NCBI GenBank assembly: GCA_902774055.1
Contig: CACYGX010000020.1
Location: forward strand, 1-50,430
Source: an uncultured Bacteroidales bacterium
GTDB lineage: Bacteria > Bacteroidota > Bacteroidia > Bacteroidales > Muribaculaceae
Direction: 5' to 3'
Length of the DNA stretch: 50,430 bases
A model generated the notes under the pieces. It was not told where the DNA came from. It searched no databases and worked only from the letters and a program-made list of their open reading frames with translations. Below, one piece after another: positions 1 through 50,430 of the stretch. The first letter of the stretch is position 1, and every line of letters starts with the position of its first letter. The position numbers were made by a program, and so were the translations under genes.

Positions 1-731
1 TTGCAGGGCAAGCACCGCAACCGTCGCACCGGTTCGGGCGGTATGCTCCTGGGTAAGGTAGAGAAGATCGGTGATGCCCTCAAGGGCAAAATCGACCTGC
101 AGGAGGGCGACCGCATCGCTACCCTCGTATCGCTGTCACTGACCCCGCTGCGCATCGACGAGATCCTCGAGATCCGTGCCGATGTTGACCAGGTGGACAT
201 CAAGGGCAAGGCTATCCTGTTCGAGAGCGGTATCTATGCCAAGATTCCTAACGACATGCCCGAGAAACTCGCGTTGAGCGCACTCGACGTCGCTGGTGCT
301 CCTGCTCAGACCGCCAAGTTGTGCCAGTATGGCCAGAACGTTGTGATCCTGGGTGCTGGTGGCAAGAGCGGTATGCTCTGCTGCTACGAGGCCAAGAAGC
401 GCGTAGGCGTTACCGGTAAGGTAATCGGCCTCGCCAACAGCCCCAAATCCACCCAGCGCATCAAGGACCTCGGCTTCTGTGACGTTGTCGAGGCGTGAAC
501 GTGCCTGATTGCGAGATGACTGCAGTGCTGTGCACCAAGGACGATGGCGTGGTTTACTTCTTCTCGATGGCCACCAGCTTTACCAAGGCTGCCCTGGGTG
601 CCGAGGGTATCGGTGCCGACGTGAACATGATTATCGGTAACGGCTACACCAAGGGCCATGCCGACTTTACCTTGCAGGAACTGCGCGAGTGCCCCGAGCT
701 GCGCAAGATCTTCGAGGAACTCTACGCCTAA
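1..731 (+). pseudogene. kdd: 3,5-diaminohexanoate dehydrogenase (Kdd), partial and internally broken
   Basis: Kdd oxidises 3,5-diaminohexanoate to 5-amino-3-oxohexanoate in lysine fermentation. The start lies outside the window. Frame 1 reads from TGSGGMLLGKVEKIGDAL through the nucleotide-binding segment VVILGAGGKSGMLCCYEAKK to GFCDVVEA and stops at 496-498. The family sequence resumes in another frame at 495 (VNVPDCEMTAVLCTKD, then FFSMATSFTKAALGAEGIG) and ends at 731. From memory of the family, roughly 28 residues between these blocks are missing, so this looks like an out-of-frame deletion of about 80-90 bp, not a single-base slip. It sits 15 bp before kamA, as expected for this pathway. 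The identity is secure. Whether the break is real or an assembly fault is open. Confidence 0.85.
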
Positions 732-746
732 TCAATCATTTTCATC

Positions 747-2030
747 ATGGTAGAATCAAGAAGAAAACAGATGTTTCCTGATGTCACCGACGAACAGTGG
801 AATGACTGGAAGTGGCAGGTGAAAAACCGCATCGAGACCCTCGATGAACTCAAGAAGTATGTGAGCCTCACCGCCGAGGAGGAAGAGGGCGTTAAGCAGA
901 CCCTCAAGACCCTGCGCATGGCCATCACGCCTTACTACCTGAGCCTCATCAATCCCGATGATCCCCACGACCCCATTCGTCGTCAGTGCATCCCCACGGG
1001 CCTTGAGACCCATCAGGCAGCAGCCGACCTGCTCGACCCGCTGCATGAGGACGAGGATTCTCCCACGCCCGGTTTGACTCACCGTTATCCCGATCGCGTG
1101 CTGTTCCTCATCACCGACATGTGCTCGATGTATTGCCGCCACTGTACCCGTCGCCGCTTTGCCGGACAAACCGACAACGAGTGTGGCATGGACCGCATCG
1201 AGATGGCGCTGGAATACATCCGCAAGACGCCCACCGTTCGCGACGTCCTGCTCTCGGGTGGCGATGCCCTCATGGTGAGCGACAAGCGATTGGAGTACAT
1301 CATCTCGGAATTGAGGAAGATTCCTCATGTGGAAATCGTCCGTCTGGGAACCCGCACCCCCGTGGTTTGCCCGCAGCGCGTCACTCCCGAGTTGTGCAAC
1401 ATGTTGAAGAAGTATCATCCCATCTGGATCAATACCCACTTCAACCATCCCAACGAGGTGACTCCCGAGTCGAGCCGTGCCTGTGAGATGCTGGCCGATG
1501 CCGGTATCCCCTTGGGCAACCAGAGCGTGCTGTTGCGCGGTGTGAACGACTGCGTCCACGTGATGAAGAAACTCGTGCACGAGATCGTGAAAATCCGTGT
1601 ACGTCCTTACTACATCTATCAGTGCGACCTGTCGATGGGTCTGGAGCATTTCCGCACCCCCGTCAGCAAGGGTATCGAGATTATCGAGGGCCTGCGTGGC
1701 CACACCAGCGGTTACTGCGTGCCCACCTTCGTGGTGGATGCTCCTGGTGGCGGCGGCAAGACTCCCGTTATGCCTCAGTATGTTATCTCGCAGGCACCGG
1801 GTAGAGTGGTGCTGCGCAACTTCGAGGGCGTGATCACGACCTATACCGAGCCCACCGAATACCACAGCGAGTGTAACTGTCCCGAATGCCAGGCTGCCCG
1901 CGCCAAGGAGCAAGTGGCTGCCGACAAGGCCGTGGATGGTGTTATCTCACTGCTCGAGGGCGAGCGCATGAACATTGAGCCCAAGGCGCTGAAACGCCAT
2001 GAGCGCAACGAGGTCCGCAACAAGAAGTAG
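747..2030 (+). CDS. kamA: L-lysine 2,3-aminomutase (KamA)
   Basis: A radical-SAM, PLP-dependent enzyme that converts L-lysine to L-beta-lysine, the first step of lysine fermentation. At 427 aa it is family length. The radical SAM cluster motif CSMYCRHC has Cys126, Cys130 and Cys133. The PLP lysine is Lys338 in DAPGGGGKTPVMPQY. Asp294 and Asp331 match the residues that hold the substrate amine, and Cys269 with Cys376, Cys378 and Cys381 (ECNCPEC) match the zinc site. All are one residue offset from the Clostridium subterminale numbering as I recall it. ATG at 747 follows the kdd stop by 15 bp. No Shine-Dalgarno is visible, which is normal for Bacteroidota. Confidence 0.97.
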   Translation: MVESRRKQMFPDVTDEQWNDWKWQVKNRIETLDELKKYVSLTAEEEEGVKQTLKTLRMAITPYYLSLINPDDPHDPIRRQCIPTGLETHQAAADLLDPLHEDEDSPTPGLTHRYPDRVLFLITDMCSMYCRHCTRRRFAGQTDNECGMDRIEMALEYIRKTPTVRDVLLSGGDALMVSDKRLEYIISELRKIPHVEIVRLGTRTPVVCPQRVTPELCNMLKKYHPIWINTHFNHPNEVTPESSRACEMLADAGIPLGNQSVLLRGVNDCVHVMKKLVHEIVKIRVRPYYIYQCDLSMGLEHFRTPVSKGIEIIEGLRGHTSGYCVPTFVVDAPGGGGKTPVMPQYVISQAPGRVVLRNFEGVITTYTEPTEYHSECNCPECQAARAKEQVAADKAVDGVISLLEGERMNIEPKALKRHERNEVRNKK

Positions 2031-2045
2031 GATATGATGTCAATC

Positions 2046-2079
2046 CCGTGGGGACGAGCCACACGGCAAGTCCCCACGG
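2046..2079 (+). other. Perfect 10-bp hairpin between kamA and kamB
   Basis: CCGTGGGGAC (2046-2055) pairs perfectly with GTCCCCACGG (2070-2079). The 14-nt loop contains GCC/GGC that could add three more pairs. It lies 16 nt after the kamA stop and ends 3 nt before the TTG proposed as the kamB start. No T-run follows, so it is not an intrinsic terminator. It could set the level of kamB translation or be an mRNA processing or stability element. That role is inference. Confidence 0.7.
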
Positions 2080-2082
2080 ACA

Positions 2083-3114
2083 TTGACTCTGTTAACAGCA
2101 GTGCTCCCGTTCATCGACGAAATATTGCGTTACGATAGCCTGTCTATCGTGGGTCTGGAAAAGAACACAGGCAAGACCGAGTGTCTCAAGTATGTGCTCG
2201 ACCGGCTCCCCGTCCAGCAAAAGCGCATCGCTGTGACATCCATCGGCATCGATGGCGAGACCGTAGATCAGGTGACCCGCACCCAGAAGCCCGAAATCGT
2301 GCTCCGCGAGGGGATGTATTTCGGAACCAGCGAGGCTCACTATCGCCAGCGCAGATTGGTGTCGGAACTTATCGACGTGAGTGACGAGAGCACTTCACTG
2401 GGCAGGGTGGTGACCGCCAAAGCGGTCACGGGAGGCAAGATCCTGCTCTCAGGACCCTCCTCGGCAAGCGGCTTGAAGCGATGGATGGGCGAGATGCACC
2501 GCAAGGACATTGACCTGGTCATCATCGACGGGGCCCTGTCGCGCTTGAGTTCGGCTTCACCGGCAGTGAGCCAATCGATGATCCTGGCAACGGGAGCGGC
2601 CTACTCGGCCAATATACCCACCCTGGTGAGCAAGACGGCCCATGTCGTGGATCTGGTTAACCTGGAGTTGACCAGCGAGGACAAGATCAAGATGCTTCTG
2701 CCCCTGGAAAAGGGCGTTTGGTTCATCGACAAGCAGGGCAACCTCAACAGTCTGGACTCAGTGACCTCGTTGTCCAAGGATATCCACTTCGAGGGAATGG
2801 AGAACTGTGAGACGCTCTATGTGGCTGGCGCCCTGGTCGATGCCTTTCTCGAGAAGGTGAGGAAGAACAAGAACCTCAAGCAGGTGGAACTTGTTGTGCG
2901 TGATTTCACAAAGTTTTTTGTGACTCCCCAGCAGTTCAGATTGTTCCTCAAGGCAGGCGGACGCATGAGGGTATTGCAAAAGAGCAAACTGATCGCCGTT
3001 ACGGTCAATCCCACGTCGCCCAGCGGCTATGTCCTTGACTCGGACACCCTGTGCGGCAAGCTCAGCGAAGCCATCGGGCTTCCTGTTTACGATTTATTAA
3101 AGAACAAAGATTAA
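2083..3114 (+). CDS. kamB: KamB-like P-loop protein of the lysine fermentation operon
   Basis: A 343-aa protein with a Walker A motif GLEKNTGKT at residues 24-32 and a Walker B-like stretch DLVIIDGA near residue 145. Genes of this type stand between kamA and kamD in fermenting Clostridia, Fusobacteria and Porphyromonas. With the MutS-like KamC they are suspected to protect or reactivate the cobalamin-dependent KamDE. I treat that as a hypothesis. The reading frame opens with TTG at 2083, directly after a strong hairpin. GTG at 2101 is an equally possible start and would place the hairpin farther from the initiation site. The stop is one base before the kamC start, suggesting translational coupling. 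Confidence 0.8.
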   Translation: MTLLTAVLPFIDEILRYDSLSIVGLEKNTGKTECLKYVLDRLPVQQKRIAVTSIGIDGETVDQVTRTQKPEIVLREGMYFGTSEAHYRQRRLVSELIDVSDESTSLGRVVTAKAVTGGKILLSGPSSASGLKRWMGEMHRKDIDLVIIDGALSRLSSASPAVSQSMILATGAAYSANIPTLVSKTAHVVDLVNLELTSEDKIKMLLPLEKGVWFIDKQGNLNSLDSVTSLSKDIHFEGMENCETLYVAGALVDAFLEKVRKNKNLKQVELVVRDFTKFFVTPQQFRLFLKAGGRMRVLQKSKLIAVTVNPTSPSGYVLDSDTLCGKLSEAIGLPVYDLLKNKD

Positions 3115-3115
3115 C

Positions 3116-4480
3116 GTGCAACTGAAAAATGTCATAGAATCGCCTTGTGGCCTGCGTTACATGCTCGACCGGCTGGACTTGCAGTCGGGTTTTGCGCGCC
3201 GCTGGCTCCTGGACTCCCCCATGATGACTCGAGAAGAAGATATCAGGGCGTCCTATGACGTGTTGCACCGTTTTAGGGACTTCATCGACAGGGAGGACAA
3301 AACCTATATCGATACACTGCAGTTCAGGCTGCAGGGGCTTAAAGATATCAGGACCACCATCAAGAACCTCTCCCAGAAGTCCACACTCGATGATATCGAG
3401 CTGTTTGAGGTGAAGCATCTCGCTATCCTGGCGACCGACGTGGCACGGTTGCTTCAAGAGCATGGCATGGACAACGTGGTGGTCATTCCCGCTCTCGACA
3501 AGGTCATCAGCATCCTTGACCCCGATGGGATGAAGATTGCCACATTTTATATTTATGACTCCTATTGCGCCCAACTCAAGGATCTGCGCGCCGCCATGCG
3601 CCAGCATCCCGAGCAACAGGACGATCTCTTGCTCCAGGCCAATGAACTGGAGGAGGGCGTGCGCCGGGATTTGAGTCTCGAGTTGCACCCCTTTGCAACG
3701 GCTATCGAGCAAGCCCAAATCGCCCTGGCCCAAATTGACGTATGTTTGGCCAAGGCGATCCAGATGAGGCAGATGGGATTGACATTCCCTGCCTTTGCCC
3801 GCGATGGAATCAGCCGTTATGGCGCAATGTTCCATCCCCTGGTTAAAGAGTCACTGGTTGAACACGGCAGGGAGTTCCAGCCTGTTGATATTGCCTTCGG
3901 GCAGCAACCCACGCTCATCACGGGTGCCAACATGGGTGGTAAGACCGTGGTATTGAAGACGTTGACCCTGTGTCAACTGCTCTTCCAATTCGGGTTCGGC
4001 ATACCCGCGGCTACGGCCGAAATTGCCGTTAGAGACGAGATATACTTCTGCATCGGTGACGAACAGTCGGTCGAGAAAGGCCTGTCATCGTTTGCCGCTG
4101 AGATGAAGAACATCGATGCCGTTATCCAGGCATCGCGCAAGAACAAGAAAATACTGGCGTTGATTGACGAACCCGCCCGCACAACCAACCCTACCGAGGG
4201 CGCCGCCCTCGTGTCGGCGTTGTTAAGGGTGCTGGCAAGCAAGGACATGAGCCTGGTCATGACAACGCACTACGATATAGAGTCGGGCGATGCCCGTTGC
4301 CTCAGGGTCAAGGGCTTCGAGAACGGCTCGATGGACTACCAACTGGTCGAGGTCCAGGACGGCGAGGTGCCCCATGAGGCACTCAACATCGCCCAAAGCC
4401 TGGGCATTGACCGCGAGTGGATCGATATGGCAAGAGAGCAACTCGAGGCCTCTATTTCACGAGAAAACGACAAACATTGA
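3116..4480 (+). CDS. kamC: KamC-like MutS-related ATPase
   Basis: A 454-aa protein with a MutS-type ATPase domain in its C-terminal half. It has Walker A GANMGGKT (270-277), the signature-like segment GDEQSVEKGLSSFAAEM (about 314-330) and Walker B LALIDEP with Asp351-Glu352. The N-terminal mismatch-recognition domains of MutS are absent, and helical lever-like sequence fills residues 40-220. It is therefore not a repair MutS. Its fixed place between kamB and kamD points to a role with the 5,6-aminomutase, perhaps conformational reactivation. The start is GTG at 3116, with one base between it and the kamB stop. Confidence 0.82.
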   Translation: MQLKNVIESPCGLRYMLDRLDLQSGFARRWLLDSPMMTREEDIRASYDVLHRFRDFIDREDKTYIDTLQFRLQGLKDIRTTIKNLSQKSTLDDIELFEVKHLAILATDVARLLQEHGMDNVVVIPALDKVISILDPDGMKIATFYIYDSYCAQLKDLRAAMRQHPEQQDDLLLQANELEEGVRRDLSLELHPFATAIEQAQIALAQIDVCLAKAIQMRQMGLTFPAFARDGISRYGAMFHPLVKESLVEHGREFQPVDIAFGQQPTLITGANMGGKTVVLKTLTLCQLLFQFGFGIPAATAEIAVRDEIYFCIGDEQSVEKGLSSFAAEMKNIDAVIQASRKNKKILALIDEPARTTNPTEGAALVSALLRVLASKDMSLVMTTHYDIESGDARCLRVKGFENGSMDYQLVEVQDGEVPHEALNIAQSLGIDREWIDMAREQLEASISRENDKH

Positions 4481-4499
4481 TACTATATACTATAATACT

Positions 4500-6056
4500 A
4501 TGCAAAAAAGCAAGTTAGGACTAGATTTCGAAAAAGTTGAGTACGCTAGAGGACTCGCCAAAGGCATCGCCGAGGATGTGCAGTCCTTTGTGGAGCAGTA
4601 CACCACAGTGGCTGTCGAGCGTACCCTGTGCCGCTTGATGGGCATCGATGGAGTTGATGACAATGATGTGCCCCTGCCCAACGTGGTCGTTGAGGCGCTC
4701 AAGGACAAGGGTGTCTTGAACGAGGGCGCTCTGTTCTTCATAGCCAATGCCATGATCCAGACAGGTCTCAACCCGCAGCAGATTGCCGAGAAGGTGGCTA
4801 CTGATGAACTTGACATCACCAAGGTGGTGACCCGTGACCCCAAGCAGATTGCTGACGCTTTGCAACCCGTCATCGACGAGAGCATGGCCCGCATCCGTGC
4901 CCGCCGTGCCCGCCGCGAGCATTACCTCGAGACCATCGGCGAGGGCCCCAAGCCCTACCTCTACATCATTGTGGCAACGGGTAACATCTATGAGGACGTG
5001 GTACAGGCTCAGGCTGGTGCCCGTCAAGGTGCCGATGTCATTGCTGTGATCCGCACCACTGGCCAGAGCCTCTTGGACTATGTACCCTATGGCGCGACGA
5101 CCGAGGGCTTCGGTGGCACCTTCGCTACTCAGGAGAACTTCCGTATCATGCGCAAGGCGCTCGATGAGGTAGGTGAGGAGCAAGGCCGTTACATCCGCCT
5201 GTGTAACTACTGTTCAGGACTCTGCATGCCTGAGATCGCCATCATGGGAGCCTTTGAGGGTCTTGACGTGATGCTGAACGATGCGCTCTACGGCATCTTG
5301 TTCCGCGACATCAACATGCAGCGCACCTTGATTGACCAGTACATGAGCCGCATCATCAACGGTTTTGCTGGTGTGATTATCAACACGGGTGAGGACAACT
5401 ATCTGACCACCGCCGACGCTGTTGAAGCCGCCCACACGGTGCTGGCTTCAGACCTCATCAACGAGCAGTTGGCCCTCATGGCTGGTTTGCCCGAGGAGCA
5501 GATGGGTCTGGGACATGCCTTTGAGATGGATCCCATGCTCGAGAACGGCTTCCTCCTGGAGCTGGCTCAGGCACAGATGACCCGTGAGATCTTCCCCAAA
5601 GCCACGTTGAAGTATATGCCTCCCACCAAGTTCATGACTGGTAACATTTTCCGCGGCCACATCCAGGATGCGTTGTTCAACATGATCGGTATCTGGACCC
5701 ATCAGGGCATCCAGCTGCTGGGTATGCCCACCGAGGCTATCCACACGCCCTTCATGAGCGACCGCTACCTCTCGATCGAGAACGCCAAGTACATCTTCAA
5801 CAACATGAAGAGCATCGGCGAGGAGATGGAGTTTGTCGAGGGCGGTATCTGCCGCAACCGTGTTAAGGAAGTACTTGGCAACACCATCAAGTTGCTTGAG
5901 GACATCACCAAGGAAGGCCTGTTTACCGCACTCGAGAAAGGTATCTTTGGCGACGTGAAGCGTCCCAAGAACGGCGGTAAGGGTCTGCAGGGTGTCACCA
6001 TGAAGGGTGAGAACTACTACAACCCGTTTGTGGAGTTGATGAAAGGCAAGAGATAA
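4500..6056 (+). CDS. kamD: Lysine 5,6-aminomutase alpha subunit (KamD)
   Basis: The large subunit of the adenosylcobalamin- and PLP-dependent mutase that moves the terminal amino group of beta-lysine to give 3,5-diaminohexanoate. ATG at 4500 gives 518 aa, the usual size. An in-frame extension back to 4290 only overlaps kamC in another frame and is rejected. The protein starts MQKSKLGLDFEKVEYARGLA and is alignable by eye to KamD throughout, with blocks such as YGATTEGFGGTFATQENFR and VIINTGEDNYLTTADA. It follows kamC after 19 bp of AT-rich sequence (ACTATATACTATAATACT), which acts as an A/T-rich Bacteroidota-type leader, and precedes kamE by 34 bp. Confidence 0.96.
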   Translation: MQKSKLGLDFEKVEYARGLAKGIAEDVQSFVEQYTTVAVERTLCRLMGIDGVDDNDVPLPNVVVEALKDKGVLNEGALFFIANAMIQTGLNPQQIAEKVATDELDITKVVTRDPKQIADALQPVIDESMARIRARRARREHYLETIGEGPKPYLYIIVATGNIYEDVVQAQAGARQGADVIAVIRTTGQSLLDYVPYGATTEGFGGTFATQENFRIMRKALDEVGEEQGRYIRLCNYCSGLCMPEIAIMGAFEGLDVMLNDALYGILFRDINMQRTLIDQYMSRIINGFAGVIINTGEDNYLTTADAVEAAHTVLASDLINEQLALMAGLPEEQMGLGHAFEMDPMLENGFLLELAQAQMTREIFPKATLKYMPPTKFMTGNIFRGHIQDALFNMIGIWTHQGIQLLGMPTEAIHTPFMSDRYLSIENAKYIFNNMKSIGEEMEFVEGGICRNRVKEVLGNTIKLLEDITKEGLFTALEKGIFGDVKRPKNGGKGLQGVTMKGENYYNPFVELMKGKR

Positions 6057-6090
6057 TAACAACACATTACATTAAGGTTACTATACGACT

Positions 6091-6879
6091 ATGAGCGAAG
6101 GATTATATAGCATGGAAGCTAAGGATTTTGACAAAACCTTAGACTTCACCAAAATAAAGCCCTACGGCGACACAATGAACGATGGCAAGGTGCAGCTTAG
6201 CTTCACGCTGCCCGTTCCCTGTGGTGCCGAGGCCGTCGAGGCCGCCAAGCAGTTACTCCGCAAGATGGGTCTGGAGAACCCCAGCGTGGTATTTTATAAG
6301 GAACTCACCCCGGGTTTCACCTTCTTTAACTGCTACGGTAGCTGCACCCACACTGTGGATTACTCGACGATCTACGTCCCCAAGGTGGAGAGCAACACGA
6401 TGGACATGTATGAGACCGATGAGTATATCAAGGAGAATATCGGCCGCAAGATTGTCATCGTGGGTGCCTCGACAGGAACCGACGCCCATACTGTGGGCAT
6501 CGACGCCATCATGAACATGAAGGGTTATGCAGGCCACTACGGACTGGAGCGCTATGAGATGATTGAAGCTTACAACCTGGGCTCACAGGTGCCTAACGAC
6601 GAGTTCATTGCCAAGGGCATCGAACTCCATGCCGACGCCCTGCTTGTATCCCAGACTGTGACCCAAAAGGACGTGCACATCAAGAACATGACCGAGTTCA
6701 TCGAGCTGATGGAGGCCGAGGGCCTGCGCGACAAGATGATCTGCTGCTGCGGTGGTGCACGTGTCACCCACGAGTTGGCCAAGGAACTCGGCTTTGATGC
6801 CGGCTTTGGCATGAACACCTACGCCGACGACGTGGCATCGTTCGTCGTGCAAGAGATGGTCAAGAGAGGAATGAAATAA
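6091..6879 (+). CDS. kamE: Lysine 5,6-aminomutase beta subunit (KamE), B12- and PLP-binding
   Basis: The small subunit, carrying both cofactors. The B12 motif DxHxxG is DAHTVG, with His133 as the lower-axial cobalt ligand. Lys144 (MNMKG) is the PLP-forming lysine. Both numbers are the same as in the Clostridium sticklandii enzyme as I recall it, which fixes the ATG at 6091. The S/T-x-L region appears as LLVSQTVT near residue 187. At 262 aa it is family length. This is the enzyme that makes the operon depend on adenosylcobalamin, which the genes at 21-44 kb could supply. Confidence 0.97.
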   Translation: MSEGLYSMEAKDFDKTLDFTKIKPYGDTMNDGKVQLSFTLPVPCGAEAVEAAKQLLRKMGLENPSVVFYKELTPGFTFFNCYGSCTHTVDYSTIYVPKVESNTMDMYETDEYIKENIGRKIVIVGASTGTDAHTVGIDAIMNMKGYAGHYGLERYEMIEAYNLGSQVPNDEFIAKGIELHADALLVSQTVTQKDVHIKNMTEFIELMEAEGLRDKMICCCGGARVTHELAKELGFDAGFGMNTYADDVASFVVQEMVKRGMK

Positions 6880-6921
6880 CTTTTTAAAAAAACATATAAT
6901 TAATCTCAAAAACCGTTTATT

Positions 6922-7581
6922 ATGGACAAATATCAAATGAGAGAAGTCATCGCAAAACGTGCCGCAAAGGAGTTGCACGATGGCGATGTTGTGAACTTGG
7001 GTATTGGTATCCCTACCTTAATCCCTAACTACCTGCCCGATGGCGTATCGGTAACCTTGCAGACCGAGAACGGCGCGATGGGTATGGGCCCCACCCCCGA
7101 GGAGGGCAAGGAGGACAAGAACCTGATTAACGCTGGTGGCGGTGCCATCACGTTGAATCCCGGCGCATGCACCTTCGACTCGGCTACCTCGTTCGCCATC
7201 ATCCGCGGCGGCCACGTGAACGTTTCGTTCCTGGGCGCTCTGCAGGTCGATGAGAAAGGTAACCTTGCCAACTGGATTATCCCTGGCAAGATGGCTCCCG
7301 GCATGGGCGGCGCAATGGACCTTGTAGTGGGTGCCAAGCGTGTGATCCTCACCATGGAGCACACCCAGAAGGGTAACCCCAAGATCCTGAAGGAGTGCAC
7401 GTTGCCCCTCACCGCTGCTGGTCAGGTCAACATGATTATCACCGAGATGGGTGTGATGGACATCACCCCCGAGGGCATCGTCCTGCGTGAGCTCCATCCC
7501 GAGTTCACTGTCGAGGATGTGCAGGCCGCTACCGAGGCTAAGCTCATCATCTCGCCCGACCTCAAGCCCATGGACGTTTAA
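6922..7581 (+). CDS. atoA: Butyrate/acetoacetate CoA-transferase, beta subunit
   Basis: The catalytic subunit of a family I CoA-transferase that moves CoA from butyryl-CoA to acetoacetate, releasing butyrate. The active-site glutamate is Glu49 in TENGAMGMG, with the glycine-rich GLGIP-like segment [15 protein letters not shown] before it. At 219 aa it is one subunit only. The alpha subunit is not in this window and presumably lies upstream with kce and kal. An A/T-rich leader without Shine-Dalgarno precedes ATG 6922. Substrate preference is inferred from the operon. Confidence 0.93.
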
Positions 7582-7596
7582 TTCCAGCAAATTGTC

Positions 7597-8373
7597 ATGG
7601 AATATAACTTTCTCAAGATAGAGCACAACGACGGCATTACCGTCATGAAGGTATCTGCCCCCAAGTCGCTGAATGCCCTGAACTCCACGATTCTCAAGGA
7701 GATGGGTGACTTTATCGGCAATTTGGACAGCAAGACCCGCGTGCTCATCATCACTGGCGACGGCGAGAAGTCGTTTGTCGCTGGAGCTGACATCAGCGAG
7801 ATGGCTCATCTCAACGAGGCCGAAGGCTTCGAGTTTGGCCGCTTGGGTGCTCAGGTGTTCCGCGCTATCGAGACGTTGCCCATCCCCGTCATCGCTGCCG
7901 TCAACGGCTTTGCCCTGGGTGGTGGTTGCGAGTTGGCGATGGCCTGCGACATCCGCATCGCTTCGAGCAAGGCCAAGTTTGGCCAGCCCGAGGTTGGCCT
8001 GGGCATTATCCCAGGTTTCTCAGGCACGTACCGCTTGCCCAAACTCGTTGGACAGGGCTATGCCAAGGAGATGATCTACACGGGTGCTGTCATCCGTGCT
8101 AACGAGGCCCTTCGCATCGGTCTGGTGAATGCTGTCTATGAGCCCGAGGAGTTGATGGACAAGGCGATGGAGATGGCTCAGATGATGCTCAAGAACGCGC
8201 CTGTTGCCATCAGCCTGGCCAAGCAAAGCATCAACGAGGGTTATGACCTTGATGCCGACGGTGCCATTGCTCTGGAGAACAAGCTCTTCGGCAAGTGCTT
8301 CGCCACCGCCGACCAGAAAGAGGGCATGGACGCGTTCCTCAACAAGCGCAAGGCCGATTTTAAAGGAGAATAA
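7597..8373 (+). CDS. crt: Enoyl-CoA hydratase (crotonase)
   Basis: Interconverts 3-hydroxybutyryl-CoA and crotonyl-CoA. The crotonase fold is clear: oxyanion-hole region SFVAGADISEM, GGGCELAMACDIRIA with Glu112, and GQPEVGLGIIPG with Glu132 as the two catalytic glutamates. At 258 aa it is family length. It starts 15 bp after the CoA-transferase gene. Together with the next gene it lets the operon also make butyryl-CoA from acetoacetyl-CoA, not only from the crotonyl-CoA released by lysine breakdown. Confidence 0.95.
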   Translation: MEYNFLKIEHNDGITVMKVSAPKSLNALNSTILKEMGDFIGNLDSKTRVLIITGDGEKSFVAGADISEMAHLNEAEGFEFGRLGAQVFRAIETLPIPVIAAVNGFALGGGCELAMACDIRIASSKAKFGQPEVGLGIIPGFSGTYRLPKLVGQGYAKEMIYTGAVIRANEALRIGLVNAVYEPEELMDKAMEMAQMMLKNAPVAISLAKQSINEGYDLDADGAIALENKLFGKCFATADQKEGMDAFLNKRKADFKGE

Positions 8374-8415
8374 ACATTAAATAACTTACAATCAATAAAA
8401 TAATAATATCAGATT

Positions 8416-9252
8416 ATGAAAATTTGTGTTATTGGAACAGGTACGATGGCTAAAGGTATCGTCAAGGCATTTGCCGCCAAGATGCCCGTAGTCATGAAGA
8501 GCCGCACCCAGGAGAGCCTGGACAAGGCAATGACTTCGATTTCTAAGGGCTACAACAAGCTCGTCGAGAAGGGTAAAATCACCGAGGATGCCATGAAGGC
8601 CATCCTGGGCAACATCACCACCACGACCGACTATGCCACCTTTGCCGATGCCGACCTCGTTATCGAGGCTGCCGTTGAGAACATGCAGTTGAAGAAGGAC
8701 GTGTTCATGGAGCTTGACAAGATCTGCAAGCCCGAGACCATCTTCGCTACCAACTCGTCATCGCTCTCGATTACCGAGATTGCCGCTTGCACAAGCCGTC
8801 CCGCTCAGTTCATTGGCTGCCACTTCTTCAATCCCGCCGACCGCATGGCGCTCGTCGAGGTCATCAAGGGTCAGCTCACCAGCGATGAGACCGCCAAGTG
8901 CATCATCGACCTCACGACCGAGATCGGCAAGACTCCCGTGCCCGTTAACGAGGCTCCCGGTTTTGTCGTTAACCGCATTTTGATCCCGATGATCAACGAG
9001 GCAGTGGGCATTCTCGCCGACGGTATCGCTAGCGCCGAGGATATCGACAAGTGCATGATGCTGGGTGCCAACCATCCCATGGGACCCCTCGCACTGGCCG
9101 ACCTCATTGGTAACGATGTCAACCTCGCCATCATGGAAGTGCTCTACAACGAGTTTGGCGATCCCAAGTATCGTCCTCACCCGCTGCTGCGCAAGATGGT
9201 TCGCGCAGGACTGCTGGGTCGCAAAACCGGCGAAGGCTTCTATAAGTATTAA
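8416..9252 (+). CDS. hbd: 3-hydroxybutyryl-CoA dehydrogenase
   Basis: An NAD(P)-dependent enzyme reducing acetoacetyl-CoA to 3-hydroxybutyryl-CoA. The Rossmann motif is IGTGTMAKG (residues 6-14). The usual second-to-last glycine position reads Ala-Lys, a mild variant. Catalytic His136 lies in [11 protein letters not shown] and Glu148 follows. The C-terminal 3HCDH domain includes GFVVNRIL and [15 protein letters not shown]. At 278 aa it is typical. It is separated from bcd by an 87-bp spacer with a hairpin and repeat. Confidence 0.95.
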
Positions 9253-9261
9253 TCATCACTT

Positions 9262-9339
9262 AGTCCCTGGATACTAGTTGTGAACTAAGGGCCAGGGACT
9301 TAGGACTAAAAACTATTGACAAAAAACTAAAAACTAATC
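9262..9339 (+). repeat. Intercistronic GGACTAA-type repeat with hairpin
   Basis: AGTCCCTGG (9262-9270) pairs with CCAGGGACT (9292-9300). Inside the loop TAGTT (9275-9279) pairs with AACTA (9283-9287). The hairpin is followed by TTAGGACTAAAAACTA and two further AAAAACTAA units ending just before ATG 9340. The same ACTAAGGACTAAAAA motif recurs at 22230, 28395 and 33417, always in a gene junction and near a start codon. Confidence 0.75.
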
Positions 9340-10479
9340 ATGGATTTTAGCTATTCAAAGACTGAACAACTGTTCCTGCAGATGGTTCGCTCGTTTGCAG
9401 AGAACGAGGTAAAGCCTCTCGCCGCTGAAGTCGATGAACAGGAGCGCTTCCCCATTGAGACGGTCCAGAAGATGGGCAAACTCGGCATGATGGGTATTCC
9501 TGTTCCCAAGCAGTATGGCGGTGCTGGCGGTACCGTGCAGATGTATATCATGGCTGTCGAGGAACTCTCGCGCGTGTGCGCCACGACGGGCGTTGTCCTC
9601 TCGGCCCACACCTCGCTGTGCATCGCTCCCATCATGGAGAACGGCACCGAGGAGCAGAAGATGAAGTATTTGCCCAAGCTCGCTTCGGGCGAATGGATTG
9701 GCGCTTTTGGCCTCACCGAGCCTAATGCTGGTACCGATGCCGCCATGCAGCAGACCACTGCTGTTGACGCTGGTGACCACTGGGTACTCAATGGCTCCAA
9801 GATTTTCATCACCAACGCATCCTATGCCAACGTGTTTATCGTGATGGCAATGACCGATAAGTCGCTGGGAACCAAGGGTATCTCGGCCTTTATCGTGGAG
9901 AAGGGTATGCCCGGCTTCTCGATCGGAAAGAAGGAGTTGAAGATGGGTATCCGCGGTAGCGCTACCTGTGAGTTGATTTTCGAGAATTGCATCGTCCCCA
10001 AGGAGAATCTCCTCGGCCCGCTCGGCAAGGGCTTCAACATCGCTATGAAGACCCTTGATGGCGGACGTATCGGTATCGCTTCCCAAGCCCTCGGCATTGC
10101 TCAGGGTGCTATGGACGAGACCGTGAAATATACCAAGGAGCGTAAGCAGTTTGGCCGCGCTATTGCCAAGTTCCAGAACACCCAGTTCCAGATGGCCGAC
10201 CTCAAGACCAAGGTCGAGGCTGCCCGTCTGCTCGTGCGCAGTGCTGCCTGGAAGAAGGACATGGGCCTGCCCTACAGCGCCGATGCCGCTATGGCAAAGC
10301 TCTTTGCCGCCGAGACCGCTATGGAAGTGACGACCAAGGCCGTACAATTCCATGGTGGCTATGGTTACACCCGTGAATATCCTGTTGAGCGCATGATGCG
10401 TGACGCCAAGATTACCGAGATCTATGAGGGTACATCAGAGGTTCAGCGCATGGTTATCGCTGGTCATTTGTTCAAATAA
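9340..10479 (+). CDS. bcd: Butyryl-CoA dehydrogenase (short-chain acyl-CoA dehydrogenase)
   Basis: A FAD enzyme reducing crotonyl-CoA to butyryl-CoA with electrons passed by EtfAB. The 379-aa protein has the family motifs FGLTEPNAGTDA, GSKIFITNA and GGYGYTREYPVERMMRDAKI. The catalytic base is Glu363 in IYEGTSEVQRMVIA. It is immediately followed by etfB and etfA, the arrangement of electron-bifurcating butyryl-CoA dehydrogenase complexes. Bifurcation itself cannot be read from this gene. Confidence 0.96.
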   Translation: MDFSYSKTEQLFLQMVRSFAENEVKPLAAEVDEQERFPIETVQKMGKLGMMGIPVPKQYGGAGGTVQMYIMAVEELSRVCATTGVVLSAHTSLCIAPIMENGTEEQKMKYLPKLASGEWIGAFGLTEPNAGTDAAMQQTTAVDAGDHWVLNGSKIFITNASYANVFIVMAMTDKSLGTKGISAFIVEKGMPGFSIGKKELKMGIRGSATCELIFENCIVPKENLLGPLGKGFNIAMKTLDGGRIGIASQALGIAQGAMDETVKYTKERKQFGRAIAKFQNTQFQMADLKTKVEAARLLVRSAAWKKDMGLPYSADAAMAKLFAAETAMEVTTKAVQFHGGYGYTREYPVERMMRDAKITEIYEGTSEVQRMVIAGHLFK

Positions 10480-10482
10480 ATC

Positions 10483-10490
10483 AAGGAGGA
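10483..10490 (+). promoter_or_regulatory. Canonical Shine-Dalgarno before etfB
   Basis: AAGGAGGA at 10483-10490 is 6 nt upstream of the etfB ATG at 10497. Bacteroidota seldom use Shine-Dalgarno pairing, and no other start codon I inspected in this window has such a site. It lies only a few bases after the bcd stop. Confidence 0.75.
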
Positions 10491-10496
10491 CAGAAT

Positions 10497-11279
10497 ATGA
10501 ATATTATAGTTTGTGTAAAACAAGTTCCCGATACCACCGTTGTCAAGATTGACCCCGTGAAGGGTACTTTGATTCGTGAGGGCGTTCCCAGCATCATGAA
10601 CCCTGATGACAAGGGCGGTCTCGAACTCGCATTGAGACTCAAGGACCAGTTCGGTGCCAACGTCACCGTGATCTCGATGGGTCCTCCCCAAGCCGACGTT
10701 ATGCTGCGTGAGGCGCTCGCTATGGGTGCCGACCGTGCTATCCTGCTGAGTGACCGCAAGTTTGCCGGTGCCGACACGCTGGCTACTTCCTATGCCTTGT
10801 CAGGCCTGTGCCGCGTTCTGGACTATGACTTGATCATCGCTGGCCGTCAGGCTATCGATGGCGATACCGCCCAAGTAGGTCCCGAGCTCGCTGAGCACCT
10901 CGACCTGCCGCAGATTACCTACGTTGCCGATGCCAAGGTGCTCGAGAACGGCAACCTGCAGGTGGACAAGGAGAACGAGGATGGTATCCAGGTTCTCGAG
11001 GTCGAGGGCAAGTGCCTGTTGACCGTGCTCGCTTCGGCATTTGATGCCCGCTACATGAGCGTTAGCGGAATTATGGAAGCCTATGACAAGGAAGTTGAGG
11101 TCTGGAGCGCCGACAAGATCGACGTCGAGGAAGGCAAGCTGGGTCTCGCCGGTTCGCCCACCAAGGTGTTCAAGTCGTTCCCCAAGGCCATGAAGGCTCC
11201 CGGCGAGGTTCACGAGGTGACCCCCGAGGAGGCTGTCGAACTGATTGTTAATCAACTCAAAGTTAAACATATTATCTAA
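10497..11279 (+). CDS. etfB: Electron transfer flavoprotein beta subunit
   Basis: The beta subunit of ETF, which shuttles electrons to Bcd. The 260-aa protein begins MNIIVCVKQVPDTTVVKIDP. It shows the ETF-beta signature region LIIAGRQAIDGDTAQVGPELAEHLDLPQ (residues about 115-142), typical of the clade that works with NADH, ferredoxin and Bcd. The start is fixed by an unusually strong Shine-Dalgarno. A 113-bp spacer containing an AAC/GTT inverted repeat separates it from etfA. Confidence 0.96.
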   Translation: MNIIVCVKQVPDTTVVKIDPVKGTLIREGVPSIMNPDDKGGLELALRLKDQFGANVTVISMGPPQADVMLREALAMGADRAILLSDRKFAGADTLATSYALSGLCRVLDYDLIIAGRQAIDGDTAQVGPELAEHLDLPQITYVADAKVLENGNLQVDKENEDGIQVLEVEGKCLLTVLASAFDARYMSVSGIMEAYDKEVEVWSADKIDVEEGKLGLAGSPTKVFKSFPKAMKAPGEVHEVTPEEAVELIVNQLKVKHII

Positions 11280-11291
11280 AAGTCACATGTC

Positions 11292-11374
11292 CAAACAACA
11301 AAAACAACAAACAACAACTTGAACAACAGTCTTTTATTGTTGTTTGTGTTGTTCGATGTTGTTGAGGTTGTTTG
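11292..11374 (+). repeat. AAC/GTT low-complexity inverted repeat between etfB and etfA
   Basis: A left arm of CAAACAAC/AACAACAAAC units is followed by a right arm of GTTGTTTG units (GTTGTTTGTGTTGTTCG, then GTTGTTGAGGTTGTTTG). The arms can fold into a long imperfect A/C versus G/T hairpin. The same kind of element, with CAAACAAC at one end and GTTGTTTG at the other, occurs at 31575-31659 between btuC and cbiJ-cbiD. Confidence 0.8.
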
Positions 11375-11392
11375 ATATAACAGAATCGCATT

Positions 11393-12409
11393 ATGGATAA
11401 GAAAGATTATAAGAACGTATTCGTTTTTGCTGAGCAGCGCGAAGGGGTTATCCAGTCCGTCGCACTCGAACTTTTAGGTAAAGCCCGCGACCTGGCCGAC
11501 GCCCTCGGCGAGAAGGTAGTTGCCATGTTGCTGGGACAAGGCATTAAGGACCAGGCACAGATGCTCATCGAGTATGGTGCTGACGAGGTAATCGTGGTTG
11601 ATGCCCCCGAGTTGAAGGACTTCCTCAGTGAGCAGTATTCACAGGCCGTTGGACAGATCATTCTGGAGCGTAAGCCCAGCATCGTGCTCTATGGTGCAAC
11701 CACCATTGGCCGCGACCTGGCTCCTCGCATCGCTTCGCGCCTCAAGACGGGTCTGACCGCCGACTGTACCAAGCTCGAGATCGAACCCGACAAGGACAAC
11801 GAGCCCGAATTCCGCATGACGCGTCCCGCCTTTGGCGGTAACCTCATGGCGACCATTATCTGCCCGAACAACCGTCCGCAGATGTCAACCGTTCGCCCCG
11901 GTGTGATGCAGAAGATGCAGCGCCAGGCAGGCCGCAAGGGTGACATTACTGAATTTGCGCCCAAGTTCGACGCCAGCAAGTTCAAGGTGAAACTCGTCAA
12001 GACCATCAAGGCGGACAAGCAGATGGCCGACATCGCCGAGGCCAAGATCCTCGTCAGCGGTGGACGTGGTGTTCATGACAAGGAAGGTTTTGACAAGCTG
12101 CAGGCCCTCGCCGACGTCCTCGGCGGACAGGTGGCTTCGTCACGTGCCATGGTTGACAACGGCGTGATGCCTCACGAGTGCCAGGTGGGTCAGACTGGTA
12201 AGACCGTTCGCCCCAACCTCTACATGGCTTGCGGTATCAGCGGTGCCATCCAGCACTTGGCAGGTATGGAGGAGAGCGATTTCATCATTGCCATCAACAA
12301 GGACAAGTTCGCCCCCATCTTCAGCGTGGCAGACCTGGGTATCGTTGGTGACCTCCACAAGATCGTTCCCATGCTCACCGAGCGCATCAAGAAAGAACTC
12401 GAAGGGTAA
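11393..12409 (+). CDS. etfA: Electron transfer flavoprotein alpha subunit
   Basis: The alpha subunit of ETF, holding the FAD of the C-terminal domain. The 338-aa protein has the ETF-alpha FAD signature over roughly residues 225-305: LVSGGRGVHDKEGFDKL, SSRAMVDNGVMPHECQVGQTG, KTVRPNLYMACGISGAIQH and INKDKFAPIFSVADLGIVGD. It is the last gene of the fermentation operon, with an intrinsic terminator 27 bp downstream. Confidence 0.96.
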   Translation: MDKKDYKNVFVFAEQREGVIQSVALELLGKARDLADALGEKVVAMLLGQGIKDQAQMLIEYGADEVIVVDAPELKDFLSEQYSQAVGQIILERKPSIVLYGATTIGRDLAPRIASRLKTGLTADCTKLEIEPDKDNEPEFRMTRPAFGGNLMATIICPNNRPQMSTVRPGVMQKMQRQAGRKGDITEFAPKFDASKFKVKLVKTIKADKQMADIAEAKILVSGGRGVHDKEGFDKLQALADVLGGQVASSRAMVDNGVMPHECQVGQTGKTVRPNLYMACGISGAIQHLAGMEESDFIIAINKDKFAPIFSVADLGIVGDLHKIVPMLTERIKKELEG

Positions 12410-12435
12410 ATCTATAACGACAACGTCGTTACACA

Positions 12436-12474
12436 ATCGGGGCGGGTACCATAACGGCACCCGCCCCGATTTTT
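12436..12474 (+). terminator. Intrinsic terminator of the lysine/butyrate operon
   Basis: ATCGGGGCGGGT (12436-12447) pairs perfectly with ACCCGCCCCGAT (12459-12470), followed by TTTT. It lies 27 bp after the etfA stop and closes the transcription unit that enters the window from the left. Confidence 0.9.
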
Positions 12475-12501
12475 AACATTCCTGCCCGCTAATAATGGAA
12501 C

Positions 12502-12644
12502 GTAGGACCTCGCCTTGGCGTGGCCGTTGGGCGACGGTGAAAACGCTTGCTAATAGCTATTATCTCAAGTTGTTGAATTCATGTCCTGAAATCAGGAATA
12601 GTGGGCTATCCAGCAGTAACGGCCACGCCAAGGCGAGGCCCTAC
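12502..12644. repeat. REP-like inverted pair (MITE/BIME-like element), copy A
   Basis: Two 27-bp ends, 12502-12528 and 12618-12644, are inverted copies of each other with one mismatch. Each contains the core GGCCACGCCAAGGCGAGGCC (or its complement), which can itself fold into an 8-bp stem with one mismatch. About 90 bp of unrelated AT-richer sequence lies between. A second inverted pair at 14906-15013 shares the ends and the adjoining GGGCTATCCAGCAG. Single copies are at 18052 and 27833. No coding capacity is seen inside. Confidence 0.85.
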
Positions 12645-12672
12645 AGCCAGGTGAGCCCGTGAATCATCAAAG

Positions 12673-12713
12673 TGCCGTCCAACAACTGCCTTGATGGCAG
12701 CTGTTGGACGGCA
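12673..12713 (-). terminator. Long hairpin downstream of the BspA-like gene
   Basis: An 18-bp stem with one mismatch (TGCCGTCC... against ...GGACGGCA) closes on the 5-nt loop TTGAT. It is 32 bp downstream of the - strand stop at 12745, so it probably terminates that transcript. The T-run after it on the - strand is poor (ACTTTGATGATT), so it may act with a factor or as an mRNA 3'-end stabiliser. Confidence 0.7.
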
Positions 12714-12744
12714 TGTCGCATTTGGGGTTATCCGTTTTAGAGGA

Positions 12745-14652
12745 TTAATTTTCTAGCAGCATGTCGATGAGGGCGCTGACATCGGCAATCGTGATCTCGG
12801 TGTCGCCGTTGACATTGGCATTCTCGATGCAGATCTCGTTGGTGTCGTCCAGCAGATAGTCGATAAGGGCGCTCACGTCGGCAATGGTCACGTCGCCACT
12901 GCCGTTCACGTCGCCAATCATGACTTCGGGTTCATCGCCGGTATCGATGCCCTCGATGTTCAGGAATCTGCTCCAGCCTTCAGCGCTCTTGTAGAGGTCC
13001 AGGCTGCGCATGGGCACATACAGGGTGGCATTCTCATAGACCGCGTCGGTAAAGGTGTTGCCGCTGTCGGGCGGTGTGGTGGCAAGGCAGGTCACGCGGG
13101 TGATGCCCGTGATGCTGCTGAAGGCGCTGGCGCGGATCTCGACGAGCGTCGAGGGCAATTCCACCTCGGTGATCGCTGTGGCCTCGCGTGCGGCCTGGTT
13201 GGCAATGACGGTCACGCCCTCGGGCACATGGAGCAGGCTCTTCTGCCAGCCAGTGGGCACAGCCACCAGTGCCGTCAGTCCTGTGGGTTCATCACCCTCG
13301 GCACGTGTTTGATCGGGCTTGACAGTAGCGCCGCCAGTGGCATAGAGGCACCCGTCATAGACTGCAAAATACTCACTGCCCTCGGCCACGTTAAATGCCC
13401 TCAACGAGGTGGCTCCCACGCAGGGGTTGCCGGTAATAGTGGTCACGGTCGTGGGGACGGTGAACGAGTTCAGGTTGGTGCAGCGGAAGTAGGCATTCAT
13501 GATGATAGTCTTCATGCCCTCGGGCAGGTAGGCCGTGGTGAGGGGGCAGCGGGTAAAGGCTGCACCGTCAATCTCCTCGAGCATGCCGTTGCTGGTGATT
13601 GACGTGAGGTTGGTACACTGGCTGAACGCCTGGCGGCCCACATACTTGACATTCTTGAGGTTGATGCTGGTGAACGGGTTGTCCTGGAGCGAGCAACTGT
13701 CGAGTTTGACCATCGTGCTGGGCAGATTCACGCTGGTGAGGTTGCAACTGCCAAAGCACATCATGCCGATTTCCTCCATGCCCTCGGGTAGGCTGATGCT
13801 GGTGAGGTTGACGCAATAGAAGAACACGTGGCGGCCCAGTTTCTTCATGCCCTGGGGCAATGAAATGGAACTCACCTGGCTGTTGCTGAAGCAACTGTTG
13901 CCAATCTCACAGTCGGGGTTGGGGATGCTCACACGGGTGAGCAGCGTCTCGTAGAAGGCGCCCATGCCGATGCGTGTGATGCCGGCATGGAAATTCACCG
14001 TCTTGAGCGTGGGATTGCCATAGAAAGCGTAGTCGCCAATCTCGGTAATCTGGTCAGGAATGGTGATGGAGGTGAGGTAGGTGGTGCTGCTGCCACTGAA
14101 CTGCGTGGGCTTGGCTCCCGGAGCGGCGATGATTTTGGTCTTCTCCTTATTGGTGAGCATGGTGTAGGTGACCGTGCCCTGGGGCGAAGCCAAGTGTGCA
14201 AAGTAGGGGTTGCCGGCCAGCACCGTCATTCCTGCCAACTTGTTGTTGGCGAAAGCCGTCTCGGCAATATACTTCAGCGTCGTGGGCATCTTCAACGAGC
14301 CGACCTCGGTATAGGCGAATGCACCCTCGTCGATAAAGATGATGCCCTCGGGCAACTGCAGGATGGCTTGTTCATTGAGTTTGCACCTGTAGAAGGCGTT
14401 GGCACCAATGCCCACCACCGAATAGGTCACATCATTGTAAGTCACTGTGCTCTTGAAATCAGACGAAACGAGGTTGCTATAACCAGCCCCGCTCTCCGAA
14501 TTGCTCTTGGGGATGATTTGCACCGCGTCTCTGATGTCTTCGAAGCCACCTTCGATCACTTCATACTTGAATTTTCCCGAAGTGAATTGCGTCTGGGCCA
14601 GCGCACACAACGCTAGCAAGCAGACTGAGAGAAATGTAAAAATGCGTTTCAT
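12745..14652 (-). CDS. BspA-type leucine-rich repeat secreted protein with dockerin-like C-terminus
   Basis: A 635-aa exported protein with signal peptide MKRIFTFLSVCLLALCALAQ. About a dozen BspA/TpLRR-like repeats (residues 60-530) follow patterns such as LPEGMEEIGMMCFGSCNLTSVNLPSTM. The last 60 residues hold two EF-hand-like dockerin repeats, DVNGSGDVTIADVSALIDYLL and NVNGDTEITIADVSALIDMLL. BspA proteins mediate adhesion and protein contacts at the cell surface. The C-terminal repeats probably bind calcium, but a cohesin partner is not shown and such tails are common in gut Bacteroidales. No type IX sorting domain is evident. It is monocistronic, with its own promoter and 3' hairpin. Confidence 0.92.
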   Translation of the reverse strand: MKRIFTFLSVCLLALCALAQTQFTSGKFKYEVIEGGFEDIRDAVQIIPKSNSESGAGYSNLVSSDFKSTVTYNDVTYSVVGIGANAFYRCKLNEQAILQLPEGIIFIDEGAFAYTEVGSLKMPTTLKYIAETAFANNKLAGMTVLAGNPYFAHLASPQGTVTYTMLTNKEKTKIIAAPGAKPTQFSGSSTTYLTSITIPDQITEIGDYAFYGNPTLKTVNFHAGITRIGMGAFYETLLTRVSIPNPDCEIGNSCFSNSQVSSISLPQGMKKLGRHVFFYCVNLTSISLPEGMEEIGMMCFGSCNLTSVNLPSTMVKLDSCSLQDNPFTSINLKNVKYVGRQAFSQCTNLTSITSNGMLEEIDGAAFTRCPLTTAYLPEGMKTIIMNAYFRCTNLNSFTVPTTVTTITGNPCVGATSLRAFNVAEGSEYFAVYDGCLYATGGATVKPDQTRAEGDEPTGLTALVAVPTGWQKSLLHVPEGVTVIANQAAREATAITEVELPSTLVEIRASAFSSITGITRVTCLATTPPDSGNTFTDAVYENATLYVPMRSLDLYKSAEGWSRFLNIEGIDTGDEPEVMIGDVNGSGDVTIADVSALIDYLLDDTNEICIENANVNGDTEITIADVSALIDMLLEN

Positions 14653-14747
14653 TTGGGTTATGTGAGGTGGGTTCTATTCATTCTATTCATAGCCTAACTG
14701 AGAGCAGAACCCGTTAAACTCTCGAGTACGGCTTTTTCTTTATATGA

Positions 14748-14755
14748 CAAAGTTA
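14748..14755 (-). promoter_or_regulatory. Bacteroidota -7 promoter element for the BspA-like gene
   Basis: On the - strand the sequence reads TAACTTTG, matching TAnnTTTG. It would give a leader of about 90 nt before ATG at 14652. A clear -33 TTTG is not seen; the upstream sequence is T-rich. Confidence 0.6.
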
Positions 14756-14836
14756 CATCTTTTTAGATAAAAAAACGTTTTGCTTTCATCTTTTTAATAT
14801 TTGTTAATACATTGGGACGCACTTGTAACCTTCTTA

Positions 14837-14885
14837 AATGCGAATGTCACGAATTGAAACGAATTTTTGTTTGTGCCCGATAAAA
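14837..14885. repeat. GCGAAT/CGAATTTTTGTTTGTGCCCG repeat, copy 1
   Basis: The stretch with ATGCGAATGTCACGAATTG and CGAATTTTTGTTTGTGCCCG is closely matched at 17965-18022 (ATGCGAATGGCAGGAATTAT, then CGAATTTTTTTTG and GTTTGTGCCCG). Both copies precede a REP-like element by 20-30 bp, so the two repeats may form one larger composite. The region 14653-15032 otherwise holds only the promoter and the REP pair. Confidence 0.65.
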
Positions 14886-14905
14886 CGCTGTATATGGTAT
14901 GGGAC

Positions 14906-15013
14906 GTAGGGCCTCGCCTTGGCGTGGCCGCTGTGCGACAGGTGGTAATACTTCTTGGAATCGATTTTTTGGGGCTATCCAGCAGAAACGGCCACGCCAA
15001 GGCGAGGCCCTAC
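14906..15013. repeat. REP-like inverted pair, copy B
   Basis: The ends at 14906-14930 and 14987-15013 are inverted copies of the same GTAGGGCCTCGCC...GGCCG sequence as copy A. The inner side of the right end carries GGGGCTATCCAGCAGAAACGG, nearly identical to copy A. The spacer is shorter, so the whole element is 108 bp against 143 bp in copy A. It ends 20 bp beyond the stop of the restriction-modification gene. Confidence 0.85.
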
Positions 15014-15032
15014 TGATGGCAAGGGTGGGTTG

Positions 15033-16928
15033 CTATTGCTGGGTGAGTTGGGTGTAGAGGGCGAACAGGCGGGCGACGAGTTCGGGCTCGGTGAGGGTGG
15101 TGGGGAAGCCGTAGGCGGCCATGACGGCCTGGTCGTTGTCGCGGTGAGCCTTGCGCAGTTCGGGCGGCATGGTCAAGGGGTCATACAGGTCGGCCAGCGA
15201 CGAGTCGGGGTATAAGGCACGCGCATCGAGGATGCCTTGCGCCGTCTGCTCGATCTTTTTACGTTGCTCCTCCGTCACTTCGGGCCATGGGAAATTGTTG
15301 TAAACCACATCCTTGCTATAACGGTAACGCATCTCTAATCGACCACAAACAACTCTCATCCAAGCCATGTGAACCGACGACTCCAGCACCCCAAAATGAT
15401 ACAACGTCGCCTCAGGTACCATTAAATTAGCATTTCCGCAAACAATATCAGCAGACAGAAAGCCCATCGGAATATAATTGCGGTTCTCTGATGAATGACT
15501 TGGAACAATGATATAGTTGCCTGTGCTGGGCTGCCTGATTTCCATAAAACGAGTTGGATAATCAGCATATTTACGAGTCGCTTCTTTGGGACTTAGCAGT
15601 CGGAATTCTCGAACTTGATTCACCCGTTCGCGTACAAGTGGCATTGAATTGATTTCTTTAGGAGATGCATTCACTAGCCACAGACAATAGCGTGGAAGGT
15701 TTTTGATAAATTCACGGGCACCAACAAAACGACGAATAAACTTAGTAGCCTCAGGTTCCTTGCTAATAAATTGTGGGTAGTCTTCCGCTTCAATGATGAG
15801 ATTGCCGTCATCTACAGGAATACTTCCTTTTTGCATGAGCGGTACCTCACATAATGCTTTTGGTATGCTCTCAATAAATGTGTCTGGCGCATCAATGAGA
15901 TAGCCGTTGATATTTTTAGTGTGGATGATTTGGCCGTTGTCAAATATGATTTTTCCCTTCTTGTCTTTCTTGTCTTCAAAACTGAAACCGATGATGACGC
16001 AGTGTACATGGGCCTTGGTGGTTGACTCGCTGTCCCATCGGAACGTGCGATGGGCAAAGTCGATCTTGATGTTGAAGAGTTCCTTGAGTGGTTTCCAGAT
16101 GGCGGCCACTTGTTCGCCTTGCGTAATGCTATTGGTCGAAACGAGAGCTGTACGTATTGAAGTTCCCTTCATGAGTTGGGCCGCTTTGTAGTACCAGCCA
16201 GCGACGTAATCGATTTTTCCAGCATTTTTAAACGGTTTTCCCTGATTATCAACAAAGACACTCAAGATATCTTCTTTTTGCGCTTTGCTTTGCAGTGAAT
16301 AGCCGATGAATGGCGGGTTGCCCATGATGTAGTCGGGCAGGTACAGTTGCTCAGATGTTTCAGATTCTTCGGTTGTTTGATGAAAGAGGCTGCGCCAGTC
16401 GATGTGCAGGGCGTTGGCCTCGACGATGTTGGGGTAGTCCTTAAGCGGCAAGAACTCGAAGTCGTGCGAGACAATGCGCTCGGTCTCGGCCAGCATCTGC
16501 GCCTCACTAATCCACAGGGCCGTGGCGGCAACAGTAACAGCAAAGTCATTGATCTCGATGCCGTGGAACTGATAGATGCTCACCTTGACGGGGTTGATGA
16601 AGTCCTCGCCGCCGATAAACATAGAGTGCCCCTCATAGAGGGCACGGATGACGCGGTTCTCGAGGTGACGCAGCGACAGGTAGGTCTCGGTGAGGAAATT
16701 GCCGCTGCCGCAGGCGGGGTCGAGAAACGTGAGCGACGCCAAGTGGTCCTGGAACTCCCTGAGGCGGCGCTGTCGCTGCTTGACGACGGGCTCGGCAAGG
16801 ATTGTTTCGAGTTGCTGCTTGAGGTCGTCGAGAAACAGCGGGTCGATGACCTTGTGGATGTTCTCGACGGTGGTGTAGTGCATGCCGCCCGTGCGGCGCG
16901 TCTCGGGATTAAGGGTGCTCTCGAACAC
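15033..16928 (-). CDS. Type IIG restriction-modification enzyme, C-terminal fragment (N6-adenine methyltransferase and specificity part)
   Basis: The C-terminal two thirds of an MmeI/Eco57I-like single-chain restriction-modification protein. It holds SAM motif I (FLDPACGSGNFLTETYLSL) and the gamma-class catalytic motif NPPF (GNPPFIGYSLQSKAQ), followed by target-recognition and helical regions. Family sequence begins upstream of the GTG at 16928: the same frame continues to 17036 (DDIEIPRFNDEIRD). It is separated from the N-terminal part only by an in-frame TAG at 17037-17039. The fragment alone keeps the methyltransferase core and might still methylate if it were translated. Confidence 0.88.
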   Translation of the reverse strand: MFESTLNPETRRTGGMHYTTVENIHKVIDPLFLDDLKQQLETILAEPVVKQRQRRLREFQDHLASLTFLDPACGSGNFLTETYLSLRHLENRVIRALYEGHSMFIGGEDFINPVKVSIYQFHGIEINDFAVTVAATALWISEAQMLAETERIVSHDFEFLPLKDYPNIVEANALHIDWRSLFHQTTEESETSEQLYLPDYIMGNPPFIGYSLQSKAQKEDILSVFVDNQGKPFKNAGKIDYVAGWYYKAAQLMKGTSIRTALVSTNSITQGEQVAAIWKPLKELFNIKIDFAHRTFRWDSESTTKAHVHCVIIGFSFEDKKDKKGKIIFDNGQIIHTKNINGYLIDAPDTFIESIPKALCEVPLMQKGSIPVDDGNLIIEAEDYPQFISKEPEATKFIRRFVGAREFIKNLPRYCLWLVNASPKEINSMPLVRERVNQVREFRLLSPKEATRKYADYPTRFMEIRQPSTGNYIIVPSHSSENRNYIPMGFLSADIVCGNANLMVPEATLYHFGVLESSVHMAWMRVVCGRLEMRYRYSKDVVYNNFPWPEVTEEQRKKIEQTAQGILDARALYPDSSLADLYDPLTMPPELRKAHRDNDQAVMAAYGFPTTLTEPELVARLFALYTQLTQQ

Positions 16929-17036
16929 CGCACCAAAAATCGTCGGCGAAATCCCGCTCCAGTCAAAGTCGAGTGAAGCCCGGCGCAGGAGCAGGTCGCG
17001 AATCTCGTCGTTGAAGCGGGGAATCTCGATGTCGTC

Positions 17037-17864
17037 CTAGAACAGACCTCCGCTGGCATAGGGGAAGGCCGCAAGGTCGTCTTGCAAGTAGGGGTCGCGC
17101 TTGTCAAGTGGCGTATTCAAGACCTGGAACAGACGGATGAGGGCACCACGCATGTCCATGGTGTCGTAGCGGTCCAGATAGTCGTAGAACATGTCGTGCT
17201 TGCCAAAGATGCCAGCGTCCTCGCTATAGAGACAGAAGACGAGCCTCACGCACAGCACGTTCAACGAGCGCAGTGACTCGGGATTGGTGGGGTCTTTGTA
17301 TTCCTTGAGCAACGCGTCATAGAGTTTTCCCACAATGGCACCCGCCTGTATCGACACCTGCATCTCGCGCTCCAGGTGATCGGCACCCGTCTCGACGAGG
17401 AAGCGCAGGCGGTAGTATTCCTTGCCCAGGTTGGCCAGTTTGATTTCGAAGGGGTCTCCGTCGGGGTGCTCCATGTCATAGACAAGAAAGGTCGAGAAGT
17501 TGCAGGTCACAATCCAGCGGGGACGTTTGCTGTAGGGCAGGGCAGCGCTGTAACGCTGTGCCTGCTGGAATGGCGTGAGCGACGAGCCGTCGCTCTGCTT
17601 GATGGGCGCTAGCAAGTCTTTGTCGATGCTTTTCTGTTCAATCATGGTGTGCGTTTTATCGATGTAGCCATCGATAAACGACGTATGGTCAAGCTTCACT
17701 TGGCTCTCAAAGGTGATGAGCGTGGAAGGTTCCTTCACACCGAAGACTTCGGTAAGCAACTCAAGCCAGAAAGTCTGGCTCTCGCCCTTCTCGTAGCCCT
17801 TGCCCGCCCAGCGCTTGGCAAAGCGCCCGGCCGCGATTGCAATCTGTTTCTCGCTCTTGTTCAT
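17037..17864 (-). CDS. Type IIG restriction-modification enzyme, N-terminal fragment (nuclease domain), ends at premature TAG
   Basis: The N-terminal nuclease and linker part of the same enzyme. A PD-(D/E)xK-like site is visible as FIDGYIDKTHTMIEQKS, with Asp65, Glu76 and Lys78. The helical linker runs to YASGGLF, where TAG interrupts the frame. Reading through the TAG would give about 943 residues, the size of MmeI-family enzymes. ATG at 17864 (MNKSEKQIAIAAGRFAKRW) is chosen because the promoter TACCTTTG lies 25 bp upstream of it; a longer frame to 17900 would start before the promoter. It is probably a one-mutation pseudogene. Confidence 0.85.
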   Translation of the reverse strand: MNKSEKQIAIAAGRFAKRWAGKGYEKGESQTFWLELLTEVFGVKEPSTLITFESQVKLDHTSFIDGYIDKTHTMIEQKSIDKDLLAPIKQSDGSSLTPFQQAQRYSAALPYSKRPRWIVTCNFSTFLVYDMEHPDGDPFEIKLANLGKEYYRLRFLVETGADHLEREMQVSIQAGAIVGKLYDALLKEYKDPTNPESLRSLNVLCVRLVFCLYSEDAGIFGKHDMFYDYLDRYDTMDMRGALIRLFQVLNTPLDKRDPYLQDDLAAFPYASGGLF

Positions 17865-17888
17865 GGTGCACTCTCGTAAATGAATCCA

Positions 17889-17896
17889 CAAAGGTA
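17889..17896 (-). promoter_or_regulatory. Bacteroidota -7 promoter element for the restriction-modification gene
   Basis: The - strand reads TACCTTTG, a full match to TAnnTTTG. The predicted leader is about 20 nt to the ATG at 17864. Confidence 0.65.
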
Positions 17897-17964
17897 ACAA
17901 ATTTTGGTTAACAGTGTGAAGGAAATACCTAATATGGCAACAGCCCCGTCGTTCTTAAATGCGT

Positions 17965-18078
17965 TTTTTAATGCGAATGGCAGGAATTATAGCGAATTTT
18001 TTTTGTTTTTGTTTGTGCCCGCTGTCAATGTTGTGCGGGCTGTCTAGTAGTAACGGCCACGCCAAGGCGAGGCCCTAC
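17965..18078. repeat. Composite of GCGAAT repeat copy 2 and a single REP-like palindrome
   Basis: Positions 17965-18022 repeat the element seen at 14837-14885. Positions 18052-18078 are a single REP-like unit with the core GGCCACGCCAAGGCGAGGCC, preceded by GGGCTGTCTAGTAGTAACGG, a diverged form of the flank in copies A and B. The left inverted partner is missing. Between 17897 and 18262 I see no gene and nothing else notable. Confidence 0.75.
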
Positions 18079-18262
18079 CAAAAGCAAATTCTGCGGTGGG
18101 CTTCAGATCATTCGGGGTGTTCAGTTGCTATGAAGTGGTGTGGAGGGTGCCTTGGTGTCAGTTGTTTGTCAGGTAAGGGGGCGTTGGCATGGTTGTTGCT
18201 GTGTTTGTTTAAAGATGTGCCCGTTGGTGGGCTGATGGTATTTTGACGTTAATTTATCGATT

Positions 18263-18658
18263 ATGTATAACAGAGATTTTACTCCCAACTGGATCAAGCA
18301 GTTAAAAGAGAATGAGATATTTGTGTTTGGCAGCAACCTGGGCGGAATGCATGGTGGTGGCGCCGCGCGTGCAGCCATGGACCACTATGGCGCCGTGTGG
18401 GGGCAGGGTGTGGGCCTGCAGGGACAGAGTTATGCCATTCCCACGATGCACGGCGGTGTAGATGTCATTAAGCCCTATGTGGACGAGTTTGTGGCCTTTG
18501 CCCGCCAGCACCCCGAGTTGAGGTTCCTTGTCACCCGCATTGGCTGCGGCATCGCCGGATTTGCCGTCGAGGAGATTGCCCCGCTGTTTGCCGACGCTAT
18601 CGATGATGAGAACATCATTCTCCCCGAGGACTTCGTCAAGGTCATCGAGCAACAATAA
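18263..18658 (+). CDS. A1S_2505-type, macrodomain-like protein
   Basis: A 131-aa cytoplasmic protein with FVFGSNLGGMHGGGAARAA near the N-terminus (residues 20-38) and LVTRIGCGIAGF near residue 90. These glycine-rich loops resemble those of macro/ADP-ribose-binding folds and match a small family often labelled A1S_2505 phage-related non-structural protein. It is common in Bacteroidales chromosomes. Its function is unknown; ADP-ribose binding or removal is a guess from the motifs. The next gene starts 7 bp downstream. Confidence 0.8.
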   Translation: MYNRDFTPNWIKQLKENEIFVFGSNLGGMHGGGAARAAMDHYGAVWGQGVGLQGQSYAIPTMHGGVDVIKPYVDEFVAFARQHPELRFLVTRIGCGIAGFAVEEIAPLFADAIDDENIILPEDFVKVIEQQ

Positions 18659-18665
18659 CCCCATT

Positions 18666-18848
18666 ATGAAGCACAAAAAGAAAAAACTCCCTGTCAACCT
18701 CGACGATCTGGTAAAAGCCAGCCGTCGTGGTAGCCGTGAGGGCGAGCAAGAATTGCTTGGCCCCGGCTTTCACTCGACTAACCGCGTCCACCGCTCCAAG
18801 AAAACCTACACCCGCAAAGCCAAGCATAAATCCTCGCTCACCGACTGA
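18666..18848 (+). CDS. Small conserved basic protein
   Basis: A 60-aa, lysine- and arginine-rich protein (MKHKKKKLPVNLDDLV..., ending ...RKAKHKSSLTD). It resembles short basic proteins seen widely in Bacteroidales whose function I do not know. ATG at 18666 follows the previous stop by 7 bp, and a terminator follows at 18903, so the two genes form one short operon. The high charge suggests nucleic-acid or ribosome contact, but nothing more specific can be said. Confidence 0.7.
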   Translation: MKHKKKKLPVNLDDLVKASRRGSREGEQELLGPGFHSTNRVHRSKKTYTRKAKHKSSLTD

Positions 18849-18902
18849 TAGGGCATGGTTTTTAGGCTCTGTGCCGAACCTGGGGCGAGGCTAATGCGCA
18901 TT

Positions 18903-18945
18903 AAAAATGGAGGGTAGCAACTGTTGCATCCTCCATTTTTTGTAT
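18903..18945 (+). terminator. Intrinsic terminator after the small basic protein gene
   Basis: AAAAATGGAGG (18903-18913) pairs with CCTCCATTTTT (18930-18940). An inner GCAAC/GTTGC can extend the stem, and the T-run follows. It lies 55 bp after the stop at 18848. Confidence 0.88.
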
Positions 18946-18976
18946 TCAAATTAGACGGATTCATGCTAATATTCAC

Positions 18977-18984
18977 TACTTTTG
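18977..18984 (+). promoter_or_regulatory. Bacteroidota -7 promoter element for the dipeptidase gene
   Basis: TACTTTTG matches TAnnTTTG and ends 15 bp before ATG 19000, predicting a very short leader. It comes directly after the preceding terminator. Confidence 0.65.
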
Positions 18985-18999
18985 TGGGCAGAATAATCA

Positions 19000-19782
19000 A
19001 TGAATGACAAAATGAGACGATATCAACGGATGATCGTGGCTGCCTTGTTGGTGCTGGGCGGCCTGTTGACGGGATGCAAGAGCGCACAGGATGTGGCGCG
19101 AGTGGCGGACAAGACAATGGACTCTAGCGGCTTTGTCAACATTACTGACGTGGTGCCTGATGTCATTTTGGAAATCAGGTATTTCAGCCTCTATAATTTT
19201 GTGGGCGCGAGAATCGACGGCTATGAGGAGCCAGTGGCGCTGATGACGCGTGAGGCTGCCGACAGCCTGCGTGCCGTGAGCGATGACTTGAAGCGTCATG
19301 GCTATTGCATCAAGATTTATGACGCTTACCGTCCGCAACGTGGTGTGGACCACTTCATGCGCTGGGCGCTGGACCTGGCCGACACTGTGACCAAGGCCTA
19401 TTTCTATCCCCGATTGACCAAGAAAGAGGTGTTTGACGGTGAATATGTCGCCACCAAGAGCGGCCACTCACGCGGCTCGACGGTGGATCTGACCATCGTT
19501 GACATGAAGACCGGCAAGGAAGTGGACATGGGCGGCACATTTGACTGGTTCGGTATCGAGAGCCATCCCGACTATGGCGGCGGTAACCCCGAGACCCTGG
19601 ATTTCAATCAGACAGACCCCAATTTCACGTCTGAACAATTCTATAACCGCATGGTGCTGCGCACGGCGATGTTGCGCCACGGTTTCAAGCCGCTGGACAA
19701 CGAGTGGTGGCACTTCACCCTCAAGAACGAGCCTTATCCCGACACTTACTTCAATTTCCCCGTCAGGACATTGACCAAGTAA
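19000..19782 (+). CDS. D-Ala-D-Ala dipeptidase (VanX/DdpX-like, peptidase M15D), lipoprotein
   Basis: A 260-aa lipoprotein with lipobox LLTGC (Cys26) that places it in the periplasm or at the outer membrane. The zinc site is SGHSRGSTVDL (His156, Asp163) and EWWHF (Glu235, His238), with the conserved arginine in DAYRPQ (Arg111). This is the M15D pattern of VanX, which hydrolyses D-Ala-D-Ala. Unlike vancomycin-resistance VanX it is exported and has no vanH or vanA neighbour, so peptidoglycan recycling is more likely. It is convergent with the next gene, with only 15 bp between the stops. Confidence 0.9.
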   Translation: MNDKMRRYQRMIVAALLVLGGLLTGCKSAQDVARVADKTMDSSGFVNITDVVPDVILEIRYFSLYNFVGARIDGYEEPVALMTREAADSLRAVSDDLKRHGYCIKIYDAYRPQRGVDHFMRWALDLADTVTKAYFYPRLTKKEVFDGEYVATKSGHSRGSTVDLTIVDMKTGKEVDMGGTFDWFGIESHPDYGGGNPETLDFNQTDPNFTSEQFYNRMVLRTAMLRHGFKPLDNEWWHFTLKNEPYPDTYFNFPVRTLTK

Positions 19783-19797
19783 CGGCATAGCCGCCTG

Positions 19798-20772
19798 TTA
19801 CGGGTTTTGTCGAACCGCGTTGATTAAAGCGCGGAAATAGTTCAACGCGTCTTCTAGCGGCATAAATCGTGCTGCGTCATCGGCCTGTGTCAAGTGCTTT
19901 TTGACGGCCTCTTCAGGGTGGAATTGCACGCCCAGGGCAAAGCGGGTGTCAGTTCGCTCTATGGCTTCAATCACGGGAATATCATCATCGACTGTGATGG
20001 CGGTGACCTTCAGGGAGGTGCCGCTCACGTCGCCCACGGCCTGGTGGTGCCACGAGGGCACGTCGTGAATGAGTGTCGAGTGGGTGATGGTGTAGAGAAT
20101 CGATGTTGTGTCGGTAACTGTCACGTCGTGAGGGGTGTAATGGCGCTCACCGTTGCTGTCGCGCGGCGCACGGTGGACATAGTGGTCCTGCTTGCCGATA
20201 CGCTGATAGTAAGCACCCAGATCTTGGATGAGAGGAGCCCCAGACACCACACCCAGCATCTGCATGCCGCGGCAGAGGCCAAGCATGGGGATGTCATGAT
20301 CAAGGCAATAGGTCATCGTGAGGTATTCCGACAGGTCACGTGTCGTCTGGTAATTGCGTTCGGCCTCAATGCCGTGCCAGGGCTGCGGTGTGGCAAATAG
20401 GGTGGGGCTGATGTCTCCACCGCCCAGAAATACCACCGCTTGGATTCCCTGCATCACTTGCTCGATATTGGTGCCGTGATAGGTGTCCCGCTTCACAATG
20501 TCGGCATATTGCTGGAGTAGAATGCCGTTTGCGTCAAGATACTTGGGCTGCAACTCCGTTCCGTCATATTCAAATCCCGCTGGCCGCATCTGGTTGAGGA
20601 TGACAGGCACGCCGCCAGCCGCCTTAACTGCCTGAATAGCACGCTTGAAATTGTCGGCCGACTGTTGCCATGCAATCCCGACCTTAACCGGCGCGGTACC
20701 GTCTCCCGCCTGGGCACTCATGCCCCAAACGAGACTCCACGCCACGAAGAGATATAACAGAACTTGCCTCAT
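19798..20772 (-). CDS. Exported class-I glutamine amidotransferase-like protein (peptidase C26)
   Basis: A 324-aa protein with signal peptide MRQVLLYLFVAWSLVWGMSAQA and a gamma-glutamyl hydrolase-type domain. The nucleophile is Cys167 in PMLGLCRGMQMLGV, with His285 and Glu287 in GVQFHPEE. Family members include PuuD, which cleaves gamma-Glu-GABA, but export argues for hydrolysis of periplasmic gamma-glutamyl peptides or wall-derived material. Its neighbour is a wall dipeptidase. The substrate is not known. Confidence 0.88.
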   Translation of the reverse strand: MRQVLLYLFVAWSLVWGMSAQAGDGTAPVKVGIAWQQSADNFKRAIQAVKAAGGVPVILNQMRPAGFEYDGTELQPKYLDANGILLQQYADIVKRDTYHGTNIEQVMQGIQAVVFLGGGDISPTLFATPQPWHGIEAERNYQTTRDLSEYLTMTYCLDHDIPMLGLCRGMQMLGVVSGAPLIQDLGAYYQRIGKQDHYVHRAPRDSNGERHYTPHDVTVTDTTSILYTITHSTLIHDVPSWHHQAVGDVSGTSLKVTAITVDDDIPVIEAIERTDTRFALGVQFHPEEAVKKHLTQADDAARFMPLEDALNYFRALINAVRQNP

Positions 20773-20861
20773 CTTCCTCTCAATAAATAATCAACATTCT
20801 TGCGATTTCATTCAAATCTATCTGCCGACAGTTCGGTAACCCAAACCGTGTCCAGTTCATG

Positions 20862-20869
20862 CAAAGGTA
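20862..20869 (-). promoter_or_regulatory. Bacteroidota -7 promoter element for the C26 amidotransferase gene
   Basis: The - strand reads TACCTTTG, giving a leader of about 80 nt to ATG at 20772. No riboswitch-like sequence is seen in the 240-bp divergent region 20773-21012. Confidence 0.55.
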
Positions 20870-20996
20870 GGAATACGTTTTGAATCGGCAATGAATTATG
20901 GCCAAAATGGCTGAAAAATAGCACCCGAACAAGCCGTGCCGCAAAAGTTGCTGTCGAGGTTAGGCTGCAAGGGGTGCGGGTTTCGTTTTTTTTCAC

Positions 20997-21004
20997 TAAT
21001 TTTG
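20997..21004 (+). promoter_or_regulatory. Bacteroidota -7 promoter element for the cbiA operon
   Basis: TAATTTTG ends 8 bp before ATG 21013. The transcript would begin at or within a few bases of the start codon, so it is probably leaderless or nearly so. No B12 riboswitch precedes this operon. Confidence 0.6.
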
Positions 21005-21012
21005 TGGGGTAA

Positions 21013-21666
21013 ATGGGACGTGGATTTGTAATAGCGGCGCCTAACAGTGGCTCGGGCAAGACGACAATTGCCCGGGGGCTGATGGCGTTGTTTACCCGCA
21101 AGGGGTATCGGGTTCAGCCGTTTAAGTGTGGGCCTGATTATATCGACACGAAGTTTCATGCGGCGGTGTGTGGCCGGCCAAGCATCAACCTGGATACATT
21201 CATGGCTACCGCCGAGCATGTGCGGGAATTGTTTAATCGCTATGGCAAGGATGCCGACGTGTGTGTTGTGGAGGGCATGATGGGCCTGTTTGACGGCTAT
21301 GACCGCGACAAGGGGTCCTCAGCCGAAATTGCCCGCGTGCTGGACCTGCCAGTCGTGCTGGTGGTTGATGCCAAGTCGGCGGCCTACTCGATGGCGGCGC
21401 TCATCTCGGGCTTTGTCAACTTTCGCAAGGATGTGCGCATCAACGGCGTGATTTTCAACCGCGTGGGCTCGGCACGGCATTTTGCCATGCTGCAGCAGGT
21501 GTGTGACGACTTGGGGGTGGAGTGTTATGGCTATCTGCCCAAGAAGGCCGAACTCGAGCAAGGTTCGCGTTACTTGGGTTTGGACTTTAGCGAGAAGACT
21601 GAAAACAGTCTGTTGGTTGAACTCTTGGAAAAGAATGTGCAATGGGAACGGCTTTTAAGACTTTGA
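21013..21666 (+). CDS. cbiA: Cobyrinate a,c-diamide synthase, N-terminal (ATPase) part of a split gene
   Basis: The CbiA/CobB synthetase domain, which activates the a and c carboxylates of cobyrinate with ATP. The P-loop APNSGSGKTT (9-18) and VVEGMMGLFDGYD are clear. The frame runs to VQWERLLRL and stops at 21664-21666. The family sequence continues in the -1 frame with TLIARNDESFSFIYQ. One missing A in the CTTTTAAGAC stretch would restore a single chain of about 395 residues. Either the gene has a one-base deletion, or the two halves are made separately from the overlapping ATG at 21642. Confidence 0.9.
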   Translation: MGRGFVIAAPNSGSGKTTIARGLMALFTRKGYRVQPFKCGPDYIDTKFHAAVCGRPSINLDTFMATAEHVRELFNRYGKDADVCVVEGMMGLFDGYDRDKGSSAEIARVLDLPVVLVVDAKSAAYSMAALISGFVNFRKDVRINGVIFNRVGSARHFAMLQQVCDDLGVECYGYLPKKAELEQGSRYLGLDFSEKTENSLLVELLEKNVQWERLLRL

Positions 21667-22205
21667 TTGCACGCAACGATGAGTCTTTCTCCTTTATCTA
21701 TCAGGAGAACATCGATAGATTGGAGAACGTGTCATTCTTTAATCCCGAGTGTGATGTGCCCTGCCTTGACGACGTGGCATTGTTGTATCTGCCTGGCGGT
21801 TACCCCGAGAAACATCTTGATGCCTTGGTAAAAGCCGAGGCGACAAGGCGTGCCATCAAGCAGTATGCCGAACGTGGCGGTCGCATTATCGCCGAATGTG
21901 GGGGTATGATGTACCTGTGTGAAAAGATTGTCACCGATGAGGGCGAATTTCCCATGTGCGGCGTGCTGCCCTATAGCATCACCGCCCGCAAGGAAGACCG
22001 CAAACTCTCGCTGGGCTATCGACGTTTTACACTTGACGGTAAAGAGTATCGTGGGCATGAGTTCCACTACACGCAGTTCCTGGGCGAAGTGCCGCCATCG
22101 GTTGCACAAGTGTTCAATGCCAAGGGGGAACCGGTGCCGACGCCTGTCATCCGCTATAAAAACGTGTTGGCAAGTTACACACACCTATATTTAGTTAACA
22201 GTTAA
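21642..22205 (+). CDS. cbiA: Cobyrinate a,c-diamide synthase, C-terminal glutamine amidotransferase part
   Basis: The glutaminase half of CbiA. It has the oxyanion/nucleophile segment IIAECGGMMYL (Cys86) and GHEFHYT (His142), preceded by YLPGGYPE. It starts with ATG 21642 inside the end of the first half (25-bp overlap, different frame), so separate translation is formally possible. Its last residues LVNS and the stop are encoded by the AGTTAACAGTTAATAGTT repeat that fills the following junction. Confidence 0.88.
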   Translation: MGTAFKTLIARNDESFSFIYQENIDRLENVSFFNPECDVPCLDDVALLYLPGGYPEKHLDALVKAEATRRAIKQYAERGGRIIAECGGMMYLCEKIVTDEGEFPMCGVLPYSITARKEDRKLSLGYRRFTLDGKEYRGHEFHYTQFLGEVPPSVAQVFNAKGEPVPTPVIRYKNVLASYTHLYLVNS

Positions 22206-22245
22206 TAGTTAATAGTTGCATCTGCGATATAAAGACTAAGGACTA
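22192..22245 (+). repeat. Intercistronic mosaic repeat: AGTTAAT units plus ACTAAGGACTAAAA
   Basis: AGTTAACAGTTAATAGTT and a further AATAGTT unit (period 7) overlap the cbiA stop. They are followed by GACTAAGGACTAAAA, which ends just before ATG 22249. The same two modules occur at 28395-28475. Confidence 0.8.
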
Positions 22246-22248
22246 AAA

Positions 22249-22749
22249 ATGAAACAGATATATACCAAGACCGGTGACGAGGGCACGACCAGCCTGCGCG
22301 ATGGGGTGAGGGTTCCAAAATACGATCCTCGCATCGAGGCTAACGGGCAAATTGACCAGCTGAATGCCCATTTGGGTATCGTGCGGTCGATGCTCAATGA
22401 TGACGAGGAAAACCGTAATCTCATCCATGCCGTGCAACGTGAACTGATGACCATTATGAGCCACATTGCCACGCCCGATGGCAGCGTGAATCCTCGTGAG
22501 CTGCATGTTACTGACTTGGTGCAACAATTGGAACAAGCTATTGACCGTACCGATTATCAAGGCGGTTTTGTTGTGCCTGGCGGCGGCTCGACGCTTGCCG
22601 CTGTCATCCATCTGGCGCGCACCCAAGCCCGCACGGTGGAACGCCGCTTGTGGTCGCTGAATCTGGAGCATCCTGTCAACATTGGCATCATGGTGATGAT
22701 GAACCGCCTGTCTGATTATCTGTTTGTCTTAGCCAACGAAAAAGAATGA
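22249..22749 (+). CDS. pduO: Cob(I)alamin adenosyltransferase, PduO type
   Basis: Transfers the adenosyl group from ATP to cob(I)alamin or to late corrinoid intermediates, making the active cofactor. The 166-aa protein has the N-terminal ATP-binding motif YTKTGDEGTTSL (residues 5-16), the ARTVERR arginine helix and NRLSDYLFVLAN near the C-terminus. It overlaps cbiP by 4 bp (ATGA). This step directly supplies the form of B12 needed by KamDE. Confidence 0.95.
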   Translation: MKQIYTKTGDEGTTSLRDGVRVPKYDPRIEANGQIDQLNAHLGIVRSMLNDDEENRNLIHAVQRELMTIMSHIATPDGSVNPRELHVTDLVQQLEQAIDRTDYQGGFVVPGGGSTLAAVIHLARTQARTVERRLWSLNLEHPVNIGIMVMMNRLSDYLFVLANEKE

Positions 22750-24227
22750 GTAACACACGATTGCATCCAGTCATGTTTGCCGGAACGGGCAGCGACGTGG
22801 GTAAGAGCGTCGTTGCTGCGGCCTTTTGCCGCATCTTCAAGCAAGACGGCTACAGTCCGGCCCCGTTCAAGGCCCAAAATATGGCGTTGAACTCCTTTGC
22901 GACGCCCGAAGGCTTTGAAATTGGGCGTGCCCAGGCCGTGCAGGCCGAGGCCGCTGGTATTCCCTGCCACACCGACATGAATCCGCTGCTGCTGAAGCCC
23001 CAGTCAGACCACACGTCACAGGTGATACTGCATGGCAAGCCCATCGGTAACAAGAATGCCTATGACTACTGGCGTCGCGGCACATCAGACATTGATTATC
23101 GCCGCGAGGTGTGTACAGCCTTTGACCGTCTGGCGTCACGTTTCAACCCCATCGTCATGGAGGGCGCTGGCAGTATCTCGGAAATCAACTTGCGCGACAC
23201 CGACCTTGTCAATCTGCCCATGGCACGTCATGCCCATGCCGATGTGATTCTTGTAGGTGACATCGACCGTGGTGGTGTGTTTGCCTCGGTCTATGGAAGC
23301 ATCGCCTTGCAGACGCCTGAAGACCGTCGGCTCATCAAGGGTATCATCATCAATAAATTCCGTGGTGACATGCGCCTGTTTGACGAAGGCCGCAAAATGC
23401 TGGAGGACATCTGCAGTGTTCCCGTGCTAGGTGTAATCCCTTACTATAAAGATATTTACATCGAGGAAGAGGATAGCGTGGCTTTGGCTCAAAAGTCGAT
23501 GCAGGCCGAGCATGGCAAGGTCAATGTGGCAGTCATCATGCTGCGTCACTTGTCTAATTACACCGACTTTGACGCCCTGGAGCGTGACCCTCGGGTGCAT
23601 CTGTTTTACACCAACAATACTGAAGACATCAAGAAAGCCGACATCATCATCCTGCCAGGCACCAAATCGACCCTGCATGACCTGTACGAACTGCGCCGCA
23701 ACGGTTGTGCCCAGGCCATCGTGAGGGCGCATCGTGAGGGCGCATCGGTGCTGGGTATCTGTGGCGGTTATCAGATGATGGGCATGGAAGTGCTTGACCC
23801 TGACCATGTGGAGGGCGACATCGAACGTTTGCCAGGCCTGGGGCTGCTGCCCACAACCACTACGATGAACGGCGACAAGCAAACGCGCCAAGTCAGCTGC
23901 CAGTATGGTGGCGGCTACGAGATTCATCAGGGCGAGACGCACCCTGTGGGAGACGCGAAACCTTCGCCCCTGTTGCGCCTCGATGACGGACGCGAAGACG
24001 GCTATATCGTTGACCGCAAGTGCATGGGAACCTATGTCCACGGTATCCTTGACAATGGGCCCTTTGTGGACTTCCTGTTGGAACCGTTTAAGGATAAAAT
24101 GGCCGAGCGCGATCAGCCGTTTGACTATACGTCATTCAAAGAAGAACAATACGACAAGTTGGCTGCCCATGTGCGCCAGAACGTCGATATGGAACAAGTT
24201 TACAAAATCCTAACCAGCCATGATTGA
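22746..24227 (+). CDS. cbiP: Cobyric acid synthase (CbiP/CobQ)
   Basis: Amidates the b, d, e and g carboxylates of adenosylcobyrinate diamide. The 493-aa protein has a P-loop GTGSDVGKS (13-21), VMEGAGSISEINL, the glutaminase nucleophile Cys339 in GICGGYQMMG and His431 in GTYVHGI. It overlaps pduO by 4 bp and cobD by 8 bp, indicating tight translational coupling. Confidence 0.96.
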   Translation: MSNTRLHPVMFAGTGSDVGKSVVAAAFCRIFKQDGYSPAPFKAQNMALNSFATPEGFEIGRAQAVQAEAAGIPCHTDMNPLLLKPQSDHTSQVILHGKPIGNKNAYDYWRRGTSDIDYRREVCTAFDRLASRFNPIVMEGAGSISEINLRDTDLVNLPMARHAHADVILVGDIDRGGVFASVYGSIALQTPEDRRLIKGIIINKFRGDMRLFDEGRKMLEDICSVPVLGVIPYYKDIYIEEEDSVALAQKSMQAEHGKVNVAVIMLRHLSNYTDFDALERDPRVHLFYTNNTEDIKKADIIILPGTKSTLHDLYELRRNGCAQAIVRAHREGASVLGICGGYQMMGMEVLDPDHVEGDIERLPGLGLLPTTTTMNGDKQTRQVSCQYGGGYEIHQGETHPVGDAKPSPLLRLDDGREDGYIVDRKCMGTYVHGILDNGPFVDFLLEPFKDKMAERDQPFDYTSFKEEQYDKLAAHVRQNVDMEQVYKILTSHD

Positions 24228-25203
24228 AGGACACGGCGACGATCTGTATCGTTACGACAATATCAAGATGAACTTCAGTTCCAACATCTACAATGGGACT
24301 GACCTGAGTGCGCTGGATGCTTATCTGTGTACCCAGATGCCTGCTATCCGCTCCTATCCTGAGCCCTCGGCGGCATCGTTGGAGCAGATGATTGCCCGCG
24401 AGTGCGGCATCAGCCCCAACGAGGTGCTGGTAACCAGCGGAGCCGTTGATGCCATCTACCTGATTGCCCAAGTCTATCGCGATGAGGGCACTTGCCATGT
24501 GATGCAGCCCACGTTTAGGGAATATGAGGACGCATGCCGCGTGTTCGGCTTCAAGGAGCGTGAGGATGGCGCCCTGTGTTGGTTGTGTAATCCTAATAAC
24601 CCCACGGGTGATGTGATGGCAGTTGAGGACGTGCTGGCGCTTGCCGAGCGATATCGTCTGCTCATTGTGGACCAGTCCTACGAGGACTATACGATGGCCC
24701 CCTTGCTTCAGCCTGCCGACATAGTCGGGCGAGATGACATTATCCTGCTACACTCCATGACCAAGCGCTATGCAGTGCCCGGCCTACGGTTGGGCTATGT
24801 CACTGCTTCGCGAGAGATCGTCCGTCGCCTGAGGGAGCAATACCGTCCTTGGGCAATCAACGCCCTGTCGCTCGAGGCCGGCAAGTGGCTTGTCGAGCAT
24901 GAGGCGATTGCCATCAAAGACCTGCCATCCTATCTTGCTGAGACACAACGCCTGCGGGCCATGATGAACGACATCGATGGCATCGATGCATACGAAACGA
25001 GCACCAATTTCTTCTTGTGCACCATTCGTCAGACGACTGCTGCCCAGTTGAAGGAATATCTGGCCCAGGAGCATGGCATCCTTATTCGCGATGCTTCCAA
25101 TTTCACGGGCCTCACGCCACACCACTTCCGCATCGCCACCCAGTCTCCCGCCGAAAACGATGCCCTCGTCGCTGCCATAAAGGAGTTAATAGAGAATAGT
25201 TAA
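24220..25203 (+). CDS. cobD: Threonine-phosphate decarboxylase-like PLP enzyme (CobD; CobC in Pseudomonas naming)
   Basis: A fold-type I aminotransferase-like protein of 327 aa. It has WLCNPNNPTGDV (122-132) and the PLP lysine Lys182 in HSMTKRYAVPGLRLGYV. In this context it most likely makes (R)-1-aminopropan-2-ol phosphate from threonine phosphate for CbiB, the next gene. Histidinol-phosphate aminotransferase is the main alternative but does not fit the operon. The final residues ELIENS and the stop are encoded by an AGTTAAT-type repeat. Confidence 0.9.
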   Translation: MIEGHGDDLYRYDNIKMNFSSNIYNGTDLSALDAYLCTQMPAIRSYPEPSAASLEQMIARECGISPNEVLVTSGAVDAIYLIAQVYRDEGTCHVMQPTFREYEDACRVFGFKEREDGALCWLCNPNNPTGDVMAVEDVLALAERYRLLIVDQSYEDYTMAPLLQPADIVGRDDIILLHSMTKRYAVPGLRLGYVTASREIVRRLREQYRPWAINALSLEAGKWLVEHEAIAIKDLPSYLAETQRLRAMMNDIDGIDAYETSTNFFLCTIRQTTAAQLKEYLAQEHGILIRDASNFTGLTPHHFRIATQSPAENDALVAAIKELIENS

Positions 25204-25250
25204 TAGTTAATAGTTCTAGATCATCTAGAATATCTAGAATATCTAGAAAG
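25183..25250 (+). repeat. Intercistronic mosaic repeat: AGTTAAT units plus four CTAGA units
   Basis: Period-7 AGTTAAT units overlap the 3' end of cobD. They are followed by CTAGA at 25216, 25225, 25234 and 25243, exactly 9 bp apart, ending 10 bp before the cbiB ATG. The first pair forms the palindrome-like CTAGATCATCTAGA. Confidence 0.85.
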
Positions 25251-25259
25251 TTAAAACTG

Positions 25260-26186
25260 ATGAAAGAAACCCTAACACTCATATTGCCGTTGCTGCTTGG
25301 CTGGGTGCTGGATTTCGTCTTTGGCGATCCCGCCCGACTGCCGCACCCCATTGTGTGGTTCGGAAAGATGATATCGTTTGGAGAACACAGATTGAATAAG
25401 GGCGGCCATCGCATGGCTAAAGGTGCAATGATGGCTATTTGCCTCATTCTATTGGTGTTTTTTGCCGTTTGGGGGCTGAAACGCTTGGTGCCCAATATGG
25501 TTTTGTGGCTCATATTGGACACCCTCATTGTATTCTACTGCCTTGCGGGGACAACGCTTATCCGCGAGGTGCGGGAGGTTTTCCTCGCTTTGGACCGTTC
25601 GTTGGACGAGGGGCGCCAGCAGGTCGCCCGCATCGTGGGACGTGACACGTCACAACTATCGGCCCAAGAAGTGCGCACTGCAGCCCTTGAGACTCTTGCC
25701 GAGAACCTGAGCGATGGTGTGATTGCTCCTTTGTTCTGGTTTGCACTATTGGGTACGCCAGGCATGCTGGCCTATAAGATGGTGAACACACTCGATTCCA
25801 TGATTGGCTATCGCACCGAGCGTTACAAGGACTTTGGCTGCTGGGCCGCCCATATCGACGACGTGGCCAATTACATCCCTGCCCGACTGACGGCCTTGCT
25901 GATGGTTATTGCTTCTGGCCGTTTGTCGCTCCTGAAGTTCGTCTGGAAAAACGGTCGCAAGCATGCCAGCCCCAATAGCGGCTACCCCGAGGCTGCCCTC
26001 GCTGGCATCCTCAACTGCCGCTTCGGCGGTCCCCACATCTATTTCGGCGAACTCTTTGACAAACCCTACATCGGCGAGAACGACCGCGAACTCACCACCG
26101 CCGACATGCGCACCGCTGTCCGCATCAATAGAACATCTGAGGTCTTGATGCTCGCTTTGACGCTTGTTACGGTGATATTTCTTTAG
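25260..26186 (+). CDS. cbiB: Adenosylcobinamide-phosphate synthase (CbiB), membrane protein
   Basis: Joins aminopropanol phosphate to adenosylcobyric acid. The 308-aa protein has several transmembrane stretches and the CbiB signatures LDFVFGDPARLPHPIVWFGK near the N-terminus, LSDGVIAPLFWFALLG, MVNTLDSMIGYR and SGYPEAALAGILN. It ends the + operon. Its TAG (26184-26186) overlaps the TAA of the convergent cobT (26183-26185), so no terminator fits between them. Confidence 0.95.
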   Translation: MKETLTLILPLLLGWVLDFVFGDPARLPHPIVWFGKMISFGEHRLNKGGHRMAKGAMMAICLILLVFFAVWGLKRLVPNMVLWLILDTLIVFYCLAGTTLIREVREVFLALDRSLDEGRQQVARIVGRDTSQLSAQEVRTAALETLAENLSDGVIAPLFWFALLGTPGMLAYKMVNTLDSMIGYRTERYKDFGCWAAHIDDVANYIPARLTALLMVIASGRLSLLKFVWKNGRKHASPNSGYPEAALAGILNCRFGGPHIYFGELFDKPYIGENDRELTTADMRTAVRINRTSEVLMLALTLVTVIFL

Positions 26187-27226
26187 AAGTATTTGGTGAT
26201 GTGGGCGGTGTCGAAGTTGTTCATCTCGTTGATCATGTGGACCGAGGAGGCGATGATGGGGAAGGCGCAGAGGGCTCCCGTTCCCTCGCCGAGGCGCAGG
26301 CCAAGGTTGAGGATGGGGTTGGCGTGGACGATGTCAAGCATGCGACGGTGGCCGCTCTCGTCACCGCAATGGGTGAAAATCATGTAGTCTTGGGCAGCGG
26401 GGTAGAGTTGGATGGCGGCGATGGCGCAGGCGGTCATGATAAAGCCGTCAACCAGTACTACAAGATGCTCTTCGGCTCCACGTAGCATCGCGCCGATGGC
26501 CGTTACCATCTCAAAACCACCGAAATAGCGGATGGCGTTCTCGGTCGTGTGTTCCATCGTCTCATGGTAATGTTCCATCGCCCGGGCTAGTATTTCGCGC
26601 TTGTGTTGGATGCCGGGACTGTCAAGACCTGCTCCTGCACCGATGCACTCGTTGAGCGGTATGTTGCCGAACAGACTCATCCAAATGCTTGACGGCGAGG
26701 TGTTGGCAATGCCCATTTCGCCAATGCACAGCACTTGGCATCCCTCGGCGATGCAGTCATCCACCAGGTCGCAGCCCGTTTGGATGGCGCGGTCAAACTC
26801 CTCCTCGCTCATGGCGGGCTCATACAGGAAATTGCGGGTTCCACGGGCAATCTTGCGGTCGATGATGCCCTCAATAGGGGTTAAGTCATAATCCACACCT
26901 GTGTCCACGATGCGCAATTTGAAGCCGTGTTGTCGGCAGAACATATTCACGCCACCACCGCCACGGGTGAAGTTGATCATCTGTTGCCAAGTGACCTCGC
27001 GTGGTGACACGCTCACCCCCTCGCGCTCAATGCCGTGGTCACCGCCCAGCAGCAGGTGGCAGGGATGGTTCAGACTGGGTGTCAAGGTTTGCTGGATGAG
27101 GCAAATCTGCAAGGCCAGTTCCTCCAGACGGCCCAGCGAGCCTTTGGGTTTATTCAGGTGGTCGATTTTTTGCTGGATGCTCTGTTCCAGCGACTTGTTG
27201 GTGTGTTGTATGTTGAATTTTCTCAT
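26183..27226 (-). CDS. cobT: Nicotinate-nucleotide-dimethylbenzimidazole phosphoribosyltransferase (CobT)
   Basis: Activates the lower ligand base as its alpha-riboside phosphate. The 347-aa protein has NKPKGSLGRLEELA (25-38), LLGGDHGIEREGVS and the catalytic Glu314 in LRLGEGTGALCAFPI. It is the last gene of the cobS-cobC-cobU-cobT unit, preceded by a mosaic repeat that ends 12 bp before its ATG. Confidence 0.96.
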   Translation of the reverse strand: MRKFNIQHTNKSLEQSIQQKIDHLNKPKGSLGRLEELALQICLIQQTLTPSLNHPCHLLLGGDHGIEREGVSVSPREVTWQQMINFTRGGGGVNMFCRQHGFKLRIVDTGVDYDLTPIEGIIDRKIARGTRNFLYEPAMSEEEFDRAIQTGCDLVDDCIAEGCQVLCIGEMGIANTSPSSIWMSLFGNIPLNECIGAGAGLDSPGIQHKREILARAMEHYHETMEHTTENAIRYFGGFEMVTAIGAMLRGAEEHLVVLVDGFIMTACAIAAIQLYPAAQDYMIFTHCGDESGHRRMLDIVHANPILNLGLRLGEGTGALCAFPIIASSVHMINEMNNFDTAHITKYF

Positions 27227-27238
27227 TTTCTTTAGTTT

Positions 27239-27320
27239 CTAGATAGTCTAGATAGTCTAGATTCTCTAGATGATCTAGAACTATTCTCTATTAACTATTA
27301 ACTCTTAACTCTTAACTGTT
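27239..27320 (-). repeat. Intercistronic mosaic repeat: five CTAGA units plus AGTTAAT/AGTTAAG units
   Basis: CTAGA occurs at 27239, 27248, 27257, 27266 and 27275, strictly 9 bp apart. It is followed towards cobU by period-7 units (AGTTAATAGTTAATAG on the - strand, then AGTTAAGAGTTAAG). In the direction of transcription the order is AGTTAA units, CTAGA units, A-rich leader, ATG of cobT, the same order as before cbiB. The AGTTAAG units encode the last residues (VKS) and the stop of cobU. Confidence 0.85.
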
Positions 27321-27814
27321 ACCGGGATTCCTGAGACCATGAGGATGACTTCGTCAGCACGGCTGGCGATGTACTGGTTCATCCAGCCTTGCAGGTCGGT
27401 GAACCGCCGTTGCACGGCATCCACACTCACGCCCCCGCTGCCAATTTCGTTGGTCACAAAGATGTAAGTGCCATCGTGGGCAGTAAACTGGTCAAACTCA
27501 CGTTTAACAGCCTCCAACGTGTTGTCAACATCTTGATTTTCGAAAAAGAAATTGGTCAACCACAGCGTCACGCAGTCGATGACAGCCACACGACCCGTTA
27601 GGTCGTGGCGGCTCAGGTATTTTTCTTCTTCGATGTTGGTCCACTGCGGGCCACGGCGCTCCTGATGGCGGCGTACCCGCTCGCGGAACTCTTCGTCCCA
27701 AACATGTGCTGTGGCCACATACACGGGGCCGTCGGCAAGGCTCAATGCCAATTCCTCGGCATAGCGGCTCTTGCCCGAACGTTGTCCACCTGTTATTAGA
27801 ATGATTTTACTCAT
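27305..27814 (-). CDS. cobU: Adenosylcobinamide kinase/guanylyltransferase (CobU/CobP)
   Basis: Phosphorylates adenosylcobinamide and transfers GMP to it. The 169-aa protein has Walker A GGQRSGKS (9-16) and the guanylylated histidine His50 in RVRRHQERRGPQW, a family hallmark. FVTNEIGSGGVSVD follows near residue 120. The C-terminal VKS and stop are repeat-encoded. A REP-like unit lies in the 47-bp gap to cobC. Confidence 0.95.
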   Translation of the reverse strand: MSKIILITGGQRSGKSRYAEELALSLADGPVYVATAHVWDEEFRERVRRHQERRGPQWTNIEEEKYLSRHDLTGRVAVIDCVTLWLTNFFFENQDVDNTLEAVKREFDQFTAHDGTYIFVTNEIGSGGVSVDAVQRRFTDLQGWMNQYIASRADEVILMVSGIPVTVKS

Positions 27815-27832
27815 TAGGTCCTATCTGTTTGA

Positions 27833-27855
27833 CGCCCACGCCAAGGCGAGGCCCT
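27833..27855. repeat. Single REP-like palindrome in the cobC-cobU junction
   Basis: GCCCACGCCAAGGCGAGGCCC matches the core of the REP-like family seen at 12502, 12618, 14906, 14987 and 18052, with one flanking change. It lies inside a transcribed operon and would form a GC-rich stem in the mRNA between cobC and cobU. Confidence 0.75.
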
Positions 27856-27861
27856 TCATTT

Positions 27862-28392
27862 CTACATCTTAATCGTAATATAATCCCCGTAATCAGGGAG
27901 ATTTCTCCAGGCATTGTCCCAGGAATATAATCCGCCGTGGATACCGGCGCTGATGAGCACTCCCGCGTGGGCAAAGATGGCCACGCGCTGGTAGGGCTTG
28001 CCTTTGAGTTCGTCAAGAAAGGCCGCCACGCGCTGGTACTGTTGCTGGAAACTCTCGCCACCTGTCGTGGGCTGGTATAAGTAATCGTCATACCATTCCT
28101 GCAGGTGCGGGTCTTGGATCTCGTCATAGAGCTGCATTTCCCACTCGCCCATGTTCATCTCCAGCAGACGGTCATCGGTCTCGGCATCTGGATAGCCACA
28201 ATAGGCGGCTAATTTGCGGGCACGCGTCAAGGGCGACGAGAACACCTTGTCAAACGGCAGAAACCGCTCGAGCGACTGGCGTGTCAACTCAGCCTCTTGC
28301 TCAAAGGTGTCGCGCACGGGCACATCGGTCTGGCCGTAGCACGTCCCCTTGGGCACATCGACGCTAGTATGTCTTATCAAAATAATTTCCAT
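27862..28392 (-). CDS. cobC: Alpha-ribazole phosphatase (CobC), histidine phosphatase family
   Basis: Removes the phosphate from alpha-ribazole phosphate or adenosylcobalamin phosphate. The 176-aa protein has the phosphohistidine motif LIRHTSVD (Arg7, His8), the acid in NMGEWE and the second histidine His142 in FAHAGVL. It is preceded on the - strand by a mosaic repeat ending in AACTAAGGACTAAAAACTAA directly before the ATG. Confidence 0.92.
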   Translation of the reverse strand: MEIILIRHTSVDVPKGTCYGQTDVPVRDTFEQEAELTRQSLERFLPFDKVFSSPLTRARKLAAYCGYPDAETDDRLLEMNMGEWEMQLYDEIQDPHLQEWYDDYLYQPTTGGESFQQQYQRVAAFLDELKGKPYQRVAIFAHAGVLISAGIHGGLYSWDNAWRNLPDYGDYITIKM

Positions 28393-28394
28393 TT

Positions 28395-28475
28395 AGTTTT
28401 TAGTCCTTAGTTTCTAGATATTCTAGATATTCTAGATATTCTAGATATTCTAGATCATCTAGAACTATTAACTAT
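28395..28475 (-). repeat. Intercistronic mosaic repeat with all three modules
   Basis: Reading with transcription from cobS to cobC there are AATAGTTAATAGTT units, then six CTAGA units spaced exactly 9 bp (plus-strand CTAG at 28414, 28423, 28432, 28441, 28450 and 28459), then AACTAAGGACTAAAAACTAA ending directly before the cobC ATG. The module begins right at the cobS stop. Confidence 0.88.
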
Positions 28476-29261
28476 TCAGTAAATCCTTTGATAGCAGGCG
28501 ACAAGATATACAGCCAGTTCTACCAGCAGACACACGGCACCGCAGCAGTCACCTGTGTAGCCGTTAATCTTGCGCAAGATGAGCAGATACAGGAAATACA
28601 TCACTAGAGCTGGGATGAAAATGACCGTGTACCAGGAGGTGCCCGTCAACCAAATCATCAGCGCCATCGGCAACAGACCTTGCACCGTCAGACTCAATCC
28701 GGCAGCCATCGTGGGTTTGCGGTAGATGGTTTTGTTCTTGGCTTCCTCCTCGCGACGTGCGTAGGGGAGCATATTGACCAGTTGGCTTGTTACCATCTTG
28801 GAGAACGGGTCGGCAGCCAGAATGGTGAGTGCCGCCACGGTCACTGGCATGCTGTAGAGCGAGGTACCTAGCAGCAGCATGTAGATGATAAGCCCCAGCA
28901 CGCCATAGGTGCCAATGTGGGAATCCTTCATGATGGCGAGGATGCGCTCACGATCGCCCCCGCCGCCAAAGCCGTCTAGAAAGTCGGCCAGGCCGTCCTC
29001 ATGCAGCGCTCCGGTAATCAGCAACCGCACACCAATCGCGACAATTACGGCCACGGCATGAGGCAATATCATACTGCCGAAGTAGAGTGTCGCTGCCATC
29101 GCGCCACCTGTGAGCCAACCTGTCAATGGCCAAAACTCAACGACTGTTTTGTAACTTGCCTGCGGGGGTTGATAAATGCGCCAAAAAGGCAGTCGCGTGA
29201 AGAAAATCAACGCTGCCCAAATGCTGTCATACCACCGTGTTTTTACTGCTGTTTCTTCCAT
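28476..29261 (-). CDS. cobS: Adenosylcobinamide-GDP ribazoletransferase (cobalamin synthase CobS)
   Basis: A membrane enzyme joining adenosylcobinamide-GDP to alpha-ribazole. At 261 aa it has the signature GALHEDGLADFLDGFGGGGDRERIL (residues 85-109, acidic metal-binding) and about six transmembrane helices. I place the start at the ATG whose complement is 29259-29261 (MEETAVKTRWYDS). A promoter -7 element, TACCTTTG, lies only 4 bp before it, so the longer frame to 29285 would begin upstream of transcription. Confidence 0.94.
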   Translation of the reverse strand: MEETAVKTRWYDSIWAALIFFTRLPFWRIYQPPQASYKTVVEFWPLTGWLTGGAMAATLYFGSMILPHAVAVIVAIGVRLLITGALHEDGLADFLDGFGGGGDRERILAIMKDSHIGTYGVLGLIIYMLLLGTSLYSMPVTVAALTILAADPFSKMVTSQLVNMLPYARREEEAKNKTIYRKPTMAAGLSLTVQGLLPMALMIWLTGTSWYTVIFIPALVMYFLYLLILRKINGYTGDCCGAVCLLVELAVYLVACYQRIY

Positions 29262-29265
29262 AGTG

Positions 29266-29273
29266 CAAAGGTA
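29266..29273 (-). promoter_or_regulatory. Bacteroidota -7 promoter element for cobS-cobC-cobU-cobT, leaderless transcript
   Basis: The - strand reads TACCTTTGCACTATGG: the -7 hexamer region is 4 bp before the cobS ATG. With the usual 5-8 nt from -7 to the start of transcription, the mRNA begins at or next to the ATG. Confidence 0.65.
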
Positions 29274-29317
29274 CAAAATATTCATTGTACACGGCTTTCT
29301 ATTCCCTAAAAAAGTAG

Positions 29318-29325
29318 TACCTTTG
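29318..29325 (+). promoter_or_regulatory. Bacteroidota promoter for btuF-btuC (-33/-7)
   Basis: TACCTTTG at 29318-29325 with a -33-like TTTC at 29296-29299, 18 bp apart. The leader to ATG 29339 is only about 7-8 nt. It is divergent from the cobS promoter 45 bp away. No riboswitch is present. Confidence 0.65.
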
Positions 29326-29338
29326 TAGCATAAATCAG

Positions 29339-30451
29339 ATGAACAAAGAAATGAAGAAATTATTTGGATTTATCGCAGTTTTAGTGTTGTTTTGCGCCTG
29401 CTCTTCGCAGGGCGACAAACAGTCGAAATCGGACACCGATTCGATGGAAGAAGTGACCGTAAAGTATGCCACTGGATTTAGCGTCAGAGACTCTGCCGAC
29501 ATTCGACTGGTTGACGTGGGTAAAAAAGACCATTTTGCACTTGTGCATGATGCTGATGTGGCAGTTCCCGAGGGCTATGTCAAGGTCAAGGTGCCCATCG
29601 AGCGCACCATCTGCATGACCTCGCTGCAACTGTCCAATTTTACCATCCTTGATGCCCACGATGTGGTCAAGGGTATCACCAGTACCAAGAACCTCTTTAA
29701 TGAAGACATCAAAGCGCGTGTCAAAGACGGTCGCATCGTCAAAATCGGCATGGAGGGTGAATTTGACCCCGAGGTAGTTATGGCGGCCAATCCTGATGTT
29801 ATCTTCATTTCGCCGTCCAAGCGCGGCGGCTACGATGCCATCAAGGAAATTGGCATCACGCTGGTACCCCATCTGGGCTATAAGGAACTTGACCCGCTGG
29901 GACAAGCAGAATGGATCAAGTTCATCGGCATGCTCATCGGTAAGGAGAAAGAAGCCGCTGAGATTTTTGCCGGCATCGAGAGCCGTTACAACGAGTTGAA
30001 AGAGAAGGCTGCCAAGGTCGAGCAGCGTCCCACCGTCACCAGCGGCGAGATGCACTACGGCAATTGGCATGCCGTGGGCGGCAAGAACTATCTGGCGCAG
30101 ATCTTCCGTGATGCAGGTGCTGACTATGTCATCAACGATGACGAGACCTCGGGCGAAGACCTGGAGTTTGAAAAGATGTATGCCCTGTCGGCCAATGCCG
30201 ACTACTGGCGCATCCTCAACAGTTACCAGGGTGATTTCTCCTATGAGGCTCTCAAGGCCAGTGAGCCCCGCAACGAGATGTTCAAGGCCTTCAAGGAGAA
30301 AAAAGTCATCTACTGCAACATGAAGCAGACGCCCTATTACGAGATAGCTCCCGTCAAGCCTGACGTGCTGCTGAAGGACTTTGTCGCCATCTTCCATCCC
30401 GAGTTGGTCGAGAAAGACTACCAGCCCACCTTCTACTACCTGCTGCAATAA
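29339..30451 (+). CDS. btuF: Corrinoid/iron-siderophore ABC transporter substrate-binding lipoprotein (BtuF-like)
   Basis: A 370-aa lipoprotein with signal and lipobox LVLFCACS (lipid Cys20). It has a class III substrate-binding fold: first lobe RTICMTSLQLSNFTILDAHDVVKGI, then FDPEVVMAANPDVIFIS, a long linking helix near residue 210 and second lobe GEMHYGNWHAVGGKNYLAQIFRDAGADYV. The neighbours are all cobalamin genes, so corrinoid binding is the best reading. Siderophore or haem binding cannot be excluded by sequence. ATG 29339 sits just after a strong promoter. Confidence 0.85.
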   Translation: MNKEMKKLFGFIAVLVLFCACSSQGDKQSKSDTDSMEEVTVKYATGFSVRDSADIRLVDVGKKDHFALVHDADVAVPEGYVKVKVPIERTICMTSLQLSNFTILDAHDVVKGITSTKNLFNEDIKARVKDGRIVKIGMEGEFDPEVVMAANPDVIFISPSKRGGYDAIKEIGITLVPHLGYKELDPLGQAEWIKFIGMLIGKEKEAAEIFAGIESRYNELKEKAAKVEQRPTVTSGEMHYGNWHAVGGKNYLAQIFRDAGADYVINDDETSGEDLEFEKMYALSANADYWRILNSYQGDFSYEALKASEPRNEMFKAFKEKKVIYCNMKQTPYYEIAPVKPDVLLKDFVAIFHPELVEKDYQPTFYYLLQ

Positions 30452-30456
30452 TAATT

Positions 30457-30524
30457 CTAGACCATCTAGATTAACTAGACTATCTAGAGTATCTAGAGTA
30501 TCTAGACTATCTAGAGTATCTAGC
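30457..30524 (+). repeat. Intercistronic CTAGA array, eight units
   Basis: CTAG occurs at 30457, 30466, 30475, 30484, 30493, 30502, 30511 and 30520, exactly 9 bp apart, with variable bases in between. It starts 5 bp after the btuF stop and is followed by CAACTAAAGAAAA and the btuC ATG at 30537. It is the longest array of this type in the window. Confidence 0.88.
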
Positions 30525-30536
30525 AACTAAAGAAAA

Positions 30537-31568
30537 ATGAGACGAACGCTGCCCTTGATGTTGGCCCTCTTGGTGGCAATTGTCGTGATGGTGATTGTCA
30601 ACCTGTTCATCGGTTCTGTTAAGATACCGGTGGGCGACATTTGCCGTATCCTTGTCGGCCAGGGCAGTGAGTCTGAAATTTGGACCAATATCATCCTCAG
30701 TTCCCGCCTGCCACAGGTTCTCACCGCCATCGTGGCGGGTGCTGGCCTTGCCGTGAGCGGCTTGATGATGCAGACCATCTTCCACAATCCGCTGGCGGGA
30801 CCTTCCATCTTGGGTATATCCAACGGTGCCAGCCTGGGCGTCGCTTTTGTCGTGCTGCTGTCGGGACAACTGGGCGGTGTGGCGTTGAGTTCGCTGGGAT
30901 ATCTGGGTGATGCGGCCGTCTCGGTCGCCGCCATCATCGGGGCCATTGCCGTGATGATGCTCATCGTGTGGATTTCGGGCAAGGTGCGTGGTAACGTCAC
31001 CCTGCTGATTATCGGTGTGATGATTGGTTATCTGGCTACCGCCATCATCGGCGTGCTCAAGTTCCTCAGCCCCGAGGAAGATGTCAAGGCCTTTGTAGTA
31101 TGGGGACTTGGCTCGTTCTCACGTGTGTCGGGTGATCAAATGATACTTTTTGTCGTGCTCATGTGCATCTTGCTGCCCTTGAGTTTCCTGTTGGTAAAGC
31201 CCTTGAATGCCATGTTGCTTGGCGACCGTTATGCAGCCAACTTGGGCGTCAACGTCAAGCGCGCCCGCACATGGATCATCATCTGCTCGGGTACCTTGGT
31301 GGCTATTGTTACTGCCTATTGCGGCCCTATCATGTTCATTGGTATGGCCGTGTCCCATTTGGCCCGCGGCATCTTCCGAACCAGCGACCACTGGAAGCTG
31401 ATGCCCGCCACCGCCCTGTGTGGCGCAGCCTTAGCCCTCATTTGTAATCTGATTGCCCGCGCTCCCGGCTTCGAGGGGGCCATGCCTGTTAATAGCGTCA
31501 CCGCCCTCATCGGGGCCCCCATCATCATCTACGTCCTCTACCGCCGACGCAAAACCTCCTACGAGTAA
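30537..31568 (+). CDS. btuC: FecCD-family ABC transporter permease (BtuC-like)
   Basis: A 343-aa inner-membrane permease of the iron/B12 uptake family, with about ten hydrophobic helices. The FecCD signatures SRLPQVLTAIVAGAGLAVSGLMMQTIFHNPLAGPSILGISNGASLG (residues 54-99) and FIGMAVSHLARGIFRTSDHWKLMPATAL are clear. It would pair with btuF. The ATP-binding subunit that normally follows is absent: the next gene is convergent. Confidence 0.93.
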   Translation: MRRTLPLMLALLVAIVVMVIVNLFIGSVKIPVGDICRILVGQGSESEIWTNIILSSRLPQVLTAIVAGAGLAVSGLMMQTIFHNPLAGPSILGISNGASLGVAFVVLLSGQLGGVALSSLGYLGDAAVSVAAIIGAIAVMMLIVWISGKVRGNVTLLIIGVMIGYLATAIIGVLKFLSPEEDVKAFVVWGLGSFSRVSGDQMILFVVLMCILLPLSFLLVKPLNAMLLGDRYAANLGVNVKRARTWIIICSGTLVAIVTAYCGPIMFIGMAVSHLARGIFRTSDHWKLMPATALCGAALALICNLIARAPGFEGAMPVNSVTALIGAPIIIYVLYRRRKTSYE

Positions 31569-31574
31569 TTTTTT

Positions 31575-31659
31575 CAAACAACACGAACAACAAATATATT
31601 TAACAACATCAACAACAGATATGTTGTGGTTAGTTGTTTTTTGTTGTTATTGTTGTTTG
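31575..31659. repeat. AAC/GTT low-complexity inverted repeat between convergent btuC and cbiJ-cbiD
   Basis: It opens with CAAACAACACGAACAACAAA, continues with AACAACATCAACAACA, then TGTTGTGGTTAGTTG and ends GTTGTTATTGTTGTTTG. The arms can fold into a long imperfect hairpin and could terminate both convergent transcripts. Its right end runs into the coding region of cbiJ-cbiD, whose last residues FKQQ and stop are written by the repeat. A matching element is at 11292-11374. Confidence 0.8.
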
Positions 31660-33404
31660 AAGATGGTGCCGGTGTCGGTGATTAGAAGGATGGTGAGTTG
31701 GCCGTTTGGGAGTAGGGGAGCGCAGTGTCGGGTGCAGTGGTTGATAACGACGGAGGCGAAGTCTTGCAATTTGTTGGTGGGAATTCTGTCCCATAGTTCT
31801 CGGGCGAGGGTGAGGTCGTTGATGTCGATATTGATGCCTGCCTCGTTGAGCATGGTTGTCACGAAGTCTTTGTCCATCGTGGTGCGGCGGCTGTGGGTGT
31901 CGAGGTTGCCTGCCGCGAGCTTGACTGCCTTGCCCAGCATCACGCCAAGGGTAACATTCTTGATGTCGAGTTCATGAGCGATGCCCAGAGTCTCGCCGAT
32001 GTAATTACCATATTCCACAAAAGCTTGTTGCGGCATGCCAGTGTATTGTGCTTTTACATAGCGCTCACTCTTGCCGCCGCTGTTGATGACCACGCGGTCG
32101 CTCCCCGATGCCTTAGCCACCTGCATGCACTTGCGGATGCTGCTGATGAAAGCTTCCTCGCTAAAAGGCTTGACGATGCCCGAAACACCGATGATGCTGA
32201 TGCCGCCTTCAATGCCTAGCCTTGGGTTGAAGGTGCGGCGGGCGATCTCGGCCCCTTGCGGCACACTGATGGTGATGCGCACGTTTTCATGGATATTGTC
32301 GCGCATCATCTGGCGCGGGGACTTGTTGATGGCGGGCTCGCCTGGGGGATAGTCAAAGCCTGGCACTGTGAATCTGCCGACACCTTCACCACCGACTATC
32401 TCGAATTGGTCGCTGGGCTCAACACTGGCTCTAATCTCTATGCCGTTGGTCACATCGGGGTCATCACCTGCCTGCTTGAATACTGAGGCATAACCGTTAC
32501 CGTATGTCACTTCGACGTCAATCGTTTCACCATCGGGTAAGATGACGGGTACAGCAGTTGGCTCTTCTCCTGTCAATAACCGATGTGTCGCGGCGATAGC
32601 AGCCGCTGTCGCGTAGGTGCCAGTTGTCAAACCACTGTGCAGCGGATAAAACTCAGGCAACAGTTTTTCCACCATACGTCGCAGACCATGAGGCCCATTG
32701 ACGCGTAGGACGGTCACACCGTCAGCCGACGGATATTCAGGTCGCTCAACAACAAAGACTTTGACTCCCGCTTGCCGTGCCGCATAGACTTTCTCATAGA
32801 AACCGCCACTCGTTCCGCTCTCCTTGGTGATGATGGCTTGAGGGCGCAGTCGCTCAATCAAGGAGGTGGTGTCATCTTTCTCGTAGTAAACGAGGCGGTC
32901 GGTGGGAAAGCCTGCTTTTTGTGCCCCTGCCAGTGATTCTTCACGGTTCAATATTCTGAACCAGCAATCATGGTCCTGCCAATAGGACTGCAATCGGCTG
33001 ATCGTGTTGACACCAGTGAGAGCCAACAGGCGATGAATGTCATTTGCTCTTAGTTGGCTGATGGCGTCATCATAGTCCTTACACCAGACGAAATCCTCGT
33101 CATGGGGTGGATAGATGCGGTCGTAGCGAATGACAGGTACCCTGATTTGTTTTGCGAGGTCGATGACATTGCGGTGCAGATTCACGGCAAACGGATGAGC
33201 CGCGTCAACGATGAGGCGAATGTTGTGTTCATGGCAAAAAGCGACCATCTCAGGTACCTCCATCGCGCCCGTGACGTGCTGGCCATGAACGAGCTGGATG
33301 TCCTGCGTATCGCTACGGGTGGAATAACAGTAGGTGGCGCCCGATTCTTCGAGCACCTTAGCCGCCATGCGGCCCTCAGTCGTTCCACCAAACACCAGTA
33401 TCAT
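31647..33404 (-). CDS. cbiJ-cbiD: Fusion of cobalt-precorrin-6A reductase (CbiJ) and cobalt-precorrin-5B C1-methyltransferase (CbiD)
   Basis: 585 aa with two enzymes. Residues 1-225 are CbiJ/CobK: N-terminal VFGGTTEGRMAAKVLEESG, then LIVDAAHPFAVNLHRN and ITKESGTSGGFYEKV. Residues about 255-585 are CbiD: LHSGLTTGTYATAAAIAATH, ISVPQGAEIARRTFNPRLGIEGGISIIG and DRVVINSGGKSERYVK. CbiD methylates C1 and CbiJ reduces the next intermediate, so the fusion joins consecutive steps of the anaerobic route. It is the distal gene of the riboswitch-led operon. Confidence 0.95.
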   Translation of the reverse strand: MILVFGGTTEGRMAAKVLEESGATYCYSTRSDTQDIQLVHGQHVTGAMEVPEMVAFCHEHNIRLIVDAAHPFAVNLHRNVIDLAKQIRVPVIRYDRIYPPHDEDFVWCKDYDDAISQLRANDIHRLLALTGVNTISRLQSYWQDHDCWFRILNREESLAGAQKAGFPTDRLVYYEKDDTTSLIERLRPQAIITKESGTSGGFYEKVYAARQAGVKVFVVERPEYPSADGVTVLRVNGPHGLRRMVEKLLPEFYPLHSGLTTGTYATAAAIAATHRLLTGEEPTAVPVILPDGETIDVEVTYGNGYASVFKQAGDDPDVTNGIEIRASVEPSDQFEIVGGEGVGRFTVPGFDYPPGEPAINKSPRQMMRDNIHENVRITISVPQGAEIARRTFNPRLGIEGGISIIGVSGIVKPFSEEAFISSIRKCMQVAKASGSDRVVINSGGKSERYVKAQYTGMPQQAFVEYGNYIGETLGIAHELDIKNVTLGVMLGKAVKLAAGNLDTHSRRTTMDKDFVTTMLNEAGINIDINDLTLARELWDRIPTNKLQDFASVVINHCTRHCAPLLPNGQLTILLITDTGTIFKQQ

Positions 33405-33416
33405 TTTTTAGTTTTT

Positions 33417-33486
33417 AGTCCTTGGTCCTTAGTCCTTAGTTATTTATAGAGCCTGGATAGCAACTAAGGACTAAGGACTTGGGACT
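33417..33486 (-). repeat. Intercistronic GGACTAA repeat folding into a 17-bp hairpin
   Basis: On the - strand, CCTTAGTCCTTAGTT-type units are followed after a 20-nt loop by AACTAAGGACTAAGGACC. The inner 17 bp pair perfectly and the outer parts imperfectly. Further ACTAAAAACTAAAAA units lead up to the cbiJ-cbiD ATG at 33404. The TAG stop of cbiG-cbiF (33485-33487) lies inside the repeat. Confidence 0.85.
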
Positions 33487-35272
33487 ATTTTTCTCCTTTC
33501 CTAAACAGGTGAGTAAAATGTTTGTTGTATAGTTCCGAAAGGCCTTTGCGGTTGTCGATAGCATCGCCCACGACGAGCATCGTGGTCAACGTGAGGTTGT
33601 TGTCATGGACAATCTTGGCCAGATCTTTTAACACACCACGATAGATACGCTGGTCGGGCCAAGTGAGGTGATAGCAGGCGGCAACGGGCGTGTCCTCGGG
33701 ATATTCCATCAGTAGTTCCCGCTGTACATCATCGACGATGGCGGCGCTCAAGAAGATGCACATCGTGCTCTGGCTGCGGGCTAGCAGATGCAGCTGCTCC
33801 TTCTCGGGCATGGGCGTGCGACCCTCGCCACGGGTGAGGATGATAGTCTGTGTGCGCTCGGGGATGGTAAATTGGCTCCTCAGTTCAGCGGCAGCAGCAA
33901 GGAACGACGAAATGCCCGGCGTGATGTGATAACTCATGTCATGCTGGTCAAAAAAGGCCATCTGCTCTTGAATTGCTCCAAAGATGCATGGGTCGCCCGT
34001 GTGCAGGCGCACGATGAATTTTCCCTTGTCATAGAACTCCTTCATCACGGCACACTGTTCTTCCAAATTCATCCCTGCCGAACTGCGAACAATGGCACCT
34101 GGCTTGGCACACAGCGTCAATTCACGAGGCACCAAAGAGCCTGCATATAGAATCAAGTCGGCACGCTCCAGCATCTTGCGCCCCCTAACCGACACCAAAT
34201 CGGGGTCGCCGGGCCCTGCTCCCACAATCTCGATGTGGCCCTGTTGGTCTCTCAGGTATCGGTGATCAATGGCCAAAGCCACCGTGAAATTCTTGCCTTT
34301 GATTTTCGGCACAATCAATTTCCCGTGATTGGAACCCAAGATGGCTGCGGCCTCACATACGCTGGGCGTACCCACGTGCTTGGCGACAGTCTCGCTGGGA
34401 TTGGGCACCTCCACTGCGGCCAACTGCTCGGCCGTGAAGAACTCAACTTCCTCGTCATAGCCATCTTTTAATAGTTGCACAAACGGCTCATCGGCCTTGA
34501 CGTCAATCGTGCAATAACGGCATGCACAAGGCAGGATGCCCCATTGTGCCAGAGCCTCGTCCATCTGGTCATAGATTAACTTGTAATCGTCGGGGTAATG
34601 AGCCAAGCCAAAGCCGATAGTGCCGACCATGGGTACAAAATGCAATGACAACATGCCCTCAGGTGCATAGCGGCGGTAGGGCGTAACCATGATGAGGAGT
34701 TTGAATTTTTTTGGGTCAGCCTCACTCAGGTCATTGATAATCGTGACGTGGTTGGGAAGCGTCTTCTCTAGATAATCGGTGCCCTCGTCGCGCACCTCCA
34801 TGAACAAGGCCGTGGGTTTGCGGTTGACAAAAGCAAAGATACAGGCATTCATATCATCCTCGCTGGCGATAGGCCAGTTGAAGCGTTCTTCTAGCGTGTC
34901 AAGAGCCCATAGACCCGCATTGTCGCTTTGGGTGGTAATCACGGGGTCGGCACCCAAGGCTGATGCCACACGACGGGTCAAATCGTTGGCGCCACCCACA
35001 TGGCCCGACAAAACCGAAATCACATGGTTCCCAATGCTGTCCACGCAGATGACGGCAGGGTCGGTATGCTTGTCTTCGATAAAGGGTGATAATGTGCGCA
35101 CGCAGATGCCCATAGCACCAATGAAGATGAAGGCATCAAACTCCTTCCATCGCTTGGCGACCTCGGCTCGGTTGATGATCGTGGCCTGGAACTCTTGCTG
35201 GAGCGTTTCGGCAATATTGCGGCCCTCGTTGCTCACGGGAATGACGGCTATCTTTTGCATGTCAATTGTCAC
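33485..35272 (-). CDS. cbiG-cbiF: Fusion of cobalt-precorrin-5A hydrolase (CbiG) and cobalt-precorrin-4 C11-methyltransferase (CbiF)
   Basis: 595 aa. Residues 1-342 are CbiG: FIFIGAMGICVRTLSPFI, VLSGHVGGANDLTRRVA, and the C-terminal block FFTAEQLAAVEVPNPSETVAKHVGTPSVCEAAA. The usual GxGCRRG motif in the CbiG linker is replaced by VGTIGFGLAHYPDD, a deviation worth noting. Residues 346-595 are CbiF/CobM: IVGAGPGDPDLVSVRG, LYAGSLVPRE, LHTGDPCIFGAIQEQM and GISSFLAAAAEL. CbiF acts just before CbiG in the pathway. Confidence 0.93.
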   Translation of the reverse strand: MTIDMQKIAVIPVSNEGRNIAETLQQEFQATIINRAEVAKRWKEFDAFIFIGAMGICVRTLSPFIEDKHTDPAVICVDSIGNHVISVLSGHVGGANDLTRRVASALGADPVITTQSDNAGLWALDTLEERFNWPIASEDDMNACIFAFVNRKPTALFMEVRDEGTDYLEKTLPNHVTIINDLSEADPKKFKLLIMVTPYRRYAPEGMLSLHFVPMVGTIGFGLAHYPDDYKLIYDQMDEALAQWGILPCACRYCTIDVKADEPFVQLLKDGYDEEVEFFTAEQLAAVEVPNPSETVAKHVGTPSVCEAAAILGSNHGKLIVPKIKGKNFTVALAIDHRYLRDQQGHIEIVGAGPGDPDLVSVRGRKMLERADLILYAGSLVPRELTLCAKPGAIVRSSAGMNLEEQCAVMKEFYDKGKFIVRLHTGDPCIFGAIQEQMAFFDQHDMSYHITPGISSFLAAAAELRSQFTIPERTQTIILTRGEGRTPMPEKEQLHLLARSQSTMCIFLSAAIVDDVQRELLMEYPEDTPVAACYHLTWPDQRIYRGVLKDLAKIVHDNNLTLTTMLVVGDAIDNRKGLSELYNKHFTHLFRKGEK

Positions 35273-35317
35273 TTTTTTATAACCACGTTTTTTGCTAAGT
35301 ACACTCGAGTTTTTAGG

Positions 35318-36529
35318 TTAATTCGTGAAATTCTTAGTTTTTGTTTTGCATTTCAGAATCTCAATCGGGTTATTGTCATTCAGGATGATGCGGGTGGCTG
35401 GCTCTTGTTGCAAGCCCAACTCGGCACACGCCTCGTTAAACAGTTGATGACTGTCGGTATGCACCATTGGAGAGGTCACACTGTTCATCACGATGCAGCC
35501 GTCATCTGCCATCACAGTCTTAACTTTTGCCATGATTTCCTTGAGGTGACCGCTGTGGCCGCCGATGAATACAGCATCGGGGCGAGGCAAGCTGGAGATA
35601 TCAGCATCCAAAAAATCACCAATGTGGTAGCTGATGCCAGGAGCGCCGAAACGTCGGCTGTTCTCCAGCATCAATGTCTCACATTCGGGCCTGGCCTCAA
35701 AGGCCTCGACATGCAGGTGCGGGAACTGCAACCGTGCCTCAATCGACACGCTACCGGTGCAGAAGCCGATGTCCCACAGGACACTCTTCTGCGGCAATTC
35801 CAGTGCCTGCATGGTCAACAGGCGTATAGGTGATTTGGTAATCATCTTCTCGCGCCCGTTAAGCAGGTCAAATTCACTCTCAGGAATGCCGAAATATCGT
35901 GGCCTGGGGTCATTGCCGACCAAGATAAGACAGTTAGGATAATCAAATTCCTGTTTGGTAGCCTCTTCAAGCGTACAGGTCGTGATGCGTTCCTCTTTGG
36001 GGTTGCCCAAGTGCTCTCCCACATGCATCTCATACCCGTTGTAACCATAATCCAGCATCCTGCGGGCAATGGCGGCTGGCGTGTGTTCGTGGTCGGTCAA
36101 AACACCGATGATGCCAGAACGCTCAATGAGTGCACGGTCAAGTCCAGGCCAGGGGCGGCCAGTGAGAGAAACGACACGCATATTATGGTATGGCATTACT
36201 AAACGATGCGCCAGAATTTGCAGGGAGTTGAACGATGGGAACAGCACAATCTCGGCATCTGGTATCTTTCGCTTGATGGTATTGGCAAATCCGAAGAACA
36301 AGGGGTCACCGCTCGCAAACACAATCACCTCGTCGTGATATTGCTCAAAAACCGCATCCAGCGGCATGGTGATTTCAATCCACTTTGACCCTTCGGGCAA
36401 ATAAGGTGCGACAAGTTTATAATGGCGCTTGCCGCCTGAGAAAATGCGCCCTTTACAAATAATACTTATCACCTCCGGTGGCAAATAAGGCCGTGGTGCA
36501 TCATTGATTCCTATAACGTAAAATTTCAT
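35318..36529 (-). CDS. cbiE-cbiT: Fusion CbiE-CbiT (cobalt-precorrin-7 C5-methyltransferase / C15-methyltransferase, decarboxylating; CobL-like)
   Basis: 403 aa. Residues 1-207 are the CbiE tetrapyrrole methyltransferase: YVIGINDAPRPYLPPE, FASGDPLFFG at 71-80, LTGRPWPGLD. Residues about 225-403 are CbiT, with SAM motif WDIGFCTGSVSIEA (Cys257 where Gly is more usual) and AVFIGGHSGHLKEIM. The last residues NFTN and stop are encoded by a TTTCACGAATTAA sequence akin to the CGAATT repeats elsewhere in the window. Confidence 0.94.
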   Translation of the reverse strand: MKFYVIGINDAPRPYLPPEVISIICKGRIFSGGKRHYKLVAPYLPEGSKWIEITMPLDAVFEQYHDEVIVFASGDPLFFGFANTIKRKIPDAEIVLFPSFNSLQILAHRLVMPYHNMRVVSLTGRPWPGLDRALIERSGIIGVLTDHEHTPAAIARRMLDYGYNGYEMHVGEHLGNPKEERITTCTLEEATKQEFDYPNCLILVGNDPRPRYFGIPESEFDLLNGREKMITKSPIRLLTMQALELPQKSVLWDIGFCTGSVSIEARLQFPHLHVEAFEARPECETLMLENSRRFGAPGISYHIGDFLDADISSLPRPDAVFIGGHSGHLKEIMAKVKTVMADDGCIVMNSVTSPMVHTDSHQLFNEACAELGLQQEPATRIILNDNNPIEILKCKTKTKNFTN

Positions 36530-36556
36530 TTTGATTTCAGTATTAAAGGTTAAATC

Positions 36557-36590
36557 TAACTATTAACTATTCTCTATTAACTATTAACTT
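36557..36590 (-). repeat. Intercistronic AGTTAAT repeat between cbiH-cbiC and cbiE-cbiT
   Basis: On the - strand AGTTAATAGTTAATAG, AGAATAGTTAATAGTT: period-7 units with the same GAGAATAGTTAATAG variant as at 25183. It starts 2 bp after the cbiH-cbiC stop. Confidence 0.8.
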
Positions 36591-36591
36591 C

Positions 36592-37992
36592 CTAAAGGTC
36601 TCGTCCTGGTTTTAGTTGTTCCGCATCATCAAAGGTTAAGATGGCGTTGCACAGGGTTGCCGCGAGATTGCTGCCGCCCTTGCGGCCCTCGACGATGATT
36701 TTGGGGATATCCTTGAAGGGCTTGACCATGTGCTTGGACTCGCGCACATGAACAAAACCGACAGGTGCGGCAATAATACCGGCAGGATGGGCCTTGCCCT
36801 TACGGATGAGGTCGCAAAGCTCCATCAGCGCCGTCGGTGCGTTGCCAAAGGCAAACAGCGCGTCGGGATGCTCCTCAACAGCCAGACGGATGCCCGCCTG
36901 AGTGCGGGTGATGCCTAGTGTCGCTGCCATCTCGGCGACTCGCGGGTCACTCAGGTAGCATTTAGCCTCCATGCCTAGTCGAGCAAGTGCCCCCTTGCGG
37001 ATGCCGCTGGTCACCATTGTCACATCGGTTACAATAGTCTTTAACTCACCGTTTGAGACCTTGTGATAGAGGGCTTCCACAGCGCCCTCGTCGGTGTAGA
37101 GTATCCGTTCCATCTCAAAGTCGGCCGTCGTGTGGATGGCGTGCAAGAGTGCCCATTTGTGGTCAAGCGGGATATCTTTGTTGCGAAGTTCGCTCTCGAT
37201 GGTGCGGAACGATTCAATCATGATTTGTTGGCCAGGCTTGATGCCCTCGTCACCTCGCTCGCGATAATAGCCGCGCGGGGTGATGATCTTGTCATCGCTG
37301 ATATAGGACTGAGAGTTGCCAATGAGAATCACGGTAAACATATCCACATCCTCAGGATTGAAATGGGCAAGAGAGGTTACCTTGACCTCCTGTTCGTCGC
37401 GACCCGCCTGGCGGACGTATCCCACGGGCGTATCGCCGCTGCGCTGTTGCAGGAACAACTCTACCAGGCGGTACAGTTGCCAGTAGCGGCCATTGGACTT
37501 GGGATTATAGACAGCAGTAACAAAATCACCGACGGCGGCCGCCTTGATGCGTCGCTCGATGACCTCCCATGGGGTCATCAGGTCGCTCAGCGAAATGATA
37601 CACAGGTCATGGCCGATGGGGGCGCCCAGTAGCGAAGCGGCTTTTTGAAAAGCCGAAATGCCCGGCAATGATTCAATCTCCACATCAGAACCGCGTTCCT
37701 GTTTCATTTCATAGACCAGCGGCGTCATGCCGTAGATGCCCGCATCGCCCGAGGAGATGACCGCAACTGCCTTGCCCTGCTCGGCCAGTTCAAAGGCCTG
37801 CTCGGCGCGCTCGCGTTCCTTCTTCATCCCCGTGTCGATGCATTCGCAGCCATCCTGGACATATTCCTGAATGAACTGGAAATAGTACTTATAGCCCACA
37901 ATCGCGTCTGCCGCGCGTACTGCGTTGAGTACGGCGGGCGTGATGTCTTCTTTACTGCCAGGGCCGATGCCTGCTACTATAATCTTTCCCAT
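36592..37992 (-). CDS. cbiH-cbiC: Fusion of cobalt-precorrin-3B C17-methyltransferase (CbiH) and cobalt-precorrin-8 methylmutase (CbiC)
   Basis: 466 aa from the ATG whose complement is 37990-37992 (MGKIIVAGIGPGSKEDITPA). The longer frame to 38046 adds 18 non-family residues and is rejected. Residues 1-240 are CbiH: GYKYYFQFIQEY, CIDTGMKKERERAEQAFELA, ISSGDAGIYGMTPLVYEM (79-96) and VYNPKSNGR. Residues about 253-466 are CbiC: catalytic His287 in AIHTTADFEMERILY, TMVTSGIRKG, AFGNAPTALMEL and APVGFVHVRESK. The two activities stand at the early and late ends of the corrin ring pathway. Confidence 0.95.
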   Translation of the reverse strand: MGKIIVAGIGPGSKEDITPAVLNAVRAADAIVGYKYYFQFIQEYVQDGCECIDTGMKKERERAEQAFELAEQGKAVAVISSGDAGIYGMTPLVYEMKQERGSDVEIESLPGISAFQKAASLLGAPIGHDLCIISLSDLMTPWEVIERRIKAAAVGDFVTAVYNPKSNGRYWQLYRLVELFLQQRSGDTPVGYVRQAGRDEQEVKVTSLAHFNPEDVDMFTVILIGNSQSYISDDKIITPRGYYRERGDEGIKPGQQIMIESFRTIESELRNKDIPLDHKWALLHAIHTTADFEMERILYTDEGAVEALYHKVSNGELKTIVTDVTMVTSGIRKGALARLGMEAKCYLSDPRVAEMAATLGITRTQAGIRLAVEEHPDALFAFGNAPTALMELCDLIRKGKAHPAGIIAAPVGFVHVRESKHMVKPFKDIPKIIVEGRKGGSNLAATLCNAILTFDDAEQLKPGRDL

Positions 37993-38073
37993 ATCAGTTG
38001 CAAATTTAGCAAAATAAATAAAAATGGAGGCACAGTCTCCCGACAATCCTCCATAAATGATTACAATATAAGG

Positions 38074-40140
38074 TTACTTGATTTTCAATTTCAGGCCAAT
38101 CACGAGCATGCGTCCTGGTGAGTACAGGGCATACTTGCGATTGGATGAGTCGATTCGGCGATCCACCTTGTCAAAGATGTTGTCGATGCCGATGCTCGGC
38201 TCCAGATACAGGTGCTTTAACCCGTCAAACGAGTGTTTAGTGTTCAGGTTCCAGATACCGTAACCCGGCGCATCCTCATAGCCGGGATAGTAGGTCTTGG
38301 ACTGCAACCTGCCGTTGATGTTCACATTGAGGCCGTAATTGCCCCAACTGTGGTAATAGTTGGCGGCAACGGTGGCGGCGTTGCGGATGCTTCGCTCTAG
38401 CGGAGCCCATTGGCCTTCGCTACAGGTGCGGGCATAGGTGTAAACGTAGTTGGCCGACAGGTTAAACCCCCTGAACAAGTTGGCCGAGACGTTGACCTGC
38501 ACGCCCTTGACATCGCCCTTGTCGCTGTTCTTGTATAGTGAGTAGCGCTCGAGTTTCTGGGCTTGGTCATCGGTCATCTCGGGAAATTCGGTCTGGAGCA
38601 TGGCCAGCGTTGTTGCATCTACATCGATGTTCTGCTTGATGACCATGTCATTGATGCGGTTGATGAATCCCGTCACGCTCACGGCAATCAGGTTGGTTCG
38701 ATACTCGGCATTGAGCGAGAAATAGTTGCTTTTCTCGGGCTTGAGATCCTTGTTGCCGAAGATGATTTGGGCCTTGCCGCGGTTAACCGAGAAATAGTGG
38801 TAATACAACTCGTCAAGACCCGGAGCGCGGAAGCCTGCCGAATAGGTGGCACGCAGGCGGAAGTTGCCCGGTGCATACATCAGTGTGGCCTTGGGCGTGA
38901 GGTGCCAGTTGAAGGTCTCGTGGTAGGTCAGGCGGAGGCCCACTGTGGCCGTCAGTCGCTCAAAGAAGGTCATCTCGTGCTGGGCAAATGCGGCTGCTGT
39001 ATAGGCATTCTGGTTGATGTTGCCCGAAGAGGCGGTCAGGAAGTCCTTGCGCCAATCGGCTCCAAAGATTGTCGTCGAATGCTTCATGAGTCCTAAGATG
39101 GCCTTTAATTGGCCTTCCATCGAGCGTTGTTTCTTGGACTGCACATAGTCATCGATGGCGTAGGTCTTGGTGACCACGTCATACTGCTTACCATAGCGGA
39201 AACGATCGACGGTGAAGTCGGCCTGCAACGAGTTACGGTTTGTGAACTTGTAGATGCCGCCCACGTTCCAGCGCAGGCCCTTGTAGCGCATCTCATATTC
39301 GGTGCCGCCAGTGATGTCCTTGCGAGCCTCGGGGCGGTCGGTAATCTTGTAGGAATAGTCGATGCCGGCATTCAGTGCCAGGTGTTCGTTGGGGGCATAA
39401 GTGAATTTTTGTCCCACGAGGTTTGCCCGATAACCGGTAAAGAACGGGGCGATAGTCGGCTGGGTCTCGGTCTCTGAATCCTTGACAAATTCCACATCAT
39501 TGATGCGGTAACTGTCGGCACGGTCGCGCGAAAACGAGGTGTACGAGCCGAAACCGTTCTTGTAGATGTCCAGGGTGATATTTTCAGTCAATTGGCCATG
39601 GCCCGACACGCGTGTGTCGCTGGTGAGGGAAACCAGTTGCTGGGTGGGCTGGTCGGTGATGATGTTGATGACACCGGCGATGGCGTCCGACCCGTAGAGC
39701 GACGAAGCGGCGCCGTCAAGCACCTCGATGCGCTTCACGCGAGCCATGTTGATGCGGTTCAGGTCAACGTTATTGGAAACGTCGCCCGTCAATTTTTGAC
39801 CGTTAATAAGTATGAGGATATACTTGTTTCCTAGTCCGTTGAGCCTCAGGAATGTGCCCATTGAGTTAGGAGCCATCGACACCTGTGGCATCATGCGGGT
39901 CAAGGCACCGTCAAAGGTGGTGATGCCTTGCTCCTTGATTTCCTGGCTGCTGAGCACATGAACGGGTGTAGCGGTGGATTTCAGGCGCTGGTGGTGACCC
40001 GAACCGGTCACAACCACAGGATTTAAGGTGTAAGTGCGGCTCATCAATGACGAGTCGCTGCGTTCCATCTTGTGGATTTGGGAAAATGAGGCACTCCATG
40101 TGAAGAGTGCTAGAACTAACAGTGTGATTTTCTTAATCAT
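38074..40140 (-). CDS. btuB: TonB-dependent outer membrane receptor (BtuB-like), receptor 1
   Basis: 688 aa with signal peptide (MIKKITLLVLALFTWSASFSQ) and plug domain: TonB box-like NPVVVTGSG near residue 41, then LRLNGLGNKYILILINGQKL, RIEVLDGAASSLYGSDAIAGVINIIT. A 22-strand-type barrel follows, ending in an aromatic-rich C-terminus (GRMLVIGLKLKIK). It lacks a carboxypeptidase-like or SusC-type N-terminal domain, fitting siderophore/B12-type receptors. It lies in the riboswitch-led cob operon, so cobalamin or a corrinoid precursor is the likely ligand. Confidence 0.88.
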   Translation of the reverse strand: MIKKITLLVLALFTWSASFSQIHKMERSDSSLMSRTYTLNPVVVTGSGHHQRLKSTATPVHVLSSQEIKEQGITTFDGALTRMMPQVSMAPNSMGTFLRLNGLGNKYILILINGQKLTGDVSNNVDLNRINMARVKRIEVLDGAASSLYGSDAIAGVINIITDQPTQQLVSLTSDTRVSGHGQLTENITLDIYKNGFGSYTSFSRDRADSYRINDVEFVKDSETETQPTIAPFFTGYRANLVGQKFTYAPNEHLALNAGIDYSYKITDRPEARKDITGGTEYEMRYKGLRWNVGGIYKFTNRNSLQADFTVDRFRYGKQYDVVTKTYAIDDYVQSKKQRSMEGQLKAILGLMKHSTTIFGADWRKDFLTASSGNINQNAYTAAAFAQHEMTFFERLTATVGLRLTYHETFNWHLTPKATLMYAPGNFRLRATYSAGFRAPGLDELYYHYFSVNRGKAQIIFGNKDLKPEKSNYFSLNAEYRTNLIAVSVTGFINRINDMVIKQNIDVDATTLAMLQTEFPEMTDDQAQKLERYSLYKNSDKGDVKGVQVNVSANLFRGFNLSANYVYTYARTCSEGQWAPLERSIRNAATVAANYYHSWGNYGLNVNINGRLQSKTYYPGYEDAPGYGIWNLNTKHSFDGLKHLYLEPSIGIDNIFDKVDRRIDSSNRKYALYSPGRMLVIGLKLKIK

Positions 40141-40154
40141 GCGTGTTTACGTTA

Positions 40155-40229
40155 AAACTACGAATTACGCGAATTTAACGAATGCTATGTGGCGATGCCA
40201 ATTGGTCTAATTCGCGTAATTCGTAGTTT
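40155..40229. repeat. Perfect 21-bp inverted repeat between cbiK and receptor 1
   Basis: The arms 40155-40175 and 40209-40229 are perfect reverse complements (core CGAATTACGCGAATT) with a 33-nt loop containing another GAAT unit. It lies between the cbiK stop (40241) and the receptor-1 start (40140). Related CGAATT-type sequence occurs at 14837, 17965 and 35318. No T-run follows on the - strand, so it may attenuate or punctuate the operon but is not a classic terminator. Confidence 0.88.
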
Positions 40230-40240
40230 AATGTTGAGTT

Positions 40241-41335
40241 TTACTCGGGATTCTTGCTGTGATAGAAGTCGAGAGGATCACCGTCGATGGCGTCCTGGGT
40301 GTGCTCCATCCACACTTGACGGACAGTGGGGAGTTCCAACAGACCCTTCTCGATCATGGTCGAGTTGTTGCACTCATAACCCAGGTGGTGGAAGTACATC
40401 TTCCAGGAGGTGTCTTCTACCTCGCCCTCCTCGTTGGGGGTGAACTTAGTGCCGTCCCAGTTGTCGTCGTCGTCACCGGCCATGTCGTTGTGACCGTGGT
40501 CACCGTCAATCGACATCAGGGGATGGCAAAATACCTTACCGCTGGTGAAGCCGGCAGCAAGCATGCGGGCATAGACGTTGGTCTTGAAGTTGTCCATCAT
40601 GTCAACAGTGCCAACAAAGTAGTGGCTGTTGAACTGCTGGAGAGCCTCCTCGAGTTGAGTGTAGCGCACGTTGGCCTTGTAGGTGTCATAGGAGTCGGGG
40701 TTACCGTGACCCATAAAGGCAACAACACCCTCATTGGCTTTGTCCTTGTAGAGCTTGTTCAACTCGGTAGCAACGCGGGTCACGTCAGTTTCGGCATCCT
40801 GCAGCAGGGGCACACCCAGCTTGAGGTCAACGATCGACAGATACTTGTCGCTGATGTCACCGTTGGCGTTGTTGGCAAAGTCCTTGATGTAGTTGATCAC
40901 GCGGGTGTATTCCTCACCAGGAATTACCTGCAGTGATTGTACAACGATTTCCATGTACTCAACCTCGGCAAAGGCATTGAGCCAGAAGGGAGGTGCATAG
41001 AAGTTGCGGGGATCAACGTTCTCACCAGCAGCGGCACGGTTGATGCAGATGGCTGAGGAGAATGACAGGAACACGTCATAGCCAGGGAAAGCCTGCTTGT
41101 AGGCTGCAACAGTGTTGTCAAATGCGTTGTAAGCCTGCTCCCAAGTTGAACCAAAGGCAACCAGCAGGATAACCTTGTCGTTCTTCTTTTGGGACTTTAC
41201 AGTCTGGGTAACGGCTTTCTGGTAAATTGTGTAGTTGTTCTCGATGGGATCGTCCTTGTCGTCTTTGCAAGAAGTGAAACCCAAAGTCAGGCAGATTGCC
41301 ATCATGGCAATCAACAAAGATTTAATCTTCATCAT
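40241..41335 (-). CDS. cbiK: Exported CbiK-type cobaltochelatase-like lipoprotein
   Basis: 364 aa with a lipoprotein signal (LTLGFTSC, lipid Cys23) followed by KDDKDD, resembling the surface-export signal of Bacteroidota lipoproteins. The chelatase fold is visible: VILLVAFGSTWEQAYNAFDNT, FMGHGNPDSYD (His210), FVGTVDMMDNF and CHPLMSIDGDHGHNDMAGD (His271, His280, His282). An acidic insert, GDDDDNWDG, follows. CbiK inserts cobalt into sirohydrochlorin. Here it would act outside the cytoplasm, like the periplasmic CbiK of Desulfovibrio or the haem-binding IhtB of Porphyromonas. Haem or porphyrin handling is an alternative role. It overlaps receptor 2 by 14 bp. Confidence 0.88.
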   Translation of the reverse strand: MMKIKSLLIAMMAICLTLGFTSCKDDKDDPIENNYTIYQKAVTQTVKSQKKNDKVILLVAFGSTWEQAYNAFDNTVAAYKQAFPGYDVFLSFSSAICINRAAAGENVDPRNFYAPPFWLNAFAEVEYMEIVVQSLQVIPGEEYTRVINYIKDFANNANGDISDKYLSIVDLKLGVPLLQDAETDVTRVATELNKLYKDKANEGVVAFMGHGNPDSYDTYKANVRYTQLEEALQQFNSHYFVGTVDMMDNFKTNVYARMLAAGFTSGKVFCHPLMSIDGDHGHNDMAGDDDDNWDGTKFTPNEEGEVEDTSWKMYFHHLGYECNNSTMIEKGLLELPTVRQVWMEHTQDAIDGDPLDFYHSKNPE

Positions 41336-43472
41336 TGTTTTGTGTTTTGGAATTAAAGTTAGACTTATACTTATTTGAAAGTTTCTTTCCTTGGTTGAAA
41401 CGGATGGTCAGCGAAACATAACCTGTGCGGCCCGGGGTAGTCGTGCCCAGGTGCAGCCCGTGGGGCGTACGGTCGCAGTAGTTGAAGATGTTGTCCACGC
41501 CAGCCTCGACGCGCCAGGTGGTTGCTTTGAAATGGCCCAGGTCATGGGTCGTGGACAGGCGCCAGGTCTGATAGCCCTTGCCGTTGCCGTCGTCCTGATA
41601 GTAACGGGTGCTGGACATGCGGCCATAGATGCCCACGCCCAAGCGATAGTCGGCCGAGAATCGGTGACCCCACGTGGCAAACCAGTTGCCCTTGTGATGG
41701 GCCATGCCGTCGATGGTGACTTTGCGCATCTTGTCGTGGTTGGAGTCGTACTGGTTGGCGTCGGTATTAAGGTAACTGTATCCCAGCCCGAAAGCAAACT
41801 CACGCCACTTGTAATTGACATTCACGTCAACGCCATAGGTCTTGGCGTCCTCGATGTTCTGGTACTGGCGGGTCTTGACAGGGTCATATTGGATAATATA
41901 CTCGTCAGGAGCCTGATAGTTGGGAATGGTTACCAGCGTAATCATGTCCTTGACCTTATTATAATAGCCAGTGACGGTGATGTTCAGGCCGCGCCAGCCA
42001 TATTCTCCGCTCACCGAGAAGTAGTTGCTCGATTGCGGCTTGAGCTTGGTATTGCCCAGGTAGAGGTAGGTGCCACTCATCTGGCGCACGTAGCGGTAGA
42101 ACAGTTCGCGGATGGCAGGCGTCTTGAAACCTTGGCTCCAGGTGGCGCGCAACCGCCAAGCGTTGGCTGGTTTCCACATGACAGACACCTTGGGCGTGAG
42201 TTTTGTGCCAAACTGCTCGTTCTGGTTCAAGCGCAAGCCGGCGGTGATGTTCACGTTGTGGATAAGGTTGAACTCGTCTTGAACATAGACTGCTGCCGTC
42301 CAGTCGCTGGCCTTGCCGCCCTTGACACGTGTGGGGGCATGGAGCCAGTCATAGCGGAATTCCATGCCTGCGCTCAGGATATTCTCGTAGGGTAGGGTGA
42401 ACACGCCCTTCAGCGCCGCCATCGTGCGTTGCTGGTCGCTCTGCAACTCTTTCTGGCCAGGGAGATACGGGAAGTAGGGATAATAGGGCGTGCCAGCGCT
42501 CTTCTCGTAGTCCTCGACGAGCGTCGTAGCCGTGTAATAGTAGTAATAGGCATGGCGGTGCCAGTCCACGTCCAGCGAGATGTAGTCGGTCTTTGAACGG
42601 CTCCACTTGCCGCCGATGGATGCCGAGCCGTTGTGGTACTCCATGTCCCAAGTCTTCACGTCGTAGTGGGGATGGTGGCCGCTCACGCGGTAGATGCGTT
42701 TCCAATAGGTGCTGCCGTCGGCATAGAGTTCCACATTTTTAGTGGGCTGATAGGTCAAGCGCTCGGCGATTTGCCAATTGGTGTGGCGGTTCACCGTCTT
42801 GTTGCGGGAATCGGTGATGGGAGGCTCCGCCCCCTCGGTATGCTCGACCGTGGTGTTCTGCCAGCCGTCGCTGTGCTGCAGTTGGAAGTTGGTGTAGCTG
42901 CTGAACTTGCCGTAGTTCAATGCCAGACCATTGTGCTGGCGCACATCGCCATAACTGCCCAGACGGGTCGTGTTCTCAATCAACAATCCCTCCTCACGGT
43001 GTTTCTTGGTGATGATGTTGACCACACCAGCAATCGCATCCGAGCCATAGAGGGCACTCGATGCACCCTTTACAATCTCGATTTTCTCAATATTCTGTGG
43101 GTCAATCAGCGACAAGTCATTCTGGCCACCCACATCCCCGTGGATGCGCTTGCCGTCAATCAGGATCAGGATATAGCTGTTGCTCAATCCATTCAGCTGC
43201 ATCTGCGAGCCCATGTCATCCTGGTTGAAGGCAAACGACGCCGTGAGACCACCCAGGATGTCCTCGATGCTCTTGCCCGCATAGTCGCGCAGCATCTTGC
43301 TGGTAATCACCTCGGTCTGTACGGGCGCATCCTTCAGCAGGTGCTGCGTGCCAGTACCCGTTACCACTACCTCTGGCAAACTATCCTGCCGCCAGATGTC
43401 ATTCTGTGCATTGACAGCCGCAAACGCGCATAAAGCCAGCACTGCTGCCGTCAGTCTTTTTCTTTTCTTCAT
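41322..43472 (-). CDS. btuB: TonB-dependent outer membrane receptor (BtuB-like), receptor 2
   Basis: 716 aa from the ATG whose complement is 43470-43472 (MKKRKRLTAAVLALCAFAAVNAQ, signal peptide). The longer frame to 43565 runs into the untranslated leader and is rejected. TonB box-like LPEVVVTGTGTQ, plug blocks MQLNGLSNSYILILIDGKRI and IEIVKGASSALYGSDAIAGVVNIITKK, then the barrel. It is the first gene after the cobalamin riboswitch, which makes a corrinoid ligand likely. Its 3' end overlaps cbiK, so the two are translationally coupled. Confidence 0.9.
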   Translation of the reverse strand: MKKRKRLTAAVLALCAFAAVNAQNDIWRQDSLPEVVVTGTGTQHLLKDAPVQTEVITSKMLRDYAGKSIEDILGGLTASFAFNQDDMGSQMQLNGLSNSYILILIDGKRIHGDVGGQNDLSLIDPQNIEKIEIVKGASSALYGSDAIAGVVNIITKKHREEGLLIENTTRLGSYGDVRQHNGLALNYGKFSSYTNFQLQHSDGWQNTTVEHTEGAEPPITDSRNKTVNRHTNWQIAERLTYQPTKNVELYADGSTYWKRIYRVSGHHPHYDVKTWDMEYHNGSASIGGKWSRSKTDYISLDVDWHRHAYYYYYTATTLVEDYEKSAGTPYYPYFPYLPGQKELQSDQQRTMAALKGVFTLPYENILSAGMEFRYDWLHAPTRVKGGKASDWTAAVYVQDEFNLIHNVNITAGLRLNQNEQFGTKLTPKVSVMWKPANAWRLRATWSQGFKTPAIRELFYRYVRQMSGTYLYLGNTKLKPQSSNYFSVSGEYGWRGLNITVTGYYNKVKDMITLVTIPNYQAPDEYIIQYDPVKTRQYQNIEDAKTYGVDVNVNYKWREFAFGLGYSYLNTDANQYDSNHDKMRKVTIDGMAHHKGNWFATWGHRFSADYRLGVGIYGRMSSTRYYQDDGNGKGYQTWRLSTTHDLGHFKATTWRVEAGVDNIFNYCDRTPHGLHLGTTTPGRTGYVSLTIRFNQGKKLSNKYKSNFNSKTQNNDED

Positions 43473-43561
43473 TTGCTTTCCGTCACACCTGTTCCTGAGT
43501 GAACGTACTAAATTAATGTTAGCCTCTAGCCTCCAGTTCCCAGTCGCAATAGTTAGTGAAA

Positions 43562-43598
43562 CCAACTATTAACTGTTAACTGTTAGCTATTAACTGTT
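43562..43598 (-). repeat. AGTTAAT-type repeat between riboswitch and receptor 2
   Basis: On the - strand, directly after the riboswitch: AACAGTTAATAGCTAACAG, then TTAACAGTTAATAGTTGG. Period-7 units as in the other cob junctions. The rest of the leader (43473-43561) shows nothing further. Confidence 0.75.
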
Positions 43599-43599
43599 A

Positions 43600-43770
43600 T
43601 GGCAGGTCTTCTGACTTTTCCCCAGTCTGCTTTGCCTTCCCAGCCATGTCCTAGGCCAGTGACATTCAGTAAGCAGACCCTGTGTTTGAGGGGATTACAG
43701 CTGCAGGTACAGTTCCGGACTCTCACCGGATTCCCTTGCATCGCGATGGCTCAAACCACCCGATTACCAC
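43600..43770 (-). ncRNA. Cobalamin riboswitch
   Basis: The - strand carries the B12 box AAGTCAGAAGACCTGCC at 43601-43617, and upstream of it GGGAATCCGGTGAGAGTCCG and GAACTGTACCTGCAGCTGTAA, all hallmark segments of the class-I cobalamin riboswitch, plus TGTCACTGGCC. It sits about 130 nt upstream of receptor 2 and 13 nt downstream of a -7 promoter element. It should lower expression of the receptor-cbiK-receptor-cbi operon when adenosylcobalamin is plentiful. Confidence 0.96.
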
Positions 43771-43782
43771 AAAATTTCGCCG

Positions 43783-43790
43783 CAAAGGTA
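43783..43790 (-). promoter_or_regulatory. Bacteroidota -7 promoter element for the riboswitch-led operon
   Basis: The - strand reads TACCTTTG. Transcription would begin near 43776, just before the riboswitch aptamer. A CAAA complement (TTTG) at 43815-43818 could be a loosely spaced -33. Confidence 0.7.
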
Positions 43791-44278
43791 CAACATTCTT
43801 CCCCAACCACCAACCAAACCCCCAAAAAATCCAAAATAAAAAAGAAAAAGTGTGCAGAATATACATTGAAAAACATCTGATTTTCAGCATTTTATTGGAG
43901 TTGTGGCCCTGTTTTGATCTTGTCTCTGAAAACGTATTCGTTGAGAAGTTATTGCAATTCTCGGCTAGGAACGAGTTTAACTGATCATGGCTGATGGCTA
44001 TTTTTCAACGACTAGTCCACAACGATTGAAAAAAAGTCAATATCTTTGCCTGTTAGTTCTTCGAGGTTCGAGACCGACAGAACAGCATATTATACTCTTG
44101 TTCATTTGAGGAATTGGGATTTTTCTGCTAAACCAACAGGATGTGTAGTAACTCTCGCTGCATAGGTCTAAGTTGCTCTTGCATAGTTGGTTAAGGCTGC
44201 CAATGTCTTCAAATGAGAGTCTATTCAATTCGAGCATTTTATCACTAATATAGGAAAATGCTTGGTTTATCACCACAT
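43791..44278. other. Gene-free region between the riboswitch promoter and porU
   Basis: No convincing gene on either strand. A + strand TATCTTTG at 44041-44048 matches the -7 consensus and is followed at 44056-44083 by a small hairpin-forming stretch (GTTCT...AGAAC with inner GGT/ACC), which could be a small RNA start. There is no start codon nearby. The rest is AT-rich without clear structure. Confidence 0.4.
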
Positions 44279-47200
44279 TCAATCGGCTGGTATAGCGAGT
44301 TTTTGGGCTCTTGTCGTCATTTGCGCGCCATCGGCCGTGATTGTAGCTCGGTAGATGTAAATGCCGCCAGGCACACGCGTGCCACCGTTGTCCTGCATAT
44401 TCCATGTGACGGGGGTGACAGTGAACATGCCACTGTCACCAGACGGTCCACTCTGCCATACGCAGCGTCCCATCTGGTCATAGACCTCGATGGCCACGCT
44501 CACCGCGGCTCCCAGACGATGATGTAGCACATAGAAGGTCATATTCAAGCCGTCAAACGTGCAGTAGATATCAAGGTTCTCGGGGGCGGTAATCTCGGGT
44601 ACTGCGCTAGTTGTGTTGAAGGTAATGGTCTTCTTGCTCATGTTGTTGTACACGTCCCACACGCTCAAGGTCAGGGAGTGCATGCCCTCGGGTAAGTCGT
44701 TCAACTGGTAACTTATGCTCCCTAGTGTTCCCTGTTGGGCAGGCAAAGGGGTATAGTAATTCACCAAGTCATCGTAAATGGTATTGCCGTCGAGCGTGAG
44801 AGCCATGCTGTACTCACTGCCTGCCGGCGAGAGATTTACCCCGCTCTCATCGGCAATGGTCGCTAGCAGCATCGGTGACGGGTTGACGCCGTTGCCGTCA
44901 ATGAAGGATTCGTCATTCAAGACCATCGTGATGATGTCGGGACCGATGGTGTCGGGCTCCTGCACATCCCCATTGCCGTAGATGTAGAAATTGCTGTTGG
45001 AACCCTTCGCCTCCAGAGTGTTACGGCTATCGTAGGCATACAGGTTGATTAATGCAGGGCGGAAATTGTCGTACTTGTTGTTGACCTCGCTGGGAATGGT
45101 GACACGCACCGTGAACTCGCCGCCGACTACGGTATCCATGGTGATGGCGAGGCGGTCGGGACGGTCATCATAGGTGATTTTCTTGCCATCCCAGCCGTAG
45201 CCGTGGGTGGTCACCGATTGCTCCGGGCCATAGAGCGTCGACATGACGGTGCCATTGAAATCCGTTGCCACCTCTCCGTCCAGCCCGATAATCTTGCCGC
45301 CGAACTCTACCGCGTCACCGGCCCTGAACACAAACGCGTCATCGGCCTGGACGTCAACAGCCTTGCCATTGATTGTCTCGATGCGAGCAGTCATGGGGGC
45401 GTAAGCCAACCGCATGGCGGGATCGCCGAAGACAAAGAAGCGGAGCATATTGCTCGATGAGGTTGTCAATGTGTTCTTTGCCAACCTGATGATGTCGCCG
45501 ATGCGACTAGGGCGACCGCTCTCGTCTCCGGCAAAGATGTGGCGTGCCACCGCATTATTGAGTGCTCCGTTTGGGCTGACCAAGGCAAGCCTGGCGGGAG
45601 TGATGACCGCAATGGCGCCACCGTTGGCATTCAAGAAGATGCGCTCGCCGCTCGATACCGTAGCGTTGTCAAAGCGGCAAAACTCGCATGATGACGTATA
45701 CAACACGGGCAAATGGCTGTAATCCAGGAGATTCTCAACGTCGGAACTCGTCAGCAGTCCCTCGCTGGTCCACTCCTGGGGGCTGGCATGTCCATTGTAG
45801 TTCCACCACAGGACACCCTCGTTGAGGGTGCCGTACATCTTGTCACGCGCATCGGGATAGGTGCGTTTACCTCCCTCATACACGGCATCAAAGGCATCAA
45901 TGTACACGTAGTTGTAAGCCATATTCTCACCACCATGGGAACGGGCAGTTGCTATCATGGCATTGGACTGATTCATGAATACACCAGAATTCTCGTCATC
46001 GGCGACAAACATAATGCGGTTCTTCCAGTAGCCGTAATCGGGTTGGGTGATGTATTTCTCCAGCTTGTCTACAACAGTGTGTGCCTCGTCCTCGTTCCTG
46101 ACAATCATGCGACCCACGGCAATGTTCATCGCGTCACTTGGGTTAATGCCGCTGCCGTCGTCCAGCTTGGCGAAGAAGTCATCGGTGGTGAAGGAGCCGT
46201 ACTCGTCAGAGCTGTTTTCCGACTGCCAGGTGAGCAGCTTGGGATAATTGAGCAAGTTGGCATCAGAGCCTATCAGGCGGTTGTCGTAGTTGCCGCCGCC
46301 CAACAGCAGCAGGTACTGCAATCGGTGGCCGTCGTCACTCACGCCACGGTCATAGAACATCTTGCACAGCCGGCGGTAAGCCATCGCGTCCTGGGTACCA
46401 CTCGAGAACTCGTTGAACACCGTCTCGTGGTCGAGGACCAGCACACGGAAGCCGTCATATTGCTCATGCAGCGTCGCCACACGCTGCGCCTGCTCCATAT
46501 AGGCAGCAGGAGCAAGGATAATCATGTCGGGAGTCGCCTGGCCATGGATATTCTGATTGGCCACCTCTCCCACCAGCATGGGATGTGAATATGCGGCATA
46601 GGTTTCGTTAAATGCGATAAACTCGCGGCGCCCGTTTGCGGCAGGGCTGAACGCGGCGATGCCATCGGTGACTGTGACATTCTGTTGCACTAGTGCAAAT
46701 GGGCTGGTCACGTCCCACACGCGAGTGGTAGCAGTGCAGCCAGCAATCTGGTAAGTGGTGTCGGGGCTCGCCTTGTCCAAACCGAATGCCAAGTAACCGT
46801 TTTTCAACGCCAACTGGCGCTCATAGTTGACGGTAATGAAGTCCAGACGGGCTTCTTTCACCGTACCAGGGCAGCTATAATCGACCTGAAAAGAGAGTTT
46901 ATCGGTGTCGTCAAGGGTGAACGCTTTGAGCGATTTAGCTACCTTGAAATGTTCACGGGTCGTGTCACCGTACACGGGTTGAATGATGTCGCTGCTGAGC
47001 GGCGGTATCGGTGTGCCGTTGTAGCTGTAGTTCATGGTGCTGGCGGCAGCTGTCGTCTGAGCGGCAAACACGGGATATACCATGACCTTGGAGCCGTTTA
47101 CCAAGCCGTTCAGGTCAAAGTCGAACGTCTGGCAGTGGTTTACTGCAAAACTCTCGCCCAAAAATGTGCGCCCAGTCTTGCCCAAGTTGACGATTTCCTG

Positions 47201-47719
47201 CTCATGGTAGAGACGCTCGATATAGGTATTTTTAAAGGGTCCGTATGAGCCATTATCCGCTTTGGCGATGTCGATATCATGATAACGGGCATCGTTGGTG
47301 ACCAGGTAACATCCCGAGTTGGCATAGGGATGCTGCATCTGCACGTAGGGGAATATGTCGTTCAGTTTATCCCAGGTCGTAGGTCCCTGAGCGTAAAACA
47401 GGATGCGGTCGCTAGTGCGCACAACGGGCACCTGCGGCAGGTCATCGGAATAGTTGTCGCTTAGCATCACCTCACTCAGCGGCGCGCCACCGTAACCAAA
47501 TACATGAATCTGTGACAGGTCGGAGCCCAAACCCCAGTTACTGACGTCGGCAGCGGTAATCTGGCAAATGCCGCTCTCCTGGACGGCGATCTTGACCCAT
47601 TGGCCCTCAGCAAGCTTGCTGGTAGGCGCATAGTAATTCATGTCCAATGCTTCAGCACTGTCCGCGGTGATCGCCAGCACAGCAAGACACGCAACCAATC
47701 TAATGAAATATTTAACCAT
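44279..47719 (-). CDS. porU: Type IX secretion system sortase PorU (gingipain-like C25 peptidase)
   Basis: 1146 aa from the ATG whose complement is 47717-47719 (MVKYFIRLVACLAVLAITADSAEA, signal peptide). The longer frame to 47848 crosses the promoter and is rejected. The C25 peptidase domain holds LLLLGGGNYDNR, catalytic His644 in WWNYNGHASPQEW and Cys678 in LYTSSCEFCRFDNATVSSGE. The C-terminus is a type A sorting-domain-like fold (YDQMGRCVWQSG ... VPGGIYIYRATI). PorU cleaves sorting signals at the cell surface and attaches cargo to lipopolysaccharide. In many genomes porV follows directly; it does not here. Confidence 0.92.
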   Translation of the reverse strand: MVKYFIRLVACLAVLAITADSAEALDMNYYAPTSKLAEGQWVKIAVQESGICQITAADVSNWGLGSDLSQIHVFGYGGAPLSEVMLSDNYSDDLPQVPVVRTSDRILFYAQGPTTWDKLNDIFPYVQMQHPYANSGCYLVTNDARYHDIDIAKADNGSYGPFKNTYIERLYHEQEIVNLGKTGRTFLGESFAVNHCQTFDFDLNGLVNGSKVMVYPVFAAQTTAAASTMNYSYNGTPIPPLSSDIIQPVYGDTTREHFKVAKSLKAFTLDDTDKLSFQVDYSCPGTVKEARLDFITVNYERQLALKNGYLAFGLDKASPDTTYQIAGCTATTRVWDVTSPFALVQQNVTVTDGIAAFSPAANGRREFIAFNETYAAYSHPMLVGEVANQNIHGQATPDMIILAPAAYMEQAQRVATLHEQYDGFRVLVLDHETVFNEFSSGTQDAMAYRRLCKMFYDRGVSDDGHRLQYLLLLGGGNYDNRLIGSDANLLNYPKLLTWQSENSSDEYGSFTTDDFFAKLDDGSGINPSDAMNIAVGRMIVRNEDEAHTVVDKLEKYITQPDYGYWKNRIMFVADDENSGVFMNQSNAMIATARSHGGENMAYNYVYIDAFDAVYEGGKRTYPDARDKMYGTLNEGVLWWNYNGHASPQEWTSEGLLTSSDVENLLDYSHLPVLYTSSCEFCRFDNATVSSGERIFLNANGGAIAVITPARLALVSPNGALNNAVARHIFAGDESGRPSRIGDIIRLAKNTLTTSSSNMLRFFVFGDPAMRLAYAPMTARIETINGKAVDVQADDAFVFRAGDAVEFGGKIIGLDGEVATDFNGTVMSTLYGPEQSVTTHGYGWDGKKITYDDRPDRLAITMDTVVGGEFTVRVTIPSEVNNKYDNFRPALINLYAYDSRNTLEAKGSNSNFYIYGNGDVQEPDTIGPDIITMVLNDESFIDGNGVNPSPMLLATIADESGVNLSPAGSEYSMALTLDGNTIYDDLVNYYTPLPAQQGTLGSISYQLNDLPEGMHSLTLSVWDVYNNMSKKTITFNTTSAVPEITAPENLDIYCTFDGLNMTFYVLHHRLGAAVSVAIEVYDQMGRCVWQSGPSGDSGMFTVTPVTWNMQDNGGTRVPGGIYIYRATITADGAQMTTRAQKLAIPAD

Positions 47720-47817
47720 TGTTTTCGCAATTTTGAGATGTTTGACCCCATGTGAACTTCTCCAGGGAAAACATGTTTTACTATTACAGTAAATGTAGTA
47801 GTATTTAATACTTGTGA

Positions 47818-47825
47818 CAAAAGTA
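47818..47825 (-). promoter_or_regulatory. Bacteroidota -7 promoter element for porU
   Basis: The - strand reads TACTTTTG, with a GTTGG-type -33 about 20 bp upstream. The predicted leader is about 90 nt to the ATG at 47719. Confidence 0.6.
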
Positions 47826-48018
47826 GGTGCACCGATTGAAACTACCAACTATTTGGGGGACAATTCTCGGAAATATCCTTTTTTTTCTCATAAATAGCCT
47901 AATTGTTTTACACCTCCAGATATGACAAACGAAAAAATGGATGAATTACTGGCTGAAATCAGCCGTGCTCCACTGATAATTTGTCATATTATCACCCGAT
48001 TAGTATGTTATATCTCAA

Positions 48019-48055
48019 AAGGGGGGAATACAAAACGGCCTGATTCCCCCCCCTT
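48019..48055. other. G6/C8 hairpin in the porU - DUF3791 divergent region
   Basis: AAGGGGGGAAT (48019-48029) pairs with ATTCCCCCCCCTT (48043-48055; two extra C). The stem is about 11 bp with a 13-nt loop. It lies between divergent genes, where a terminator is not expected. The homopolymer runs make it prone to slippage. A short ATG frame from 47922 to 48062 crosses it but has no recognisable features. Confidence 0.6.
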
Positions 48056-48194
48056 CTCATGACGAGTTGAAAGCTGGCCCGATTCAATGGTTTATCACCC
48101 CTCTTGCCATCATTCATGCGAAATGAAATAGCAAAATAATGCTTTAATTCTGACAAAATGTTCCAATCTTGCACATTAATTTGCAAATAAACTG

Positions 48195-48202
48195 TAACTT
48201 TG
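48195..48202 (+). promoter_or_regulatory. Bacteroidota -7 promoter element for the DUF3791/DUF3990 module
   Basis: TAACTTTG matches TAnnTTTG, with CTTG at 48168-48171 as a possible -33. The leader is about 45 nt to ATG 48254. Confidence 0.6.
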
Positions 48203-48253
48203 CACATGAAAGTGTGCTGTGATGCATTATCAGCAAATAAAGAAAAACAAGAT

Positions 48254-48469
48254 ATGAGCAAGTACGAGATTCCTTTTTTGACAGCCTGCATTCGGGCGTT
48301 TGGCCGTCGGTTTGACATGACTCGTCAAGCTGCCTTCCGTTATTTGCATGAGCATAAGGGATTAGCGTTCTTGATAGAGTTCTATGACGTGGAGCATTTG
48401 CAGTCAATGGATGAAACGATAGATGACCTGCTCATCATATGTCAAAAGAATGGAGGAACCTTGGCATGA
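48254..48469 (+). CDS. DUF3791-family small protein
   Basis: 71 aa (MSKYEIPFLTACIRAFGRRFDMTRQAAFRYL...). The helix-rich pattern, with FLIEFYDVEHLQSMDETIDDLL, matches the DUF3791 family, which is found next to DUF3990 genes in gut bacteria. The start at 48254 is preferred over an upstream in-frame ATG because it gives the family N-terminus. It overlaps the next gene by 4 bp (ATGA). A role as antitoxin-like or adaptor partner is plausible but unproven. Confidence 0.8.
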   Translation: MSKYEIPFLTACIRAFGRRFDMTRQAAFRYLHEHKGLAFLIEFYDVEHLQSMDETIDDLLIICQKNGGTLA

Positions 48470-48952
48470 TACTTTATCACGGAACAAATGCGGACATTGA
48501 GCCAATAGACCTTACAAAGGGTTTGCGGTACAAGGATTTTGGCAAGGGCTTCTATTTGATCCTAATAGGGAAACCGCGTGCCGTATGGCACAAAAGAGAG
48601 CACGACTCTTCGGTGGAACTGCTACGTTGATTACTTACGAATTAAATGACTCTGCCTTGCAATCTGATTTGAAGGTGAAAGTTTTCCCCGAAAAGGCCAG
48701 CGTGGAATGGCTATTGTCGTAGATGCCAACCGTGACAGGAAGAGCCAACAGCCCGTGCATGACTATGATATTGTGATAGGCCCGATAGCTGATGACGGCG
48801 TCGTCTTGCAGTTGACTAACTACCGAGAGGGAATCTACTCACCAGAAGAGGCTGCCAGGTTGCTTCAGGACAGATATCTTGACCAGCAGTACTACTTTGG
48901 AACAGAAAAAGCACTTAGTTACCTCCATAAAACAAAAGTAGAGACGATATGA
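48466..48952 (+). pseudogene. DUF3990 protein gene, broken by two frameshifts
   Basis: The start MILYHGTNADIEPIDLTKGL, then YKDFGKGFYL, is clearly DUF3990, with H-Y-type motifs recalling ADP-ribosyltransferases. After FYL the family sequence moves to another frame (PNRETACRMAQKRARLFGGT, then ELNDSALQSDLKVKVFPEKA) near 48560. At about 48717 it shifts again to VDANRDRKSQQPVHDYDIVIGP and the C-terminus. Each break fits a one-base loss. About 160 residues would be restored. The flanking partner genes are intact. Confidence 0.85.
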
Positions 48953-49176
48953 GCCAGCCCACTCATCAACAAATAGCAACCTATCTGACTGATTACGCTC
49001 TGAGCGAATTGGTTAAATATGTCATGGAAGACACCGGCTGCACCATCGAGCAGGCAATGGAGCGTGTGTATAACTCACCATTAATTCCAGCCCTGCAAGA
49101 CGAAGAAAATGAACTATATGTCCAAAGTCCTGCCTATCTTTACGAACTGATGAACGGCTATTTCGCCGCAAACTAA
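48949..49176 (+). CDS. Small protein, third member of the DUF3791/DUF3990 module
   Basis: 75 aa (MSQPTHQQIATYLTDYALSELVKYVMEDTGCTIEQAMERVYNSPL...). A helical protein with no catalytic motif. It overlaps the DUF3990 frame by 4 bp and is probably part of the same operon. Similar short proteins accompany DUF3990 in other Bacteroidales and Firmicutes, to my recollection. Function unknown. Confidence 0.7.
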   Translation: MSQPTHQQIATYLTDYALSELVKYVMEDTGCTIEQAMERVYNSPLIPALQDEENELYVQSPAYLYELMNGYFAAN

Positions 49177-49183
49177 AGCCCTA

Positions 49184-49259
49184 AAATGACAATGAGTTTT
49201 AGCTAAAACTCGCAAATAATCTTTGTTTTAGCTGAAACTCATTGAGATTTATGTCATTT
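49184..49259. promoter_or_regulatory. Operator-like palindrome pair within a large inverted repeat
   Basis: GAGTTTTAGCTAAAACTC (49194-49211) is a perfect 18-bp palindrome. GTTTTAGCTGAAAC (49225-49238) is a near-copy 29 bp away centre to centre. The two are also inverted repeats of each other over 19 bp with one mismatch, and outer arms AAATGACA / TGTCATTT flank them. It could be a double operator for a regulator, or a terminator for the preceding small genes. The gene it would control downstream appears to be only a remnant. Confidence 0.65.
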
Positions 49260-49422
49260 GTGCTCCCCAAGCATCATCATTTCAAATTTGGCTTTTTTGA
49301 TGTTAGCAATAGCATTTGGAGCAAAGAGTTACAAAACAAACCGAGATATGATGAGTGGGGCACAGATGCTCCAATAAAATCAATGAGTAACTATCTGTGA
49401 ATTAGATAGTTGCTAGGACTCC

Positions 49423-49617
49423 GTGGCGCTGGAGGCGCTAGCACAGCATGGCAAACTTAATCGAGGTGATATCAATAGATTACTTTTGAATAAACTACCG
49501 TCTATCCTTAACGAGAAACAGAAAACCAACAAAATTGACAATCTCTTGAGGAAACTAAGGTCGAATGGTAAGATTTGCGTTGATGAGCAAAGGTATTGGC
49601 ACCGCGCACATTCGTAA
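49423..49617 (+). pseudogene. C-terminal winged-helix remnant of a larger protein
   Basis: 64 codons with ALAQHGKLNRGDINRLLLNKLP, then LNEKQKTNKIDNLLRKLRSNGKI. The pattern resembles the C-terminal winged-helix tail of AlbA_2/divergent-AAA ATP-binding regulators common in Bacteroidales. The N-terminal remainder is not found upstream. The 160 bp before it have short open stretches but no continuous frame. It is best seen as the debris of a deleted gene. Confidence 0.55.
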
Positions 49618-49628
49618 CGAGTGCCCAA

Positions 49629-49760
49629 TTACGTGAGATTTACGTGAGATTTACGTGACATTTACGTGGAATTTACGTGGGTTCTATTTGTAAATATCTG
49701 ATTATCAAAAAATAAGACAAACGCTAATAAGCGGAATTTACGTGAGCTTACGTGAGAGTT
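49629..49760. repeat. 11-bp ACGTG direct-repeat array
   Basis: ACGTG starts at 49631, 49642, 49653, 49664 and 49675, exactly 11 bp apart, in units of the form TTTACGTGAGA. Two more, in TTTACGTGAGC and TTACGTGAGAG, are at 49740 and 49750. An 11-bp period puts each unit on the same face of the DNA, as in operator or iteron arrays. No recognisable gene overlaps. The rest of 49261-49877 shows only short AT-rich sequence and a TTA run at 49856-49872. Confidence 0.7.
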
Positions 49761-49877
49761 CCAATAAAAAAAGTAGAGATTACCCCTTCCCACTGCTTGA
49801 CACGAGCGGCACCCAGTCCTATTCTCTTCATTTTATATGTTTATTGATGAATTTCTTATTATTATTATTATTCTTTT

Positions 49878-50228
49878 TCATCGCTTCCTCAGCAGGCTGA
49901 CGATGCGGCCCATCTGGTTGGGGATGCGTATCTGTTGAGGGCACTTCGAGAGGCATGCCTCGCAGTCAACGCATCGGTTGGCACGCTTCTCGACGGGTAT
50001 TGCTGATGTGTAGGCCTTGGCGAATCCAGCCTGACGCTCGGCATAGTCGGGAGCAGATGTCTCGGGCAATGGCAACTGACCGCTGTTCATCGCCTCGTTG
50101 TAGAAGGCGAAGTTACCGGGGATATCCACACCATAGGGGCACGGCATGCAGTAGGCGCAGGCGGTACAAGGGATGGTGGGAATGCCCGCTCGATGAACCA
50201 CAGGTTGTGGCAATTCGCGATAAACTGT
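49878..50228 (-). pseudogene. Aldo/keto reductase, C-terminal ferredoxin-like domain only
   Basis: The frame is open from 50228 down to the stop at 49878. It encodes the cysteine-rich tail of Bacteroidota aldo/keto reductases: IPCTACAYCMPCPYGVDIPGNFAFYN and RCVDCEACLSKCPQQIRIPNQMG, two 4Fe-4S cluster motifs (CxxCxxCxxxCP-like). The roughly 250-residue TIM-barrel reductase domain is missing. An in-frame stop and about 50 bp of unrelated sequence precede the fragment, and another gene's 3' end follows. It is a truncated gene, probably from a deletion. The first usable start would be TTG at 50211-50213. Confidence 0.75.
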
Positions 50229-50280
50229 TTAGACGCATTGTTACGCCACGTTAGTTGCGCGTAGTGGGCATACTACGGAT

Positions 50281-50430
50281 TTAGTCTTTATCGATGAATT
50301 TGTTGATCTGTTCTTGGATGTTCGGAGCCAGTGGGGGAATCTTGTTGACTTTCTCGAATCGGCGCAGTTCGTCGATGTTCATGTCCACCTCGTTGTCCTT
50401 GCGCTGTTGCTTGTATTCTTTTTTGTCGAT
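50281..50430 (-). CDS. 3' end of an unidentified gene running off the window
   Basis: The last 49 residues of a - strand gene, ending RRFEKVNKIPPLAPNIQEQI, then NKFIDKD and TAA at 50281-50283. It is highly charged, with no motif I can assign. Downstream, CGTAGT / ACTACG (6-bp stem, 6-nt loop, about 50260-50277) could be a weak terminator or a recombination scar next to the truncated reductase. Confidence 0.6.
   Translation of the reverse strand: MDKKEYKQQRKDNEVDMNIDELRRFEKVNKIPPLAPNIQEQINKFIDKD

Follow-up and report, generated by a model that had tools for sequence, protein, structure and literature searches.

Short tandem repeats recur between the genes of a cobalamin island in an uncultured Bacteroidales bacterium, and the question that they raise is what they are: elements that spread as DNA, binding sites, debris of replication, or parts of the messenger RNA. 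The window analysed here is the whole 50,430-nucleotide stretch of contig CACYGX010000020.1. Its island is made up of cobalamin synthesis and uptake genes by Pfam, as an earlier note had read it from the letters alone.

Repeat arrays in the cobalamin island

Array matches in the window were counted against the expectation from shuffled sequence, with AGTTAATAGTTAAT as the pattern for AGTTAAT arrays and TCTAGANNN for the 9-mer arrays. There were 17 matches to AGTTAATAGTTAAT (at most 2 mismatches) versus 0.09 expected, 19 to TCTAGANNN (at most 1 mismatch) versus 0.06, and 10 for GGACTAA arrays (at most 2 mismatches) versus 0.20. The repeat arrays are real and far above chance. An assembly artefact is ruled out, as these arrays recur at the corresponding junctions in other assemblies. 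At the Rfam gathering score, the sole match was the cobalamin riboswitch at 43584-43774. The features are as follows.

9262..9337, plus strand: GGACTAA-type and inverted units preceding the gene at 9340; GGACTAA match at 9296
11294..11374, plus strand: AAC/GTT inverted arms at a co-directional junction (sequence and TRF)
22193..22213, plus strand: post-stop AGTTAAT array that also codes the last residues and stop codon of the upstream GATase gene
22233..22248, plus strand: GGACTAA units in pre-start position, running to the ATG of the adenosyltransferase gene
25184..25211, plus strand: AGTTAAT array overlapping the aminotransferase gene stop codon
25215..25247, plus strand: TCTAGANNN palindrome array, 4 units; junction J2, aminotransferase to CobD
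27238..27279, minus strand: TCTAGANNN palindrome array, 5 units; junction J4, CobU to CobT
27283..27317, minus strand: post-stop AGTTAAT array; junction J4
28393..28413, minus strand: GGACTAA/AAACTAA units in pre-start position, running to the ATG; junction J6, CobS to phosphatase
28413..28463, minus strand: TCTAGANNN palindrome array, 6 units; junction J6
About 28464..28480, minus strand: weak AGTTAAT units (2 mismatches) overlapping the stop codon; junction J6
30456..30524, plus strand: TCTAGANNN palindrome array, 8 units (2 imperfect), 4 nt past the stop codon; junction J8, BtuF-like to FecCD permease
31578..31658, no strand: AAC-rich/GTT-rich inverted arms between convergent genes (sequence and TRF)
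33408..33442, minus strand: pre-start arm, made of GGACTAA units, of an inverted pair; junction J9 between CbiG/methylase and CbiD/CbiJ
About 33461..33484, minus strand: the other, post-stop arm of the J9 pair, which reads AGTCCTT on the gene strand and is the reverse complement of the 33408..33442 arm
36555..36589, minus strand: post-stop AGTTAAT array (AGTTAAT matches)
40146..40232, no strand: ACGAATT-type units arranged as an inverted repeat in the gap of a co-directional gene pair (from sequence)
43561..43595, minus strand: AGTTAAT array in the TonB receptor gene leader, overlapping the riboswitch 3' end
43584..43774, minus strand: cobalamin riboswitch, RF00174, 77.1 bits

The inventory of the earlier note was largely recovered: AGTTAAT arrays at all six sites that it gave (weak at 28464-28480), 9-mer arrays at four sites with a period of exactly 9 (TCTAGANNA/TCTAGANNN), GGACTAA units near 22230, 28395, 33417 and 9262 together with the opposite arm at 33461, and AAC/GTT arms near 31575 and 11292. 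Its statement that nearly every junction between 22 and 44 kb carries such modules went too far. Among the 18 gene pairs in that interval, 8 junctions carry modules and 4 are overlaps without room. One of the 8 is the array at 43561-43595, which is not an intercistronic junction, because it overlaps the riboswitch end in the TonB receptor leader.

Placement and orientation at gene ends

Judged by the sequence, AGTTNNN and TCTAGANNA tandem arrays mostly follow stop codons, and RACTNNN arrays, a class that includes GGACTAA and AACTATT, precede start codons. The post-stop part, made of AGTTNNN arrays, the palindromic TCTAGANNA array or both, is mostly oriented in the sense of the gene just ended; the RACTNNN pre-start part is A-rich and runs up to the ATG. 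Between same-strand neighbours, the two parts can form one arm-core-arm unit with inverted-repeat character. The module order, described earlier as constant along transcription, holds and extends to relatives (21/21, 14/14 and 13/13), and it is fixed because the parts form one arm-core-arm cassette rather than three free modules. All three modules stand in sequence at one junction only, 28393-28475.

Counts beyond the window were made in the rest of the own genome, a genus set (loci L045-L069, defined by CobQ identity of at least 90%), a near set and an outgroup, the named relatives being the best 80 of at least 583 CobQ matches. In the tree, L070 and L075 of the near set fall inside the genus clade, and the genus locus counts are not independent because the loci share ancestry. 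Twenty pattern-selected stretches enter the counts for GGACTAA classification, inverted pairs, 9-mer orientation, hexamer versus spacer, A frequencies near starts, and stop distance; folding counts, module order, 9-mer pair densities and first- or second-half positions come solely from the untargeted sample and the window. GGACTAA and AGTTAAT arrays in the genus were surveyed at island loci.

The 9-mer is oriented by the third base of its spacer, which in the sense of transcription is A in 47/59 own and 51/56 genus TCTAGANNN spacers. Per junction, this orientation follows transcription in 13 of 14 own co-directional cases and 20 of 22 in the genus (2 ties), and 9 of 10 own junctions still keep it when the window is left out. 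Twelve of the 14 own co-directional arrays start at most 20 nt past a stop codon, 10 are closer to the stop than to the other gene boundary, and 7 also lie within 20 nt of the start codon. All four arrays between convergent genes are within 20 nt of the right-hand stop (2 also of the left-hand stop) and lean to the right-hand gene's sense, with spacer counts of 4:0, 3:1, 2:1 and 3:2. Strict GGACTAA arrays point to the following start codon in 14/14 classified junctions (12 co-directional, 2 divergent), which are part of 28 exact genome matches, three arrays at stretch ends being left out; one non-strict array sits between convergent genes.

Heptamer tandem arrays are concentrated between genes. 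Pairs of AGTY or RACT units occur at 0.027-0.10 per kb of coding DNA (own, window and genus), and co-directional gaps hold 45 own, 20 window and 213 genus matches. Over 168 co-directional genus junctions, AGTYNNN pairs fall 81 times in the first half versus 8 in the second, and RACTNNN pairs 18 versus 106. The bias is weaker at own junctions outside the window (AGTY 5 and 3, RACT 12 and 25) and absent in the outgroup (5/6 and 6/8), and both arm types together were found in 0/308 sampled own co-directional junctions outside the window. Facing outward from gene ends, the rule in the published systems discussed below, also describes 4/6 own non-co-directional junctions. It is opposed by 17 AGTY matches in genus divergent gaps, from 6 species and seemingly one junction. 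Those 17 lie where the gene caller, a simple hexamer caller whose starts may be off, cut the cobS start.

Same-period array pairs within one junction were inverted in 18 cases and direct in 3 over the four sets (inverted: own 6, genus 6, near 1, outgroup 5; direct: 3, 0, 0, 0). Shuffled pairings gave inverted-pair means of 1.10, 1.38, 0.34 and 0.19 with maxima of 5, 5, 2 and 2, so the near set, with its maximum of 2, is not above the null. The excess in the other three sets fits replication slippage on intergenic DNA, with the inverted arms made by hairpin template switching, and so do TCTAGA runs that vary from 2 to 6 copies. A survey by Mrazek in 2007, as cited in PMC4679880 and PMC4692102, reportedly found heptamer units to be the commonest kind of long repeat in the majority of its genomes. 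Adjacent 9-mer units, however, are not alike over their whole length: they differ by 0-0.14 per hexamer site versus 0.43-0.63 per spacer site, a constancy partly favoured by the extension rule, under which a unit must match 4/6 to extend an array. Simple slippage fails because TCTAGA is kept while its spacers diverge, and the orientation follows transcription. Slippage debris, one of the earlier proposals, is therefore largely refuted as the sole cause and very improbable as the explanation, although slippage may still set copy number. Replication direction was likewise rejected as the cause of orientation; the island has junctions on both strands, and the arrays follow transcription.

A selected role for stop codons, in modules noted earlier as rich in TAA and TAG, was not supported either. 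Tracts with stops in several frames could end stray ribosomes, the units do hold TAA or TAG, and period 7 visits every frame. Yet units of period 9 place their stops in a single frame, and the arrays hold nearly as many stop triplets in antisense as in sense (sense/antisense 133/131 own, 320/306 genus, 60/53 near, 103/100 outgroup), which makes such a stop-codon trap extremely unlikely.

Spread and exchange among relatives

The own genome (3.17 Mb) holds 24 exact AGTTAATAGTTAAT and 28 GGACTAAGGACTAA matches on both strands and 58 matches per strand to the palindromic three-unit TCTAGANNN, versus 0 for the reversed patterns. Pairs of 9-mers are denser in the window (4/27 co-directional junctions) than in the sampled rest, where they occur in 4/308 co-directional, 2/59 convergent and 1/69 divergent junctions. 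The supposed restriction to operon junctions is thus partly contradicted for the 9-mer, and 9-mer arrays cannot serve initiation alone, because the convergent rate is not below the co-directional one. In the order-wide sample, 9-mer and GGACTAA arrays are nearly absent beyond this genus; the exception is a genome of another family (G311) with 83 three-unit 9-mer matches per strand, and the three-unit 9-mer otherwise occurs once among the other 245 genomes.

Close species switch whole cassette types at their junctions: of 812 pairs whose flanks diverge by less than 0.2, 299 can be aligned over less than 60%, and in other relatives the same gene pairs usually overlap or abut. There are also cassettes identical between species (J6 in L053/L054, 0/92 differences; J2 in L054/L059, 0/76) or nearly so (J4 in L053/L069, 1/68), beside coding divergence of 2-20% and, at J4, four-fold-site divergence of 0.25. 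Among 68 fully alignable pairs, a favourable subset, the cassette has diverged less than the adjacent 100 nt of coding sequence in 48. Where cassettes are identical, they may have been copied recently rather than kept by selection.

Palindromic repeats of the REP/BIME type likewise lie after stop codons and between co-directional or convergent genes; their units are hairpins of greater length that have a fixed foot and are linked to a RAYT transposase. It is conceivable, if rather unlikely, that the cassettes are dispersed elements of this REP or MITE kind without a host-gene role, spread as short units, tolerated only at gene boundaries and purged of the disfavoured orientation. A single family is found again and again, across junctions and species, with its internal order unchanged, and the wholesale switching and the high copy number in G311 would also fit. 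However, no mobilising gene was found, and a RAYT transposase as the mover has no good support: counts of Y1 transposases (RAYT type) correlate weakly with array counts (Spearman 0.22, p 0.028, 101 genomes), arrays are present in 4/9 genomes without a Y1 match, and 0/4 fetched Y1 loci carry arrays, a weak test in that three-unit arrays are lacking altogether in two of the genomes concerned. Orientation and position also look too regular for neutral insertion.

Known layouts and a candidate role in messenger RNA

The oriented cassettes are a new, non-G-rich form of a published layout, the outward inverted pair described for Xanthomonas GGGAATC arrays. In the available part of that work, GGGAATC and GGGGAYT heptamer arrays of Xanthomonas and Nostoc are intergenic and face outward from gene ends, mostly within 50 bp of a start (non-coding strand) or a stop (coding strand, overlapping), with 70 and 75 inverted pairs in xanthomonads and few in Nostoc. 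From one species to another, in a comparison of two, they differ in unit number but stay largely in place (Rehm et al. 2015, PMC4692102). The arrays described here likewise face outward at both gene ends, no more than about 50 bp away, and likewise form inverted pairs, the near set not exceeding its null. The Xanthomonas arrays are G-rich and quadruplex-forming (PMC4692102), whereas those here are AT-rich without G-tracts: AGTTAAT, GGACTAA and TCTAGANNA units have no GGG tract. This suggests that the layout does not need quadruplex-forming sequence and that quadruplexes are therefore not its general cause. The palindromic 9-mer core and the cassette-type swapping are not described for the Xanthomonas arrays in the part available (PMC4692102).

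TAACTGA repeats of Beggiatoaceae, cyanobacteria and five Bacteroidetes are, in the available text, also mostly just upstream of start codons, in fixed direction, with few Shine-Dalgarno sites, and some gaps in Bacteroidetes contain other heptamers in mixture (MacGregor 2015, PMC4679880). That heptamer differs, and the consensus units here do not match it; post-stop sets are exceptional there, and the same text does not mention the 9-mer (PMC4679880). Paired sites in Geobacter metallireducens likewise consist of two short tandem arrays (3 to 5 units of 7 to 9 nt) on opposite strands in many copies, which their authors read as global regulator sites; the part available states no stop or start polarity, in contrast to the polarity seen here (PMC2700814). 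The literature search found no named element with these repeat sequences and no paper with AGTTAATAGTTAAT, which agrees with the earlier note for the sequences; the layout, however, has its published relative in Xanthomonas and Nostoc. Regulator sites have been proposed for both the TAACTGA and the Geobacter repeats, and here a fixed hexamer with a free spacer in a register of 9 could be tandem sites for an RNA- or DNA-binding protein, one per unit. Against this, related lineages use different unit sequences within much the same layout, and we regard such sites as decidedly unlikely.

Our preferred reading, held tentatively and short of calling it probable, is that the repeats form cassettes at gene boundaries and act as part of the messenger RNA. 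Ribosomes would stop, and the palindromes and paired arms would then fold into a beaded hairpin, predicted to have 6-bp or 4-bp helices and 3-nt loops, which would set RNA stability or keep neighbouring cistrons apart. The A-rich pre-start arm would be an open landing site for ribosomes without Shine-Dalgarno pairing; Bacteroidota mRNAs lack Shine-Dalgarno sites, as the available text states at phylum level (PMC6847099). Of the spacing, RNA-folding or re-initiation role suggested earlier, the link to gene boundaries stands, and a role in RNA shape or initiation is plausible. A is found at -3/-6 of starts at frequencies of 0.85/0.85 with 9-mers (n=13), 0.59/0.59 with RACT arrays (n=27) and 0.67/0.50 with AGTY arrays alone (n=12), versus 0.49/0.43 in other gaps of at least 30 nt (n=265).

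Co-directional gaps are structured (z < -2) in 36% of own, 39% of genus, 21% of near-set and 14% of outgroup cases, and convergent gaps without cassettes are more structured still (75% own). RNA-specific folding through G-U pairs was rejected: sense was lower in 88 and antisense in 104 own co-directional gaps (genus 65 and 67), with 15 and 7 for composites and 16 and 9 for 9-mer junctions. Intrinsic terminators, as G+C-rich stems with a T run behind them, were also rejected, with 19 terminator-like sites versus 18.3 expected over 22.0-41.9 kb and 0/19 in array junctions. So was pairing of TCTAGA with a longer 16S tail: of three patterns searched in 61 genus genomes, two gave no match and the third gave one 16S end (G051), a single case, which reads CCTCCTTTCTGGAG and has no TCTAGA.

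The genus cassettes probably replaced tight stop-start coupling by separate initiation, because other relatives have overlapping or abutting genes at the same places. A broader and more speculative proposal, to which we give a low likelihood, is that Bacteroidales operon linkers are exchangeable parts, oriented by transcription, that would be copied whole into junctions, replace translational coupling and then be conserved, with the layout kept and the sequence lineage-specific. Their core would be interchangeable TCTAGANNA arrays, GGCATCCGC, GAGACGC palindromes or ACAATAAAT arms, flanked by outward tandem arms. Bacteroidota are a large share of the bacteria in gut and rumen, and the cassettes may bear on how the genes of one operon reach different expression levels there without Shine-Dalgarno pairing. 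The cassettes are defined, oriented and comparable natural linkers, of which related species carry different ones or none at a given junction, and this natural set offers a way to test what such cassettes do.

Repeats in the cobalamin island and across the genome

The window is one entire contig (C20) of a genome of 3.17 Mb in 54 contigs. Relatives found through CobQ (best 80 of at least 583 matches) are mostly genomes from rumen or other gut metagenomes, filed under Prevotellaceae, Muribaculaceae, Porphyromonadaceae or Bacteroidales. Pfam assignments place genes for cobalamin synthesis and uptake between 22 and 44 kb:

22-44 kb: GATase, adenosyltransferase, CobQ, aminotransferase, CobD, CobT-like phosphoribosyltransferase, CobU, phosphatase, CobS
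22-44 kb, continued: periplasmic binding protein, FecCD permease, CbiJ/CbiD, CbiG-methylase fusion, CbiC, CbiK, two TonB receptors
43584-43774: cobalamin riboswitch

Three of the repeat modules that the earlier note had described here, AGTTAAT arrays, arrays of period 9 (a 9-mer of TCTAGA plus a 3-nt spacer) and GGACTAA arrays, were confirmed in place, well over shuffle expectation for the window (17 versus 0.09, 19 versus 0.06 and 10 versus 0.20, respectively). Their presence at junctions stood, but the claim of nearly every junction was too strong, since modules occur at 8 of 18, the riboswitch leader included.

The modules recur throughout the genome, with 24 matches to exact AGTTAATAGTTAAT, 58 per strand to three-unit TCTAGANNN and 28 to GGACTAAGGACTAA, and none to reversed control patterns. 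Across 40 sampled stretches outside the window, an AGTYNNN pair was present in 7 of 308 co-directional junctions (window, 6/27), a RACTNNN pair in 12 of 308 (4/27) and a 9-mer pair in 4 of 308 (4/27); both arm types shared a junction in 0 of 308, versus 3/27 in the window. The island is unusually repeat-rich against this sampled rest of the genome. A restriction of the 9-mer to operon junctions did not hold, as pairs also lie at 2 of 59 convergent and 1 of 69 divergent junctions of the same sample.

The window carries further sites. At its gene-poor end, 49629-49756 holds tandem copies of the 11-bp unit TTACGTGAGAT, with TTACGTGAGC as a second pair; the AAATCTCACGT unit was listed once by TRF in the genome's sample, window included. 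Ahead of the contig end, 48220-49180 contains a series of short ORFs that we take to resemble a DUF3791/DUF3990 pair, the second apparently interrupted. At 10481-10499, CAAGGAGGACAGAATATG precedes the gene at 10497 and is Shine-Dalgarno-like, though the phylum is said to be without such sites.

Arms, core and orientation of the cassette

Across 25 loci from close relatives (CobQ identity, 90 to 95%), the supposedly separate modules proved to be one cassette, with a recurrent layout of stop codon, AGTTNNN units, AGT-TCTAGA-NNA-TCTAGA units, AAACTAR units and ATG. The constant order in transcription direction was borne out at 21/21, 14/14 and 13/13 two-part junctions of these relatives. AGTYNNN pairs fall in the first half of junctions 81 times versus 8 in the second, and RACTNNN pairs 18 versus 106; because RACT and AGTY are reverse complements, both biases express one rule, that the strand read outward from a gene end is AGT[T/C]NNN. 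The outgroup has no positional bias for these units (first versus second half, 5 versus 6 for AGTY and 6 versus 8 for RACT). Of the six junctions in the genome under study that hold such pairs between convergent or divergent genes, four obey the rule and two break it. Another 17 contrary AGTY pairs, in divergent gaps of the genus relatives, all come from six species and apparently one junction; they probably sit immediately ahead of cobS, whose start the hexamer gene caller truncated there. The arms at the two gene ends are not alike in behavior: strict GGACTAA arrays are pre-start in 14/14 classified junctions, and strict AGTTAA[T/C/G] pairs have the sense orientation in 12 co-directional junctions (riboswitch leader among them), with the reverse-complement form ahead of a start in 3. 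The predicted RNA fold is a beaded hairpin whose helices, separated by 3-nt loops, are 4 bp long in the arms and 6 bp long in the core.

Other units recur as well. TTGGCATCCGC is found repeatedly, in both orientations, as a core flanked by AGTT-type and AACT-type arms and is an alternative to the TCTAGANNA core (L045, L046, L061, L062, L191 and L198). The palindrome GAGACGCAAAATTTTGCGTCTC and near forms occur at several junctions and species (L049, L050, L054, L056, L061 and L065); similar palindromes occur in cyanobacteria. Arrays of 10-bp AAATCAAAAC in one stretch of the genome under study (L028, 5772-5845, 7936-7970 and 10581-10615), one with an inverted partner, are an additional arm type.

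As TCTAGA is palindromic, the orientation of the 9-mer can be read from its spacer alone. On the sense strand, spacer position 3 is A in 47 of 59 spacers of the genome under study and 51 of 56 of the genus, and 13/14 and 20/22 junctions (two ties), respectively, favor that sense. Base composition does not account for this, because A is less frequent at position 1 (25/59 and 27/56), at position 2 (13/59 and 11/56) and in 9-mer-bearing gaps overall (0.33 to 0.34). Of 14 co-directional junctions, 12 have an array that begins at most 20 nt past the stop codon, and in 7 of the 14 the array also comes within 20 nt of the start. All four convergent arrays are no more than 20 nt from the right-hand stop, with a lean to that gene's sense, by a margin of a single spacer in two of the four, and two of the four are also near the other stop; the single divergent array has no lean. 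In our reading, the 9-mer belongs chiefly to the post-stop side.

History and spread

A tree of five concatenated proteins sets the group apart from L073, L074, L078, L080, L103 and L076. In these loci, the corresponding genes for the most part overlap (ATGA, gap -4) or are separated by 1 nt; at certain junctions, L080 and L103 have their own gaps filled with repeats. Between btuF and btuC, the end of the upstream protein is retained, with the insert placed precisely between the stop and start codons; between the GATase and adenosyltransferase genes, the tail and the stop codon are part of the array. Gaps of 30 to 150 nt make up a fraction of 0.41 of co-directional gaps in the genome under study and 0.45 in the genus, versus 0.23 in both the near set and the outgroup.

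Two close species (L054 and L059) carry different cassettes at btuF-btuC and cobS-phosphatase. Among 812 species pairs whose flanks diverge by less than 0.2, the junction was alignable over less than 60% in 299, 60 to 90% in 452 and at least 90% in 61, of which 42 were less diverged than their flanks and 19 were not. At the extreme, cassettes show 0/92, 0/76 and 0/47 differences beside coding divergence of 3 to 20%; they were either kept by selection or recently copied as units.

The proposal that the repeats are replication-slippage debris is insufficient by itself, because copying of entire units would yield similar spacers, and adjacent units in 20 arrays of the genome under study and 24 of the genus differ at 0.43 to 0.63 of spacer sites versus 0 to 0.14 of hexamer sites, the latter figure somewhat depressed by requiring at least 4/6 hexamer matches for array extension. 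Five arrays in G311, a genome from another family, gave 0.35 to 0.65 and 0 to 0.22.

Among 101 genus genomes, the present one included, three-unit TCTAGANNN has 0 to 165 matches per strand and is present in 74. In the order sample, it is present in only 3 of 247 genomes: the present one, one with a single match and G311 with 83. The five G311 arrays, spread over four stretches, follow stop codons, one at a distance of about 85 nt, at co-directional and convergent junctions. GGACTAAGGACTAA was likewise found in 3 of these 247 genomes; the two besides the present one had 1 and 2 matches. Other lineages have other units in inverted pairs (for example GGTTTGA/TCAAACC, GTAGTTAA/TTAACTAC and CACAGAGTA/TACTCTGTG), and same-period pairs are inverted versus direct in 6 versus 3 cases in the genome under study, 6 versus 0 in the genus, 1 versus 0 in the near set and 5 versus 0 in the outgroup. 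In G169, a genome from another family, the reversed control AATCAGGAATCAGG gave 18 and 7 matches, so this genome may hold another heptamer array family.

Possible role and known counterparts

Orientation, placement, conservation and the extra A at -3 and -6, more frequent before starts with cassettes, lead us to favor, tentatively, a role in mRNA, in which the post-stop part would fold as a hairpin and the A-rich pre-start arm would offer a landing site for initiation. In this phylum, according to PMC6847099, A at -3 raises initiation and Shine-Dalgarno sites are lacking. Counting against an mRNA role, both RNA strands fold equally, with no sense-strand preference, and 9-mers lie between convergent genes. 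The main rival, a dispersed element neutral to its host, seems to us rather unlikely.

For comparison, Rehm et al. (PMC4692102) report arrays of GGGAATC from Xanthomonas and of GGGGAYT from Nostoc, whose function they leave open. MacGregor (PMC4679880) reports TAACTGA arrays, mostly pre-start, five Bacteroidetes included, and paired tandem sites are known from Geobacter (PMC2700814). The arrays of Rehm et al. follow the outward rule and distance of the present cassettes, with inverted pairs in xanthomonads. Membership in that quadruplex class was rejected because the present units lack its G-tract feature. The cassettes have the broad layout of the Xanthomonas and Nostoc arrays and differ from these in their AT-rich units, palindromic 9-mer core and exchange as cassettes.
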